Assembly: GCA_022548915.1 (NCBI GenBank)
Contig: JAKZES010000037.1
Span: 1-53,706 of the forward strand
DNA length: 53,706 nt
Source of the DNA: Verrucomicrobiaceae bacterium E54
GTDB lineage: Bacteria > Verrucomicrobiota > Verrucomicrobiia > Verrucomicrobiales > Akkermansiaceae
Direction: 5' to 3'
This document shows, piece after piece, positions 1-53,706 of the stretch. Position 1 is the first letter of the stretch, and every line of letters begins with the position of its first letter. The notes under the pieces are model-generated. The model had not been told where the DNA came from and made no database searches. It was given only the letters and a program-made list of their open reading frames with translations. The position numbers and the translations under genes were made by a program.

Positions 1-16
1 GTCGTCGCCAGGTCTT

Positions 17-56
17 AGCCCGGCATCCTCCGCAACGAGGGTGCCGGGCTCTTTTG
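17..56 (+). terminator. Rho-independent terminator of a gene upstream of the window
   Basis: A 12-bp stem (left arm agcccggcatcc, right arm gggtgccgggct, one G-T pair) is followed by ctttt. The first 18 bases read in frame 1 as V-V-A-R-S-stop, so they may be the last codons of a gene cut off by the window edge, ending exactly at the terminator. The stem and T-run are visible directly; the upstream gene is inferred. Confidence 0.75.
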
Positions 57-127
57 TGCCCTCATCACACCCTTTTCGGAAATTCAGGACTGGAACCCTG
101 TGGTGACCGGTCGAAGCTCTTGCCGCA

Positions 128-781
128 ATGCGTCTGCTCGGCTGGTTCCTGCTGCTGATGGCCCTGATCCTCGGGATCTGGATGGTCTGGGGCGGGTCGT
201 ATGAAGAGCGCTTCACGCTGGCCGGTGCGGTTGAAGTGCTGGAGGGTTCCGGCGACTTGGCTTGGTTGTTCGGGTGGGGGCTCCTGGTCTCTGATGTCTT
301 GCTGCCGATTCCTGGAACCGTGGTCATGTCGGCGCTCGGGTGGGTGTATGGCATTTTGCTGGGCGGCCTGTTCGCCGCCATTGGATCATTCATCGCGGGG
401 ATGACCGCCTATGGTCTGGGGCGCACGCTCGGACACCGGGGCGCGGTGTTTCTGCTGGGTGAGCGGGATTTCGAGCGGGGACGGAAACTTTTCGAGCACG
501 GGGGTGGATGGCTGGTCTGTCTTTCGCGTGCCCTACCGCTTTTGCCGGAGGCCGTTGCCTGCACCGCCGGGCTCGTCCGCATGCCGTTGAAGCGCTTCAT
601 GCTGGCTCTTGCCTGCGGCAGCCTGCCGATGGGTTTCGTGTTTGCCTGGATCGGGGCGACCGGGAAGGACGCACCCCTGCTCGCGATCGTGCTCAGCCTT
701 GCTTTGCCGGTGGTCCTGTGGGCGCTTTCGCGATTGCTCAGCCGCCGTTTGGAGATGAGGGTGGAACAGTCTCATGAGTAG
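128..781 (+). CDS. VTT-domain (DedA/TVP38-like) membrane protein
   Basis: 217 residues with an N-terminal membrane segment and four or more further hydrophobic segments. The central pattern of a Pro-Gly-rich re-entrant segment (PIPGTVVMSALGW), a Gly-rich helix, then an aromatic and Arg/Pro-containing segment (SRALPLLPE) is typical of the VTT/SNARE-associated family. Members of this family are inner-membrane proteins implicated in lipid (undecaprenyl-phosphate or phospholipid) translocation. The substrate cannot be told from sequence. The 3' end overlaps the next gene by 8 bases, so the two are probably co-transcribed and translationally coupled. Confidence 0.8.
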   Translation: MRLLGWFLLLMALILGIWMVWGGSYEERFTLAGAVEVLEGSGDLAWLFGWGLLVSDVLLPIPGTVVMSALGWVYGILLGGLFAAIGSFIAGMTAYGLGRTLGHRGAVFLLGERDFERGRKLFEHGGGWLVCLSRALPLLPEAVACTAGLVRMPLKRFMLALACGSLPMGFVFAWIGATGKDAPLLAIVLSLALPVVLWALSRLLSRRLEMRVEQSHE

Positions 782-1559
782 GGGCCTCCCAGTCATCAGG
801 CGATGGACGTGCTTCCTGGCATTGTTGGTCGTCGGCGTTGTCACGGCGGAGGAAGAGAAGTCCAAGTGCCGACTTCGCTTCCTTGCGGTTGGCAATGCAC
901 CCCCGTTCCGGCAGGAGGTTCGCGACGGGATTCGTTACGAGCTTCCACCACCTCCCGGCAGCATTCCGCCGAGGGTTCTGCTTCTCGAGCGCGGTGCCGG
1001 AGACGATGAATTGGAGGAGTTGGGCAAGGTCGGGCTGAAACTCGGCAGGCTTTCGGGGGAGATCGAGTTTCCGGCGGCGGGCGGCAAGCCCGTCCGTCTC
1101 CGGGAGGAGGGCGAGATGGAACCATGGATCGAACTTCCGAAGCCCGGCGCCGGAAGTTATCTGGTGGTGATTCGCCGGGATCCGCAAAGCAGGACCTGGG
1201 ATCGGGTGCAGACGCAGACGGTTGGTGACGACCTGCCGGCCGGCACGCTTCGGTTCATCAACGCGTCGTCGCAGACCCTGGCGCTGGTGTTGGGTGAAAA
1301 GAAGGTCGGACTGACCTCCGGAAAGACCTGGACGACGCGTCTGGCTCCCGGGAAGCCGGCCGGGTTCCAGCTGGGGCTTCCTGCCGAGGGCGGGGGGCTG
1401 AAGCGGATTCTGAGCCGGAGCCTCGAGCAGGGACCGAACGAGAAGACCGTGGTGGTCCTGAGCGAGGCGGACCGGCCCGATGCCCGGACCCCCCTCAAGG
1501 TCACCGTGATCCGTGAGACGGTTCGGAAGCGGTTGCCCCCCGGGCCGCCGGAGGATTAG
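774..1559 (+). CDS. Secreted protein of unknown function
   Basis: 261 residues starting with a basic stretch and a hydrophobic core (CFLALLVVGVVTA), so a signal peptide with likely export to the periplasm. The remainder is soluble and looks like beta-rich sandwich domains, with a proline-rich tail at the C-terminus (RLPPGPPED). No family was recognised. The start lies inside the end of the VTT gene, and the next gene begins 9 bases after its stop. The three-gene run is therefore likely one transcript, which hints at an envelope role. Confidence 0.7.
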   Translation: MSRGLPVIRRWTCFLALLVVGVVTAEEEKSKCRLRFLAVGNAPPFRQEVRDGIRYELPPPPGSIPPRVLLLERGAGDDELEELGKVGLKLGRLSGEIEFPAAGGKPVRLREEGEMEPWIELPKPGAGSYLVVIRRDPQSRTWDRVQTQTVGDDLPAGTLRFINASSQTLALVLGEKKVGLTSGKTWTTRLAPGKPAGFQLGLPAEGGGLKRILSRSLEQGPNEKTVVVLSEADRPDARTPLKVTVIRETVRKRLPPGPPED

Positions 1560-1568
1560 ACTGAGGTC

Positions 1569-2114
1569 ATGAGCGAGCAGCAATCCGTGGTGGTTAAAGT
1601 GTTTCTCTACCAGATCACGCCCCAGATCTGGCGCCGTTTTGAGATCCCCTCCGGCTTTACGTTTGAGAAGTTGAGCCAGACGATCCAGATGGCCATGGGC
1701 TGGGAGGACAAGCACCCTCACGAGTTCCGGCATGGCAAGGGCAAGCGGCTGGTTGACGTGATCGGCCCGGTGGGTCTCGAGGACCAGACTCCCGGCGAGT
1801 TTCAGGACGAAAAGAAGGTTGCCGTGCAGGATTTCATCGGGCGTCGCCGGTTGCCGATCCGTCTGCTTTACCGCTACGACTTCGCCGAGGACTGGATCCA
1901 CGAGATCGTCTTCGAGAAGAAGGGGGAAGGGGTCGATGAACCCCGGATGCTGGGTGGCGAGAGGGCTTGCCCGCCGGAGGACTTCGGCGGCGCGTTTCAG
2001 TACATGCAGGCCTTGAGCGGTGAGATCGCGTGGGATTATCCCGGCTACGATCCGGAAGCCTTTGATGCCGGCAAGGTGAGCCTCAAGCCGAAGCGGAAAC
2101 GGAAGTCCCGCTGA
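1569..2114 (+). CDS. Plasmid pRiA4b ORF-3-like family protein
   Basis: 181 residues. The N-terminal part (VFLYQITPQIWRRFEIPS, then a helix and GWEDKHPHEF) is the signature of the pRiA4b ORF-3-like fold, a small alpha/beta domain of unknown biochemical function found in chromosomes and plasmids. A second family block (YRYDFAEDWIHEIVFE, then ERACPPEDFGG) is also intact and a basic tail follows. The last 32 bases overlap the convergent ABC permease gene, so the two 3' ends share sequence. Confidence 0.85.
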   Translation: MSEQQSVVVKVFLYQITPQIWRRFEIPSGFTFEKLSQTIQMAMGWEDKHPHEFRHGKGKRLVDVIGPVGLEDQTPGEFQDEKKVAVQDFIGRRRLPIRLLYRYDFAEDWIHEIVFEKKGEGVDEPRMLGGERACPPEDFGGAFQYMQALSGEIAWDYPGYDPEAFDAGKVSLKPKRKRKSR

Positions 2115-5100
2115 GGGAGCGGGCGCTGCGCTGGAAACCGAGCCATGCCCAGAAGAGGGCGTTGCCGGCGATGAGGATCACCAGGCCGGCGATCCAGGTG
2201 AAGGTCAGGACCCGGCCGGAGTCCGGGAGCTTCGGCAGGATCGAGATGATCGCCGCGACGAGGCCGACACCGAGTCCCCAGATGATGTGGCGCACCGATT
2301 CGCGGAGGATCACCGAGCGCAGGATCCCGGGCGGAATGCCGAGCGTGCGGAGTGTGGCGAACTCGTCGCGCCGCTCGGCCAGATTGCGGGCGGTGAGCAG
2401 TCCGAGTCCTGCCGCTCCGAGGACCACCCCGAGCCCGCCGAGCACGTGGAAGATGGCGATGTAGGTGTTCTCGACCGAGTGGAAGGCGGCGAGGCGCTCG
2501 GAGGTGGTGGTGATGTTCGCGCCGAGGTCGGTGAAGGCCTGCTGGTAGGCGCGACGGTCGATTTCGAGATCCCCCCGCGTCTGGCCGAGAAACAGCCGAT
2601 AGCCACCCGAGCCGGGGAAGCGTTTGAGGTAGCTCTCCTCGTCGACAATCAGGCTTCCCTGGAACACGGATCCGGCGAGCGTGCCGACGATCTCGACGGG
2701 AAACCCGGCACCGGTGTCGTCGGTGTAGATGATCTCGTCGCCGAGTTTCATCTTGAGGACCCACAGCAGCGTCGTTTCGTCGACGAATGCCCGTAGGGTC
2801 TCGCCTCCCTTGAGTGCGGTCCATTCGGCCGGCAGGTCGTCGAGGGTGTTCTTGATCGGGAACCGGCCCGTGAGCTTCGAGACATCGGTGGCCAACAGGC
2901 GGGGCCGGGCGACGGCATTGAGGTTGAAGCAGGAGGCGTCGTCACCCATGCCGATGCGGAAGGGAAGCAGCCCGGCCGGCGCGTCGGCCTGCAACTCGAG
3001 CCCCTCGGTGTCGGAGCCGCGGTGGACGGGTGAGGTGGTTTCGATCCAGAAGGCGAATCCTCCGGCACCGCTGGACTTGTCCTTCCATTCGTCGCCCCCG
3101 TGCTTCTGGAATGCCGCCACCGAAACCACGAGGAAAATGCCGGTGGCCAGAGCGGCGGTGACGACCAGGCTGCGGGTGGGTCGGCGGGCGGTGTTGAGGG
3201 TGGCGAGGCCGGCCGGATTGACGGCTTCTTCGGGAAGGAGTTGCCGGGAGCGGAGCCTCCACAGGAAGACGGCCAGCCCGGCGATCAGGAAAGCGAAGCC
3301 CGCGAGAAAGAAGGCGCCCTGCGGCCCCATGGTTCCGGATGCGGCCAGTGCCCCGCCGCCGACCATTGCCGAAGCCAGGGCGACCCAGGGCGCCTTGGTT
3401 TTGTGATTCCGGATGACTTCTTCCGTGCCGGATTCGAGGCGGATGCCGGCCCCGCGACGGGCCTGGCGGCGTGTGACCAGCCAGATCGTCAACATCACGA
3501 GCACGACGAATCCGGCGAGGCCCCCGACCACCGAAAGCGGGTCCATGTGGAAGCGGAACAGACTGCCGCCGCCCGTGCTCCAGATGGTCTCCAGAAACAG
3601 CAGCAGCCCGCGGGTGTAGGCGATCGCGAGCAGCAGTCCGAGCCCGCTGCCGAGGGCGACCACGAAGAGGCCTTCGGCGAGCCGCCAGCGAAGAATGAGT
3701 CTCGCCGGGATACCGAGGGCGGCGAGCAGGCCGGACTCGTGGTTACGCTGCTCGACGTTGAAGCGGAAGAGCATCGCGGTGAGACCGACGGCCGCGATGA
3801 TCAGGAAGAACGACATGCTCAGGAACAGACCGGCGATGTCGACCGGCGAGTTGGCCGAGGCGGTCGCCTCGGCGCGGACGTCGCGGATGGTGAGTCCGGC
3901 GTCGGAGGGGGCGAGGGCGGCGAGCAGCTCATCCTTCCGTTTGCCGGCGGGGGCGTCCGCCGTGCCGATTCTCAATCCGGTCGAGCTGCCCCAGCGGTTC
4001 TGCCAGAGGCGGGCCGCGGCCCGATGGGTGATGAATGCCTTCGGCGTGCCCTTGTGGTCGTCCCAGTAGGTTTCGTCCTCCTCGCGGATGCGGGTGAGGT
4101 CGAGGGGCATGCCCGGCGTCCAGTCGGCGTTGTCCTCGGCCTCGGCGATGCCGGGGAAGTCGGGCATCCATTTCCGGTCCGCCGCCAGGCCCTCCAGCGG
4201 GACGATGGAGCGGACGGTGAAGGTGGCGGATTCCTCGTCGAGCCGGTTGTTGCTACCAAGCACGTAGTAGCTCAGCGTCACCTCATCGCCGGGCCGGGCG
4301 GTCAGATCATCGGCGATCCACGAGTTCAGGACGACCTCGTTGTCCTTGAGGTCGGCCGGCAGGACCGGGCTGGTGTCGATGCCGGCGACCATCGAGTAGG
4401 GGGTTTCCTTCCCGTTGGCGGCGATGGTGTTCGCCAGGTAGGTGAGGACGGGCCGCGCCTCGGGGAGGAGCTTGCGAGCCTTGTCGTTGATCGCCGGAGG
4501 AAGAAAGACCGCTTCACTCCGGAGTTCGACCGCATCGGCCAGTGGGATGGGCTCCCATTTCAAACCGTAGTCGGCGAGCGACATGGATGCCTTGAGCTTC
4601 GCCGGATCGAGCGGCACGGGGGAGAGCAGGAGGTTGGCCTTGCCGGGTCGACCGATCGCATCGGCCAGACGACCGATGGGGAGGAAGAGGGTGGGACTGG
4701 GTATCTGCGAGGCCTTCATGCTGAAGCGCCCCATTTCATCGTCGCTGACGATGCGTGAGATCGTTCCGCGCAGGCTCACGAGTTCATCGGAGGTCCCCGA
4801 GAGGGGGGCGTCGTGGGAAAGCAGGCCGGGCTCGCGGAAGCGGAGCACGAGGGAATCTCCGGCATCGACATTCAACTGCCGGGCAAGGGCGGCATTGATG
4901 GCGAAGTCGCGCTCCGCCAGGCGGAGGGGGTCCATTTCGACCGGGGCAAGGGACCAGAAACGGTCATCGACGCCGAGCAGGTCAACCTGACCCGCCGAGG
5001 CCTGACCGGCATCGACCTGGGCCTGGAGTTGGAGGACCGGTGCCGCCTCGAGACGGTCCGCCAGTTCCCGGGTGACGAAGCTCTCGCCTCCCACCAGCAC

Positions 5101-5277
5101 CGATCCGACCTTGCCGATCCGCTGGTCGGCGATCACCCGGAGGGTTTTCTTGACCGAGTCGCCCGCGAACAGGGCCCCGAGCAGCACCATGGCTCCCAGT
5201 GCGGCGCCGATGAGGACGCCGAGGTAGGATCCGCGGTAGTGGGCGAGACCGCGGCGGATGAAGGCGAGGGCGGTCAT
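2083..5277 (-). CDS. ABC transporter permease, FtsX family (large, two FtsX domains)
   Basis: 1064 residues. One membrane helix near residues 18-40 is followed by a long periplasmic region, a block of helices around 475-620 with a first FtsX domain, a second extracytoplasmic region, and a last block of helices around 930-1050 with the second FtsX domain (GLGLLTARNLAERRDEFATLRTLGIP). This matches the long DUF214/MacB-like permeases that extrude lipids, lipoproteins or peptides using mechanical force from an ATPase. The ATG overlaps the stop of the ATPase gene (ATGA), so the pair forms one transporter. The cargo is unknown; position suggests it may serve the upstream biosynthetic genes. Confidence 0.88.
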   Translation of the reverse strand: MTALAFIRRGLAHYRGSYLGVLIGAALGAMVLLGALFAGDSVKKTLRVIADQRIGKVGSVLVGGESFVTRELADRLEAAPVLQLQAQVDAGQASAGQVDLLGVDDRFWSLAPVEMDPLRLAERDFAINAALARQLNVDAGDSLVLRFREPGLLSHDAPLSGTSDELVSLRGTISRIVSDDEMGRFSMKASQIPSPTLFLPIGRLADAIGRPGKANLLLSPVPLDPAKLKASMSLADYGLKWEPIPLADAVELRSEAVFLPPAINDKARKLLPEARPVLTYLANTIAANGKETPYSMVAGIDTSPVLPADLKDNEVVLNSWIADDLTARPGDEVTLSYYVLGSNNRLDEESATFTVRSIVPLEGLAADRKWMPDFPGIAEAEDNADWTPGMPLDLTRIREEDETYWDDHKGTPKAFITHRAAARLWQNRWGSSTGLRIGTADAPAGKRKDELLAALAPSDAGLTIRDVRAEATASANSPVDIAGLFLSMSFFLIIAAVGLTAMLFRFNVEQRNHESGLLAALGIPARLILRWRLAEGLFVVALGSGLGLLLAIAYTRGLLLFLETIWSTGGGSLFRFHMDPLSVVGGLAGFVVLVMLTIWLVTRRQARRGAGIRLESGTEEVIRNHKTKAPWVALASAMVGGGALAASGTMGPQGAFFLAGFAFLIAGLAVFLWRLRSRQLLPEEAVNPAGLATLNTARRPTRSLVVTAALATGIFLVVSVAAFQKHGGDEWKDKSSGAGGFAFWIETTSPVHRGSDTEGLELQADAPAGLLPFRIGMGDDASCFNLNAVARPRLLATDVSKLTGRFPIKNTLDDLPAEWTALKGGETLRAFVDETTLLWVLKMKLGDEIIYTDDTGAGFPVEIVGTLAGSVFQGSLIVDEESYLKRFPGSGGYRLFLGQTRGDLEIDRRAYQQAFTDLGANITTTSERLAAFHSVENTYIAIFHVLGGLGVVLGAAGLGLLTARNLAERRDEFATLRTLGIPPGILRSVILRESVRHIIWGLGVGLVAAIISILPKLPDSGRVLTFTWIAGLVILIAGNALFWAWLGFQRSARSLSGTSVSASA

Positions 5278-5981
5278 GAAGGAGTGCCGGGTGATCCGTG
5301 ATCGGTGATCAGCGGGTGGAGTCGGCCGGTCTTGAGTTCGAAGGTCTGCTCCATGCGTTTGGCCAGCCCGTGGTTGTGCGTGACAACGAGCAGGGTGACG
5401 TTCTGGTCGCGGTTGACCTCGAGCAGAAGGTCGGCGACCTGGTCGGTGGAGGCCGGGTCGAGGGAGCCGGTGGGCTCGTCGGCGAGAATCAACTTGGGCT
5501 GGTTGATCAGCGCACGGGCGACCGCGGTGCGGAGTTTTTCCCCGCCGGAGAGCTGCCAGGGGAGATGGTGAAGGCGCTCCTGCAGACCGACCTTGATGAG
5601 CAACTCGGTGGCCCGTTCCTGAGTGGTGGCGGCCGTTTCCTCCCAGTCGCCCGACAGGCGGGGGACGAGCACGTTCTCGAGCACGTTGAGCTGGGGCAGC
5701 AGGTGGTGCTGCTGGAAGACGAAGCCGAGCCGGTGGTTGCGGAAGGCGGCCGCGTCGGGCTCGGAGAGCCGGGCGATGTCGAGACCATCGATTTCGATCG
5801 CACCGGAGGTCGGTTTGTCGAGGGCGCCGAGGAGGTTGAGCAGGGTGGTCTTGCCGCAGCCGGACGGACCGACGATCGAAGCTGTGGATCCGTCGGCAAG
5901 GTCAAGTTCCAGGTCCTTGAGGACCTCGACGGTTTCGCCGGGGGTCTCGTAGGACTTTGAGAGGTTTCGAACGGTGATCAT
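5274..5981 (-). CDS. ABC transporter ATP-binding protein (LolD/MacB type)
   Basis: 235 residues from the ATG at 5981, which follows the stop of the upstream ligase by one base; the frame is open a further 21 codons upstream, but that would overlap the ligase. Walker A (GPSGCGKTT, residues 38-46), Q-loop, signature LSGGEK, Walker B with DEPTGSLD and the switch His (VVTHNHG) are all intact. It is the energy partner of the FtsX permease, with a 4-base overlap. The C-terminal tail LITDHGSPGTPS is written in a short repeat word (gtgatc-type) that is intergenic elsewhere in this window. Confidence 0.9.
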   Translation of the reverse strand: MITVRNLSKSYETPGETVEVLKDLELDLADGSTASIVGPSGCGKTTLLNLLGALDKPTSGAIEIDGLDIARLSEPDAAAFRNHRLGFVFQQHHLLPQLNVLENVLVPRLSGDWEETAATTQERATELLIKVGLQERLHHLPWQLSGGEKLRTAVARALINQPKLILADEPTGSLDPASTDQVADLLLEVNRDQNVTLLVVTHNHGLAKRMEQTFELKTGRLHPLITDHGSPGTPS

Positions 5982-5982
5982 G

Positions 5983-7194
5983 TCAGTCGAGGATTTGCCA
6001 ACGTCGGGCTTTGACTTCGAAGGTGGGAAGGGTGCCGGGCTCAACGGCCGCCACCGGGATCCTCAGGCCCAGGGTGGTGCGGAGTTCGTGGGCGAGTTGG
6101 TCGGCCGTTGCGGCGATGGCCTCGACCTGAAGGCGCAGCTCGGTCATGGCGGCCCGTCGATCGACTTCGACCCGATACTCGCCGATGCCGTCGATCGAAC
6201 GGACGATGGCATCGATCGCACCCGGATGGATATTGATGCCGCGGATGACGACCATGTCGTCGGCACGCCCGAGGATGCCGCCCTCGAGGGCGAAGTGCTC
6301 GCCGTGGGGAACCGGACGGACGAGGTCGCCGGTGCGGTAGCGGAGCAGGGGGGATCCGTGGCGGCCGAGGGTCGTCAGGACGAGTTCGCCGGTGTCGCCG
6401 GACCCGGTGGGGCGGGCGGTTTCGGGATCGATGACCTCGCAGAAGTACGCCTCGTGCCGTAAAAGGAGGAGTTCGGGGTCGCGCTTGTCGCTGACCGAGA
6501 CCGGGCCGATCTCGGTCATGCCATGATGATCGAAGACCCGGGCCTTCCACGCGGACTCGATCCGTTCGCGCACTTCGGGGATGGAGCCACCGGGTTCTCC
6601 GCAGACGACGATCGTTTCGATGCCGAGCGACCCGACGGGTAGTCCGGTGCGTTCCCCGACCCCGACGAGGTGCAGGGCGTAGGTGGGGGTGCAGCAGAGA
6701 ACGCGGCACTCCGACCGTTGCAGGACATGGAGACGGTTTTCGGAGGAGAGTCCGCCCCCCGGCACCGCGCGGATGCCCATGCGGGTGGCCGCCTCGAAGC
6801 CCGCCCAGAAGCCGAGAAAGGGACCGAAGGAAAAGGGGAAGAAGGCGACGTGACCCGGTTCCACCCCGGCCCCGCGCCAGACCCACTCCCAGTTGTCGAG
6901 CACCCACGACCAGCCGTCGGGATCGTCGAGCCAGATCAGCGGTTTGCCGCGGGTGCCGCTGGTCTGGTGGAAGCGCGGGTAGCTTTCCAGAGGGAAACTG
7001 TGGGTGGTGCCGTAGGGCGGGTGGGCTTCGTGGTCGGCGGCAAGCTCGTCCTTGGTGGTGAAGGGGACCGAGGCGGTGAAGTCGTCGAGCGAGTGGAAGG
7101 GACCGCGGCGTTCGCCGAGTTTGGCGTCATAGAATCGGTTCGCCGGGAGAATCGCGGCGAGAAGCTCATTGATGGCTGGGAGCTGCGGGGACAC
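5983..7194 (-). CDS. AMP-binding acyl/aryl-CoA ligase-like protein (PaaK / F390-synthetase type)
   Basis: 403 residues from a GTG at 7194, five bases after the upstream gene's stop. The open frame continues upstream but there it only mirrors the neighbouring gene in another frame. The P-loop TSGTRGKP (residues 78-85), the adenylate motif HHGMTEIGPV, YRTGDLVRP and the C-terminal lid GRADDMVVIRGINIHP mark the phenylacetate-CoA ligase branch of the adenylating superfamily, which makes acyl-adenylates and thioesters. Its substrate is unknown. Neighbouring thioesterase, chorismate-lyase-like and flavoprotein genes suggest an aromatic acid; this is inference. Confidence 0.8.
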   Translation of the reverse strand: MSPQLPAINELLAAILPANRFYDAKLGERRGPFHSLDDFTASVPFTTKDELAADHEAHPPYGTTHSFPLESYPRFHQTSGTRGKPLIWLDDPDGWSWVLDNWEWVWRGAGVEPGHVAFFPFSFGPFLGFWAGFEAATRMGIRAVPGGGLSSENRLHVLQRSECRVLCCTPTYALHLVGVGERTGLPVGSLGIETIVVCGEPGGSIPEVRERIESAWKARVFDHHGMTEIGPVSVSDKRDPELLLLRHEAYFCEVIDPETARPTGSGDTGELVLTTLGRHGSPLLRYRTGDLVRPVPHGEHFALEGGILGRADDMVVIRGINIHPGAIDAIVRSIDGIGEYRVEVDRRAAMTELRLQVEAIAATADQLAHELRTTLGLRIPVAAVEPGTLPTFEVKARRWQILD

Positions 7195-7199
7195 CGGGA

Positions 7200-7751
7200 C
7201 TATTTCTCGGAGGCGGCCGTCTCGACCGGTTTGGCGGGCGGGGCGCCGGGGATCGGCTTGAACTTGGTGACCATGTAGGTGCCGGTGGCGGCGATGAGGA
7301 TGCCGGCGACGAACTGCCAGGGGATGGCGGCGAGGCCGCCTTTCGGCGGGTGCATGGCGATGGAAACGATGGCATTCACGATGGGCGCACCAGCGAAGAT
7401 GATGGACATCACCGACACGGCGATGATCGCGGGCGGCATTCCGATCTTGGCGCCGGATCCCATGGCGAGCAGCACGCCGAAGGCCCCGAAGGCTCCGAGG
7501 GTGCCCGCCAGAAGCGACAGCCACATGCCCTTCGCGGGCATGTTCCAGTCCATGTTCTTCGAGAGCAGCAGCACCACCAGCGGGGCGAGGACGGCAACCA
7601 GGAAGTAGGCGATGCCGACGAAGAGGAAGGCCTTGTAGCGGCCGAGTTCTTTGTCGGCCATCCCGGCCTGGCCGGCGTGGAGGAAAATGCCGTACAGCCC
7701 CCAGCAGGAGACAGAGATGAGTGCGAAGTAGAGCCAGTTCATGTTTTTCAT
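7200..7751 (-). CDS. Small integral membrane protein, EamA/DMT-like half
   Basis: 183 residues with about five hydrophobic segments separated by short loops and a soluble tail (PIPGAPPAKPVETAASEK). Length and topology resemble a single EamA/GRP half-transporter, which would act as a dimer in the inner membrane. The similarity is general rather than motif-based. The stop is five bases before the start of the PaaK-like ligase, so the two are co-transcribed. It may move a substrate or product of the surrounding pathway. Confidence 0.6.
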   Translation of the reverse strand: MKNMNWLYFALISVSCWGLYGIFLHAGQAGMADKELGRYKAFLFVGIAYFLVAVLAPLVVLLLSKNMDWNMPAKGMWLSLLAGTLGAFGAFGVLLAMGSGAKIGMPPAIIAVSVMSIIFAGAPIVNAIVSIAMHPPKGGLAAIPWQFVAGILIAATGTYMVTKFKPIPGAPPAKPVETAASEK

Positions 7752-7784
7752 GGAGTGGGAAGTGATCCGTCGTCGCTCTACGAG

Positions 7785-8207
7785 CTATGACGGACAAGTC
7801 ATGGATTCGAGTTTGAGCTTGAGAACTTCGGGGAGGGGGACGGCCTTGATCCCGTCGGCGGTGATGGCGACGTGGGCGGCGGCGATGGAGCCTTCGGCGA
7901 CGAGGGTCTCATCCTTTGCGACCTCGAAGCGGTAGCGGACGGAGCGCTTGCGGACTTCGTCGATGAAGAGCCGGACGTCGAGCAGGTCGCCGAACCGGGC
8001 GGGAGCGCGGTAGTCGCAGGTGGCATGGACCCGCGGCCAGCCGGTTTCAAGGCCGTCGAGCATGCCGTGAAGTTCGTGGTCGAGGCTGCGCAGGAAGGCG
8101 TGCTCGCAGGCTTCCATGAAGCGGAAGAAATTCGAGAAGTGCACGATGCCCGCCATGTCGGTTTCGTAGAACTCGACGCGGCGCTGGATTTGGAAGACGG
8201 GCTTCAT
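7785..8207 (-). CDS. Acyl-CoA thioesterase, 4-hydroxybenzoyl-CoA thioesterase/YbgC type
   Basis: 140 residues from the ATG at 8207. The hotdog-fold motif YETDMAGIVHFSNFFRFMEA near the N-terminus contains the catalytic Asp and the central helix. This family hydrolyses aryl- or acyl-CoA thioesters in the cytoplasm. The longer open frame upstream mirrors the glycosyltransferase gene and is not coding. Lying between two activating enzymes, it could release the finished acid or edit wrongly loaded acyl groups. Confidence 0.88.
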   Translation of the reverse strand: MKPVFQIQRRVEFYETDMAGIVHFSNFFRFMEACEHAFLRSLDHELHGMLDGLETGWPRVHATCDYRAPARFGDLLDVRLFIDEVRKRSVRYRFEVAKDETLVAEGSIAAAHVAITADGIKAVPLPEVLKLKLESMTCPS

Positions 8208-8277
8208 GGCTGGATGGATTGAACCGGAAAGACGCGATCGAGGCAAAGGATGGATGAGGCCGGGTCCGCTGGTGAGG

Positions 8278-9564
8278 TCAGAGGAGTGGCTGGGCGAGTG
8301 CCAGAAAGCGATCCCGCATCGCCTCGACACTATAGGTTTCCCGGGCGGCGCGAAGGGCGTTTTCGCGGTAGGTTGAGAGGCGGGGCTCGTCGTTGAGCAG
8401 TTCGTGCCAGGCGGTGGCGAGGGCGACTGGATCATTGGGTTCGCAGAGGACCCCGGCCTGGCTGCTCTCGAGGATTTCGGGAAAGGACGAGGCACGCGGT
8501 TTCACCAGTGGCAGGCCGGCGGCGAGTGCCTCGATGGCGTAGAGGCCGAAGGCCTCGTGGTAGGTGGCCGGCACGCTGAATAGCGTCAGGCGGGAGAGGA
8601 AGTCGGCCTTGCGGTCGTGGTCGAGGTTGGGCGACCAGGTGACCTGTCCGGCAAGGCCGGCCTGTTTGAGGCGCTGCTTGAGTTCTCGGACGAGTGCCTT
8701 GTCACCCTCGGTCTCCGAGCCGGCGATGTGGAGGCGGGCGTCGGGGTGGCGGAGTTCGAGGTGGAGATGGATGAAGGCATCGACCAGAAGCTCGACGCCC
8801 TTCGAGCGGATTATGCGGGCGAGGTAGCCGATGGTGGGCGGGGAGATGGAAGATGGTGGATGGTGGATGGTGGATGGAAGCTTCACGCCATTGGGCATGA
8901 CGGTGATGTTGAGATCGGGTGCTTCCAGGCGTTCCCGGATGAAGCCGGCGTAGTATTGGCTGGGGGCAACGAGCAGGTCGGAGTCGGTGAGGCGCACCTT
9001 CATTTCCGCCCAGCAATCGGTCCGGTAGGGCTCGGGCAGACCGTCGAGGAAGCTGTCCTCGCCCTGGAAGGTGGTGATGACCTTGCAGCGGAGCCGTTCC
9101 TTGAGGGTGCGGGTGAAGCCGACGAGCAGCGCATTGGAAAGAACGACGATGTCGGGCGGGTTGCGCTCGAGCCAATCGAGGAGCTTGGCGGTTTCCTTGG
9201 CGAAGGCGCTGTGCTCCAGGTCGAGCATGGCGAGAGTCATTTCTCCATGTTCGCGGGGCGAGGTCATGTGGCTCCGCTTTGCGGCGGCGCGGAGAAGCCC
9301 GGTGCCGTTGAGCAGCCGGTCCAGCCACGCGGGCGAGTGGCGGAACCACTTGATCTTCTGCTGGAGGAAGACGTTGATGCCGCCGAAGAAGATCGGGGTC
9401 TCAGGCTGGTCGAGACGGCTTTCGTCGAGCTCAAGCGGGAGATACATCGGCAGCAACGAGACCTCGTGCCCGGCGGCGAGCAGCGACTTCGCGAGGGCGT
9501 TGTCGCGCATGCAGGCCCCACAGTAGTAGGAGCCGGTGCCGGGAGTGAGGAAGGCGATGTTCAT
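8278..9564 (-). CDS. Glycosyltransferase family 4
   Basis: 428 residues from the ATG at 9564 (MNIAFLTPGTGSYYCGACMR). GT-B architecture: the N-terminal acceptor domain ends near PNGVKL, and the C-terminal nucleotide-sugar domain begins at PPTIGYLARI and carries the E-x7-E motif in EAFGLYAIEALAAG. The linker between domains (about residues 229-240, STIHHPPSSIS) is encoded by a tandem ggtggatggt repeat and looks like an in-frame insertion. It would transfer a sugar to a lipid or small molecule at the cytoplasmic membrane. Its presence suggests the pathway product is glycosylated. Confidence 0.88.
   Translation of the reverse strand: MNIAFLTPGTGSYYCGACMRDNALAKSLLAAGHEVSLLPMYLPLELDESRLDQPETPIFFGGINVFLQQKIKWFRHSPAWLDRLLNGTGLLRAAAKRSHMTSPREHGEMTLAMLDLEHSAFAKETAKLLDWLERNPPDIVVLSNALLVGFTRTLKERLRCKVITTFQGEDSFLDGLPEPYRTDCWAEMKVRLTDSDLLVAPSQYYAGFIRERLEAPDLNITVMPNGVKLPSTIHHPPSSISPPTIGYLARIIRSKGVELLVDAFIHLHLELRHPDARLHIAGSETEGDKALVRELKQRLKQAGLAGQVTWSPNLDHDRKADFLSRLTLFSVPATYHEAFGLYAIEALAAGLPLVKPRASSFPEILESSQAGVLCEPNDPVALATAWHELLNDEPRLSTYRENALRAARETYSVEAMRDRFLALAQPLL
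8845..8880. repeat. In-frame short tandem repeat in the glycosyltransferase linker
   Basis: Repeated tggatggtgga units lie inside the coding sequence and give a His/Pro/Ser-rich segment exactly between the two Rossmann domains. A similar ggatgg-rich stretch is intergenic at 50314-50346. Confidence 0.7.
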
Positions 9565-9580
9565 TTTGGAGAGAATGGGA

Positions 9581-9606
9581 CCGCAAAGACGCGAAGACGC
9601 CAAGGC
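9581..9606. repeat. Intergenic direct-repeat word (gcaaagacgcgaagacgcc)
   Basis: A short run of imperfect gacgc-aag units lies just upstream of the glycosyltransferase start. A longer member of the same family is at 46001-46036. It is not a palindrome and has no coding potential that can be supported. Confidence 0.6.
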
Positions 9607-9615
9607 TGGGGTGGA

Positions 9616-10122
9616 TCAGGGAGAGGTGAGCTTCTTCCAGATTTCGCCTTCTTCGGCCTTGAAGTTGGGAAAGGGTGCTTGGCCGTTGCGGCAGATCACG
9701 AATCCGACAGACGTTAGATAGGCTTCGGCATTGGCTTGCTGACAAGACTCAATGAGTGCCTCGGTCCAAGGGATATCTGTGCGTTTAAGTTGGCGGATCA
9801 TCGCGAACTCAGGGTGGGGTTGGTCGTTCTCGCGCACCTTGGTCACAATCGAGACTCCCCTGTATTCCGGATCCGTATCCCTATCCAATTCAATCGCCCT
9901 TATGCTCAGGTAATCCATCGCTTCCCAGAGCGTTGTGTCTTCGAAATCGATGACGGGAATGATGATGCGGTCGAGCTTGGCAAGGATGGCATCTCCGGGG
10001 TTTGCCGGGCCTTCGCTAATTTCGTGTTCCGACTCGGGAACGGGGGTTGGCTTTGTCCTGTCGCAGGAGCAAAGGGACACTGCGGCGAGAATTGAGAGGA
10101 TGCCGACAGTGTGGGGGATCAT
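9616..10122 (-). CDS. Small putative lipoprotein with secretin-associated N-terminal-like domain
   Basis: 168 residues. The hydrophobic N-terminus ends in SLCSC, a non-canonical lipobox, so it is secreted and perhaps lipidated. The block KLDRIIIPVIDFEDTTLWEAMDYLSIRA resembles the short domain seen in verrucomicrobial and planctomycete secretin-type proteins. No enzyme motif is seen. Base composition is visibly poorer in GC than the neighbours. The SD-like AGGAG sits two bases before the ATG. It interrupts an otherwise metabolic gene run and may be a later arrival. Confidence 0.65.
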   Translation of the reverse strand: MIPHTVGILSILAAVSLCSCDRTKPTPVPESEHEISEGPANPGDAILAKLDRIIIPVIDFEDTTLWEAMDYLSIRAIELDRDTDPEYRGVSIVTKVRENDQPHPEFAMIRQLKRTDIPWTEALIESCQQANAEAYLTSVGFVICRNGQAPFPNFKAEEGEIWKKLTSP

Positions 10123-10155
10123 GGCTCCTGGAGGAGAGAGTGGGATTCGGCTGTC

Positions 10156-10267
10156 TGTGGCATGACCGTCCCGGTCATGATAGGAGCGCGAGGCCGACCG
10201 GGAGGCGATCTCCCACTTCGATGATGTTGCTATCGAGGCACTTCATGACCGGGACGGTCATGCCACA
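10156..10267. repeat. Inverted pair of palindromic elements (REP family D)
   Basis: A 25-base sequence at 10156-10180 (tgtggcatgaccg...) recurs perfectly in inverted orientation at 10243-10267. Each copy is itself a hairpin (catgaccg / cggtcatg). The 62-base spacer has no reading frame of note. Neither copy has a T-run, so this is a BIME-like repeat rather than a terminator. It fills the gap between the lipoprotein and flavoprotein genes. Confidence 0.85.
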
Positions 10268-10277
10268 GGTAGGTGGT

Positions 10278-11534
10278 TCAGGCTTGTACGGCAACTCGTC
10301 CATAGTCCAAGGGCTCGGGGAGGTCGGCGAGTTCGGCGATGGCTTGGGAAAGGTCGGTGTAGTCCTGGCCGTCGACGTTGCCGATGAGCAGGTCGGTGAG
10401 CTTCGGGCGGAGGTCCGGATGCTTGCGGATCAGTTTAGCGAAGCTGAACTGCCGGTCGTAGAAGGCATAGACGATCTTGCGCATCGTCTCGATGTGGCCG
10501 CAGAGGTTCTCGCCGTAGTCGGCGAAGGCGGTGGCGCGGGTATCGCCGTTTGTCAGGGCCTCGGCGGTGGCGTCGGCAGCCATCTCGGCGGACTTGAGGG
10601 CGAGGAAGACGCCGCTGGAGAAGACCGGATCCAGAAAGGCGAAGGCGTCGCCGACCAGCACCAGCCCATCGCTGGCGCAATGCTCTGCGCGGTACGAATA
10701 CTCGCCGGCGATCCAGTATTCACCAAACTGCTCGCCCTCGGAGAGGTGCTCCTTGATCCACGCGTTGTTCTCGATTTCCCGGGCGTAGATCTCGGCGGGG
10801 TCGCGGGTTTCGCCGGGGCGGTAGAGGTAGTCGCGCTCGGCGACGATGCCCGAGCTGACGACCCCGTTGCGCAGCGGGATGTTCCAGAACCATCCGCCTT
10901 CGGGAAGGTAGGCGATGGTGGTGGCCCCTTCGTCGAGACCGGGGTCGCGCTTGGCGTCCTTGAACAGGGTCCAGATCGAGATCTTGTTCAGCATGGGGTC
11001 GCGCTTGCGCCAGCCGTGCTTGCGCTGGAAGAGCGCGTCGCGGCCCGTGCAGTCGAGGGTGACCTTGGCGGTGACCTCGAAGGCATCCTCGTCGCCGGTG
11101 CGGGCCTTTACGCCAAGCACGCGACCGCTGTCGTCCTTGAGGAAATCCAGGGCCGTGGTGTTCTCGCGGACCTCGGCGCCCTTGTCGCGGGCGTTGTCGA
11201 GGAGCATGAGGTCGAAATGCTCGCGCTCGACCTGCCAGGTGGTGGCGGCGGGGTGGTCGAAGTGTTGGAAGAAATAAAAGGGTGCCGAGATGCGGCCGTC
11301 GGTGGTGGCGAACTGGACCGACTTCTTCTGCTGATAGCCGATTTCATCCATGCGGTCGGCGACGCCGAGGCGGTCGAGCGTGAACCAGCAGAATGGCATG
11401 AGCGACTCGCCGACGTGGTAGCGCGGGAACTGGGTTTTCTCGAGAAGCAGCACGCGGTGGCCCTGCTCCGCGAGGAGCGCGGCGCAGGTGCTGCCGGCAG
11501 GGCCACCACCGAGGACGAGGGCGTCGTAATTCAT
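10278..11534 (-). CDS. FAD-dependent oxidoreductase of the flavin halogenase / geranylgeranyl-reductase family
   Basis: 418 residues. GGGPAGSTCAALLA at residues 8-21 binds FAD; FPRYHVGESLMP and LVGDAFAFLDPVFSSGV are hallmark blocks of the tryptophan-halogenase-like group. A WFWNIP hexapeptide satisfies the halogenase W-x-W-x-I-P motif. Many members of this group are reductases or hydroxylases rather than halogenases, so the reaction is left open. Cytoplasmic, needing reduced flavin. It follows the chorismate-lyase-like gene in transcription order, so an aromatic substrate is plausible. Confidence 0.85.
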   Translation of the reverse strand: MNYDALVLGGGPAGSTCAALLAEQGHRVLLLEKTQFPRYHVGESLMPFCWFTLDRLGVADRMDEIGYQQKKSVQFATTDGRISAPFYFFQHFDHPAATTWQVEREHFDLMLLDNARDKGAEVRENTTALDFLKDDSGRVLGVKARTGDEDAFEVTAKVTLDCTGRDALFQRKHGWRKRDPMLNKISIWTLFKDAKRDPGLDEGATTIAYLPEGGWFWNIPLRNGVVSSGIVAERDYLYRPGETRDPAEIYAREIENNAWIKEHLSEGEQFGEYWIAGEYSYRAEHCASDGLVLVGDAFAFLDPVFSSGVFLALKSAEMAADATAEALTNGDTRATAFADYGENLCGHIETMRKIVYAFYDRQFSFAKLIRKHPDLRPKLTDLLIGNVDGQDYTDLSQAIAELADLPEPLDYGRVAVQA

Positions 11535-11584
11535 GACTCTCGAATTCTGGAATGGGTTGAGGTGAGGGGAGGATTGGTGAGTTC

Positions 11585-11660
11585 CGTTCGTAGTTCCGCC
11601 TTCAGGCGGTTGCGGTGTTTGGACCGCCTGAAGGCGGAACGACGTACATCACTGGCGGGC
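11585..11660. repeat. Inverted pair of palindromic elements (REP family A)
   Basis: gtagttccgccttcaggcgg (11590 onward) faces an inverted copy, accgcctgaaggcggaac (11623-11640), followed by a conserved trailer ctggcgggctt. Other family members are at 20437, 24376 and 39617. The right-hand copy ends at the stop codon of the chorismate-lyase-like gene. Confidence 0.85.
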
Positions 11661-11661
11661 T

Positions 11662-12198
11662 TCATGGGTTCGGCAGGATTTCGAGGATACGGGCGAGGAC
11701 GCGTCCATCGCCCCAGGACAGGGTATTATAGCGCCCGTAGAGATCCGCGCCACCGGAGGATGCCGGAAAAAGCCGGGCCAGCGGCGCGCGGGGCACGGTG
11801 TAAAAGCCCTGAGGGGCGCTGAGGTAGGGAATCCCGGACTCGTTGAGGATGGTGCCGAGCGGGGTTTGTTCATCGACCACCCGTTGCCGCTGCTCGGTGG
11901 GAAAGGTGTCGAGGTGCATCACGATGAGTCCGTATTCGACCGGCCTGCCGTCGGCGGCGGTGTCGAGGGTGACTTCGCGGCGGTAGAGGTCGCCGTCCAG
12001 GGCGGAGCGCAGGACCGTGAGCGCGATCACGTCGCCGTGGAAGTCGCCCAGCGAGGTGGTCATGTCGCGGTCGTGGACGAGCAGGTCGCGCTGGGGTGAC
12101 GGCACTTCATCGCCACGCACCCAGCCGAGGTCGACTCCATCGAGGAGCGAGCCCTTGAGGAAGGGGGTGAGTTCGGCGGCGAGGGTGGGGTGGGTCAT
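11662..12198 (-). CDS. Chorismate-lyase-like protein
   Basis: 178 residues. The run LLVHDRDMTTSLGDFHGD, then a Arg-Glu-Val strand, GRPVEYGLIVMHLD and PLGTILNESGI follow the order seen in UbiC/chorismate-lyase-fold proteins, in which chorismate is split to an aromatic acid and pyruvate. Overall identity to UbiC would be low, so the assignment is to the fold rather than a proven activity. If active it would supply 4- or 3-hydroxybenzoate to the two adenylating enzymes in the cluster. REP elements lie directly at both ends of the gene. Confidence 0.55.
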   Translation of the reverse strand: MTHPTLAAELTPFLKGSLLDGVDLGWVRGDEVPSPQRDLLVHDRDMTTSLGDFHGDVIALTVLRSALDGDLYRREVTLDTAADGRPVEYGLIVMHLDTFPTEQRQRVVDEQTPLGTILNESGIPYLSAPQGFYTVPRAPLARLFPASSGGADLYGRYNTLSWGDGRVLARILEILPNP

Positions 12199-12203
12199 GG
12201 TTT

Positions 12204-12257
12204 GTGGCTGCGGCTGGAAGCCGCAGAAACAGCCTGCGGCTGGAAGCCGCAGCCACC
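12204..12257. repeat. Two tandem hairpins (REP family B)
   Basis: ctgcggct-gga-agccgcag occurs at 12208-12226 and again at 12234-12252, framed by gtgg/ccac so the whole unit is also palindromic. There is no T-run. It fills the entire space between two genes. A diverged pair of the same kind lies inside a coding sequence at 14777-14818. Confidence 0.88.
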
Positions 12258-12258
12258 G

Positions 12259-13578
12259 TCAGACGAGCTTGTCGGTGACGTGCTGCGGCAGGAAGAAGTC
12301 GTGGAGCAGGTTGTCGACGCAGAGCAGGCCGTCGCGGTTGAGGATGATCTCGCCGTCCTCGATGGTGAGCCATCCTTCCTGGCGGAGATTGGCGAGCTGC
12401 GGGGCGAACTTTTCGAGGATGTCGACGCCGAACTTTTCCTGGAACGGTGCGGCGGCGACGCGGCCGAGCTTCATCTGCAGGATGAACTGCCGGATCAGCA
12501 TCTCTTCGGGCGTCGTCTGCAGGGCGCGCTGCACCGGCAGGCGACCGGCATCGAGGGCCGCGTCGTAGTCGTCGATCTCGGTGAGGTTCTGGTAGTGGAC
12601 GCCCTTGGCGTGCGAGATCGAGGCGACCCCGAGGCCGAGCAGGTCGGCTCCGCCCCAGAGCGCGTCGCGGTAGATGAACTTGGTGCGTTCCGGATCGAGC
12701 ACGGCGGTGTAGCCGGAGCCGATCGTGTAGCCGGCGGACTCGAGTGCGGCGAAGGCATCCTTGACCCAGCGGCGCTTGGTTTCCCAATCGGCGATCGGGG
12801 CGATCAGGCTGCCGCTGGCCTTCATGTCCTTGTAGATGCCGGTGTTGTAGGGCACCTCCATCTGATAGATTGTGACCGAGTCGGGGCGCAGCTCGAGGGT
12901 CTTCTCGATGTTGCGTTGCCAGTTTTCCTCGGTTTCCTCAACCATGCCGGCGATGAGATCGATGTTGATCTGGTCGAAGTTCTCGGCCTGGGCACGCTCA
13001 TAGGCGCGCCAGACTTCCTTGGTCCGGTGGGCGCGGCCGTTGATCTCGAGGATGCGGTCGTCGAAGTTCTCGATGCCGAGCGACAGGCGGGTGACCCCGA
13101 GGTCCTTGATCGCGCTGAGCTTGCCGGGATTCAGGGTGCCGGGCTCGCATTCGAAGGCGACCTCCTCGGCCTCGTCCCACGGCAGCAGGGCCTTCATCCG
13201 GTCGGTGAGTTCCTTGAGCTGTTTCGCGGAGAGGTAGGAGGGAGTGCCCCCGCCGAAGTAAACGAAGTGCGGCTTGCGGCCCTCGATGAGCGGTTTCTTC
13301 GCCATCATCTCCAGCTCGCGCACGGTGCAGTCGAGGTAGTGCTTGATGTCGTCCGCGTTCTTGTCGGTGTAGACCCGGAAGTAGCAGAAGTGGCAGCGCT
13401 TCCGGCAGAAGGGGATGTGGTGGTAGAGCCCGAGCGGCGGCGGGTCCCCGTCGTGGGGTGCCGAGTACGCTTGCTCCACCAGGGCCTCCTGGTCTTTCTT
13501 CCAGAAGGAGAAGGGCGGGTAGTTCGAGATGAAGTAGTTCCCGGCGCGGGTCGCTTTCTTGGTGGCGGTGTCGGGCAT
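12259..13578 (-). CDS. Radical SAM protein, coproporphyrinogen III oxidase (HemN/HemW)-like
   Basis: 439 residues from the ATG at 13578. The cluster motif CRKRCHFC (Cys 58, 62, 65) has the radical SAM C-x3-C-x2-C spacing; GGGTPSYLSAKQL, the SAM-binding segment ECEPGTLN and the C-terminal winged-helix-like part are as in HemN/HemW. HemW proteins bind haem, while HemN-like members also include methyltransferase and cyclopropane enzymes. It sits in the middle of the acid/aldehyde/alcohol gene run, so a biosynthetic role is as likely as haem metabolism. Confidence 0.8.
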   Translation of the reverse strand: MPDTATKKATRAGNYFISNYPPFSFWKKDQEALVEQAYSAPHDGDPPPLGLYHHIPFCRKRCHFCYFRVYTDKNADDIKHYLDCTVRELEMMAKKPLIEGRKPHFVYFGGGTPSYLSAKQLKELTDRMKALLPWDEAEEVAFECEPGTLNPGKLSAIKDLGVTRLSLGIENFDDRILEINGRAHRTKEVWRAYERAQAENFDQINIDLIAGMVEETEENWQRNIEKTLELRPDSVTIYQMEVPYNTGIYKDMKASGSLIAPIADWETKRRWVKDAFAALESAGYTIGSGYTAVLDPERTKFIYRDALWGGADLLGLGVASISHAKGVHYQNLTEIDDYDAALDAGRLPVQRALQTTPEEMLIRQFILQMKLGRVAAAPFQEKFGVDILEKFAPQLANLRQEGWLTIEDGEIILNRDGLLCVDNLLHDFFLPQHVTDKLV

Positions 13579-13643
13579 GAGCTTGAGGCTACGGGTGATG
13601 GGGTGTCTGGCTTTCGCTGAGGCGGACTGGAATGTCCGCCCGC

Positions 13644-14840
13644 TCAACGAACCACGAAAACGGTGCCCTCGCCACCGGCAATGATGAGGTGTCCGCCCGC
13701 GAAGATCGGGGCGGCGGTGAGTTTTTCGCCGAGATCGAGGCGCCAGAGCTCCTTACCGGATGTCGGATCAAGGGCATAGAGGCGCCCGTCGCTGGAGCCG
13801 AAGACGACCGCATCGTCGAAGACAATGGGCGAGGACTCGATGCGGCCGCCGGTGGGAAAGGTCCACGCGCCGGTGCCATCGGCGCGCTTGATCGCGTGCA
13901 GCGCCTTGTCGCGACAGCCGATGTAGACGTGATCGTCATCCACCGCCGGGGCGGAGAAGAACGGGAAGTCGTCGCTTTGATAGATCCAGGTCGGCTCGGT
14001 GGCGTCGGACTCGGCGGCGACGACCTGATTGGCGTAGTTGGCGGCGTAGAGCGTGTTGCCGGCGGTAGCGATGGAGTCGGTGATCTGCGACTCGGTGGGG
14101 ATGGCATTCAGCTTTTCGCCGGTCCCGGCGTCGAGCACGTGCAGCACCGTGTCACATCCTCCGAAGGCGAGCTTGCCATCGACGAGTGCCGGGGTGCCGT
14201 TGATGTAGTCCTGCGTTTCGTAGGTCCAGAGGACAGTGCCGTCGGCGGGATCGAGGCAGCGGGTGGTGCCGTCGTAGCCGTTGACGACGAGCCGCAGCGA
14301 GCCGTCGGGGCCCGGGATCAGGTTGGGCGCGGAGGAGAATTTCTCATTGCCGCCGATGCTCCAGATCTTGTCTCCGGTCTTCAAGTCGAGGGCATGGAAG
14401 GATCCATCGCCGGAGCCGACGAAGACGCGGTCCTCATGAATGGCCGGAGCCGCTTCGATGGTGTCCTCGGTCTCGAATTTCCAGAGCAGTTCGTGGGTCT
14501 CGAAATCGATGGCGTAGAGGAAGCCCATGACGTCGCCGACGACGATGACGTCCGTGGTGGCCGCGGCTTCGGCGGTGCCGGGGGAATCGAGGGTGAAGGT
14601 CCAGGCGACTTCGGGCGAGTGCGGGGCGGGACCGGAAACCCTGCCGGAGAGGGACGGGCCACCCCGGGTGATGGGCCAGGGGGTGGAAGACAGGGTGGTT
14701 TCGGTGGCAACAGCTTCCTGAGTGGGAAGCTCGTGGTTGGAGTCGCAAGCGAGGAGCAGTAGAAAGAGACCGGAGCAGGATGCTCCGGAGACGGCCTGCG
14801 GCAGGATGCCGCAGCGACCTTCGCGACGCTGGCGCTTCAT
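13644..14840 (-). CDS. PQQ-type beta-propeller lipoprotein
   Basis: 398 residues. The ATG at 14840 overlaps the stop of the alcohol dehydrogenase gene (ATGA). The signal sequence ends in LLLLAC with the lipidated Cys at residue 32. It is followed by at least seven WD-like PQQ blades (for example SGDGSFHALDLKTGDKIW, SSDGRLYALDPTSGKELW). The BamB/PQQ-like fold acts as a scaffold or binding protein in the envelope; no PQQ dehydrogenase catalytic residues were recognised. Residues about 8-22 are encoded by a REP hairpin pair, so the signal peptide has been extended by a repeat. Confidence 0.88.
   Translation of the reverse strand: MKRQRREGRCGILPQAVSGASCSGLFLLLLACDSNHELPTQEAVATETTLSSTPWPITRGGPSLSGRVSGPAPHSPEVAWTFTLDSPGTAEAAATTDVIVVGDVMGFLYAIDFETHELLWKFETEDTIEAAPAIHEDRVFVGSGDGSFHALDLKTGDKIWSIGGNEKFSSAPNLIPGPDGSLRLVVNGYDGTTRCLDPADGTVLWTYETQDYINGTPALVDGKLAFGGCDTVLHVLDAGTGEKLNAIPTESQITDSIATAGNTLYAANYANQVVAAESDATEPTWIYQSDDFPFFSAPAVDDDHVYIGCRDKALHAIKRADGTGAWTFPTGGRIESSPIVFDDAVVFGSSDGRLYALDPTSGKELWRLDLGEKLTAAPIFAGGHLIIAGGEGTVFVVR
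14777..14818. repeat. REP family B hairpin pair inside the PQQ-lipoprotein coding sequence
   Basis: Two consecutive hairpins, ccggagca-gga-tgctccgg and ctgcggca-gga-tgccgcag, share the GGA loop and size of the intergenic pair at 12204-12257. Here they encode GRCGILPQAVSGASC in the n-region of the signal peptide. Confidence 0.8.
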
Positions 14841-15961
14841 GACACGGGGGCGGTAAGGGCGGACTCGTAGAGGGAGGTGAGGACCTCCGGGGTGAGTGGC
14901 CGCGGGTTGAAACGGCCGGTCCATTGCCCGAAGGCATCGGCCACGAGTTGGGGGATCACATCCGGGGGGACTTCCGCGGGGGGGAGATTCGCGAGCGCGA
15001 GGACATGGTCGATCCAGTCGGGAAGGGACTGCCCGAGGTGATGGCTGAGGTCCCCGTACTTGGCCGCGGCGTCGCGACAGCCCATGTTGAAGCGGACGAC
15101 GTGGGGCAGCATCGTCCATACGGCGAGGCCGTGGGGCAGATTGTAGCGGGCGGTGAGCGGGTTGGCGGTGGCGTGGGCCGCGCCCAGCATGCTGTTCTCA
15201 ATCGCGGATCCGGCCATTGCCGCGCCAAGCAGGAGCTGGGCGCGGTCGCAGTCGGAGGGAGTGCCGGTCAGCAGGCTCTCGATCGAGTCGGACAGCAACT
15301 TGAATGCCTGGCGGGAATAGGCGGAGGAAACCGGGTTGTGCTTGGTGCTGACCGCCGACTCGATCGCGTGGGACAGCGCGTCGAGCGCTGCGAGCGTGGC
15401 GACGAATTCAGGCTGCGACGCGGTCAGTTCGGGATCGAGCAGGGCGATGCGGGCGAGTGCCTTGGGGTCGCCGCAGGCCATTTTTTCATGGGTCCCGTCG
15501 CGGGCGAGGACGGTGTAGGACTGGCATTCGCTGCCGGTTCCGGCGGTGGTCGGCACGGCGATGAAGGGCAGCATCGGCGCGGTGGCGTGACCGTAGCCAT
15601 GGAAGTCGCTCATCCGCTTGTCCGGATGGCTCAGCAGGAAGTTGCAGCCCTTGGCGGTGTCGAGGCTGCTGCCGCCGCCGAGACCGATGATGAGGTCGGG
15701 CCGGACCCTCGCGGCGAAGTCGCGGCATTCGGCGACGTCGCTTTCGGTGGGATTGACCTGGCTTTCCTCGAAGACATCCGGGCGGAGCCCCGCGTTTCCC
15801 AGCAGGGTCGCGGCACGCTCGACATGGCCGGCGGCGACGATGCCGGGATCGGTGATGATCAGGGGTTTCGACGCGCCCAGCGCACGCACGCACTCGGGCA
15901 GCTCGGCGAGGCGGCCGGGCCCGAAGAGCAGGCGGGGGCAGGGTCGGGTGTCGAAGTTCAT
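14837..15961 (-). CDS. Iron-containing alcohol dehydrogenase (group III)
   Basis: 374 residues. GGGSSLDTAKG binds the NAD(P) pyrophosphate, TTAGTGSECQSYTVL and the metal-binding region with DALSHAIES and NLPHGLAVW supply the conserved His ligands. These cytoplasmic enzymes interconvert alcohols and aldehydes or ketones. Downstream coupling to the PQQ lipoprotein (4-base overlap) and the ALDH-family gene upstream point to a shared aldehyde intermediate. Direction and substrate are unknown. Confidence 0.92.
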   Translation of the reverse strand: MNFDTRPCPRLLFGPGRLAELPECVRALGASKPLIITDPGIVAAGHVERAATLLGNAGLRPDVFEESQVNPTESDVAECRDFAARVRPDLIIGLGGGSSLDTAKGCNFLLSHPDKRMSDFHGYGHATAPMLPFIAVPTTAGTGSECQSYTVLARDGTHEKMACGDPKALARIALLDPELTASQPEFVATLAALDALSHAIESAVSTKHNPVSSAYSRQAFKLLSDSIESLLTGTPSDCDRAQLLLGAAMAGSAIENSMLGAAHATANPLTARYNLPHGLAVWTMLPHVVRFNMGCRDAAAKYGDLSHHLGQSLPDWIDHVLALANLPPAEVPPDVIPQLVADAFGQWTGRFNPRPLTPEVLTSLYESALTAPVS

Positions 15962-16021
15962 GCGAATGGCCGCTGAGCGGCAGTGACGAGTGCCAAGTGA
16001 GAAGTGGAAAGTGCCTGGAGT

Positions 16022-17443
16022 CTAGACGGTGGCCACGTTCCCCTGGATGGCGCGGCGGTGGTAGAGGAACTCGAAGAGGTTGCCTTCGTGGGGTTGCTCC
16101 CACTGGACGCGGTTGGTCGGGAAGGGACCGAGGTTGAGGCGCTCGATGTCGGGGCTGAGCAGGAGCTGGTGGATGAAATCCTGGTCCTCGGTGAAGGCGC
16201 TGACGACGAGGGTTTGACCGATGTTTCCGAGCATTGCCGCCTGCGGCATCTCGACGATGCTGGCGTAGGGGAACATGAACTCGGTGTTGGCCAGAGGATG
16301 GTCGGGGTCGCTGCAGGCGACGAGGGTGGGCTGGAGGTAGACCTGATCGAAGGCCTCGATCTTGCGTGGTCCCTCGCGGTGGCGGGCGGTGAAGTCCTCG
16401 GCACCGGGCTCCTTGAGGTGGGCGGTGATGAGGTCGTCGATGCCGTCGGCCAGGGCGGAGTTGGCAAAGCCGCAGAGCAGCGCGCATTCGTGGTCGCGGG
16501 GCAGCGGCGTGATCTTCGCCAGCTCGGCGGCGAGGGCGTCGGCGATCGCATCGCGATGGCGCGGCACGAGGATCGCGGAGGTGTTGATGCACGAGCGGCC
16601 GCCGTTGGCGGAAATCGACTCGACGAGCACCGGGAGAAATTCCTCCCAGCGATCGATCATGTCCTCGCCGATGAGAATTTTCGAGCGGCCGGTACCGTGG
16701 ACCGAGACGCTCGGGTAGGCGGCGTATTTCTGCACCGTGGCATCGGAGCCAAAGGAGATCCCGCGGCCGCAGCAGGTGACGATGGTGTCGCCCCCTTCGT
16801 GGGTGGTCGGATAGTAGCCGAAGGCCTCCTTCGGGAAGCCGGCGGCGATCATCGCCTGGACGATGCGCAGAGGGGTGAAGGGATCTTCGCGGCCGGGCTT
16901 GAGCATCACCGGGATCTTCATCACCGGAGCCGGGATCCAGAGCGAGTTGACCGCCGGGGCGTTGCTCGGCAGCGAGACGCCGAGGGAGTTGGTGGTCGGG
17001 TAGTAGTTGACCGAAAGGTCATCGAGCCGCGTCAGGCCGGCGTCGAAGATCTCGAGCGGCATGCCGCGGGTGAGACCACCGATGACGGTGCGCACCTGCG
17101 ACATGGCGGCGTGAACCTTGGTCATGTTCATCCGCACCAGGCTGTGGGGCAGGCGGGTGAGCGCGGAAAGGGCTTCGACGTAGCCATCGGGCGACTGGGT
17201 CGTGTCGCCGCAGGGGAGCTCGGCATGCAGGAACAATTCCGCGGCCTCCTCGCAGAAACCCGCGAGCGTGTCGGCGGGGATGGCGTCGAGGGTGGCCTTG
17301 GCTTCACCGATGCGCAGCAGGTCGCGACGGATCAGTCCCGGGTTGGCGGTGTGGGTGACGGCCACTTGCCCGCCGCCGAGGTCGAGGTCGACGCGGTCGC
17401 AGGACTCGTAGGTCCGGCCGAGGCGGAGGATGGGAAGGTGCAT
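16022..17443 (-). CDS. Aldehyde dehydrogenase-superfamily protein (possible acyl reductase)
   Basis: 473 residues. The motif GGRSCINTSA places the catalytic Cys at 285, and KILIG together with PVMLKPGREDPFTPLRI mirrors the ALDH cofactor domain. Length and Cys position are close to the LuxC acyl reductases (about 480 residues). The next gene upstream in transcription order is LuxE/PaaK-like. It could therefore reduce an activated acyl group to an aldehyde, or oxidise an aldehyde. The classic ALDH NAD motif is not well conserved, which favours an unusual subfamily. Confidence 0.75.
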   Translation of the reverse strand: MHLPILRLGRTYESCDRVDLDLGGGQVAVTHTANPGLIRRDLLRIGEAKATLDAIPADTLAGFCEEAAELFLHAELPCGDTTQSPDGYVEALSALTRLPHSLVRMNMTKVHAAMSQVRTVIGGLTRGMPLEIFDAGLTRLDDLSVNYYPTTNSLGVSLPSNAPAVNSLWIPAPVMKIPVMLKPGREDPFTPLRIVQAMIAAGFPKEAFGYYPTTHEGGDTIVTCCGRGISFGSDATVQKYAAYPSVSVHGTGRSKILIGEDMIDRWEEFLPVLVESISANGGRSCINTSAILVPRHRDAIADALAAELAKITPLPRDHECALLCGFANSALADGIDDLITAHLKEPGAEDFTARHREGPRKIEAFDQVYLQPTLVACSDPDHPLANTEFMFPYASIVEMPQAAMLGNIGQTLVVSAFTEDQDFIHQLLLSPDIERLNLGPFPTNRVQWEQPHEGNLFEFLYHRRAIQGNVATV

Positions 17444-17449
17444 GGGAAT

Positions 17450-17478
17450 TGATCAGTGAGCGGTGATCAGTGTTAGAT
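17450..17478. repeat. Intergenic word repeat (gtgatcagtg family)
   Basis: The sequence gatcagtgagcggtgatcag lies between the ligase and ALDH genes. Close relatives occur at 20133-20163 and, inside the end of the ABC ATPase gene, at 5287-5312. Confidence 0.65.
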
Positions 17479-18549
17479 TCAATAGACCCCCTCGATGACG
17501 GTCTTGGTGCCGGACTGGAAGGGGCGGACGTCGCCGACGCCGTCCCAGGGGAATTCGTCGCAGGGTTGGCGGCGGATGGCTTCGTCGCGTTCGAGGAAGC
17601 GGGGCATGAAGAACTCCTTGGTCAGGGTGGTGAGCTCGACGCGGCCGTAATCGCCGTAGTCCATGAGGCGGTCGGTGTTTTCCGGATCGACGATGCGCAG
17701 GACGGCTCGCGGCTGCGGGGCGTGATAGGTCAGGCTGTATTCGCCGGGGGCGCGCTTCTTCGAGATGGCCAGGCCCATGAGGGTGTTGCCGTAGGTCGGG
17801 GCGAAGTTGATCCTGCCCTCGAGCACCTCCTCCTCGATGAAGCGGACATACTGGGGAGTCATGGTGGTACCGCCGGCGAAGACCCCGCGGATGCCGGCGT
17901 CGACCAGCGACATGCGCTCGGCGAGGCTCTCGAGCAGCTTGGGCGTGGTGAAGAGGCAGCCGATGTCGCGGTGGCGAATGATGGTGGCGGCCTGGTCGAT
18001 GACGTGTTCCTGGTAGGCCTTGGCCATGCGCATCTCGCCCATGCCGATGAGGCGCTTCACCCAGCGCGGGTCGAGATCGATGAAGTAGCAGGCGCCGCCG
18101 CGGAGGTTGGCGAGGTGCTCGATGGCGAGGCGCAGGCGCCGCGGTCCGGTCGGGCCGACCATCAGCCAGTTGGCACCCTGCGGGAAGAAGTCGGGCCCGT
18201 AGTGCTCGGAGAATTCGGTGTAGTCGGTCTTGTAGTCGTCCCAGCCGATCCGCTGCTTGGGCATGCCGGTGGTGCCGCCGGTTTCGAAGACGTTGTAGGG
18301 CCGGCCCTCGAAGGCTTTCGGGATGAAACGGGCCGGATCCTCCTTGCGCAGGATCTCGTCGTCGAAGTGGGGAAACTGGAGGAGCTGGTCGAAGCTCTCG
18401 ATGGCGAGCGGGTCGAAATCAAGCGTCCGGGCCTGCTCGAGCCAGTACGGGCAGCCGGTGTCGGGCGAGAAATGCCAGCGGACGATTTCCCGGACGTGGG
18501 CGTCGAGGGCATCGGCGGCGGCTTCGGGGGTGGCGGGGCGGTCGGGCAT
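17479..18549 (-). CDS. Acyl-activating enzyme, LuxE / phenylacetate-CoA ligase-like
   Basis: 356 residues from the ATG at 18549. The longer open frame upstream only mirrors the symporter gene. FETGGTTGMPKQRIGWDD is the AMP-binding loop, and FAPTYGNTLMGLA plus the C-terminal DYGDYGRVELTTLTKEFF follow the PaaK/LuxE plan. The protein lacks the full C-terminal lid of CoA ligases, a trait of LuxE acyl-protein synthetases. It would adenylate a carboxylic acid and hand it to CoA or to a protein Cys, plausibly that of the neighbouring ALDH-fold enzyme. Confidence 0.75.
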   Translation of the reverse strand: MPDRPATPEAAADALDAHVREIVRWHFSPDTGCPYWLEQARTLDFDPLAIESFDQLLQFPHFDDEILRKEDPARFIPKAFEGRPYNVFETGGTTGMPKQRIGWDDYKTDYTEFSEHYGPDFFPQGANWLMVGPTGPRRLRLAIEHLANLRGGACYFIDLDPRWVKRLIGMGEMRMAKAYQEHVIDQAATIIRHRDIGCLFTTPKLLESLAERMSLVDAGIRGVFAGGTTMTPQYVRFIEEEVLEGRINFAPTYGNTLMGLAISKKRAPGEYSLTYHAPQPRAVLRIVDPENTDRLMDYGDYGRVELTTLTKEFFMPRFLERDEAIRRQPCDEFPWDGVGDVRPFQSGTKTVIEGVY

Positions 18550-18620
18550 GGCAATGGTCGGACAGGTAAGACGGATGGGGTATCCCGCAAGTGGTGTCAG
18601 CCGGGAGGGACCGACCTCCT

Positions 18621-20129
18621 TCAGGGGAAAAATCTCGCGACGCTCTCGGCGGACGGGGGTTTGGTGGCGAGGGAGACGCCGATCATGGCGACGGCCCCCG
18701 CCAGCCAGCAGATGGCGACGGGCATGATGCCGCCGAAGACGGTGAACTCGCCGCCAAATCCGGACATGGCGAAGAAGATGAACCAGCTGCCGGCGGTGGC
18801 GATGACGCTGGCGTAGGCGCCGGCCTTGGTGGCGCGCCGCCAGTAAAGGGCGGCGAGCACCAGCGGGGTGAGCGCGGCAAAACCGGAGAAACACCAGACC
18901 GCGAGGTCGAAGACGTTCTTGTCGAAGAGGAGCAGGGAGAGCAGGTAGGTCAGGGCGACGATGCCGACGATGAAGCCCCGCGCGATGAACATGATCTGCT
19001 TGTCGCTGAACTGGCGCTTCGAACCGTGGAGAACGATGTCGTTGGTGAACATCGTGCCGAGACAGAGGAACTGGGAGTCCAGCGAAGACATGATCGCCGC
19101 GAGGATGCCGGCGGTGACGAGCCCGACGATGACCGGGTCCTTGACGAGGATGCCGATCATTTTTGCCAGCACCGCGCCGGGGGTGGCGTCGGGCGGAAGG
19201 ACCCCGGTGGCCCAGATGCCGATGAGCACGCAGGGCACCCAGACGATGGCGATGCAGATCGGGTGGGCGACGACCGTGAGCTTGAAGGACTTCGCGCTGC
19301 GCGCGGTCAGCCAGTGCTGGAACAGGTGGGGAAACATCCCGACGCTCAGTGGGATGAACATGTAGGTCAGGAAGGTGACGGGCGAGACGCCGGCGTGGCC
19401 GCTTTCCGTGCGGACGAGGTGGCTCGCCTTGGCCTGCTCGATGGCCGGGCCGAGGCCGCCGAGCTTGTTGGAGATCATGGTGAAGGCGAGGATGCCCATC
19501 GCCATGAAGACGAGGGTCTGGAAGGTGTTGGCCCATGCCGCCGCACGGGATCCGCCGGCAAAAACGTAGCCGAGGACCACCAGGCAGATCACCGCACCGG
19601 TGATCCACGGCGGAATGGCACCGTTGGTCGCTTCGAAGAGTTCGGGAAAGAGACCGGGCTTGGGACCCTTGGGGCCGGTGAGGCCCATCATGGTCTTGCC
19701 CGCGCCGATCACCCCGATCAGCAGGTAGGGGATGACCAGCAGGACGAGGATGGGGAAAAGCAGGTAGCCGAAGCCGTTCGACTCGAAGCGCCCGCGGAAG
19801 AACTGGATCTGGGTGACGAAGCCGTGGCGCTTGCCGATGGCCCAGAGGCGGATGCCGATGACGAAGAAGCACGCGGCGTGGATGAGGCCGGAAGACGAGG
19901 CCATCAGCCCGTAGGTCCCGACGCCGAGCTCGAAGGCCTTGCCGGTGGAGCCGACCAGCGCGAAGGCGGTCATGGTCGTGCCGAAGACCGACATCAGCAG
20001 CATGAACGGCCCGATCGAACGGCTGGCCACGAAGTAGTCGGCACTGGTTCCCCGGAAGAATTTCTTCGACCCGAGCGCGAAGATCAGCAGCAGCCCGAGG
20101 TAGGCGAGGATGATGTAGATGGGAGTCAT
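18621..20129 (-). CDS. Sodium:solute symporter (SSS family)
   Basis: 502 residues with about thirteen hydrophobic helices. FGTTMTAFALVGSTGKAFELG in the first helices and SLDSQFLCLGTMFTNDIV are conserved SSS blocks that include the Na+ site. Imports a solute with Na+ across the inner membrane; the substrate is not predictable but carboxylates are common in this branch. It is preceded by a small DUF3311-type protein (21-base gap), a frequent partner of these symporters. Confidence 0.9.
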   Translation of the reverse strand: MTPIYIILAYLGLLLIFALGSKKFFRGTSADYFVASRSIGPFMLLMSVFGTTMTAFALVGSTGKAFELGVGTYGLMASSSGLIHAACFFVIGIRLWAIGKRHGFVTQIQFFRGRFESNGFGYLLFPILVLLVIPYLLIGVIGAGKTMMGLTGPKGPKPGLFPELFEATNGAIPPWITGAVICLVVLGYVFAGGSRAAAWANTFQTLVFMAMGILAFTMISNKLGGLGPAIEQAKASHLVRTESGHAGVSPVTFLTYMFIPLSVGMFPHLFQHWLTARSAKSFKLTVVAHPICIAIVWVPCVLIGIWATGVLPPDATPGAVLAKMIGILVKDPVIVGLVTAGILAAIMSSLDSQFLCLGTMFTNDIVLHGSKRQFSDKQIMFIARGFIVGIVALTYLLSLLLFDKNVFDLAVWCFSGFAALTPLVLAALYWRRATKAGAYASVIATAGSWFIFFAMSGFGGEFTVFGGIMPVAICWLAGAVAMIGVSLATKPPSAESVARFFP

Positions 20130-20132
20130 GAA

Positions 20133-20163
20133 GTGCCGAGTGAGCGGTGATCAGTGATCAGTG
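20133..20163. repeat. Word repeat (gtgatcagtgatcagtg)
   Basis: It spans the gap between the small DUF3311 gene and the symporter and contributes the last codons (T-D-H-stop) of the DUF3311 protein. Confidence 0.7.
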
Positions 20164-20387
20164 GACTCATCCGAGCCTTCCGCCCACTTCTCCAGGTTCG
20201 AGGGCCAGGCGAAGCGGGTGACCAGCGCCCAGAAAACGGCGGCGGTCAGCGAGTAGCCGGCGTGGTAGGCGAGGCCGACCGGGAGGAAGCCGAAGACAAG
20301 ATCCGCGTTGTCCCAGTTCCACACGTCCTGATGCAGGATGGCAAGGACGATGAAGACGATCGTGGCGACGAGGACGGCGGGTTTCAT
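20151..20387 (-). CDS. DUF3311-type small membrane protein, symporter partner
   Basis: 78 residues from the ATG at 20387; the frame upstream of that is a translated repeat. Two hydrophobic helices contain the family pattern ILHQDVWNWDNADLVFGFLPVGLAYHAGYS. DUF3311 proteins are commonly encoded directly before sodium:solute symporters and are thought to be accessory subunits. The C-terminus (ESTDH) runs into a repeat word, which supplies the stop codon. Confidence 0.82.
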   Translation of the reverse strand: MKPAVLVATIVFIVLAILHQDVWNWDNADLVFGFLPVGLAYHAGYSLTAAVFWALVTRFAWPSNLEKWAEGSDESTDH

Positions 20388-20436
20388 GCTTGCGGGATTG
20401 ATGCGCGATTGATGTGGCCCGGGTTTTGTGGCTCGG

Positions 20437-20520
20437 GTTCCGCGACCCCCTGAAGGGGGAACTACCAACAATGGTGGCGGGCTTTTGTTGGGAACTTGGA
20501 CCTTATTCCTTGGAACTTCC
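20437..20520. repeat. REP family A copy followed by ggaactt word repeat
   Basis: The palindrome accccctgaagggggaact with trailer ggtggcgggctttt (20437-20485) is followed by ggaacttgg...ttggaactt (20491-20520). The second repeat encodes the last residues (GSSKE-stop) of the PQQ protein gene ending at 20503. Confidence 0.8.
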
Positions 20521-22032
20521 GATCGCGAAGAGGTGGGTCATGGTGGCGATGTAGAGAACATCATTGGCGACGACCGGCGAACTGTAGATGGATGCCTCGA
20601 AGGAACCGGTGCCGAGCTTCTTCAGTTCCTTGTCGGCGGCGAAGATGTGCAGTTCGCCGTCTTCGGTCGGGAGGTACACCTTGCCGTCGGCAACCAGGGT
20701 GGAACCCCAGATGCGGCTCAGGGTTTCATACTTCCAGTGGTGTTCGCCGGTTGCGGCGTCGAGGCAGTGGAGGTCGCCGTCGTATTCCGCCTGGAAGATG
20801 AGTCCACCGGCAATGCTCGGGGTGGAAATCGAGCGGCCGACGTCGCCGAAGCGCCAGATCTCGCCATCCTTGGTGATGTCGCCCGACTTGGTCGGGTCGA
20901 TGCAGGTCAGCATGCCGAGCCCGTCGCCGTGCTCGGGGTCCTGACCGATCACGGCGTAGACCCTTCCGTCGTGGATCACGGTGGTGGCGATCACCTCACT
21001 GGGCCCGCGGAAGGTGGCATACTTGATCGGCTCGCCATCCTTCATCCGGTAGTTGGGCGGATTGCAGTCGAAGCGCCAGAGTTCCTTGAGGATGTCGAGA
21101 TCCTCCTCCTCATCGAAGACCGGCTCGGGGTCGTAGGCGTAGGCCCAGCCGTCTCCACCGCCCCAGACGATGATGTCCTTGTCGCCGGCCTTGCCGTAGG
21201 CGGGCGAACTCCAGCTGGCGTGCAGGACGCGCTCGGAAACACCGGAGATCTCCTCGCCGAGGAGCTTGCCGGTGTTCTTGTCGAGGACGCAGAGCGAGGG
21301 GGCGAGGGGAGCGGGGATGTTGGTGTGGGACCAGTCGACGCCATTGGACGTCGCCGTGTAGAGCTTGTCGCCGACGATGAGCGGCGAGCAGGAGGAGACG
21401 TTGTGCGGGAAAGTGCCGAGTTCCTCGCGCATGTCGTAGATCCAGAGGATGTCGGCGTGCCCCTTGTCGGGATCGACCGGCTTCGCGGGGTCGGCGGTCA
21501 TGTACTTCACCTCGTCCTTGAACGGGCCGTCGTTGCCGTTGGTCATGCCGTTCAGGTCGAGGCAGACGACCTCGCCGCGGTTGCTGATGACCCACGCGCG
21601 GTCGCCTTCGATCACGGGCGAGGAGCAAAGCCCGACGTATTCCCAGTCGCTGACCTTGCCCGCGCCGAGCTTGGGAATGATGAGCTGCCAGAGGAACTCG
21701 CCGGTCTTCTCGTCGAAGCACATCAGGACGCCACGGTCGCCGGTCTGGTCGGGATCGCGTGGCGATTCGTTGTTGGTGCCGACGAGGATCTTGCCGCTCC
21801 CGACGACCGGATTGCCGTAGGTCTGGGAGCCGAGTTTCGCCGCCCACAGGACGTTCTTGGCCGACGAAAGGTCGACCTTCTCGGTATCGGGATCGATGTT
21901 GCCGATCTCAATTTCCGTCGGGAGGTTCTTCGCGTCGCCGACCATGTTGCGGGACGGTTGGCCGCCCCACATCGGCCAGTCCTGGGCGAGCAGCGGGGTG
22001 GCGAGGGAGAGGAGAATGAGGGTGGTTTTCAT
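20503..22032 (-). CDS. Secreted PQQ-type beta-propeller protein
   Basis: 509 residues from the ATG at 22032, nine bases after the upstream stop. The signal peptide ends near LLAQDWPMWGG; DWPMWGG begins the first blade and marks the family of outer-membrane-associated PQQ-like proteins common in Planctomycetes and Verrucomicrobia. Multiple blades (GVLMCFDEKTGEFLW, GDLHCLDAATGEHHW) follow. An acidic insert (EPVFDEEEDLD) is present mid-protein. Probably a periplasmic binding or scaffold protein working with the next gene upstream. Confidence 0.88.
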   Translation of the reverse strand: MKTTLILLSLATPLLAQDWPMWGGQPSRNMVGDAKNLPTEIEIGNIDPDTEKVDLSSAKNVLWAAKLGSQTYGNPVVGSGKILVGTNNESPRDPDQTGDRGVLMCFDEKTGEFLWQLIIPKLGAGKVSDWEYVGLCSSPVIEGDRAWVISNRGEVVCLDLNGMTNGNDGPFKDEVKYMTADPAKPVDPDKGHADILWIYDMREELGTFPHNVSSCSPLIVGDKLYTATSNGVDWSHTNIPAPLAPSLCVLDKNTGKLLGEEISGVSERVLHASWSSPAYGKAGDKDIIVWGGGDGWAYAYDPEPVFDEEEDLDILKELWRFDCNPPNYRMKDGEPIKYATFRGPSEVIATTVIHDGRVYAVIGQDPEHGDGLGMLTCIDPTKSGDITKDGEIWRFGDVGRSISTPSIAGGLIFQAEYDGDLHCLDAATGEHHWKYETLSRIWGSTLVADGKVYLPTEDGELHIFAADKELKKLGTGSFEASIYSSPVVANDVLYIATMTHLFAIGSSKE

Positions 22033-22041
22033 GACTTCCAA

Positions 22042-24285
22042 TTACTTCTTCGTGATCTTGATGTTGTCGATGTAAACGCGCTTCTGGGACTGTGGTGAGA
22101 AGGCGAAGACGGCCGGGGCACCGTGCGGGTGGCAGTGCTTGACCGGGACCGAAAGGGTCCAATCGGCCGGTTCGTCCTCGTCGCGGGGCCACGCCTTGGC
22201 ATGGACCGTGCCGGTGCCGTCGTCGTTGCGCTCGACCCAGCTCTTCAGGCGATACCAGGTGTTGGGCTTGATGCGGAACTTGGTGGAGGCGCGGACACGG
22301 TCGTAGTTCGAGGAAACCTCGAGCACCTGCGAGTTGCCGACGAGATTGACGAGGTAGCGCTGATTGACGAAGCCGACCGTCGACATGATGCGGCGGTTGC
22401 CGTCGGTCATGACGTCGCCTTCGAGGACGTAGTCGTTCATGTCGACCGCGCCGAAGAAGTTCATCGTCCGCTGGAAGAGGACATTGTCGAGGCGGTTGGC
22501 GAGGACCTTGGAGCCGTCGCGTTCGAGCACGTGCCACTTGATGCGGGCCCCGAGCCACGGAAGCGGCGGAAAGTTCACGGCCTCGTCCGGGTCGGTCTCG
22601 CTCTTCATCGTCAGCTCGACGTCCTCGAAGTCGGCCTCGTAGCCGTAGCCGGCGACGACGCGTCCGCGGGTGGTGGCGGAGAGATCGCCGACGGTGGCCT
22701 TGAAGGCACCGGCGGAGAGTTTGGCGTCTTCGGCCGCTTTGAGGGTCGATCCTTCGAATGTGGCGTCCACCTTGGCCTTCACCATGGCGGTGGGGGGGAT
22801 GAAGGCTTCCCATGTTTCCGGGGTGACCTCCTTCACGCGGTGCCCGGCGGCATTCAGTCCGAACACGGTGAAGGACTGCGAGTCTCCCGGCTTGAGGGCG
22901 AATTCGGCCGGGACGATCTGGAGCTGGGTGATGGTGTCGTCCGGCTTGGACCCGGGCTCCGGATCGCCTGAAGCCGCCGCTACAACGTACGAACCCTCGG
23001 CCGGTCCCCAGCAGTGGAGGCGTTCCTTGGTGATCAGGTAAACCTTGCCGGCCCAGATGGCGGGGGCGCCGAGGCAGGCTTCCTCGAACTTGTGCTCGTA
23101 GAGGTGCTCGGCCTTGTCGTCGCCCGGCTTGAGGACGTAGAAGGCACCGTCGAACATCGGCACGTAGAGTTTCCCGTCGCCGTAGGTCGGCGAGGCGTGG
23201 ATCTGGTCGGGCGCGAGCTTCTCAGACCACAGCGTCTTGCCGCTGTCGGCGTCGATGCAGAGCAGCTCGCCGGTCGCGATGGTGGAAAAGACCCTGCCAT
23301 CGGCGAGGATGGGCGAGGAGGTGAAGGCGACCGGGTCGTTGTTGCGCCAGACCTCCGCTTCGGGGCCGAGGACGAGTTGTTCGTCGGGATACTCGGTCGG
23401 GAGCTGGAGGCAGACCATGCGGCCCTTGGTCGAGGCGTCGGTGTTTTCCTTGCCGTGGACGGCGATCAGCTTGTCTTCGCCGTGAAGCAGGACCTGCGCG
23501 TTCACGCCGCCCTGCGAGAGCAGGAAGCGCCAGACGGGTTCTCCGGTGTGGGCGTTGACGCAGACGACGTGGCCGCAGCCGGTGCCTGCGTAGAAGACAT
23601 CGCGCCCGTCGAGTTTTCCGAAGACGGGCATGGAGAAGGCGCTGTCGACCGGGCGCAGGCCGGGACTCGAGTACCAGACGAGTTCGCCGGTCTTCTTGTC
23701 GAAGGCGTAGAAGCGGTCCTGGGCCGGACCGTTGGTGCCCCAATTGGCGGTGACGCAGTGGAAGATGACGAGGTGCTGGAAGATCGCGGCGGAACCGGTG
23801 CGCCCGTTGGGAAAGGTGAGGCGCCCGAGTTCCTCCATCAGCGAGCGCTCCCACAAGGGCTCGCCATCGCGGGTGAAGGCGACGCAACGACCGTTGGAGA
23901 GTTGGAGATAGACGTTGCCGGTCTCGGGATCGACGATCGGCGAGCCGATGCCGTAGCGGCTGTAAACGATGTCGCTGATGTAGTCGGAGAACTGCTTTTC
24001 CCATTTCTTCTCGCCGTTGACCGCATCGAGACAGACGAGCTTTTCCCGCACCTCCTCGCCGGTGCCGCCGGTGAAGCCGAAGGCGTAGAGCAGGCCGTCG
24101 GCGATGACCGGGGTGCCGGCGCCCTTGAGCTCGTAGGTCCAGAGTTCGCCACCGGGCTCGGTTTTCGCGGGCAGCCCGGATTCGAGTGAAGCCCCGGTCT
24201 GGAGCGGGCCGCGCCAGCTGGTCCAGCCGGTGACACCGGCGGCGAGCGGCAGGGCGAGGGTGAGGGAGAGGAGGAGTGGGCGCAT
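22042..24285 (-). CDS. Large secreted PQQ-propeller protein with C-terminal beta-sandwich domain
   Basis: 747 residues from the ATG at 24285 (MRPLLLSLTLALPLAAG signal peptide). Residues about 25-480 form a PQQ-like propeller (ADSGKTLWSEKLA and similar blades). Residues about 510-600 resemble an Ig-like linker, and the last 170 residues look like a concanavalin/LamG or DUF1080-type sandwich ending in VYIDNIKITKK. Such proteins may bind polysaccharide. The stretch encoding YVVAAASGDPEP (near 22970) resembles a repeat-derived insertion in the linker. Co-transcribed with the smaller PQQ gene. Confidence 0.82.
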   Translation of the reverse strand: MRPLLLSLTLALPLAAGVTGWTSWRGPLQTGASLESGLPAKTEPGGELWTYELKGAGTPVIADGLLYAFGFTGGTGEEVREKLVCLDAVNGEKKWEKQFSDYISDIVYSRYGIGSPIVDPETGNVYLQLSNGRCVAFTRDGEPLWERSLMEELGRLTFPNGRTGSAAIFQHLVIFHCVTANWGTNGPAQDRFYAFDKKTGELVWYSSPGLRPVDSAFSMPVFGKLDGRDVFYAGTGCGHVVCVNAHTGEPVWRFLLSQGGVNAQVLLHGEDKLIAVHGKENTDASTKGRMVCLQLPTEYPDEQLVLGPEAEVWRNNDPVAFTSSPILADGRVFSTIATGELLCIDADSGKTLWSEKLAPDQIHASPTYGDGKLYVPMFDGAFYVLKPGDDKAEHLYEHKFEEACLGAPAIWAGKVYLITKERLHCWGPAEGSYVVAAASGDPEPGSKPDDTITQLQIVPAEFALKPGDSQSFTVFGLNAAGHRVKEVTPETWEAFIPPTAMVKAKVDATFEGSTLKAAEDAKLSAGAFKATVGDLSATTRGRVVAGYGYEADFEDVELTMKSETDPDEAVNFPPLPWLGARIKWHVLERDGSKVLANRLDNVLFQRTMNFFGAVDMNDYVLEGDVMTDGNRRIMSTVGFVNQRYLVNLVGNSQVLEVSSNYDRVRASTKFRIKPNTWYRLKSWVERNDDGTGTVHAKAWPRDEDEPADWTLSVPVKHCHPHGAPAVFAFSPQSQKRVYIDNIKITKK

Positions 24286-24375
24286 GAGGCGGGACTGTAA
24301 GGGGTTTGTGGAAGTTTGCAACGGGTGGACTGAGATCGGGATGGCCCGGACTGTGCGGCTCTGGTTGTGGGCTCC

Positions 24376-24425
24376 GGCAGTGCGGCCCCCTAAAGGGGGA
24401 ACTACGAGCTGAGGTGGCGGATGCT
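24376..24425. repeat. REP family A copy at the 3' end of the TonB-receptor gene
   Basis: The palindrome ccccctaaagggggaactac, with trailer ggtggcggatgcttt, abuts the TAA stop of the receptor. The arrangement is the same as at 20437 and 11623. The rest of the gap (24286-24375) shows nothing recognisable. Confidence 0.82.
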
Positions 24426-26444
24426 TTAGAATGTCGTGCGGATCCGGGCACCGAAGAGCTGGGGATCGCCGGGGGCCCCGGCGAAGACCTGCGGGTTGAT
24501 GAAGGTGTAGTATTCCTCGTCGAGCAGGTTGCGGCCGAAGAGGGCCACCGAAAAGTGCTCGGTTTCGTAGCCGATCTCGGCATCCCACACGATCCACGCG
24601 TCTTGCGCAAAGGTGGTGGTATTGGCGGCATCGTAGCGGGTCGGACCGGCGACGCGGGCCGAGGTCTGGGCGTAGAAGCCGCAGTCGAAGCGGTAGCGGA
24701 TGCCGGCGCTGCCGGTGTATTCCGGGACGAAGGGGACCTTGTTGCCGTTGTTGAGGGTAGCGGTGAAGGGGTCGAAGTAAGAGTCAAACTCCGCATCCGT
24801 GTAGCCGAAGCTGGCGCGCACGGTGAGGCGGTCGATGGGTGCCCAGGCGGCATCGAGTTCGATGCCCTTCGAGGTGACCTCGTCGGCATTGAAGACGATG
24901 AAGTCGGTCGAAAACGGGCTGATGCCCTGGTTGAACTGGTAGTCGTCGATCTGGTCCCAGAAGGCGCGGAGGCCGACCCGCAGCTTTTGTTCCGGGTTGT
25001 CGTACTGCAGTCCGATCTCGTTCGACCAGTTGGTCTCGCGCTTGAACTCCGCATTGGCGGGGGCGTCGGCGTAGGCCGACCAGCCGCCCGGCTTGTTGCC
25101 GATGCTGGTGCGGACGAAGGCGTCGAGGGTGGGATGCACTTCGTAGGTGAGGCCGAGGACCGGCGAGACGAACCACTCGTCGCGGTCGCCGCGGACGATG
25201 TCGTCGCCCGGGATGGGATCGCGCTGCAGGCGGTCGATTTCCGAGCTGTGGTAGTCGAGCCGCAGGCCGGCATCGAGGGTGAAGCGTTCGGCGAAGTCCC
25301 AGCTCAGGTTGCCGAAGGTGGCGAGGTTGAGCTGCTCGATGTCGAACCAGGTTGTTTCGACAAAGCCGGGGAAAAGCTGTCGGGCGGCGGTGCCGGAGTT
25401 GTCGGTCCACATCTGGAAAAGCCCGACGCGCCAGCGGAAGGCCTCCTCCTCCGGGGAGGAAAACCGGACTTCATTCGAAAACAGGTCCTGGGTCTGGACG
25501 ATGTTCGAGCGGAGGTCGGCGAAGCCGTTGCCGGGGTTTGGGAAGCTCAGGTCGAGGTCGACGGTCGAGGGGTCGAGGTCCCAGGTCTGGAAGCTGTGGA
25601 TGGTTTCGAGAGTGCCGGCATCGAAGTCCTTCCGCGAGTGCAGCGAGAGCTGGTAACGGTCGAGCCGGGTGATCCCGGGGTTGTCCGAGGTCACGGTGAA
25701 GGGATCCGGGCTGAAGAGGGACGAAAGCCGCTGGGTGCCGTCGTCGACCTGCTCGGCGAAGAACCGCAGCCTCAGCTCGAAGTCGTCGGACGGATTCCAG
25801 AACAGGTTGATCAGCCCGCCGGTGGATTCGCGGTCGTCGAACTCACCTCCCAGCAGGGCGTTGCGGATGAAGCCGTCGCGCTGGCTGTGGAAAAGCTGGG
25901 CCGAGTACGAGAGGTCGCCACCGAGCGGGCCGGACGAGCTGAGGCCGAGGCCGATGTGGTCGTAGGAGCCATACTCGGCGGTGAAGGAGGTGCGGTGGAT
26001 GTCGCCTGGGCGCGGGGTGAACATCTCGACCATGCCGGCGGCACCATTGCGGCCGAAGTAAGGCCCCTGGGGGCCGCGATGGACCCGCACTTCGGCGAGT
26101 TCCAGAAGTTCGGACGGATAGGTGTAGGCGTCGCCGAGCGGCAGATCATCAATCGTCAGGCCGAGGGCCGGCGGACCGAAGAAAAGCGTATTCGTCGAGC
26201 CCCGCATGGCGACGACGGAGCCGTAGCCGCGGGAGTCGGGCGAGACGACGTGGAAGCCGGGAACCAGCCCTGACAGATCCGAGAAGCTCTGGGACTGGAA
26301 AAGGTCGAGCGAATCGCGGGACAGCACGCTGACGGCGGCGATTTCGTCCTCGATGCGCTCGGCATCGACGATGGTGGGATCGAGGGTTTCCACCGCTTGG
26401 GCGGGCAGGATGGCGGACAGGGCGAGGAGTGTGATGCCTTTCAT
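24426..26444 (-). CDS. TonB-dependent outer-membrane receptor
   Basis: 672 residues from the ATG at 26444 with a signal peptide ending near AQAVET. The plug (DLSGLVPGFHV, VAMRGSTNT, VEVRVHRGPQGPYFGRNGAAGMV-like block) is followed by a barrel with the typical FNADEVTSKGIELDAAW and RNLLDEEYY strands and a terminal Phe. It imports a large or scarce ligand through the outer membrane with TonB energy. Being at the head of the minus-strand run with propeller proteins and a symporter, it may deliver a substrate to the pathway downstream. Confidence 0.92.
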   Translation of the reverse strand: MKGITLLALSAILPAQAVETLDPTIVDAERIEDEIAAVSVLSRDSLDLFQSQSFSDLSGLVPGFHVVSPDSRGYGSVVAMRGSTNTLFFGPPALGLTIDDLPLGDAYTYPSELLELAEVRVHRGPQGPYFGRNGAAGMVEMFTPRPGDIHRTSFTAEYGSYDHIGLGLSSSGPLGGDLSYSAQLFHSQRDGFIRNALLGGEFDDRESTGGLINLFWNPSDDFELRLRFFAEQVDDGTQRLSSLFSPDPFTVTSDNPGITRLDRYQLSLHSRKDFDAGTLETIHSFQTWDLDPSTVDLDLSFPNPGNGFADLRSNIVQTQDLFSNEVRFSSPEEEAFRWRVGLFQMWTDNSGTAARQLFPGFVETTWFDIEQLNLATFGNLSWDFAERFTLDAGLRLDYHSSEIDRLQRDPIPGDDIVRGDRDEWFVSPVLGLTYEVHPTLDAFVRTSIGNKPGGWSAYADAPANAEFKRETNWSNEIGLQYDNPEQKLRVGLRAFWDQIDDYQFNQGISPFSTDFIVFNADEVTSKGIELDAAWAPIDRLTVRASFGYTDAEFDSYFDPFTATLNNGNKVPFVPEYTGSAGIRYRFDCGFYAQTSARVAGPTRYDAANTTTFAQDAWIVWDAEIGYETEHFSVALFGRNLLDEEYYTFINPQVFAGAPGDPQLFGARIRTTF

Positions 26445-26569
26445 GTTCGGAAGCCGGGAGTCTGAACAGGGATGGGGGCGGGTCAATCGCGAGTCTACCG
26501 AAGCCGAACCGCCCATCGTTCATCCAACTCGTCTTGCGCCGGGCGCGGATGCGGCTAGTCTTGCGGGTC

Positions 26570-27775
26570 ATGAATTTCCCGCTGCTGCCGCTATCGATTG
26601 CCTCTCTGTTTCTCCTGCCCGCCGGGGCGACCGACTGGCCGCGCTATCTCGGACCCGACGGGGAAGCGAAGGTGCCGGGCAGTCTGGCTGCCTCCTTGAC
26701 GCCGAAAGTCGCGTGGAAAGCCGATGTCGGAAAGGGTTGTGGCGGATTTGCCATCGCCGGAGACCGCGCCGTCGTCGCCGGCAACCGGAACGACACCGAC
26801 ATCATCTGGTGCTTCGACAAAACCAGCGGCAAGGTGCTCTGGCAGTACGAGTATCCGGAGGACTTGAACCCGAAGCTCTACGCCGGGGGGCCGAACGTGA
26901 CCCCGACCGTGGATGGGGACCGGGTCTACACCCTGAGCCGGACCGGCAACCTGTTCTGCCTGTCCCTCGCGGATGGGTCGGTGAAATGGCACCAGCACTA
27001 CCAGACCGACTTCGGCGGCAAGGCGCCTTCATGGGGTTACTCGGCCGCTCCGGTGGTCCGGGGTGGCATGCTCTATTGCCTGCCTTGCGGGAAGGACGCC
27101 GCCGTCTATGTCCTCGACAAGATCACCGGCGAGGTGAAGAGCAAGTTCGGGGGAAGGACCAAGCCCGGCTACGCGGCTCCGATTTTCTTCGAATACCGGG
27201 GCAAGAGTGCCATGGGTGCCTTTCACGGGCGTGAGTTCGTCGCCTACGACTTGAGCAACGGCAAGGAGCTGTTCGACTTCCTGTGGCGCACCTCCTACGA
27301 TGTGAATGCCAGCAATCCGCAGTTCCATGACAACAAGTTGTTCCTCGCCTCGGGCTACGGCATGGGCTACGTGGTGCTGGACCTTTCCACGGGTCAGCCG
27401 CAGGTGATGCACAAGGAGGAGGACACGCGGATGATCTTCCAGAACAGCATCCTGGCGGACGGCGACATCATCGGCGTCTTCGGCGACAAGAACATCGATG
27501 CCGAGCTGATCCGCATGGACATGGCGAGCGGGAAGATCCGCTGGCGCGCCCGGATGCCGGGCACCCGCGGCAGCTCGCTGATGGTCGGGGACTCGGTGGT
27601 CGTGTTGGCCGAAACCGGTGACCTGATCGTCGGACGTGCCGCCAAGGACGGCTGGAAGGAAAGCGGCCGGGCGAAGATCCTGAGTGGCAAGTGCTGGGCA
27701 CCGGTGGCCTATGCCGACGGGCTGGTCTTCGCCAAGAGCAACGATGGCCAGGCCGCCGTGGTGGAGGTGAAGTAG
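26570..27775 (+). CDS. Secreted PQQ-type beta-propeller protein
   Basis: 401 residues from the ATG at 26570, divergent from the receptor (125-base shared upstream region). Signal peptide followed directly by DWPRYLGPDGEAKVPG, the standard first-blade motif, then repeated blades (DIIWCFDKTSGKVLWQ, AAVYVLDKITGEVKS). A fourth propeller protein in the window. Function in the envelope is likely scaffolding or ligand binding; no catalytic motif seen. Confidence 0.88.
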   Translation: MNFPLLPLSIASLFLLPAGATDWPRYLGPDGEAKVPGSLAASLTPKVAWKADVGKGCGGFAIAGDRAVVAGNRNDTDIIWCFDKTSGKVLWQYEYPEDLNPKLYAGGPNVTPTVDGDRVYTLSRTGNLFCLSLADGSVKWHQHYQTDFGGKAPSWGYSAAPVVRGGMLYCLPCGKDAAVYVLDKITGEVKSKFGGRTKPGYAAPIFFEYRGKSAMGAFHGREFVAYDLSNGKELFDFLWRTSYDVNASNPQFHDNKLFLASGYGMGYVVLDLSTGQPQVMHKEEDTRMIFQNSILADGDIIGVFGDKNIDAELIRMDMASGKIRWRARMPGTRGSSLMVGDSVVVLAETGDLIVGRAAKDGWKESGRAKILSGKCWAPVAYADGLVFAKSNDGQAAVVEVK

Positions 27776-27782
27776 GTCAGGA

Positions 27783-27890
27783 TCAGACCATGCCGAGCAT
27801 GCCCATCACGACCCAAACGGCGCAGGCAAAAGCGAAGATCAGCGCAAGGATGAAGAGCTTGATGCTCAGTTCGATCTGCGGTCGCGTCAT
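27783..27890 (-). CDS. Very small membrane protein (35 residues)
   Basis: Starting from the ATG at 27890, a short amphipathic head (MTRPQIELS) is followed by one long hydrophobic helix (IKLFILALIFAFACAVWVVM). It converges with the PQQ gene, leaving seven bases between stops. Codon use and the clean single-helix design suggest a real small gene. No family was recognised and there is no clear ribosome site. Confidence 0.5.
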   Translation of the reverse strand: MTRPQIELSIKLFILALIFAFACAVWVVMGMLGMV

Positions 27891-27925
27891 GTCGGGAAGG
27901 TGGTATGCCTGGAGCCGGGAGGAGA

Positions 27926-28035
27926 TCAATATCCAATATCCAACAAGGAATGGCCAATTTCCAAGGGCCTCGTGGTCGGTGCGGTTGGCGGACTCATCCA
28001 CTGAACATTGGGCGTTCCTTGTTCGATATTGGTCA
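27926..28035. repeat. Inverted pair of ccaatatc-aacaaggaa repeats
   Basis: ccaatatccaacaaggaa at 27933 and an inverted near-copy at 28010-28032 (about 20 of 23 bases match) are spaced by 54 bases. The unit occupies most of the gap between two minus-strand genes. Confidence 0.7.
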
Positions 28036-28039
28036 CTGC

Positions 28040-28444
28040 TCAGGATTCTCCCGAACCGAAAAGCTCTCTCGGATCCAACGAGGCCTTTTCGACCTGCCAC
28101 TGTCGGTCGACGTTGAGCCGCAGGCTGGCGAGGTGCTTCATCGGCCACTCGTCGGGGGCGATCATCGACAGCATCCGGCGGCCGCGCGACTCGTAGAGGT
28201 GGTAGGTTTCGCCCACGACCGGCTCGAAGGAGATCTCCGACTCATAGACGAGTTTGTTCCAGTTGAAGTGGTCGATGGCCTCGAGGTAGGTCTCGCGGAG
28301 TTGGACGAGCTTCTGCTGCAGGTCGCGCTCCACCTCGGAAATCCCGCGGGATTTGAAGGACGAGAGATCCGTCGGCACGATCCGGGGACTCAGGGTGGAG
28401 ACCGGATAGGGCAGGTAGGCACTGGAAGGCTTTTCGTCCGTCAT
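28040..28444 (-). CDS. DUF2452 domain protein
   Basis: 134 residues. The ATG at 28444 is preceded immediately by a perfect anti-16S match, fixing the start. The C-terminal half (GETYHLYESRGRRMLSMIAPDEW) matches the DUF2452 family of small cytoplasmic proteins of unknown function. The N-terminus is Ser/Pro-rich; the centre is helical with Gln/Lys/Glu heptad-like spacing. Confidence 0.8.
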   Translation of the reverse strand: MTDEKPSSAYLPYPVSTLSPRIVPTDLSSFKSRGISEVERDLQQKLVQLRETYLEAIDHFNWNKLVYESEISFEPVVGETYHLYESRGRRMLSMIAPDEWPMKHLASLRLNVDRQWQVEKASLDPRELFGSGES

Positions 28445-28454
28445 GATCACCTCC
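28445..28454 (-). promoter_or_regulatory. Extended Shine-Dalgarno site of the DUF2452 gene
   Basis: On the minus strand GGAGGTGATC lies directly before the ATG. It is complementary to the 16S 3' end over ten bases, which is unusual in this window, where most starts have weak sites. Confidence 0.8.
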
Positions 28455-28481
28455 CTGACTCGTCCGGCAGCGCCGGAGGGG

Positions 28482-28522
28482 CAAACAAAAAAACCGGAAG
28501 GCCCTTGCCGAGCCTTCCGGTT
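28482..28522 (-). terminator. Rho-independent terminator of the pseudopilin gene
   Basis: Minus-strand stem aaccggaaggc / gccttccggtt (11 bp, 9-base loop) is followed by seven T in a row and then GTTTG. It lies 22 bases after the pseudopilin stop and is the strongest terminator in the window. Confidence 0.92.
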
Positions 28523-28543
28523 GGATTGATGGGAGCGGGGCGA

Positions 28544-29251
28544 TCAGGCGCCGCCAGCCTTCTGGGGAGCGACCAGCGTCGGGTTGGTGCTGGTGCCCCA
28601 GACGGTGTCGTCACCGGTCTGTTCCAGGGTCCGGCCACCACCGACGGTCACCTTGTTGTCCGTGCCGCGAATGGTCGGAGCCTCGGCGCTGTTGTCGAGG
28701 TTCAGGATCACGGCCTTGGCACCGTAGGGGTCGGGGTCGAATTCCCAAGTGGTTTGCGCATCCAGCAGCGGGGTCGCAAGCACCGGGCGGCCGGGGTTGC
28801 CGGAGGTGTTCTGTCCCACACCCTGGTCGAGCATGATGTAGCCGAAGCCGACTTCACCCGCTTCGAGGGCATCGTCGTTGTTGACGACGTTGTCCGGCTT
28901 CCGGGTGTAGGCGGTCCTCGTGTAGAAGATGTCCTCCGACTGGATGCCGTAAGCGATGAGCTGACGGAAGTAGTCATTGGACGTCGAGCCGGTCAGGGTG
29001 CCCTGATAGCCGGTGGCGTCGGACACAAGCTCTGCCGTGGCGTCGTCCGGGAACGAGCCGAACTCCTGGTCAAACTCAAGCAGGGCGAGGCCCATTTGCT
29101 TGGCGTTGTTGATCGCTTCCGTGCGAGCCGCCGCCTTTTGCTGGCGGAGGATCATGGGAGCCGAAAGGCCCGCGAGGGCCGCGATGATGACGATGACCAC
29201 GAGAAGCTCCACCAAGGTGAAGCCGCGCAGTCGCGTTTTGTTGGTTTTCAT
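28544..29251 (-). CDS. Type IV pilin-like / pseudopilin protein
   Basis: 235 residues. MKTNKTRLRG-FTLVELL is a prepilin leader: cleavage after Gly10 leaves Phe1 and the key Glu5, followed by a 20-residue hydrophobic helix. The rest is a globular Gly/Asp/Thr-rich head as in verrucomicrobial pseudopilins. Exported and processed by a prepilin peptidase. It is monocistronic with its own terminator. The 190-base leader contains small hairpins (gcccgac-t-gtcgggc at about 29343-29357) of unknown role. Confidence 0.9.
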   Translation of the reverse strand: MKTNKTRLRGFTLVELLVVIVIIAALAGLSAPMILRQQKAAARTEAINNAKQMGLALLEFDQEFGSFPDDATAELVSDATGYQGTLTGSTSNDYFRQLIAYGIQSEDIFYTRTAYTRKPDNVVNNDDALEAGEVGFGYIMLDQGVGQNTSGNPGRPVLATPLLDAQTTWEFDPDPYGAKAVILNLDNSAEAPTIRGTDNKVTVGGGRTLEQTGDDTVWGTSTNPTLVAPQKAGGA

Positions 29252-29442
29252 GTGTTTTGTCTATGTTGCGCAGCCCCGGGATGCCGGCGCTGCTGTTTTT
29301 ATGGATCCAGCGACAAAAGGCCGATGGATTCCACTAACGGTAGCCCGACTGTCGGGCCGCTCAAGAAGAAAGGTGTTCAGCCTCAGGGAAATAGGCTGTC
29401 GGGTAGCATCCGGAATTTCACTTCACTGAAACAAACTTCCGC

Positions 29443-29709
29443 TCAGGCCCGGAACCACTTCCAGATCGAGAGAACGATGATGGAGCCGACGGTGGCCGAG
29501 CCGATCGAGCGCAAGCCGGGGATCCAATTGCCGGGATCGGCGGGGGGCAGGTAACCGAACTTCCGGGCGATCCAGCCCCCGACAAGGGCACCGACGATCC
29601 CAAGCACGAGGGCCGAGACCCATCCTCCCTTTTCCTGACCCGGCAGGATCCAGCGGGCGAGTGCCCCTGCCACCAGTCCCAGCACGATCCATCCGGCGAA
29701 GTGTTCCAT
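29443..29709 (-). CDS. GlsB/YeaQ/YmgE family membrane protein
   Basis: 88 residues from the ATG at 29709. Three hydrophobic helices with Gly motifs (WIVLGLVAGALARWILPG, ALVLGIVGALVGGWIA, GSATVGSIIVLSIW) are characteristic of the transglycosylase-associated/GlsB stress family of the inner membrane. Divergent from tilS with about 100 bases between. Confidence 0.88.
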   Translation of the reverse strand: MEHFAGWIVLGLVAGALARWILPGQEKGGWVSALVLGIVGALVGGWIARKFGYLPPADPGNWIPGLRSIGSATVGSIIVLSIWKWFRA

Positions 29710-29812
29710 TCCTAGTACAATCGGCGAGTCCGGGCCGGGTTTCAGCTCTTTTCCTTCGGGCGAGCGATGATTTCGACTGGGAGATCGGTCGAGGGACGGC
29801 AAACTGCCGCCC

Positions 29813-30763
29813 ATGCGCTGGGAGGATCTGCCCTGGATCGCCACCGCCTCGCGCCGGCGTCGCTGCTTGATCGGCGTCTCGGGCGGGGCGGATTCGGTGG
29901 CGCTCCTGCATGGGCTGGCGCGGAGGGGTTTCGGGAATTTGGTGGTGTGCCACTTGAATCATGGCCTGCGCGGTCGGTCGGCGGCGGCCGATGCCCGGTT
30001 TGTCGGGAACTTGGCGGCGCAGCTGGGTTTGGAATTCGAGCAGTCGCGGGTGGACGTGGCGGCGATGGCGGCCCGCGAGGGAATTTCGCCGGAAACGGCC
30101 GGGCGCCGGGCGAGGCATGCGTTTTTCGCCGACTGCGCCCGCCGCTGGCGCTGCCGGATCCTGCTGCTGGCCCACCATGCCGACGATCAGGCCGAGACGG
30201 TGCTGTGGAACCTCCTGCGTGGCAGCCGGGGGGCGAGTGGCATGAGGCTTGAGCAGAAGCTGGCCATGGGGGGGCTGGAGATGACCGTGTTTCGGCCCTT
30301 GCTGGGTGTCCGGCGGGAGGCGCTCCGGGACTGGCTGCGGTCCGAGAAACTGCGCTGGCGGGAGGACGCGACCAATGCGGAGAGCCACGTCGCCCGCAAC
30401 CGCCTGCGCCACGAGGCCCTGCCGTTGCTTTCTGAAATTGCCCGCCGCGACGTCGTCGGGCCCCTGGTCAAGGCGGCGGATGCGGATGCGGAACTGCGGG
30501 CGGTGCAGGCGTGGGCGGTCGTGCAGGCGGGCGTGACGGATCCCCAGGGTCGCCTGCATGTGCCGAAGTTGCGGGAACTGCCGGAGGCGCTGCGCCGGGC
30601 CTGCGTGTTCGACCACCTGAAGCAGGCCGGGGTGGCGGACCTCGACCGTGCGGCGGTCGAACGGGTGCTCGGGATGCTGGCCGACGGAGGTCCGGCGAAA
30701 GTCATGCTGTCAGGCGGGAGGCTTGTGCGGCGGCGGCAGGGCAGGGTCTTTATTGAATCATGA
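29813..30763 (+). CDS. tilS: tRNA(Ile)-lysidine synthase
   Basis: 316 residues. The PP-loop SGGADS (residues 23-28), the CHLNHGLRG block, LLLAHHADDQAETVLWNLLRG and RPLLGVRREALRDWL are diagnostic for TilS, which uses ATP and lysine to convert C34 of the CAU tRNA-Ile to lysidine. The protein is short and appears to lack the C-terminal TilS domain present in E. coli, as in compact TilS forms. It overlaps the next gene by four bases. Confidence 0.95.
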   Translation: MRWEDLPWIATASRRRRCLIGVSGGADSVALLHGLARRGFGNLVVCHLNHGLRGRSAAADARFVGNLAAQLGLEFEQSRVDVAAMAAREGISPETAGRRARHAFFADCARRWRCRILLLAHHADDQAETVLWNLLRGSRGASGMRLEQKLAMGGLEMTVFRPLLGVRREALRDWLRSEKLRWREDATNAESHVARNRLRHEALPLLSEIARRDVVGPLVKAADADAELRAVQAWAVVQAGVTDPQGRLHVPKLRELPEALRRACVFDHLKQAGVADLDRAAVERVLGMLADGGPAKVMLSGGRLVRRRQGRVFIES

Positions 30764-31662
30764 GCATGAAAATCGATTGGATGGTGGCACTGGTGATGGG
30801 ATTGACGCTCCCGGTGGCGGTGGCGGAATGGAAGCCGCTGTGGGAGGGTGATGCCCCCGGCGCGCCGCGGCCGCCGGCCGGGAGTGAGACCGAGGGCAAG
30901 GGCGGGCGCCTGAGCCACATCGAGCAGCCGCAGTATTTCCTCTATCCGGCACCGGCAAGTGGGCGGACGGGGCAGGGAGTGGTGATCCTGCCCGGCGGGG
31001 GCTACACGATCCTGGCGATGAACCACGAGGGCCACGACTACGCGAAGTGGCTCAACGAGCGTGGCATCAGCGCGATGGTGGTGAAGTACCGGGTCAGCGG
31101 CAACGACGGCTTCGGGTATGGCTATCCGGTTCCGTATCTCGATGCCCGGCGGGCGATCCGGACGATGCGCTCGATGGCCGGTGAGCTCGGTTTGGAAAAG
31201 GTCGGCGTGATGGGTTCGTCGGCGGGCGGTCATCTGGCGAGCGTGTGCGTCACGCGCTTCGCGGATACCTTCGAGGAGGAGGGCAAGGACGCCATCGACA
31301 AGCTCGCCTGCCGGCCGGACTTCGGAATTCTCGTGTATCCGGTGATCTCCATGGGGGACGTGGCGCATGGCGGATCGCGCCGCCGGCTGCTCGGGCCGGA
31401 GCCGTCGGCGGAGATGTTGGACAAGCTCTCGACCGAGAAGCAGGTCACCGGGAAGACCCCGCCGTGTTTCCTGGTGACCACCTCCGACGACGGGGTCGAC
31501 TGCCGCAACAGCCTGCGCTTTGCCGAGGCCTGCAAGACGGCGGGCGTTCCGGTCGCCCTGCACGTATTCGAGACGGGCGGCCACGGCTACGGCCTCAAGG
31601 GCAAGGGGCCGGTATCGGCCTGGCCGTCGCTGCTCGAGGCGTGGCTGGAGCGCCGCAGGTAG
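30760..31662 (+). CDS. Secreted alpha/beta-hydrolase (BD-FAE/acetyl-xylan-esterase-like)
   Basis: 300 residues; the ATG overlaps the tilS stop (ATGA). Signal peptide, then the oxyanion block LPGGGYTILAMNHEGHDYA, nucleophile elbow GSSAGGH and C-terminal Asp/His (TSDDGVD, GGHGYGLKG). This arrangement is typical of carbohydrate esterases removing acetyl or feruloyl groups in the periplasm. The coupling to tilS is probably incidental. The stop codon borders a REP pair. Confidence 0.88.
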   Translation: MSMKIDWMVALVMGLTLPVAVAEWKPLWEGDAPGAPRPPAGSETEGKGGRLSHIEQPQYFLYPAPASGRTGQGVVILPGGGYTILAMNHEGHDYAKWLNERGISAMVVKYRVSGNDGFGYGYPVPYLDARRAIRTMRSMAGELGLEKVGVMGSSAGGHLASVCVTRFADTFEEEGKDAIDKLACRPDFGILVYPVISMGDVAHGGSRRRLLGPEPSAEMLDKLSTEKQVTGKTPPCFLVTTSDDGVDCRNSLRFAEACKTAGVPVALHVFETGGHGYGLKGKGPVSAWPSLLEAWLERRR

Positions 31663-31786
31663 GAGGAGCGCCGGTGATGAAACCGGCACGGCCTGCCCGT
31701 CAGGTTCCGCCCCGTCCCGACTGCTGCGGGTCACCCAGCGGCATCTCATGTGCCATGCCGATCGTATAATCGGCGCTCCTACCTTG
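31659..31786. repeat. Inverted pair of palindromic elements (REP family E)
   Basis: The left copy ggagcgccgg...ccggca (31667 onward) and right copy tgccgatc...ggcgctcc (31757-31779) share the ggagcgccg start. The pair fills the whole convergent gap and overlaps the argF stop codon. Other family members lie at 45953, 49096 and inside argD. Confidence 0.82.
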
Positions 31787-32675
31787 CCAGTGCCGCGAGC
31801 ACGGCCTTCTGGGCGTGGAGACGGTTCTCGGCCTGCTGGAAGATGCTCCCGGCGTGGGCCTCGAGGACCTCTTCGGTGATCTCCTTGCCGCGATAGGCCG
31901 GCAGGCAGTGAAGTACGATGTGACCCGTAGCCGCGGCCTTGAGCAGTTCACCGTTCACCTGGTAGGGTCCGAACGCCGCTTCCTTCTCGGCCTGGCCTTC
32001 CTGGCCCATGGAGAGCCAGACGTCGGTGTTGATCACGTGCGCGCCCTCGACCGCCTCGGCGGGATCCGGCGTGATCGTGATGTTCGGCGCGTTGAGCCTG
32101 GCGATGAACTGCGCGTCGGGCGAGTAGTCACCGGGGCAGGCGACGGCGAGGTCGAAGCCGAGGTGCTTGGCCGCCCACATCCACGAGATGGTCATGTTGG
32201 AGAAGCCGTCGCCGACGAAGGCGATGCGCTTGCCTTCCCAGCCGCCGAGCTTTTCACGAACGGTGAGCAGGTCGGCCAGGATCTGGCACGGATGCTCGTC
32301 GTCGGTGAGCGCATTGATCGTCGGGATGCCCGACATCTTGGCAAAGTCTTCCACGTCCTGCTGGGCGAAGGTCCGGATGATCGCGCCGTGGACCATTCGG
32401 CCGAGCACGCGGGCGGTGTCGATGATCGGTTCGCCGCGGCCGAGCTGGATGTCGTTGCCGGAGAGGAACATCGGCGAGCCGCCGAGTTCGCGGATGCCGA
32501 CTTCGAAGGAGACGCGGGTCCGGGTCGATGACTTGGTGAAGATCATCGCCCAGGTCTGGCCGGCAAGCGGCTGCGTGGCGTGGGCGCCCCGCTCGGCCTT
32601 GAGCGCCGCGGCGGAGTCGATCAGACCGCCGATTTCTGCAGCGGTGAGGTGTTCGATGGTGAGAAGGTGTTTCAT
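31779..32675 (-). CDS. argF: Ornithine carbamoyltransferase
   Basis: 298 residues from the ATG at 32675. Carbamoyl-phosphate loop SSTRTRVSFE, the FLSGNDIQLGRGE block, HPCQILADLLT and HCLPAYRG (the active-site HCLP) are all present. Cytoplasmic trimer making citrulline from ornithine and carbamoyl phosphate. Length is about average for the family. It is in the same direction as argD upstream. Confidence 0.97.
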   Translation of the reverse strand: MKHLLTIEHLTAAEIGGLIDSAAALKAERGAHATQPLAGQTWAMIFTKSSTRTRVSFEVGIRELGGSPMFLSGNDIQLGRGEPIIDTARVLGRMVHGAIIRTFAQQDVEDFAKMSGIPTINALTDDEHPCQILADLLTVREKLGGWEGKRIAFVGDGFSNMTISWMWAAKHLGFDLAVACPGDYSPDAQFIARLNAPNITITPDPAEAVEGAHVINTDVWLSMGQEGQAEKEAAFGPYQVNGELLKAAATGHIVLHCLPAYRGKEITEEVLEAHAGSIFQQAENRLHAQKAVLAALAR

Positions 32676-32748
32676 CTGCGGGGTTGGTGAGTGGTTTTGG
32701 CTCTTGGGGACGAGGGGGATGAGGGGCCGGGGGCCAAGCGATGTGGGG

Positions 32749-33123
32749 TCACGAGTTGGCTTGGCGACGTTCGAGGGCTTCGACCAGGCCATTGAGGAGA
32801 CGGCCGACGGATGCGGTTTGCCCCAGGAGATGGTCATGGACGGCTTCCGGGATGTAGTCGTGACGGAATGCGAGCGTGATCTGCGTTTCGAGTTCGTTCA
32901 GAGAACCGCGGGCGATTCCGAGAAAGTGGAGATACTCGCCCGTGGTTCTCCGGCCATTGCCTTCGGCGATGTTGGAAGGGATGGATGTGGCGGAACGATT
33001 GATCTGAGAAGTGAGCACGAACATTTCGACCTTCGGAAACGAAAGAGCGACCGGATGGACTTCGACGGCCAAGTCCATTGCCTTCTGCCAGACAATGAGT
33101 TCGCGGTAGTGTTTGATCTTCAT
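32749..33123 (-). CDS. Four-helix bundle protein (23S rRNA intervening-sequence family)
   Basis: 124 residues. LIVWQKAMDLAVEVHPV, SQINRSATSIPSNIAEGNGRRT and EYLHFLGIARGSLNELETQ are the fingerprint of the S23/IVP four-helix family, first seen in insertions within 23S rRNA and also common as free genes beside mobile DNA. Here it sits between argD and argF. It forms a pentamer in known members; function is unknown. Confidence 0.9.
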   Translation of the reverse strand: MKIKHYRELIVWQKAMDLAVEVHPVALSFPKVEMFVLTSQINRSATSIPSNIAEGNGRRTTGEYLHFLGIARGSLNELETQITLAFRHDYIPEAVHDHLLGQTASVGRLLNGLVEALERRQANS

Positions 33124-33179
33124 GGTTCAGTTCGATGGTGCGGTTCCAAGGGGCCGCATCTCGCTTGGCCCCCGACCCC

Positions 33180-34457
33180 TCAGTCCCCCGTCCCAGTGCT
33201 GGAATCGCCCAAGCGGTCCAGGACCGTGCGGAGGATCTCGAGCGCTTCGGAGACTTCGGCTTCGGACACGTTGAGGGGCGGGAGCAACCGCAGGGTTTCG
33301 GGGCCGGCGGGAGGGGCGAGGAGGCCGGCCTTGAGAAGCTCCGCCGAGAGATGGATGGCGGGGAGCTTGCCTTCGGGCGTGTCCATCTTCGCGACATCGA
33401 GACCGATGCCGACGAGCAGGCCGAGGCCGCGCGTTTCCGTGACTGCGGGGTGATTCCACGACGCGACGGTGTCGTGGATCTGGGCGGCCCGGGCGCGGAC
33501 GTTGTCGATGAGGCCGGGGACTTCCCGCAGCACCGCCAGCGAGGCGGCACAGGCGAGCGGGCTGCCGCCGTAGGTGGTGCCGTGGCTGCCGGGACCCATG
33601 AGCGAAGAGAGGGAAGTCGAGGTCTCTTCCGAAGATGCCGGCTGAAGCCGGCGCTCCAAGGGTCGATCGCTGAGCCAGAAGGCACCGATGGGGAAGCCGC
33701 CGCCCATGCCCTTGGCCCAGCTGATGCCGTCGGGCTCGATCTCGGGCGCGATTTCCCGCCACGCCATCGGATCGCCGCAGCGGCCGAAGCCGACCTGCAC
33801 CTCGTCGAGAAAGAGCAGGAGGTCGTGCTTGTCGCAGAGCGCCTTGGCACCCCGCAGGAATTCGGCCGTCGCCACGTGCACGCCACCCTCGCCCTGCACG
33901 GGCTCGAGCAGGATGGCGGCGGTCTCGGGCCGGATGGCGGCCGCGAGCGCGTCGAGATCGTTGAAGGGGAGGTGCCGGAATCCGGGCAGCATGGGGTCGA
34001 AGCCCTCCTTCACCTTGTCCTGGCCCGTGGCGTTGATGCCGCCGAGGGTCCGGCCGTGGAAGGAGCGGTTGAAGGTGAGCAGCTCGTAGCGCGGGGAGCC
34101 GTCGGGCTGCGGCCGGGCATGGCCGAACTTCCGCGCGGCCTTGATCAGGCCGTCGTTGGACTCGGCACCGGAGTTTGAAAAGAACACCTTTCCCGGAATC
34201 CGGACCAGGTCCTCGACGATCATCCGGGCGAGTTCCTCCTGCTGCGGGATGTGGTAGAGGTTGCAGCAGTGGATGAGGGTCGCGGCCTGTTCCTGGATGG
34301 CATCGACCAGCGGCTTCGGCGAATGTCCGAGCGCACACACGGCGATGCCCGAGCAGAAGTCGAGGTAGGCCTTGCCCCCGTCGTCCCACACGCGGGTGCC
34401 CTCACCACGGACAAGGGTCAGCGGGAAGCGGCCATAGGTTGGAAGAACGTAGGACAT
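33180..34457 (-). CDS. argD: Acetylornithine / class III aminotransferase
   Basis: 425 residues. NSGAESNDGLIKAARK, LLEPVQGEGGVH, LFLDEVQVGFGR and the PLP lysine K249 in SWAKGMGGGFPIG are intact, so it is an active fold-type I enzyme using N-acetylornithine and 2-oxoglutarate. Context with argF supports arginine synthesis. Residues about 266-286 (LERRLQPASSEETSTSLSSL) between SDRP and GPGSHGTTYGG have no place in normal ArgD and are encoded by a REP element in frame. Confidence 0.93.
   Translation of the reverse strand: MSYVLPTYGRFPLTLVRGEGTRVWDDGGKAYLDFCSGIAVCALGHSPKPLVDAIQEQAATLIHCCNLYHIPQQEELARMIVEDLVRIPGKVFFSNSGAESNDGLIKAARKFGHARPQPDGSPRYELLTFNRSFHGRTLGGINATGQDKVKEGFDPMLPGFRHLPFNDLDALAAAIRPETAAILLEPVQGEGGVHVATAEFLRGAKALCDKHDLLLFLDEVQVGFGRCGDPMAWREIAPEIEPDGISWAKGMGGGFPIGAFWLSDRPLERRLQPASSEETSTSLSSLMGPGSHGTTYGGSPLACAASLAVLREVPGLIDNVRARAAQIHDTVASWNHPAVTETRGLGLLVGIGLDVAKMDTPEGKLPAIHLSAELLKAGLLAPPAGPETLRLLPPLNVSEAEVSEALEILRTVLDRLGDSSTGTGD
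33600..33662. repeat. REP family E element inserted in frame in argD
   Basis: The palindrome gccggctgaagccggc (33637-33652) with flanks ggagcgccgg and cggcatcttc on the minus strand matches the copies at 31659-31786, 45953 and 49096. The inserted codons keep the frame open and lie in a surface loop just after the PLP lysine region. Confidence 0.8.
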
Positions 34458-34500
34458 TTCAGATTTCAGATTTCAGATTGGAACTTGGAACTTGGAACTT
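34456..34500. repeat. Direct-repeat words atttcag and ggaactt upstream of argD
   Basis: Three atttcag units are followed by three ggaactt units. The second word recurs at 20491-20520, 43823-43855 and 50250-50405. The run lies in the 5' region of argD. Confidence 0.75.
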
Positions 34501-34545
34501 CGGCACGCGGGGAAGGGCGGGGTTTAGGCTGATTTCTCGGGGATT

Positions 34546-35436
34546 TCAAGTCGTGGCCGTTTTTTCGAAGGGCATGCGGGAGGGTGCTGAAAGGACCTGC
34601 ATGGTGGCGAAAAGCGTGAGCGCCGCCCCGCCGAGTTCGACCGCGCTGAAGCGTTCCCCGAAGAGCGCCCATCCGCCGATGGCGGTCACCAGCGGCAGCA
34701 GCATCTGGATGGAGGAACCCCGGGCGACCGAAAGGCTGCGGTAGGCGTGCGTCATGGCAAGTTGGGCGAGGGCGACCAGCACCGCCGCGAGCGTCATCAG
34801 CACCAGGGCCGGGGTCGGCAGCTGGAGCGTCGCTCCGGTGGCGGGGCCGACGGCGATCAACGCGCTGGCGAGGCACTGGGCCGAGTAGATGGTGGCGGTA
34901 CTTTCGCTGTGGCGGAGCTGACGGATCATCACGACGACCGCCCCGGCGGCCACCGCGCCGACCAGTGCGAGCAGGTCGTAGGGGCCGATGGCGAAATCGA
35001 CGCCACCCCCGAGAAAGACCAGCAGCCCGCCGAAGCCGGCGACCATCCACGCCCAGGCCCGGGCGGGCAGCGACTCGCCGAGAAACAGCGTCGCGAAGAG
35101 CGAGCCGAAGATCGGGTAGCTGAGGTTGATGATGACCGCCCGACCGGCGCCCAGTTCCACGACGGTGATGTAGAGGGCGAGGATGCCGAAGCCGCCGAGC
35201 AGCCCGCGCAGCATCAGCAGCCGGTGCTTGAACAGGTGGGACGGCCGGAAGCCTTTGCGGAAGAACAGGGCGACAACCGCCAGGCCGATCACGCCCCGGA
35301 ACAGCGAAGCCACCCAGCCGTCGGCCGCGGGCACCGCGAGGCTCAGTCCGCGCACCAGCAGGGCGTTGACGGAAAAGAGCACGACGGAGCCGAGCATCAG
35401 GCCGATGCCGCTGCGTTCGGATGGGTGGAAGGTCAT
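34546..35436 (-). CDS. DMT-superfamily exporter (EamA family)
   Basis: 296 residues with ten hydrophobic helices arranged as two EamA repeats: the first ends with YPIFGSLFATLFLGESLPARAW, the second with MLLPLVTAIGGWALFGERFSAVE. Inner-membrane drug/metabolite transporter; substrate unknown. Upstream of it is a 420-base non-coding stretch (35437-35856). Confidence 0.92.
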   Translation of the reverse strand: MTFHPSERSGIGLMLGSVVLFSVNALLVRGLSLAVPAADGWVASLFRGVIGLAVVALFFRKGFRPSHLFKHRLLMLRGLLGGFGILALYITVVELGAGRAVIINLSYPIFGSLFATLFLGESLPARAWAWMVAGFGGLLVFLGGGVDFAIGPYDLLALVGAVAAGAVVVMIRQLRHSESTATIYSAQCLASALIAVGPATGATLQLPTPALVLMTLAAVLVALAQLAMTHAYRSLSVARGSSIQMLLPLVTAIGGWALFGERFSAVELGGAALTLFATMQVLSAPSRMPFEKTATT

Positions 35437-35462
35437 CGTTCGGGACGGGCTGCCTCGGGATG

Positions 35463-35503
35463 CCGGGAAAAGAAAAACCCGGCGGACCAGAGGCGCGCCG
35501 GGT
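35463..35503 (-). terminator. Rho-independent terminator on the minus strand
   Basis: Stem acccggcg / cgccgggt followed on the minus strand by TTTTTCTTTT. It lies upstream of the EamA gene, so it ends a transcript coming from higher coordinates, where only the small frame at 35529-35612 and repeats are seen before the OmpA gene. Confidence 0.75.
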
Positions 35504-35528
35504 GTGTCGGAATGAAGGTCAAATCACG

Positions 35529-35612
35529 TCACGCGGCGGCGGTCCCAAGCCAAATGGCGAGGGCGCGGAGCAGGCGACGCTTGCGGAACATGCGGGGGTA
35601 GGTAGCGGCCAT
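35529..35612 (-). CDS. Candidate 27-residue basic peptide
   Basis: Starting from the ATG at 35612 (or 35591) the frame reads a very basic, then hydrophobic peptide (MFRKRRLLRALAIWLGTAAA) with its stop 25 bases before a terminator on the same strand. No ribosome site is clear and no family was recognised. It may be a real small protein, a leader peptide, or only transcribed non-coding RNA. Confidence 0.3.
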   Translation of the reverse strand: MAATYPRMFRKRRLLRALAIWLGTAAA

Positions 35613-35635
35613 GCGCCGGGATTGCAAGCTCTGGG

Positions 35636-35856
35636 GAGTGGCGCTTTGCAAGCGCCATGGCGGGGTGTGGCGATCTTCAGATCGCTGGGTGGGCGCCGAT
35701 TGCTCTGGATAGGTTGTCCGAAACCTCGGCAGCGAGTCTCGTTCCGTACCCTTCGGAGGAGCCGCCCCCGTCCTTGCGGCTGGAAAGCCGCCCGGCCCCG
35801 GTATGGCGCTTCCCCCTTCGCCAAGGCTTCGGAGGACAGGTGCATAGCGCCACTCC
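35636..35856. repeat. REP family C region (two or more palindromic units)
   Basis: gagtggcgctttgcaagcgc with catggcggggtgtggcg and the hairpin cgatcttcagatcg (35636-35690) match the REP dimer before the RAYT gene at 52754. An inverted, diverged copy (tagcgccactccc at 35844-35856) borders the stop of the OmpA gene. Between them, near 35745-35800, are more small palindromes (gcggctggaaagccgc). With the terminator and candidate small frame this accounts for the 420-base gene-poor stretch. Confidence 0.8.
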
Positions 35857-37098
35857 CTAATCCACCGGCACCGCCCTCGGTGGGCGGGGTGGTGGCTCCT
35901 CGACCGGCACGGCGCGGGGCGGGTCGGGATTGACCGGGACGGCTTTCGGCGGCGGTGGCTCGACCTCCGGTGCCTCGGGGATGGGAACCGCCCTCGGAGG
36001 CGCGGGTTCCGGCTTCGGCGCAGGTTCCGGCTTCGGCTCGGGAGCGGGCGGCTGGGGAACGGGCTGCGGTGGATTGACCAGCACCGGCTCATCCTTCGGC
36101 GGCAGCGTCCGGCGCATCTTGATCTCGACCCGGCGGTTCGGCGATTGGACGTCGACGTCGCCACTGCTGACGATCGGCTTGGTCTTGCCGTAGCCGCGGG
36201 TGATGATCTTGTCGGCGGGGAGGGCGAGCGAGGCGGTCAGGTAGTCCTTCACCGATTTCGCCCGGCGTTTTGAAAGGTCGAGGTTGAAGGCATCGCCGCC
36301 GAAGAGGTCGGTGTGGCCCTCGATCCAGCAGTAGAGGCCCGGGTTGCGCTCGATCAGCAGCGCCAGCTTCATCAGGCCGACCCGGGCGCTCTCCCGCAGC
36401 TCGGCGCTGTTGTATTCGAAGAGCAGGTCGCTCGGCAGCATGGTCTTCTTGCCGACGAGCACGTTCTCGGGCAGGCCGACGAGGTCATCGAGGGTCACGA
36501 CACCGTCGAGCGTTCCCTTGGGCGCGCCGTCCTCGACACCCTTGCGGAGAATTTCCTCGGTGAAGGCATCGAGCGCCGGGTCGTCGGCCGAGACGTCGCC
36601 GGGATCGACGATCACCTGTCCCTCGGCGGCGAGTGGCAGCGGGTCCTCGGTGCGGCCGAGTTCGGGCAGTTCGGTATCGAGATTGAAGTCCGCGGCGATG
36701 TCCGTGTCGAGGGCCTCGGGTCGGCCGTCGGCGACCGGCTGCTGCGGTTGGATCGCAAACTCCGGATCGATCACCTCCGGCGAGATGTCGAGTTCGTGGT
36801 CTTCCGGGAGGGAGGCCAGGACGTCGATTTCCTCGAGCAGGCTGGCGGTATTTTCGACCTCGACCGGTTGCGGTTCCGGGGCCAGTTCGTCCATCTGGGG
36901 CGGCAGGACCTCGACCTGGTCGAGCTGGATGGGCTGGGTGCGCAGGATTTCCGCCTCCTGGAAGCCGAGCGCGACCTTGATGTGGCCGAGGGCGAAAAAA
37001 GCGAGGACGTGGAGGACGATGGCCGCCAGCAGCGAGACCACGATCCACCAGCCCAGTCGGTCCGGACCCGGAAGGTGGGTCGGGCCCTCGTCGCGCAT
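35857..37098 (-). CDS. OmpA-family protein with N-terminal anchor and proline-rich tail
   Basis: 413 residues from the ATG at 37098. One helix at 17-39 anchors the protein in the inner membrane, followed by an acidic Pro/Glu-rich stalk. The OmpA peptidoglycan-binding domain is at about 220-330 (LLFEYNSAEL, GHTD 261-264, SPNRRVEI). Residues 331-413 are a repetitive PEPKPEP / PRAVPV tail. An inner-membrane anchor with an OmpA domain resembles MotB/TonB-like envelope linkers. The unusual tail may cross the periplasm or bind partners. Confidence 0.85.
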   Translation of the reverse strand: MRDEGPTHLPGPDRLGWWIVVSLLAAIVLHVLAFFALGHIKVALGFQEAEILRTQPIQLDQVEVLPPQMDELAPEPQPVEVENTASLLEEIDVLASLPEDHELDISPEVIDPEFAIQPQQPVADGRPEALDTDIAADFNLDTELPELGRTEDPLPLAAEGQVIVDPGDVSADDPALDAFTEEILRKGVEDGAPKGTLDGVVTLDDLVGLPENVLVGKKTMLPSDLLFEYNSAELRESARVGLMKLALLIERNPGLYCWIEGHTDLFGGDAFNLDLSKRRAKSVKDYLTASLALPADKIITRGYGKTKPIVSSGDVDVQSPNRRVEIKMRRTLPPKDEPVLVNPPQPVPQPPAPEPKPEPAPKPEPAPPRAVPIPEAPEVEPPPPKAVPVNPDPPRAVPVEEPPPRPPRAVPVD

Positions 37099-37239
37099 GT
37101 CGCTCCATGTATAGCCGTTGGCCACGGCACTATTATGGCGCAGGGACCGAACTGTGACAATCCATGGGTTTTTCCGTTGGCTCGGGCTTGATATTGGCAT
37201 TCGCGCTGCTAATCCGCGCTCCGCAACCGAAACACACTC

Positions 37240-37509
37240 ATGCCCGCCAAGAAGAAGAGCACGAAGAAAGCCGCGAAGACTGCGAAAAAGGCCACGAAAA
37301 AGGTGGCCCGCAAGGCGGCGAAGAAAGTGACGAAAAAGACCGCCCGCAAGGTGGCGAAGAAAACGACGGCCAAGGCCGCGCGCCCGGCCCCCAGCATCGA
37401 GGAGCTCGAGGTGGCCGCCTTCTACATCTACCTGCGCCGCTGCGAGCAGGGAATCCCCGGCACGTCCGAGGACGACTGGGCGGCGGCGGTGGCCCAGTTT
37501 GCGGCCTGA
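37240..37509 (+). CDS. Histone H1-like Lys/Ala repeat protein with DUF2934-like C-terminus
   Basis: 89 residues. The first 48 residues are KKATKKVARKAAKK-type repeats typical of bacterial H1-like nucleoid proteins. The C-terminal part (IEELEVAAFYIYLRRCEQGIPGTSEDDWAAA) fits the DUF2934 pattern (ending in a D-W-x-x-A motif). Probably a DNA-compacting protein of the cytoplasm. It is divergent from the OmpA gene and 48 bases upstream of homoserine dehydrogenase. Confidence 0.8.
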   Translation: MPAKKKSTKKAAKTAKKATKKVARKAAKKVTKKTARKVAKKTTAKAARPAPSIEELEVAAFYIYLRRCEQGIPGTSEDDWAAAVAQFAA

Positions 37510-37557
37510 GCGGATTTGCCCTTTCGCGCGGGCGGCGGTCTGGTCACAGTCGCCCGC

Positions 37558-38871
37558 GTGAGTGCAACCACCCTCGGCCTCGGCCTTGCCGGACTCGGAA
37601 CCGTCGGTTCCGGGGTCGTTCTGACGCTGCAGCGCAACGCCCAGTTGATCACCGACCGGACCTCCGGGCTTGTCCGCTTCGAGGTCGCCCGCGTGCTGGT
37701 GCGTGACGCCGCGAAACAACGGGCGGTGGCGGTGGATGAGGGCAAGCTGACGACCGATTGGCGCGAACTGGTCGACGACCCCGCGGTGCACATCGTCGTC
37801 GAGCTGATCGGTGGCACGGACTCGGCCTTCGACATCGTCGCGGCGGCATTGAAGGCCGGGAAGCCGGTCGTCACCGGCAACAAGGCGCTGCTGGCCGAGC
37901 GTGGCACCGAGTTGTTCGCGCTGTCCCGCGAGCACCGGACTCCCATCCATTTCGAAGCCGCGGTCGCCGGGGGAATTCCGATCATCAAGACCGTCCAGGA
38001 GTCCTTCGTCGGCAACCGCATCCACTCGATGAGCGGGATCATCAACGGCACGTCGAACTACATCCTCGAGCGGATGACGACCGGCGGGCTGGATTTCACC
38101 ACCGCCCTGGCCGAGGCCCAGCAACTGGGCTATGCCGAGGCCGATCCGGCGCTGGATGTGAACGGCTGGGATGCCGCGCACAAGGCGATCCTGCTGGCCA
38201 CGCTGGCCTACGGATTCGCCATCGACCCGGCGAAGGTCCATGTCGCCGGCATCGAGCAGGTGCGCCCGATCGACATCGAGTTCGCGACGCGGCTCGGCTA
38301 CGTGGTCAAGCTGCTGGCGGTGGTGCGCGAGCATCCGGACGGAGCGGTCGAGTGCCGGGTGCAGCCTTCCTTCATCGCCAAGACCCACATCCTCGCGAGC
38401 GTGAACGGGGTCTTCAACGCCGTGGCGGTGCACGGGGATTCGGCGGGCGAGTCGCTCTTCTACGGGCGCGGTGCCGGCCAGGACCCGACCGCGTCGTCGG
38501 TGGTCGCCGATTTGGTGGAGGCCGCGCGCTCGCTGCAGGGCCAGGCCGGGCATCGAGGGTTCCTGCCGTATCGCGAGGAGGGCCGCCTGCTTCCGGTGGA
38601 GGAAACCCGCACGGCCTACTACGTGCGCTTCGACGTGACCGACCGGCCGGGGGTCATCGCCGAGATTGCCACGGTCCTGGCCGACGCCGGGATCGGGATT
38701 TCCGGCACCCATTCGCCGGTGAATCCCGAGAGTCCCGACGAGGATTTCGTCGACATGGTCTTCCAGCTTCACAGCTGCTCCTTCGGGCTGCTGCAGGAAA
38801 CCCTTGCGGCGATCGAAAGGCTCGACTGTGTCAACAGCTCGCCGGTCGTGTTCCGGATCGAGCAACTGTGA
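37558..38871 (+). CDS. hom: Homoserine dehydrogenase
   Basis: 437 residues from the GTG at 37558; an in-frame TTG at 37516 is less likely because GLGLAGLGTVGSGV, the NAD-binding loop, should start near residue 6. TGNKALLA, AAVAGGIPIIKT, the catalytic SGIINGTSNYILERM, EADPALDVNGWDAAHK and a C-terminal ACT domain (YVRFDVTDRPGVIAEIA) are all present. Reduces aspartate semialdehyde to homoserine for Thr/Met synthesis; the ACT domain implies feedback by threonine. Confidence 0.97.
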   Translation: MSATTLGLGLAGLGTVGSGVVLTLQRNAQLITDRTSGLVRFEVARVLVRDAAKQRAVAVDEGKLTTDWRELVDDPAVHIVVELIGGTDSAFDIVAAALKAGKPVVTGNKALLAERGTELFALSREHRTPIHFEAAVAGGIPIIKTVQESFVGNRIHSMSGIINGTSNYILERMTTGGLDFTTALAEAQQLGYAEADPALDVNGWDAAHKAILLATLAYGFAIDPAKVHVAGIEQVRPIDIEFATRLGYVVKLLAVVREHPDGAVECRVQPSFIAKTHILASVNGVFNAVAVHGDSAGESLFYGRGAGQDPTASSVVADLVEAARSLQGQAGHRGFLPYREEGRLLPVEETRTAYYVRFDVTDRPGVIAEIATVLADAGIGISGTHSPVNPESPDEDFVDMVFQLHSCSFGLLQETLAAIERLDCVNSSPVVFRIEQL

Positions 38872-38904
38872 CGTGACGGTCGGCTTGCTGCGGCACCTTG
38901 CCTG

Positions 38905-39576
38905 GTGTGGAATGGAAGCGTGGCTTCCACCATTCGTTTTGGAGCGATCCTTCTCGGGGTCTTCCTGGTTGTGTTCATTGCTCTCGGAATCGACCCGCTG
39001 AGGCGGGACGACTGGCTCTTGGAGAACGTGCTCGTCTTCATCGCGGTTCCGGTGCTGGTGTTCACGGCCCGCCGCTTTCCGTTTTCGAGGATCTCTTATG
39101 CGGGCTTCTTCGTGTTCCTCTGCATTCACGAGATCGGGGCCCACTACTCGTATTCCAACGTGCCCTATGGCGAGTGGCTGGGCATCGAGATCGGCGACCG
39201 CAACCACTACGACCGCCTGGTGCATTTCCTCTACGGCTTGCTGATTGCCTATCCGATGCGCGAGGTTTTCCTGCGCATTGCCGACGCCAGGGGGTTCTGG
39301 GGTTATTTCCTGCCGCTGGATCTGGTGCTTTCGACCTCGATGATCTACGAGTTGATCGAATGGGCGGCGGCCAGCGTGTTCGGGGGCGATCTGGGTCAGG
39401 CCTATCTCGGATCCCAGGGCGATGTCTGGGACGCCCACAAGGACATGGCGCTGGCGGGAGTGGGGGCCGTGATCGCGATGAGCCTGGCGGCCTTGGTCAA
39501 CATGTGCTGCCAACGCGATTTCGCCCGGGAGTTCCGCGACAGCCTGAGGGTCAAGCATCCGGAGCCTGTCGAGTAG
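38905..39576 (+). CDS. DUF2238 (YjdF-like) membrane protein
   Basis: 223 residues with about six hydrophobic helices. FVFLCIHEIGAHYSYSNVPYGEW, NHYDRLVHFLYGLL and YELIEWAAASVFGGDLGQAYLGSQGDVWDAHKDM are the conserved DUF2238 blocks with likely metal-binding His/Glu residues at the membrane face. Function unknown. A GTG at 38905 is used; GTG at 38920 is an alternative start. Confidence 0.88.
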   Translation: MWNGSVASTIRFGAILLGVFLVVFIALGIDPLRRDDWLLENVLVFIAVPVLVFTARRFPFSRISYAGFFVFLCIHEIGAHYSYSNVPYGEWLGIEIGDRNHYDRLVHFLYGLLIAYPMREVFLRIADARGFWGYFLPLDLVLSTSMIYELIEWAAASVFGGDLGQAYLGSQGDVWDAHKDMALAGVGAVIAMSLAALVNMCCQRDFAREFRDSLRVKHPEPVE

Positions 39577-39609
39577 GGCTGCAACTCCGTGCAATTTCTT
39601 CGCTTCGCT

Positions 39610-39680
39610 TTCACGCGTACGTAGTCCCCCCTTCAAGGGTGCGGAGCCTCGGTTGTGCGTTGGACCCCCGGAGGAACTGC
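39610..39680. repeat. REP family A-like element and flanks
   Basis: cgtagtccccccttcaaggg matches family A in its left half, with a diverged right half, and a second part (gttggacccccggaggaact) follows. It occupies the gap between DUF2238 and SOUL genes; the remaining bases show nothing else. Confidence 0.6.
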
Positions 39681-39767
39681 GTACCACACGGGCGGCCGCT
39701 TCCTCGTTGGAAGCGGGGGTTCACGGAATGAGGTTGCGCCGGATCATTTCCGGAGTTCGTTCGATGC

Positions 39768-40346
39768 GTGAAACGACTTCTGATTCCCTTCGCCGGCCTG
39801 CTGGCTTCTTGCAGCCTGCCAGCCGACGAGGCACCTGCGGATACTCCGAGCTACGTCGACGAGGCACCGCTGCCCGAAGGGTGGCCGCAGCCGGGTCCCT
39901 ACAACGAGGTGGCGGAGAAGCATTACCCTGCCTACCGCGCCGCCTTCACCGGGGGGAAGGGCGAGCGTGGTTCGTTCTGGACGCTGTTCCGCCACATCAA
40001 GAAGAACGACATCCCGATGACCGCTCCCGTCGAGATGCCGATGGCCGACCGCGACGGCCAGCTCGACGAGGTCGGGATGGGCTTTCTCTACCAGAACACG
40101 TCGGTCGATCCGAAGGAAGTCGATGCCGGCAAGGTCGAGATCCGCGACGTGGCCGCGGCCAGGGTCCTCAGCTACGCGTGGCAGGGAAGCGACTCGAAGA
40201 AGAATGTCGCCGCTGCCCGCAGCGCGCTTGAAGCGGAGTTGGAGAAGCGGGGTGTCGAGGGTGCGGAATTCCGAATCCTCGGCTACAACGGACCGGGAAC
40301 GCCCCGGGCGAAGCAGACCTGGGAACTCCAGGCCCTTCTCGACTGA
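39768..40346 (+). CDS. SOUL-family (heme-binding-like) lipoprotein
   Basis: 192 residues from the GTG at 39768. The signal ends at LLASC, a lipobox. The SOUL core is seen in EKHYPAYRAAFT, FWTLFRHIKKNDIPMTAPVEM and FRILGYNGPGTPRAKQTWEL. SOUL proteins bind haem or hydrophobic ligands; the histidine ligand is not certain here. Likely outer-membrane or periplasmic. Converges on the thioredoxin gene with six bases between stops. Confidence 0.88.
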   Translation: MKRLLIPFAGLLASCSLPADEAPADTPSYVDEAPLPEGWPQPGPYNEVAEKHYPAYRAAFTGGKGERGSFWTLFRHIKKNDIPMTAPVEMPMADRDGQLDEVGMGFLYQNTSVDPKEVDAGKVEIRDVAAARVLSYAWQGSDSKKNVAAARSALEAELEKRGVEGAEFRILGYNGPGTPRAKQTWELQALLD

Positions 40347-40352
40347 TCCACC

Positions 40353-40898
40353 CTACTGCCGCTGCATGCCGGGCGGCAGCCAGTCCTTTTCCATCGGCTG
40401 GATCGCTGGGCCGTCATTGGCGGCGGGCGACCCGGCGGGGCCGGCTTCGACTTGTCCCGACACCGAGGTGGTGTGGGGCACGATCTTGGCCCGGACATGA
40501 GCTTCCGGCATGTCGCCGGTGAAGCGGTCGACCTGGGTGCCGTTGACGAAGATCCGAACATCCGGGATCCCCGAAACCCCGAAGCGGGCGGCGGCGGCGT
40601 TGGCCTGATCGACATCGACCTTGCCCAGCGCCACCTTGTCGCCGAATTCGGCGGCGATCTTCTCGAGCTTCGGGGCGAGTGTCTTGCACGGGCCGCACCA
40701 GGTGGCGTGGAAGTCGAGGACGACCACCTGGTTGCGGCGGTTGACGAAGGCATCGATCTCGCCTTCGGCGAGGTCCGTGGCGTGGAGGGACAGGGTTTCG
40801 ATGGATTCCGAGCCGCTGCCGGAGCCGGAAAGCTTGTCTTTCAATGGGTCGCAGCCCGCGAAGGCCAGCGGCAGGAGGATCAGGAGGCTTCGTTTCAT
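40353..40898 (-). CDS. Thioredoxin-domain lipoprotein
   Basis: 181 residues. Lipobox LAFAGC with Cys16, a Gly/Ser linker, then a thioredoxin domain with FHATWCGPC (67-71) and the cis-Pro loop SGIPDVRIF. A periplasmic disulfide oxidoreductase or reductant tethered to a membrane. A C-terminal extension of about 40 residues (GQVEAGPAGSPAANDG) is disordered. It is coupled to the upstream membrane gene by an ATGA overlap. Confidence 0.92.
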   Translation of the reverse strand: MKRSLLILLPLAFAGCDPLKDKLSGSGSGSESIETLSLHATDLAEGEIDAFVNRRNQVVVLDFHATWCGPCKTLAPKLEKIAAEFGDKVALGKVDVDQANAAAARFGVSGIPDVRIFVNGTQVDRFTGDMPEAHVRAKIVPHTTSVSGQVEAGPAGSPAANDGPAIQPMEKDWLPPGMQRQ

Positions 40899-41566
40899 GG
40901 CTGCTCGGGTGGGTTTGCCGGCGGCTTGGCCCCGGGAGCGCGCTGGAGCCCGGGAACGATTTCACCGCCACCCGCCGGCTGCACGCCTGGCACCGGGTCC
41001 GCGGGTTGGACGTTGAGAATCCGGTCGCCCGCCCCCGCACGCTTCAGGCCGTCGACATCGGGCAGCCAACCGGGCCCGAAGCGCTTCACGAGCCCGGCCA
41101 GGTAGCGCTCGATGGTCGCCTCGACCTTGGGACGGTCGGCCGGCCCCTTGAGGGTGCCGAGCTTGTAGCCGGCGGCGTAGAAATCCATCTGGCCGGTGAA
41201 TTCCTCGAAATCGACCCCTTGGGCGGCGGCCATGTCCTCGTGTTTCTCCACGTCGAGTTCCGCGTACGCGACCTTTTTGCCGTAAGTCTGCTCTTCCTGA
41301 AGCTGTTCGAGGATCTCCTGCAGCTTTTCGGAGTCCGGATTGCCGTCCATCATCATGTGGATGACGGTCAACCGGTGTTCCGCGGAGATGGCTTCGCGGA
41401 AGCTGTCGGGGTCGACTTGTTCGAGCTGGGATTCTTCCTTCTTGTCGCCAAAGCCGAAGGCTTGGATCGCCGGAATGTCCACGAAGATGCCGGCAAGCAC
41501 CCCGAGGGTGATCATCCCCAGCAGAACCAGCCGCCGGATCCAGTTGGCTCGAGCCTGATCATCCAC
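40895..41566 (-). CDS. Membrane-anchored thioredoxin-like protein lacking CXXC
   Basis: 223 residues with one N-terminal helix (LVLLGMITLGVLAGIFV), an acidic helix-rich region and a segment (YGKKVAYAELDVEKHEDMAAAQGVDFEEFTGQMDFYAAGYKLGTL) that follows the thioredoxin beta-alpha order but has no active-site cysteines. A Pro/Gly-rich tail ends the protein. It probably partners the adjacent thioredoxin lipoprotein as a structural or docking subunit. Confidence 0.72.
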   Translation of the reverse strand: MDDQARANWIRRLVLLGMITLGVLAGIFVDIPAIQAFGFGDKKEESQLEQVDPDSFREAISAEHRLTVIHMMMDGNPDSEKLQEILEQLQEEQTYGKKVAYAELDVEKHEDMAAAQGVDFEEFTGQMDFYAAGYKLGTLKGPADRPKVEATIERYLAGLVKRFGPGWLPDVDGLKRAGAGDRILNVQPADPVPGVQPAGGGEIVPGLQRAPGAKPPANPPEQP

Positions 41567-41599
41567 AGCGGCCAGACCATACCAATCCGGACGGGAACG

Positions 41600-41628
41600 A
41601 AAAGATTTGTTTCGGCTATCCGAAACAA
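41600..41628 (-). terminator. Terminator of the PUR-domain gene
   Basis: A 9-bp stem (ttgtttcgg / ccgaaacaa, 4-base loop, 41607-41628) is followed on the minus strand by ATCTTTTCG. It lies 26 bases after the PUR gene stop. The T-run is short, so efficiency is uncertain. Confidence 0.65.
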
Positions 41629-41653
41629 CTGTGCGAGCTGCCGTGGAGCGGCC

Positions 41654-41863
41654 CTATTCGCCGTCGGCGGTCGCCTTGATGTCGCTCAGGGCCGCGATGA
41701 AGTCGCCAAGGATTTCCGCCGGAACCATGATGGTGTCCCGGTTGCCGCTGACGTCTTCGGTAATCTTGACCACCTTGCCACGGGCGTTTTCCTTCAGATC
41801 GAGGAAGAACGTCTTGCGATCCGCGAGGATCTTCTCGGTGTGAAGCAAATCGTTGTTATCCAC
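41654..41863 (-). CDS. PUR-domain DNA/RNA-binding protein
   Basis: 69 residues from the GTG at 41863, with an SD (AAGGAGAG) just upstream. The sequence DRKTFFLDLKENARGKVVKITEDV followed by DTIMVPAEILGDFIAAL is a single PUR repeat like the small bacterial PUR proteins that bind nucleic acids as dimers. A likely promoter and terminator show it is transcribed alone. Confidence 0.85.
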   Translation of the reverse strand: MDNNDLLHTEKILADRKTFFLDLKENARGKVVKITEDVSGNRDTIMVPAEILGDFIAALSDIKATADGE

Positions 41864-41892
41864 CTTCTCTCCTTTCCATTGAAACCGATTTG

Positions 41893-41920
41893 AGAATCCC
41901 CGGCATCTCCTGAAAGTCAA
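41893..41920 (-). promoter_or_regulatory. Candidate sigma-70 promoter of the PUR gene
   Basis: Minus-strand TTGACT at 41920-41915 and GATTCT at 41898-41893 are 16 bases apart. This would start transcription about 25 bases before the GTG, leaving room for the SD. The -35 box is good, the -10 box is weak. Confidence 0.35.
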
Positions 41921-41975
41921 GCAAGCTCTGGTGCCGCTTCTTGCCTCACGCCTCTGGCGGTCCCACGCTCCGGGC

Positions 41976-42578
41976 ATGGAACTCGATCTCCTTGGCCATC
42001 ACGCCGACCGTGCCTACCCGATTCTTTCGAGCCTGATCACGCCTCGCCCGATTGCCTGGGTGAGCACGCTGAATGACGATGGATCGGTGAATCTCGCCCC
42101 CTTTTCCTACTTCAATGTCTTCGGCTCCCGGCCTCCCTTGGTGATTTTCGCGCCGGGAAACCGACCCGACGGCTCGCCGAAGGACTCGGCCCGGAATGCC
42201 GAGCAGACCGGTGAGTTCACCGTCAATCTGGTCGCCCCCGACCAAACGGAGACCATGGTCGCCACGGCGGAAAGCCTGCCGCCGGGCGAGAGCGAGGTCG
42301 AAAAGCTGGGCCTCTCGACGGTGCCCTCCTCGGTGGTCGCGCCACCGCGCCTGGCGGACGCACCCGCCGCGCTGGAGTGCCGAGTCCACTCGGTCCAGCG
42401 GATCGGCCAGAACCGCATCGTGCTGGGAATCGTCCATCGGGTGCACGTGGATGACGGGATCATCGACCCGGAGAGCCTGCGGATCCGGCAGGACCGCCAC
42501 ACGCCGCCCGGCCGGATGGGCTCGCCCGACTGGTACTGCCGCACCGACGGACTCTTCGAGCTGCCGCGACCCGAGTGA
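41976..42578 (+). CDS. Flavin reductase-like / FMN-binding split-barrel protein
   Basis: 200 residues from the ATG at 41976. SLITPRPIAWVSTLNDDGSVNLAPFSYFNVFG and the following VIFAPGN, GEFTVNL and ALECRVHSVQRIGQNRIVLG blocks define the flavin reductase/DIM6 family, which binds FMN and often supplies reduced flavin to a monooxygenase. Its own partner is not evident. It is coupled to the Dus gene by a GTGA overlap. Confidence 0.9.
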   Translation: MELDLLGHHADRAYPILSSLITPRPIAWVSTLNDDGSVNLAPFSYFNVFGSRPPLVIFAPGNRPDGSPKDSARNAEQTGEFTVNLVAPDQTETMVATAESLPPGESEVEKLGLSTVPSSVVAPPRLADAPAALECRVHSVQRIGQNRIVLGIVHRVHVDDGIIDPESLRIRQDRHTPPGRMGSPDWYCRTDGLFELPRPE

Positions 42579-43600
42579 CGGAGATTTTTCCAGCCAACCG
42601 ACCGGTGCTCTACCTGGCACCGATGCAGGACGTCACCGACCTCACCTTCATGCGGGTGCTGGCCGGTTACGGGGGGGCGGATGTGTACGTGACCGAGTAT
42701 TTCCGGGTCCATGTGGCGTCGCGGCCCGACCCCTGGATTCTCCGGTCGATCGACGAGAACCCGACGGGGCGCCCGGTGTTCGCCCAGATGATCGGTCAGG
42801 ATCTCGACGCGCTCGTGCGGACGGCACGTGAGCTGGAACGGCACCCGGTGGCCGGCATCGACCTGAACCTCGGCTGCCCGGCGCCGGTGGTCTGCAGAAA
42901 GGAGGCCGGCGGGGGCTTGCTGCGGAATCTGCCCAAGGTCGATCGCATCCTCGGCACGCTGCGCGAGGCGATCGCGGGGCGCTTCACGGTGAAGACCCGG
43001 GTCGGTTACCACTCGCCCGATGAATTTCCGGCGCTGCTCGAGATCTTCCGCAAGCATTCGATCGACATGCTGGCCATCCACGGGCGGACGGTGGTCGAGC
43101 GCTACCAGACGCCGGTCCATCCCGAGCGCATCCGTGAGGCGGTCGCGGCGATGCCTTGCCCGGTGGTCGCGAATGGAAACGTCGTCGACGTCCCGACCGG
43201 TCTCGCCCTGCACGAGCAGACCGGGGCGGCGGGGCTGATGATCGGGCGGGGAGCGATCCGCAATCCGTGGCTTTTCGATCAGCTGCGGGCTGCCTTTGCC
43301 GGAAGGGACGGCCTGGTCCCGAGCTGCCGCGACTTGCTCGGCTACGTCCGGCGCCTCTACGAGGAGATCGCGCGCGACACCGGAAACTTCGACCCGCTGG
43401 GTCACGTCCAGCGGATGAAGAAGACCATGGTCTTCGTCACCCAGGGGCACGATCCTGACTTCGAGCACCGGCTCCGCCGGGCGAAGAAGCCGGAGGAATT
43501 CGATGCCATCTGCGCGGCCTTTCTCGATCGCGACGATTCCATGCCGCTCCGCCCGAACGAAAACTCGCGACTGTTCTGCGGATTTTCGGAGTTGGCATGA
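42575..43600 (+). CDS. tRNA-dihydrouridine synthase
   Basis: 341 residues from a GTG overlapping the previous stop. APMQDVTDLTFMRVL, DLNLGCPAPVVCRKEAGGGLL (catalytic Cys and Lys), VKTRVGY, LAIHGRT and GLMIGRGAIRNPWLF are standard Dus motifs; FMN-dependent reduction of uridine in the tRNA D-loop. The subtype (DusA/B/C) cannot be fixed by eye. A helical C-terminal domain is present. Confidence 0.94.
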   Translation: MTEIFPANRPVLYLAPMQDVTDLTFMRVLAGYGGADVYVTEYFRVHVASRPDPWILRSIDENPTGRPVFAQMIGQDLDALVRTARELERHPVAGIDLNLGCPAPVVCRKEAGGGLLRNLPKVDRILGTLREAIAGRFTVKTRVGYHSPDEFPALLEIFRKHSIDMLAIHGRTVVERYQTPVHPERIREAVAAMPCPVVANGNVVDVPTGLALHEQTGAAGLMIGRGAIRNPWLFDQLRAAFAGRDGLVPSCRDLLGYVRRLYEEIARDTGNFDPLGHVQRMKKTMVFVTQGHDPDFEHRLRRAKKPEEFDAICAAFLDRDDSMPLRPNENSRLFCGFSELA

Positions 43601-43840
43601 GTCCGAAGCGGGATCAATCGCCGAGGAACAGACATTCCCGCTCTCTGCGTTTCATCCTGCGAATCCATCGTGAACATGCGCGCCTCACACGCCAGTGGCC
43701 CAGGGTGCCCTTGATCGCACACCAGCGATGAACACGTCGCCGGATCTTGCTTGCAGATCGGATCTCCACCTCTGCCAACCACAGGCGCTGCCCGTCGGCA
43801 TGGAAGCCGGCCCCGACCCACTCTTGGCCCTTGGAACTTC
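43601..43840. other. Intergenic stretch with repeat words
   Basis: No supported gene. The part after 43635 reads like other dispersed words (gaatccatcgtgaacatg), and 43823-43855 holds the ggaactt word, whose end (gccaagtga on the minus strand) provides the last codons and stop of the CDGSH gene. Confidence 0.5.
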
Positions 43841-44089
43841 TCACTTGGCACTTACGGCCTTGTGGCTGCCGTCGCACAGCGGCGGGTTCTTGGTGTGCTT
43901 GCACTGGCACCACCAGACCATGGTCTTTTCCTTCACCTCGAAGCGGACCGGCTGCAGGCCGGTGCCCTTGTGGCTGCCATCGCAGTAGGGTTGGCTCGAC
44001 GAGCGCCCGCAGGAGCACCAGAAATGAACGCCCGGCTCGACTTCGAGCCCCAGGGGTTTGGTATCGCAGACAATCGGATCTTCGGCCAT
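43841..44089 (-). CDS. Double CDGSH iron-sulfur protein
   Basis: 82 residues with two CDGSH motifs, CSCGRSSSQPYCDGSH and CQCKHTKNPPLCDGSH. Each supplies three Cys and one His to a [2Fe-2S] cluster, so two clusters are expected per chain. Small cytoplasmic electron-transfer or redox-sensing protein. The C-terminal residues SAK come from a repeat word. Confidence 0.93.
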   Translation of the reverse strand: MAEDPIVCDTKPLGLEVEPGVHFWCSCGRSSSQPYCDGSHKGTGLQPVRFEVKEKTMVWWCQCKHTKNPPLCDGSHKAVSAK

Positions 44090-44143
44090 GTCCGGCAGAC
44101 TATCGTGTCCCGGCGCGGAGGCCAGCCTGCAATTGGGCGAAGA

Positions 44144-44356
44144 TCAATCCGCGAGGGCGATCTCGGTCGGCATCTCTCCGTCGGTCCCGAGCAGGGCGGG
44201 GGTCTCCGGAGCTTCCGGCTCGGCCTCGGCGGAGAGCGGCATCGAACCCTTGCCAAGGCGCGGATACCCTTCGTGAGGCACTTCGCGGACGTAGGTCACG
44301 GCCAACCAGGCCGCAAAAAATGCGGCCGAACCCGTTACAAAAAGGCGAATCTTCAT
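44144..44356 (-). CDS. Small single-helix membrane protein of unknown function
   Basis: 70 residues from the ATG at 44356 (MKIRLFVTGSAAFFAAWLAVTYV); one N-terminal helix or uncleaved signal, then a short Pro/Glu-rich tail. No family recognised. It lies between the CDGSH and glycosidase genes, all on the minus strand. Confidence 0.55.
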   Translation of the reverse strand: MKIRLFVTGSAAFFAAWLAVTYVREVPHEGYPRLGKGSMPLSAEAEPEAPETPALLGTDGEMPTEIALAD

Positions 44357-44485
44357 CTCATCTGGCGGAGGCCCGTTGGGGTTTCCGTTAGGTTGGGACG
44401 CGCGGACCATCGCCCGACTTCATCGAAAAATGCAAGAAATTTACCGCTTTTCCGGCGCAGCCCGGATCAGTCCCTCCCCGCTCTA

Positions 44486-45913
44486 TCAGCGTCCCAGCAC
44501 CACGGGACCGCTTAGATTTCCGAAGCGATCCGCGGCACTGGCCGAAATGGCGTCGGGCAGGCCCCGCGCCGGATTCAGCGAGACGTCGCGGTGTCCCTTC
44601 GGAAGCACCGCCAGCATGTGCCATTTGTCGCCGTAGCGGCCCATCACCGCAAGCTTGTGGGTGCCGGAGTCGCCCGGGCGCCAGCCGATCCGCAGACTAC
44701 GGCCCTCGCCGCGGGCCTCGATGGACGGCCGGGCGACCTCGCGTTTCCCCATCCACGGCATCGGCGGCACCAGCGCCGGGGTCGAGTAGGCGCCGCGCGA
44801 AAGTGCCGTCGAGATGCCGTCGCGGTTCTCCATCAGCGACTTCACGCTCCAGTGGATGTGGCCGACGTAGTTGCGGTCGATCGAGCGGCTCAGGCCGACC
44901 TGTTTGAGAATCTCGGAGGCCGGGCGTCCGGGGTCGTCGGAGCTCTTGATCCTCGAAGTTGCAATCCCCGGCCAGACCGGGCGACGTCCCTGCTGCCGCC
45001 ACCATTCCAGCAGTGCGGAAAAGCTCTGCTTGCGTGGCTGGTCGCGCCAGTAGAGCTGAGGCGCGAGGTAGTCGACCCAGCCATTGGCCAGCCACTTGCG
45101 GGCGTCGCAGCCGAGATCCTCGTAGGCATCAAGCCCGGCCTCGATGCCGCTCGGCACGCCCGGGCGCCAGATGCCGAAGGGCGAGATCCCGACCCGCACC
45201 CACGGTTTGGTCGCCTTCACTTGGTCGTAGAGGCTTTTCACGAAGCGATCGACGATGGCGCGCCGCTGCGCCGGCGAGCGGCCGTCGGGGAAGGTCTTCC
45301 CATCCTTCGGGTAGGGGTAGAAATAGTCGTCGAGATGCACGCCATCGACGTCGTAGCGTCGGACCACATCGAGGATCGCCGCCAGAGCCCGGCTCGAAGT
45401 CTCGGGATGGCCGGGGTCGCACCACACCCCACCGCCATAGCGCTTGGTGATGTGCGGAGCCGAGCGGGTCACGTGGTCGCGCGAGGCCGGGTGGGCGGCG
45501 TTGGAAAGCGCGCGGTAGGGGTTGAACCAGGCGTGGACCTCGATGCCGCGCTTGTGGGCCTCGTCGATGCAGAACTGCAGCGGGTCGTAGCCGGGAGAGT
45601 TGCCCATCGTGCCGCTCAGCCAGTGGCTCCACGGTTCGCGGCTGGAGCGATAGACCGCATCGGCATGCGGCCGGACCTGCAGCAGGATCGCGTTCATGTT
45701 GAGCGACGCCATCCGGTCGAGGATCCGGGTGAGTTCCGCCTGCTGCGCCGAGGCGCTCAGCCCCTTGCGGCTGGGCCAGTCGATGTTGTGCACCACCGCC
45801 ACCCACGCCCCGCGGAACTCCTTGGCGGGGATCGGCGGCTTTTCCCGGACCGGCCGGTAGGTCTGGGCGAGAAGGGGAGCCGTGAGGAGCAGCAGGCACA
45901 GCAGGAGTCTCAT
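44486..45913 (-). CDS. Secreted family 10-like glycosidase (GHL10/DUF187)
   Basis: 475 residues from the ATG at 45913 with a signal peptide ending in LLAQ. EFRGAWVAVVHNIDWPS, NAILLQVRPHADAVY, EVHAWFNPYR, VDGVHLDDYFYPYP and GISPFGIW are the GHL10 hallmarks, a TIM barrel acting on peptidoglycan-like or polysaccharide substrates in the periplasm. A C-terminal beta-domain (GHRDVSLNPARGLPDAISASAADRFG) resembles a fibronectin-like module. Confidence 0.92.
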   Translation of the reverse strand: MRLLLCLLLLTAPLLAQTYRPVREKPPIPAKEFRGAWVAVVHNIDWPSRKGLSASAQQAELTRILDRMASLNMNAILLQVRPHADAVYRSSREPWSHWLSGTMGNSPGYDPLQFCIDEAHKRGIEVHAWFNPYRALSNAAHPASRDHVTRSAPHITKRYGGGVWCDPGHPETSSRALAAILDVVRRYDVDGVHLDDYFYPYPKDGKTFPDGRSPAQRRAIVDRFVKSLYDQVKATKPWVRVGISPFGIWRPGVPSGIEAGLDAYEDLGCDARKWLANGWVDYLAPQLYWRDQPRKQSFSALLEWWRQQGRRPVWPGIATSRIKSSDDPGRPASEILKQVGLSRSIDRNYVGHIHWSVKSLMENRDGISTALSRGAYSTPALVPPMPWMGKREVARPSIEARGEGRSLRIGWRPGDSGTHKLAVMGRYGDKWHMLAVLPKGHRDVSLNPARGLPDAISASAADRFGNLSGPVVLGR

Positions 45914-45952
45914 GGCATTCCCATGCCCTCGGAATCGACGGACGGCAAGCAT

Positions 45953-46085
45953 GGAGCGCCGATCTCCGAATCGGCATTGTGACGGTCCGGATCAGGGAGG
46001 AACCGCCAAGACGCCAAGACGCCAAGAACGCCAAGGCCCGGGCTCCGCAGGAAACGAGAGGACCGCGCGACGCTGTCGCGCATCG
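45953..46085. repeat. Left repeat cluster: REP family E, gacgccaag words and REP family F
   Basis: gccgatctccgaatcggcat (45958-45977), then aagacgcc tandem words (46001-46036), then the hairpin gcgcgac-gct-gtcgcgc in a 23-base unit (46063-46085). The first and last occur again, identical and inverted, at 49100-49119 and 49067-49089, so they bracket the two paralogous genes between. Confidence 0.88.
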
Positions 46086-46110
46086 TAGAGCTTGTTAGCC
46101 CGCCAAACCG

Positions 46111-47520
46111 TCATCGGGACGCATCAGCATCCAGGACCTCTGCTGTCAGCGATATCTCGTTCTCGGCGTCTCCACCGACCGGGATCTTGACCTTGTCGAG
46201 AGCGGTGATCGCCGACGAGATTTCGACACCACGGTCGGGTGAGGTGATCACAAAGTTCACGTCGACGAGCCAACCTCCTGCGCCCACATTGGGGGCGACT
46301 TCGACTCGCGGCAGGTTGGAGCCCTCGGCTCCAAACCTGATGTCGGACTTCTCGCCGGAACGGCCAACAATGGTGGCGAGCCATTTCCTGCTTTCAAAGC
46401 TTAGTTCGACGAGTCTCGGGGGTTCGCAACCACCACTGCAGATCACTTCGACGAGGTCATGGTTGATGGGTGTATTGATATGCAACAGCCGACCACCATG
46501 GGGGTCCAACCCCGCAATTGCGAGCGGGTCGTCGAATTTCACCCCGTTCATTTCCAAAGCCGGACCCGCATCGAGATACCCGGGTCGGACAAGATTATTC
46601 AACTCATCCGGGATGACCAAGGGGCGGTGGTCAATGGTGGGGCTTCCGATTCGCCTCAGGAGGTCTTTGGGTACATCCCAGACTCTCGCGGAAAGGTGGT
46701 CATCGATCTTCTTCCCATCGAGGTGCCGGTCATCGATTCGTGGTCGTGGTTCGACCTTGTTCTTGATCTCCTGTGTTTGAACTCCGTCGACCGGCAAGCC
46801 CCACGCCATCATCACGTCGGTGGTTGCCCGGAGCGTGAAGTCGACGCCTTCGGAAGTCCAACTCGCGACTCTGACGGGTGCTCCCCGCTTGAGCGTGAGG
46901 GCGGTATTGATCGTGCAACGATTTTGTGGTGTGTCGAACGCCACCAACAGGTTGAGGTCGATCCATTCCATGCAGGAGGACAGGTTTGGTGCCACATGGG
47001 CGGTGGCACCTCGAATCGAAGCACTCGCCTTTTCTCCGGAGCGGCAGGGGATGTCGAGCCTCTGCCATGCCTCGCCTTGGATGATCTCGAAGGTGGTGAC
47101 TACCTGCTTCGGGAGCCCGGCAAGGTCGACGGCCTGCTCGACGTAGGCCAATTGCATTGGGTTTCCCCGCGCGACGATCATCTGCGATCGGGCGTTCCAG
47201 ACCACAAAGCCGTCTTCAAATAGGATTTTCTCGATCTTCTTCGTCGTCGTTTGGACAGGCGCGAAGGGATCGAAGTCCGCGTCAGTCGCATCCGGCGGGA
47301 CCTCGACTTCGACCTGGATCGCATTCGAGAGATCCCAGATAGCGTCGCCCTTCTCAAAGTAGGATGATTCGTCCGGCACTCCCTCCATGCGGGTCACCTC
47401 AAAATTCCGCAGACCACCATCGATCACCAGGTCGACGGGAACCCTCCAGCCGACGGTCTCGGTGCCCCAAGCAAAGGCGGAGAGAAGCAGTCCCAGCCAG
47501 ATGTGAACTGTGCGCTTCAT
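46111..47520 (-). CDS. Secreted protein of unknown function, paralog 1
   Basis: 469 residues with a signal peptide (WLGLLLSAFAWG). DFDPFAP, VVWNARSQMIVARGN and LPKQVVTTFEI mark a block shared with the next gene upstream and reminiscent of the N-terminal domains of verrucomicrobial secretin-type proteins. The C-terminal ~100 residues (LVELSFESRKWLATIVGR...VEISSAITALDKVKIPVG) look like paired beta-strands. No enzymatic motif. GC is lower than flanking genes by eye. It lies six bases after paralog 2. Confidence 0.7.
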   Translation of the reverse strand: MKRTVHIWLGLLLSAFAWGTETVGWRVPVDLVIDGGLRNFEVTRMEGVPDESSYFEKGDAIWDLSNAIQVEVEVPPDATDADFDPFAPVQTTTKKIEKILFEDGFVVWNARSQMIVARGNPMQLAYVEQAVDLAGLPKQVVTTFEIIQGEAWQRLDIPCRSGEKASASIRGATAHVAPNLSSCMEWIDLNLLVAFDTPQNRCTINTALTLKRGAPVRVASWTSEGVDFTLRATTDVMMAWGLPVDGVQTQEIKNKVEPRPRIDDRHLDGKKIDDHLSARVWDVPKDLLRRIGSPTIDHRPLVIPDELNNLVRPGYLDAGPALEMNGVKFDDPLAIAGLDPHGGRLLHINTPINHDLVEVICSGGCEPPRLVELSFESRKWLATIVGRSGEKSDIRFGAEGSNLPRVEVAPNVGAGGWLVDVNFVITSPDRGVEISSAITALDKVKIPVGGDAENEISLTAEVLDADASR

Positions 47521-47526
47521 TGCGGA

Positions 47527-48921
47527 TTAGCGTGTGACGGCCTTGATGGTGCCGGTAAGTTGGATTGGTAGCGATTCTCCAGCCTGGGCTTGGGATGCGA
47601 TTTCGTGTGTCTGGCCGCTTGAGATTGTGATGGCTGAGTCCAACTGCAGACCGTTCTCCAAATTGAGCATGTAGCTCACATCCATGATCCGATCACTGGA
47701 TCCGATGCTGGGGCTGACCCGAAGTAGCTCCCGAGACTTCCCATTTCGTGATCGGAATATGCTTACCTGTCGTCCGCTAGGGCATTGAAGTTTGGAGTTC
47801 CACGAAGAGCTTTGGAAAGAAAGCTCGGCGACCGTGCTTGGGGTCCTATCCGTCTTCAAGATTTCCTCAATGAAATCGAGCGATTGCTCGGAATCAACGA
47901 TTCTGAGTATGTATTGATCGGGTTGGAAACCAGCGACCTCGACCGAAGGTAGCCCCAGCAGCGCTAGCGACTCCCTCACGTCGAGCCAGCGGCTTCCGGG
48001 AAAGACGGTCGCATCCTTTTCGTAATCCAGATCTGGGAGATCGGTTTCGTCCCAGTCCATTCTGTCGATGAGGATTCCGGGCAGAGGGAAAGTCTGCGCG
48101 AAGAGGTCGCCGACGAGTGGCATCCGTGGCGGGCGTTCGGTGGAGTCATCATCGATCCACCTCAAGCCGGCTGGTGTTTCAAGTTGTCGGAGACGTGTCA
48201 CGGGTGTGCCGTCGAGCGCGATGACATTGGCTCCGGCACGGACTTCCCAACGCCCCTCTTTGTCTTCCCAAATTGCCAGCGAACGAGGGCTTCCGCATGG
48301 CAAGCTTGTGCAGGCCAATACCACAGACTCGGTCCACGCTTCTCCTCGCGTCCAGGCCGCCGTCATTTCGAGATAGGCCGGACGATTTCCGCTCAATCCG
48401 TCTGGTTTCGGGAAGTGGGCAGTCCCTTGAATATCGATGCTGTGGTCTCGGAGCGACCATGACACCCCACTGCGAGTCAAGATGGACACCTTGCGAGGCT
48501 CATCGGATCCGTCGTGAATCTCGACACCAACTTTGACGAGCTTGGGGAGAGACTCGAGGTCGATGAGTCGGGTGATTCTCTCGAGTTGGCTCCAAGAGCC
48601 CCGCCCGACCAGCTTTCTGGAACGAGCGTTCCACACCAGCCAGTCAGCATCGACAACTTGCTCTTTTCTGGGTGCTGGGGGAGCAAACGGATCGAAGTGA
48701 CCGTTGGTGTCGTCTTCGATTTCGATCGCCCCCGCGATGTTCCAGATCTCATCACCGGCAGCGAAGAAGTCCGACTTCGCAGGTGCTCCTTCGAGGCGTT
48801 GGCATGCCGGGTTCGCGGTGCCATTCGTGACCACATGGTCCAGCGGAACCTTCCACGCCATGGTGTGGGAGCCGAAGGCGGAAACCGCCAGCAGAAGCCA
48901 GAGGATGAAGGCCTTTCTCAC
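47527..48921 (-). CDS. Secreted protein of unknown function, paralog 2
   Basis: 464 residues from the GTG at 48921, chosen because the resulting signal peptide (MRKAFILWLLLAVSAFG) aligns with paralog 1; a GTG at 48936 is possible. HFDPFAP, LVWNARSRKLVGRGS, ESLPKLVKVGVEI and LDSAITISSGQTHEIA match paralog 1 in order, with low identity elsewhere, so the duplication is old. Base composition is the least GC-rich in the window. The pair is bounded by inverted repeats. Confidence 0.7.
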   Translation of the reverse strand: MRKAFILWLLLAVSAFGSHTMAWKVPLDHVVTNGTANPACQRLEGAPAKSDFFAAGDEIWNIAGAIEIEDDTNGHFDPFAPPAPRKEQVVDADWLVWNARSRKLVGRGSWSQLERITRLIDLESLPKLVKVGVEIHDGSDEPRKVSILTRSGVSWSLRDHSIDIQGTAHFPKPDGLSGNRPAYLEMTAAWTRGEAWTESVVLACTSLPCGSPRSLAIWEDKEGRWEVRAGANVIALDGTPVTRLRQLETPAGLRWIDDDSTERPPRMPLVGDLFAQTFPLPGILIDRMDWDETDLPDLDYEKDATVFPGSRWLDVRESLALLGLPSVEVAGFQPDQYILRIVDSEQSLDFIEEILKTDRTPSTVAELSFQSSSWNSKLQCPSGRQVSIFRSRNGKSRELLRVSPSIGSSDRIMDVSYMLNLENGLQLDSAITISSGQTHEIASQAQAGESLPIQLTGTIKAVTR

Positions 48922-48956
48922 TCCGGCATGTTGCACCTCCGTGGACGGACCTGCAA

Positions 48957-49122
48957 GGATGGGAGGCGGGGCGCCCTCGCCCCGCAGCGCGAGGAGCTGA
49001 ACCGATGGATCGGATGATGCCCGGGGGACGGGCCTAAAGGATTGTGGGCCGGGGGCGGCCCACCTCCGATGCGCGACAGCGTCGCGCGGGCCCGGGAAGA
49101 TGCCGATTCGGAGATCGGCGGT
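48957..49122. repeat. Right repeat cluster: several hairpins plus inverted REP E and F copies
   Basis: In order: gcggggcg-ccct-cgccccgc, gtgggccg-gggg-cggcccac (about 49044-49063), the family F unit (49067-49089) and the family E unit (49100-49119). The last two are exact inverted copies of those at 46063 and 45958. Nearly the whole gap before the aminopeptidase stop is repeat. Confidence 0.88.
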
Positions 49123-49129
49123 CCTTCCC

Positions 49130-50230
49130 TTACGGATTCAGCTTGGCCAGCGACTTGGCGAGGAACTTGCCGTCCTTGCGGACGAGCTTGCCGTCGAAGT
49201 ACATCTCGCCGCCGCCGTAGTCCTTGCGCTGGATGTTCACCAGGTCCCAGTGGACCTGCGAGCGGTTGCCGTTGTCGGCATCCTCGTAGGCCTGGCCGGG
49301 GGTGAAGTGGAAGGAGCCGCCGATCTTCTCGTCGAAGAGGATGTCGCGCATCGGGTGCCTGATCTCCTTGTTGTAGCCGATCGCGAACTCGCCGATGTAG
49401 CGCGCGCCCTTGTCGGCATCGAGGATCCTGTTGAGTTCGCGGGTCTTGCCGGGGGACTCCGCCTTGACGATTTTTCCCTTCTCGAAGGTGAGCTTCACCG
49501 AGTCGAAGGGGATGCCCTGATAGATGCTCGGGGCGTTGTAGGTGATCACGCCCTCGACGCTGTCGATCACCGGCGAGGTGAAGACCTCGCCGTCGGGGAT
49601 GTTGTAGTTGCCGGCGGAAACCAGGGTCGGGATGTCCTTGATCGAAAAACGCAGGTCGGTGCCGGGCCCCTTGATCTCGACCAGGTCGGTCTTGTCCATC
49701 ATCCGCTTCAGCGCATTGGCGGCCGGGACCAGGCTCTTGTAGTCGACGAGGCAGACCTTGAAGTAGAAATCCTCGAAGGCCTCGGTGCTCATGCCGGCCT
49801 GCTGGGCCATCGACGGCGTGGGCCAGCGCAGCACGCACCACTTGGTCTTCTTCACCCGCCAGTCGAGCACGGGGCGCAGGTGCTTCATCGCCAGGCTCAT
49901 GTCCTTCGCCGGGACGTCGCTGTTCTCGGCGATGTTGTCGCTGCCGCGGATCGCGATGTAGGCGTCCATACCCTTCATTTCGGATAGGAGGTTCTTGGCA
50001 ATCAGCTTGTACTGCTCGTCGCTGGCACCCTTGAACATCTCGCGGGTCAGGCGGGAGTGGTTCACCCGCAGCACCGGGATGGCACCTTTCTTCCGGGTGG
50101 CCCGGATGAGCGCGAGCCCGATCGAGTCGGGCACGTCCTGGAGGTCGATGAGGATCTTCTCGCCCTTCTTCAGGGCAACCGAGTAGCCGATGAGCGATTT
50201 CGCCAATTCGTCGATGCGCGGGTCGTGCAT
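49130..50230 (-). CDS. Aminopeptidase, M29 family
   Basis: 366 residues from the ATG at 50230. The N-terminal domain has [18 protein letters not shown]. The C-terminal metal site includes [21 protein letters not shown] and the HWD of QVHWDLVN, as in thermophilic metallo-aminopeptidases that hold two metal ions. Length is typical for the family. Cytoplasmic peptide turnover. Confidence 0.92.
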
Positions 50231-50249
50231 GGCCGAGGCGTAGCCTCGG

Positions 50250-50405
50250 AAGTTCCAAGGTCCAAGTGCCAAGTTCCAAAGTGGGCGGGTGAGCTTTCTA
50301 GAATGGGGTTGCAGGATGGATGGGATGGGACGGATGGAGGATATGGATTCCCCGGGCGAGTCTGCATCAGGTCTTGGAACTTGGAACTTCTCACTTGGAA
50401 CTTCG
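50250..50405. repeat. ggaactt word repeats, inverted pair with ggatgg run
   Basis: agttccaaggtccaagtgcc... at 50250-50280 faces cttggaacttggaacttctc at 50373-50405 in inverted sense; a ggatggatgggatggg run lies between them. The unit fills the divergent gap between the aminopeptidase gene and purN, so promoters there must overlap it. Confidence 0.75.
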
Positions 50406-50423
50406 CAGCCGTAGGCTGCGGCC

Positions 50424-51008
50424 ATGCGGCTCGGGATTCTTGGATCGGGATCGGGATCGAACATGCAGGCGATCCTGGATGCGATCGATGCCGGTACTCT
50501 CGATGCCGAGATCGTGCTGGTGCTTTCCGACCGTCCCGACGCCTACATCCTTGAAAGGGCCCGGGAGCGGGGAATCGCAACGGGTTTGATCGATTGCCGC
50601 GGCTTCCGGACCAAGTTTCCCGATGAGGCGCAGGCGGAGACGGCGAAGGCGCTGCAGCAGGCGGGGGTCGACCTGATCTGCCTGGCGGGGTTCCTGCGGC
50701 TGGTGAAGCAACCGCTGCTCGAGGCCTTTCCCAACCGCATTCTCAACATCCACCCCGCGCTGCTTCCGGCATTTCCGGGCCTCGACGCGTGGGTCCAGGC
50801 GCTCGAGGCCGGCGTTTCGGAAACCGGGTGCACGGTGCACTACGTCGATGCCGGGATGGACACCGGGCCGGCGATCCTGCAGGCGAAGGTGCCGGTCCTG
50901 CCGGACGACACGCCGGAGTCCCTCCACGCCCGCATCCAGGAGCAGGAGCACCGGATCTATCCGGAGGCGATCCGTCTGGTCCAAGAATCCCTTTCCACTG
51001 CGAGTTAG
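50424..51008 (+). CDS. purN: Phosphoribosylglycinamide formyltransferase
   Basis: 194 residues. [39 protein letters not shown] (catalytic Asn and His) and [11 protein letters not shown] (catalytic Asp) are all present. Uses 10-formyl-THF to formylate GAR in purine synthesis. The loop after the HPALLP block ([12 protein letters not shown]) departs from the common G-x-x-A-x-x-x-A form but keeps its length. Followed nine bases later by a MoxR gene. Confidence 0.96.
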
Positions 51009-51016
51009 ATCCCCTG

Positions 51017-51928
51017 ATGAAATCCCTTGATCCGCTTCGTTCGCGCCTCACCGCCACCGTGCTCGGCGCCGAGGGGGCGGCGGACCTGTTGATGATCGCC
51101 CTGCTGGCCCGCGGCCACGTGCTCATCGAGGGGCCGCCCGGCATCGGCAAGACCTCGCTGGCGCACACGCTCGCGAGTTCGATCGGCGGCAGCTTCAAGC
51201 GGGTCCAGTTCACGCCCGACCTGCTGCCCGCGGATCTGCTCGGCTACTCGCTCTACCGGATGGACCGTGGCGATTTCGAATTCGTCCCGGGTCCGGTCTT
51301 CGCCCACTGCCTGCTGGCCGATGAGATCAACCGCACCTCGCCGCGGGTCCAGAGTGCGCTGCTCGAGTGCATGAACGAGCACCAGGTTTCGCTCGAGGGG
51401 GTGACGCGTCCGCTGCCCGAGCCCTTCCTGGTGATCGCGACGCAGAACGACGGCGACCCTCACGGCACCTTCCCGCTGCCGGAGCCGCAGCTCGACCGCT
51501 TCCTGCTCTCGATCCGGATGGAGCTGCCCGATCCCGGAATCCAGCGCCGGATTCTCCTCGGACACGCCTCGGGCGAGATCGACGGCAATGGCTCGCACGA
51601 TGCGCTGGTCCATCCCGAGGATGTGCTCGCCCTGCAGCAACAGGCCCGGACGACGCCTCTGGGCGAGCCTCTGGCCGGTTACATCACGGATCTTTGCGAA
51701 AGCCTCCGAAGGCGGGCCGGGGCGGATCATGCCGTGTCGGTGCGGGCGTCGCTGGCGGTCATGCAGGCGGCCCGCGCGGCGGCCTTCATCGAGGAGGCGG
51801 GGGCGGTGCATCCGGACCACGTGCAGCAGGTCTTCCCCTCGGTCATGCGTCACCGGCTGGTGCCCGCGGATGCCTCCGATCCGGCACCGATGATCGCCGA
51901 CGCGCTGGAGAACACGCCGGTGCCATAA
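51017..51928 (+). CDS. MoxR-family AAA+ ATPase
   Basis: 303 residues from the ATG at 51017; the longer frame upstream mirrors purN. Walker A GPPGIGKTS (39-47), Walker B LLADEINRTSPRVQSALLE, sensor 1 ATQND and PEPQLDRFL are standard. MoxR ATPases are chaperones that insert metals or activate von Willebrand-domain partners, usually encoded nearby with a DUF58 gene; none is seen in this window. Confidence 0.93.
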   Translation: MKSLDPLRSRLTATVLGAEGAADLLMIALLARGHVLIEGPPGIGKTSLAHTLASSIGGSFKRVQFTPDLLPADLLGYSLYRMDRGDFEFVPGPVFAHCLLADEINRTSPRVQSALLECMNEHQVSLEGVTRPLPEPFLVIATQNDGDPHGTFPLPEPQLDRFLLSIRMELPDPGIQRRILLGHASGEIDGNGSHDALVHPEDVLALQQQARTTPLGEPLAGYITDLCESLRRRAGADHAVSVRASLAVMQAARAAAFIEEAGAVHPDHVQQVFPSVMRHRLVPADASDPAPMIADALENTPVP

Positions 51929-51965
51929 TCCTCGCGCGCCGTTTCATCCGTGCTAAGCCTCCGGT

Positions 51966-52781
51966 GTGAGAGCGCTCGACCTTCCGGAAACGCCGCGACT
52001 GGTGCTGTCCTTCGACTTTGATGGGACGCTGCACGATCCCGCCCAGTCGCCGCCGGTGGCCGATGCCTTCTTCGAGAAGATCGCCGCCCTGCGGGCCGGC
52101 GAGTCGGCGGTGTGGGGGATCAATACCGGCCGCTCGATGGAGCACGTGGTCGAGGGGCTCATCGAGAGCCGCTTTCCCTTCGCGCCCGACTGGGTGGTCG
52201 CCCGCGAGCGCGAGCTGTGGTTCCCGAATGCCGTCGGGCGCTGGGTCGGCGACGAGGAGTGGAACAAGCGCTGCGAGAAGGACCACAAGAAGTTCTTCCG
52301 CAAGGTCCGCCGCCTGATGAAGGCGATCCGCTCGGAGATCGAGGAACACACCGGTGCGCAGTGGGTCGAGCAGGCGGGTGACCCCGCCGGGTTGATCGCG
52401 CGCACCGAGGAGGAGATGGAGTGGATTGTCGGCAAGGTCCGGGAACTGGCGGCGGACGAGCCCCTGCTCAACTGGCAGCGCAACACGATCTACCTGCGCT
52501 TCGGGCACCGGAACTACCAGAAGGGCAGTAGCCTGGTGCGGGTGGCCGAGGGCTACGGCCTGGGGCCGGCCGACTGCTTCGCCATCGGCGACAGCCACAA
52601 CGACTTCGAGATGCTCTCTCCCGGGGCGGCGGCTCGCATCGCCTGCCCGGCCAATGCCGTCCCCGAGATCCGCGCCCACGTCGAGGCGGTGGAGGGCTAC
52701 GTCTGCCTCCAGAGCCACAGCCAGGCCTGCGTGGAGGCTCTGGAGCGGTTCTTCGGGAGTGGCGCTTTGCAAGCGCCATGA
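51966..52781 (+). CDS. HAD-family sugar-phosphatase-like hydrolase
   Basis: 271 residues from a GTG at 51966. Motif I DFDGTLHD, motif II GINTGRSM, and motif IV GDSHNDFEM mark a HAD phosphatase with a C2-type cap as in Cof and sucrose/mannosylglycerate phosphatases. The C-terminus (SGALQAP-stop) is encoded by the left REP of the RAYT element, which supplies the stop codon. Confidence 0.88.
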   Translation: MRALDLPETPRLVLSFDFDGTLHDPAQSPPVADAFFEKIAALRAGESAVWGINTGRSMEHVVEGLIESRFPFAPDWVVARERELWFPNAVGRWVGDEEWNKRCEKDHKKFFRKVRRLMKAIRSEIEEHTGAQWVEQAGDPAGLIARTEEEMEWIVGKVRELAADEPLLNWQRNTIYLRFGHRNYQKGSSLVRVAEGYGLGPADCFAIGDSHNDFEMLSPGAAARIACPANAVPEIRAHVEAVEGYVCLQSHSQACVEALERFFGSGALQAP

Positions 52782-52812
52782 CGGGGCGTGGCGGTCTCCC
52801 GACCGCGGGGGA
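52754..52812. repeat. Left REP dimer of the RAYT element (family C)
   Basis: Two hairpins (ggcgctt-tgc-aagcgcc and gcggtc-tccc-gaccgc) joined by atgacggggcgtg. The same order is seen, inverted, at 53566-53620 and, direct, at 35636-35690. Confidence 0.9.
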
Positions 52813-52855
52813 AGATCTGTCTTGTCTGGATAGTGTTTATTTGCACACTAAAGGG

Positions 52856-53518
52856 ATGTCTCCCAAATTCAACAACCCCCACGCTCCCAACTTCACGACC
52901 CACAACCGCCTGCCCCATTGGTGGCAGCAAGGTGCCACTTATTTCGTGACTTTCCGGCTCGCCGACTCGGTTCCACGGGACACGCTGCGGAGCCACGTCG
53001 CAGCGCGCCGCGCATTTGAAGCCAATCAGGGGCCACGCCCGTGGGCGTCGCCGGTCGAGCGCGACTATTACCGGCGGTTCTTCGGGAAGGTGGAGCATTG
53101 GCTCGATCAAGGAAGCGGGGAGTGTCTGTTGGGAGAGCCGGGGAATGCGGCCATCCTCCATGAGGCGCTGCATTTCCATGACGAGCAGCGCTACCGCCTC
53201 CATGCATGGGTGGTGATGCCCAACCATGTGCATGTGCTTTTCGAGACGCTCGGAGAGTGGACCCTGGCTCAGATCCTGAAGTCTTGGAAAGGTTTCACCG
53301 CCCGGCAGATCAATGAGCGCCTGGGTCGCACGGGGCCGCTGTGGCAACGGAGTTATTTCGACCGCATGATCCGCGACTGGCCTCACTTCGGGCGCTGTGT
53401 CCGTTACATTTTGCGCAACCCGGAGAAGGCCGGACTGGGCAAGGCCGGTTGTCCGTTGGGGACGAGCCGAGTGGCGGATCGGTTCCGGGAGAGTGGCAAG
53501 ATCGCGAAGGGTCGATGA
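52856..53518 (+). CDS. REP-associated tyrosine transposase (RAYT, Y1 HUH family)
   Basis: 220 residues from the ATG at 52856 with AAGGG just upstream; the frame before that is translated REP. The metal-binding HUH motif is in VVMPNHVHVLFE (His124, His126) and the catalytic Tyr is Tyr167 in LWQRSYFDRMIRD. The first block FNNPHAPNF...GATYFVTFRLADS is typical of TnpA_REP. It would cut and join single-stranded REP hairpins. The gene is intact, so the element may be active. Confidence 0.94.
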   Translation: MSPKFNNPHAPNFTTHNRLPHWWQQGATYFVTFRLADSVPRDTLRSHVAARRAFEANQGPRPWASPVERDYYRRFFGKVEHWLDQGSGECLLGEPGNAAILHEALHFHDEQRYRLHAWVVMPNHVHVLFETLGEWTLAQILKSWKGFTARQINERLGRTGPLWQRSYFDRMIRDWPHFGRCVRYILRNPEKAGLGKAGCPLGTSRVADRFRESGKIAKGR

Positions 53519-53565
53519 TGCCGGATCGAATTTTCTGAGCGGCCGAAAAGGGAGGCATGCCTGAT

Positions 53566-53620
53566 CGCGCGGCCTGGAGGCCGCCACGCCCCGGCATGGC
53601 TCCTGCAAGGAGCCACTCGT
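53566..53620. repeat. Right REP dimer of the RAYT element (family C, inverted)
   Basis: gcggcctggaggccgc and ggctcct-gca-aggagcc separated by cacgccccggcat. It is the inverted equivalent of 52754-52812 with compensatory changes in the stems. Confidence 0.88.
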
Positions 53621-53706
53621 GCGCGTGCACATACATGAAACCAACCAGTGAGAGTCTGAGTCCTCCCGAGACGAGCAACGGGAGAGCAGCCGAAGGCAAC
53701 TGCGTC
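53621..53706 (+). other. Possible 5' end of a group II intron (cut by window edge)
   Basis: Beginning near 53621 with gtgcgcg, the sequence has no reading frame but contains short helices (ctcccg...cgggag around 53673-53694, gcag...ctgc at the end). The GUGYG-like start and the helix-rich purine-linked layout resemble domain I of bacterial group II introns. Too little is visible to be sure. Confidence 0.3.

Follow-up and report, generated by a model that had tools for sequence, protein, structure and literature searches.

The closest described systems are EhpF/EhpG, from D-alanylgriseoluteic acid biosynthesis on a Pantoea agglomerans plasmid, and GriC/GriD. In the former, an adenylating enzyme without a C-terminal domain has an aldehyde dehydrogenase (ALDH)-fold neighbour, which we take to be EhpG, and the two presumably form a two-protein carboxylate reductase. 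The locus analyzed here likewise holds such a pair. According to passages of PMC3175449, all of EhpF-O bar the transporter EhpJ serve to turn phenazine-1,6-dicarboxylate into the antibiotic. For grixazone biosynthesis in Streptomyces griseus, passages of PMC10179220, in which Suzuki 2007 is cited for these proteins, describe GriC/GriD as reducing an aromatic acid, 3-amino-4-hydroxybenzoate, via an acyl-AMP. Two-protein aromatic-acid reduction is likewise proposed here, and the likeness to GriC/GriD is one of description, sequence identities having been measured on Streptomyces plasmid homologues.

The window, that is, the whole stretch of DNA that was analyzed, comprises positions 1 to 53,706 of the forward strand of contig JAKZES010000037.1 (GCA_022548915.1) from Verrucomicrobiaceae bacterium E54 (GTDB lineage Bacteria; Verrucomicrobiota; Verrucomicrobiia; Verrucomicrobiales; Akkermansiaceae). 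It contains a unit of 19 genes, all on the minus strand, running from 26444 down to 2083. The initial annotation had placed a metabolic cluster at 7200-20387, and every gene that it named was found, all on the minus strand; most of them lie inside that interval, but the PaaK-like ligase and the ABC exporter fall outside it. Two genes were added within the interval, namely a small membrane protein at its very start (7200..7751), which is a core member, and a 168-aa protein (9616..10122). Upstream, the unit extends to 26444 and takes in a TonB-dependent receptor and a further pair of propeller proteins. Neighbouring genes are spaced by -4 to 155 bases, and the internal gaps of 115-155 bases leave room for internal promoters; a consensus scan found none, a result of little weight in this organism.

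The ligase at 17479..18549, described initially as LuxE-like, matches the EhpF profile (E 2.2e-57, profile positions 9-351), and EhpF (PDB 3hgu/3l2k) was the sole solved relative found for it. It carries a TGGTTGMPK loop and ends at EGVY, the same end point as in the Pantoea EhpF-like protein; it is an adenylating enzyme of EhpF/GriC type that has no C-terminal CoA-transfer domain. The adjoining gene (16022..17443) encodes a 473-aa ALDH-fold reductase of the EhpG/GriD type, in which the catalytic Cys285 is invariant and His249 replaces the hydrolytic general-base Glu. This replacement fits a two-protein aryl-carboxylate reductase of the EhpF/EhpG or GriC/GriD type. Cys285 is kept in the ALDHs neighbouring EhpF-like genes in Pantoea, Burkholderia, Halalkalicoccus and Streptomyces, and Glu occupies the general-base column in none of these four, so that the Pantoea ALDH has the same Cys as ours and both are without the Glu. 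Judged from these sequence features, the ligase and the ALDH are likely to constitute a two-protein carboxylate reductase. Stepwise conversion of an acid to an aldehyde and then to an alcohol had been suggested initially; the EhpF/EhpG-like pair agrees with the first half, and the second would fall to an iron-containing alcohol dehydrogenase (14837..15961; Pfam Fe-ADH 3e-45), which may well act on the product of the reductase. The substrate is probably aromatic, by analogy with the EhpF and GriC precedents and from the ligase families. At three Opitutales loci (L100, L108, L109), Fe-ADH comes next after the ligase and no ALDH was detected in between, and the ligase and ALDH are not adjacent in some genomes of family f4. 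Since the two can be unlinked in f4, a fixed complex of both is not required.

Conserved co-occurrence of the LuxE-like, ALDH, Fe-ADH and HemN-like genes had been named initially as the means of checking for a single pathway. Across 387 genomes of the phylum, with the best few candidates per genome scored (up to 4 or 9) and carriers counted as raw genome numbers irrespective of kinship, the ALDH was found in 19 genomes (E<=1e-40). The HemN-like protein (E<=1e-120) and the small membrane protein (E<=1e-12) were found in the same 19, and the chorismate-lyase-fold protein (ChLy) in 17, all of them ALDH carriers. All candidates were then scored in a panel of 30 genomes, comprising the 19 carriers and 11 non-carriers selected for belonging to the same genus or family. 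The EhpF-like ligase, the PaaK-like ligase and the small membrane protein each occurred in 19/19 carriers and 0/11 non-carriers. The halogenase-type flavoprotein was present in all 19 carriers, with E-values no worse than 2.1e-120, and distant relatives alone were found in 4 of the 11 non-carriers (8e-72 to 1.5e-73). Ten genomes from families f2 and f3 and an eleventh from f1 hold the ALDH but no HemN within the stretch that was fetched.

Scattered homologues without a shared neighbourhood, which the initial annotation had regarded as evidence against one pathway, were seen in part in f4; in one of its genomes (G041), the pathway genes are all present but spread over six separate loci. The profiled genes, although scattered, all co-occur nonetheless, and this speaks for a common pathway. 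The genes might instead belong to several unrelated operons that are neighbours by chance in this family, as their separation in f4 and the intergenic gaps of up to 155 bases would allow, but genes that lie unlinked in f4 have identical carrier sets, and we regard this explanation as scarcely credible. Identical carrier sets in seven families, with the genes clustered or dispersed, make a clean case for a whole unnamed pathway. The claim of one pathway is thus backed by co-inheritance and, as described below, by synteny, and we hold with high confidence that the genes of the region serve a single pathway, found in some of the Verrucomicrobiota. The gene run looks like one ancient, undescribed pathway, and no description of such a pathway was found in the literature searched.

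At related loci, the ligase, ALDH, Fe-ADH and HemN occur together in 38 of 80 cases, and 35 of these 38 have every detected same-strand gene in the window's order, indicating that the arrangement is not chance. The ALDH follows the ligase in 70/73 loci where the sequence leaves room of at least 1.5 kb. Upstream of the ligase, the window holds the TonB-dependent outer-membrane receptor, the first gene of the unit (24426..26444; Pfam TonB barrel and plug), two PQQ/BamB-like beta-propellers with hydrophobic N-termini that are probably secreted (PQQ3, 22042..24285; PQQ2, 20503..22032; both Pfam PQQ_2), a sodium:solute symporter (18621..20129; Pfam SSF) and its partner, a DUF3311 small membrane protein (20151..20387; Pfam DUF3311). 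Among the 49 related loci whose sequence extends at least 8 kb upstream of the ligase, the receptor was found in 28, PQQ3 and PQQ2 in 38 each, and the symporter and DUF3311 in 21 each; transport, judged by the symporter and the receptor, is not uniform.

Symporter, ligase and ALDH also stand in this order on two haloarchaeal plasmids (Halalkalicoccus and Halomarina), and in a genome of another family (G114) a TonB receptor and SSF/DUF3311 adjoin the ALDH and ligase. Together with the receptor and Na+ symporter of the unit, the haloarchaeal trio makes aromatic-acid uptake also conceivable, whereby an external aromatic acid would be imported by these transporters, reduced by the ligase, ALDH and Fe-ADH for detoxification or storage, and disposed of as a glycoside through the GT4 glycosyltransferase and the exporter. 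The ChLy gene can be lost or interrupted while the other genes stay, which would suit such a role. However, the HemN-like protein, ChLy and the flavoprotein are constant in 17-19 of the 19 carriers and look biosynthetic, Pfam and NCBIfam scans of the unit detected no ring-cleavage family, and the symporter is not upstream in 28/49 loci. We consider uptake rather unlikely. The receptor at the head of the unit, with the exporter at the opposite end, would equally suit a chorismate-derived metal chelator that is exported and then re-imported, and the PaaK-like ligase also matches a bagremycin/ferroverdin synthetase (8.5e-21). Siderophore receptors are the best NCBIfam subfamily of the receptor, but at 132.7 bits, below the cut-off of 223.5, and its presence in 28 of the 49 loci is against a constant role. 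A Fur-box-like site exceeded its shuffles at one of 27 loci (L100, 14 versus a maximum of 13), which was not the window, and no assembly-line enzyme was found among the unit's proteins. A chelator appears improbable.

Three further proteins have a place in the biosynthetic pathway that we prefer. The HemN-like radical SAM enzyme (12259..13578; Pfam Radical_SAM and HemN_C), with CX3CX2C at Cys58/62/65, shows a mean column identity of 86% (n=9 sequences). It was rejected as the HemN coproporphyrinogen oxidase, with 200.7 bits against the cut-off of 324.95 for the NCBIfam equivalog TIGR00538. The HemN and HutW models score alike, and of the two PDB matches NocN ranks second. Its CX3CX2C motif and HemN-like architecture are those of class C radical SAM methyltransferases, yet are not specific to that class, and C-methylation is our best guess for its reaction. 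The AF2 model of ChLy (11662..12198; pLDDT 93.5) has the chorismate-lyase fold, as Foldseek matched it best to the DUF98 protein 2nwi (E 1e-6) and next to UbiC 1jd3 (E 5.2e-6). UbiC has the catalytic residues Arg76, Arg91 and Glu155. ChLy shares with UbiC/DUF98 the Arg76 equivalent (Arg73), but Leu90 takes the place of Arg91, and the C-terminal Glu is offset by one residue relative to the Pro anchor, so the full catalytic set of UbiC is not conserved; there is no family-level sequence match to either. With Leu90 and no Pfam or NCBIfam match, ChLy may not be a chorismate lyase, and we do not file it as one. Of two congeneric carriers, one (G271) has it broken by stops, and in the other (G352) it was not found; a homologue lies close to pabB in Azospirillum. 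The flavoprotein (10278..11534) belongs to the CndH/CmlS/PltA halogenase clade (PDB 8zop 9.3e-67; 3e1t, presumably CndH, 1.2e-65). Flavin-dependent halogenases have the hallmark motifs GxGxxG, a catalytic Lys, WxWxIP and FxxPxxSxG, and the family also has non-halogenating members. The corresponding GGGPAG, Lys70, WFWNIP (215-220) and FLDPVFSSG (300-308) are all present here, in common, like the fold family, with CndH (3e1t), CmlS (3i3l) and PltA (5dbj); true halogenation by this protein is possible, if somewhat doubtful.

Among the remaining members, a BamB/PQQ-like propeller protein (13644..14840; Pfam PQQ_2) had been described initially as a PQQ lipoprotein coupled to Fe-ADH by ATGA; the 4-base overlap is real, and the protein has a hydrophobic N-terminus followed by Cys, but the strict lipobox pattern was unmatched, leaving it a possible lipoprotein. 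The 168-aa protein, whose N-terminus is hydrophobic, falls into no family and has no Pfam match; it is probably accessory, its homologue being detected in 3/26 loci (L022, L026, L045). The GT4 (8278..9564; Pfam Glycos_transf_1 6.6e-29) is present in 30 of the 50 loci whose sequence reaches at least 9 kb beyond the ligase on the downstream side. A YbgC-like 4HBT (hotdog) thioesterase (7785..8207; Pfam 4HBT_2) lies near the membrane-protein and/or PaaK-like gene also in loci of other families. The small membrane protein has ~4-5 helices, no Pfam or NCBIfam match and a poor AF2 model (pLDDT 59), and "DMT-like" is a label only. The PaaK-like aryl/acyl-CoA ligase (5983..7194) has a C-terminal domain and the Lys motif FEVKARR, and matches NCBIfam PaaK models (7e-50, 4e-48) and FlxY (7e-23), all below the cut-offs. 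A LolD-like ABC ATPase (5274..5981; NCBIfam LolD 4.6e-78, 261.7 bits, below the cut-off of 307.75) and an FtsX/ADOP-like permease (2083..5277; Pfam FtsX, weak NCBIfam ADOP) end the unit.

The FlxY-like score, the flavoprotein relative 3nix, which we take to be a structure linked to flexirubin, and the presence of a thioesterase, a glycosyltransferase and a LolD-like exporter could point to a pigment of the outer membrane, aryl-polyene or flexirubin-like, with its ketosynthase encoded at another site of the genome. In agreement with the initial annotation, no ketosynthase or carrier-protein family was found among the unit's scanned proteins (Pfam, NCBIfam). The genome does have a 411-aa ketosynthase adjoining an AMP-binding ligase, and this one, of five ketosynthase matches of the genome, was profiled. 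Close relatives of it (73-78% identity) occur in 6/11 non-carriers, whereas f9 carriers have 39-41% relatives only; it does not track the pathway, and a pigment is very improbable.

On the computed gene content, homologies, motifs, fold and co-inheritance, we infer the substrates, reaction order, product and transport direction of a pathway built round the two-protein aryl-carboxylate reductase, a scheme that, with its steps, we consider reasonably probable as a whole. ChLy would make or finish the aromatic acid, for which the scheme takes chorismate as the probable source; we hold that origin tentatively, as slightly short of an even call. With ATP, the EhpF-like ligase would convert the acid to an acyl-AMP and, as it is without a CoA-transfer domain, pass the acyl group to Cys285 of its ALDH-fold partner, which would reduce the thioester to the aldehyde with NAD(P)H. 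Fe-ADH would then yield a hydroxymethyl compound. The ring may be modified by the HemN-like enzyme and the halogenase-type flavoprotein, and the PaaK-like ligase and the 4HBT thioesterase may form and cleave a CoA ester of an aryl acid, either the same one or another. GT4 would attach a sugar, and the small membrane protein and the LolD/FtsX-like exporter would carry the product out; where present, the TonB receptor and Na+ symporter may re-import the product or a precursor. More speculatively, and on balance unlikely, the product could serve as an aromatic cofactor or signal, confined to some of the Verrucomicrobiota, rather than as an optional antibiotic, and be a hydroxymethyl-aryl compound made by a new pathway of radical SAM enzyme, halogenase-type flavoenzyme and two-protein carboxylate reductase. 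At least seven genes, mostly single-copy, would then be held together by selection even where, as in f4, they lie dispersed among housekeeping genes. For the two acyl-activating enzymes, one possible chemistry in this reading is the reduction of one half to an aryl alcohol and its joining, as an aryl ester, to another half activated as a CoA ester.

Chemical work on the phylum is sparse, several unit proteins are without an assigned role, and the co-inherited set provides a gene list to test for an unnamed pathway. Within the literature searched, we know of no earlier EhpF/GriC-type aryl-carboxylate reductase set in this phylum, and the one proposed here is tied to a HemN-like radical SAM enzyme. 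Flexirubin and aryl-polyene clusters combine aromatic activation, a flavoprotein, a thioesterase and an exporter; the unit has all four in common with them, but no ketosynthase or carrier-protein family was found in it, and the one ketosynthase profiled does not track it. In contrast to the EhpF/EhpG system, phenazine genes are absent here and the rest of the pathway differs. Identity to the Pantoea pair is ~32-33% for the ligase and 23-25% for the ALDH, and Streptomyces plasmid homologues, some annotated as arylcarboxylate reductase, show ~35-39% and 26-28%, respectively.

The gene run in contig C186 of the Verrucomicrobiaceae bacterium E54 genome (~5.9 Mb; GC content, 65%) very probably encodes one conserved pathway. 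Codon-based gene calling placed 19 minus-strand genes in a row from 26444 to 2083, with spacings of −4 to 155 bases and plus-strand genes flanking the unit at either end. The order is a TonB receptor, two propeller (PQQ/BamB-like) proteins, a DUF3311 protein, a Na+ symporter, an EhpF-like ligase (17479–18549), an ALDH, an Fe-ADH, a further propeller, a HemN-like protein, a chorismate-lyase-fold protein (ChLy), a halogenase-family flavoprotein, a 168-aa protein, a GT4, a thioesterase, a small membrane protein (7200–7751), a PaaK-like ligase, an ABC ATPase, and an FtsX permease.

The distribution of these genes was analyzed in 387 genomes sampled evenly across the phylum, with the best few candidates per genome scored against E thresholds that we set at 1e-40 (ALDH), 1e-120 (HemN), 1e-12 (membrane protein), and 1e-3 (ChLy). 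On this scoring, the ALDH, the HemN-like protein, and the membrane protein were each found in 19 of the 387 genomes, and the 19 genomes (hereafter carriers) were identical. ChLy was found in 17, all of them carriers. As for the two carriers without ChLy, the flavoprotein-HemN spacing leaves too little room for it in G352, and in G389 the contig ends within HemN, in the direction in which ChLy would lie. The genome G389 also has a second, more distant HemN-like copy (G389:C366:10394-11665). In two carriers of the genus g65, ChLy is interrupted by stop codons in G271 (C1:57617-58084) and was not found in G352 (C20), while the remaining run is kept in both.

The 19 carriers were then compared with 11 non-carriers that we chose from the genus and family of E54, with all candidates scored. 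The EhpF-like ligase, the PaaK-like ligase, and the membrane protein were each present in 19/19 carriers and 0/11 non-carriers. Similarly, the flavoprotein was detected in 19/19 carriers at E 2.1e-120 or better, and non-carriers held only distant relatives of it (4/11; 8e-72 to 1.5e-73). The initial annotation had named co-occurrence of the LuxE-like, ALDH, Fe-ADH, and HemN-like genes across genomes as a check on a single pathway. The counts here support such a pathway, and the profiling across genomes covered the two ligases, the ALDH, the HemN-like protein, ChLy, the flavoprotein, and the membrane protein.

Carriers span seven families (f4, f9, f37, f39, f44, f80, and f1, to which E54 belongs) and 13 genera. 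The chance identity of two 19/387 sets is 1.3e-32 under an independence of genomes that does not hold, and this value is not a probability. Shared kinship of the carriers would be an alternative explanation of the identical sets. The genus of E54 contains both carriers and non-carriers, and in the f4 genome G041 the genes are dispersed: the ligase (C2:282539), ALDH (C2:398333), flavoprotein (C2:709112), HemN-ChLy (C10:120201), membrane protein (C8:107787), and PaaK-like ligase (C13:61073). Kinship does not easily account for this mixed carrier status together with the unlinked f4 copies. A second close flavoprotein copy also lies at C2:45099-46325 of G041. Genes beside the dispersed f4 copies, namely ornithine carbamoyltransferase and other amino-acid genes, a tRNA nucleotidyltransferase, a class I tRNA synthetase, a lipoyl-ligase-like protein, and others, were housekeeping-like and were rejected as members.

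Gene arrangement was analyzed in the best 80 of 540 matching loci, a set biased to close relatives that includes Luteolibacter marinus (L059) and Haloferula rosea (L110) from the genus group of E54. Synteny was counted by tblastn because gene calls misread a few loci (e.g., L096, L115, L116, and L146). Within these 80, the ALDH followed the ligase in 70 of the 73 loci with at least 1.5 kb past the ligase; in L100, L108, and L109 (Opitutales), the Fe-ADH came directly after the ligase, with no detected ALDH in the stretch. Fifty loci of the set extended at least 9 kb after the ligase, and they held the ALDH (48), propeller (46), Fe-ADH (45), HemN (36), ChLy (33), GT4 (30), and flavoprotein (25). 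Upstream, 49 loci with at least 8 kb held each of the two propellers in 38, TonB in 28, and the symporter and DUF3311 in 21 each. Furthermore, the order seen in E54 was kept in 35 of the 38 loci of the set that had the ligase, ALDH, Fe-ADH, and HemN. In L026 (G015), an 860-aa FG-GAP repeat protein (6028-8610) lies between HemN and ChLy.

The run from propellers to exporter was found in genomes of f9 and of the family of E54. Where it is broken, recurrent blocks were observed: propellers-DUF3311-symporter-ligase-ALDH (L177, f80), propeller-HemN-ChLy (L149 and L150, f4), and thioesterase-membrane protein-PaaK-ABC-FtsX (L186, f4). In L156 (f39), propellers-ligase-ALDH-Fe-ADH lies beside HemN-ChLy-flavoprotein. 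The loci L062 to L080 have the ligase and ALDH, with no HemN within the fetched stretch. In the first fetch, HemN was in the stretch at 9/26 loci and absent from it at 17/26, of which 16 belong to families of the order other than that of E54; the remaining locus, L027, is from E54's own family. Six of these 16 are f4 genomes within the 387 and have HemN elsewhere; for the ten f2/f3 genomes and that of L027, absence refers to the fetched stretch alone, not the whole genome.

The nearest solved relatives of the flavoprotein are halogenases (8zop at 9.3e-67, 3e1t, ChlB4, PltA, and CmlS), and the halogenase motifs Lys70, WFWNIP, and FLDPVFSSG are present. The HemN-like protein has CX3CX2C, scored below the HemN equivalog cut-off, and gave comparable scores against the HemN, HutW, and STM4012 models. 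The fold of ChLy was assigned from structure prediction (pLDDT 93.5), which resembles DUF98 2nwi and UbiC; its sequence profile gave only a chance-level match to solved structures (E 0.83). Because Leu90 stands at the UbiC Arg91 position, we withheld assignment to the chorismate lyases. On Azospirillum plasmids, a ChLy homologue annotated as hypothetical is followed by an SDR, pabB, and a class IV aminotransferase (L167 11860-15533; L168 11956-15522), and this adjacency ties the ChLy family to chorismate-using genes, possibly for a different chorismate-derived product. No plasmid match was obtained for the membrane protein at E ≤ 1e-3 or for the HemN-like protein at E ≤ 1e-40, and the structure model of the membrane protein (pLDDT 59) was too poor for comparison.

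The unit holds two possible importers, which are not at every locus, and one exporter, so that transport inward or outward is possible. At 26 of 27 loci, E54 among them, Fur-like sites ahead of the TonB gene did not exceed the maximum seen in shuffled sequence; the exception was L100 (14 matches versus a maximum of 13). A stand-alone ketosynthase on contig C189 of E54 (L169 6836-9378), which adjoins an AMP-binding ligase with an acyltransferase near, was considered as a hidden partner. It was rejected because it does not track the pathway: 6/11 non-carriers have it at 73–78% identity, whereas f9 carriers reach only 39–41%, and it is conserved in the genus irrespective of the pathway. This profiling covered the C189 protein alone of five matches in the genome, two others being part of open frames that run to 2792 and 3509 codons. 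A carotenoid-acid route was also dropped, as no carotenoid family is among the proteins of the unit.

The ligase and ALDH were analyzed as a pair. A ligase profile built from 10 relatives matched EhpF (two deposited PDB sequences) at E 2.2e-57 and nothing else in the PDB at E ≤ 0.01. The ATP loop of the ligase is TGGTTGMPK, and its C-terminus coincides with the end of a Pantoea EhpF-like protein, indicating that it is without a CoA-transfer domain; in contrast, the PaaK-like ligase retains the C-terminal Lys motif. The ALDH is a distant family member (Pfam 3.3e-14). Glu acts as the general base in ordinary ALDHs; the best PDB alignment placed Cys285 on the catalytic Cys and the invariant His249 on this Glu. 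The catalytic Cys is also kept in ALDHs encoded beside EhpF-like genes on plasmids of Pantoea, Burkholderia, Halalkalicoccus, and Streptomyces, and 0/4 have Glu at that column. The loss of Glu would fit acyl transfer and reduction, not aldehyde oxidation.

On plasmids of the haloarchaea Halalkalicoccus jeotgali and Halomarina (L163 and L166), genes for a symporter, an EhpF-like ligase, and an ALDH are ordered as in E54, which suggests that a symporter can feed the reductase. Other proteins of the window had matches near this trio only in L166, namely a propeller-type one and a further, weak ligase-like one. Among the matches listed, NZ_CP076707.1 (10013-12372; hits H13 and H36), a plasmid recorded as E. 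coli, has an EhpF-like gene with the annotation "phenazine antibiotic biosynthesis" beside an ALDH gene, and one Verrucomicrobiales assembly (CASICJ01) has two ligase-ALDH copies (L070 and L071).

A search of open-licence articles found no description of the pathway. Each enzyme family is already known, and the reductase has precedents; what is new to our knowledge is how the enzymes are combined, how widely the set occurs in the phylum, and that its dispersed genes are co-inherited. As stated in PMC10179220, GriC converts 3-amino-4-hydroxybenzoate to the acyl-AMP and GriD mediates reduction to the aldehyde. The core of the pathway is a predicted aryl-carboxylate reductase of this EhpF/GriC type.
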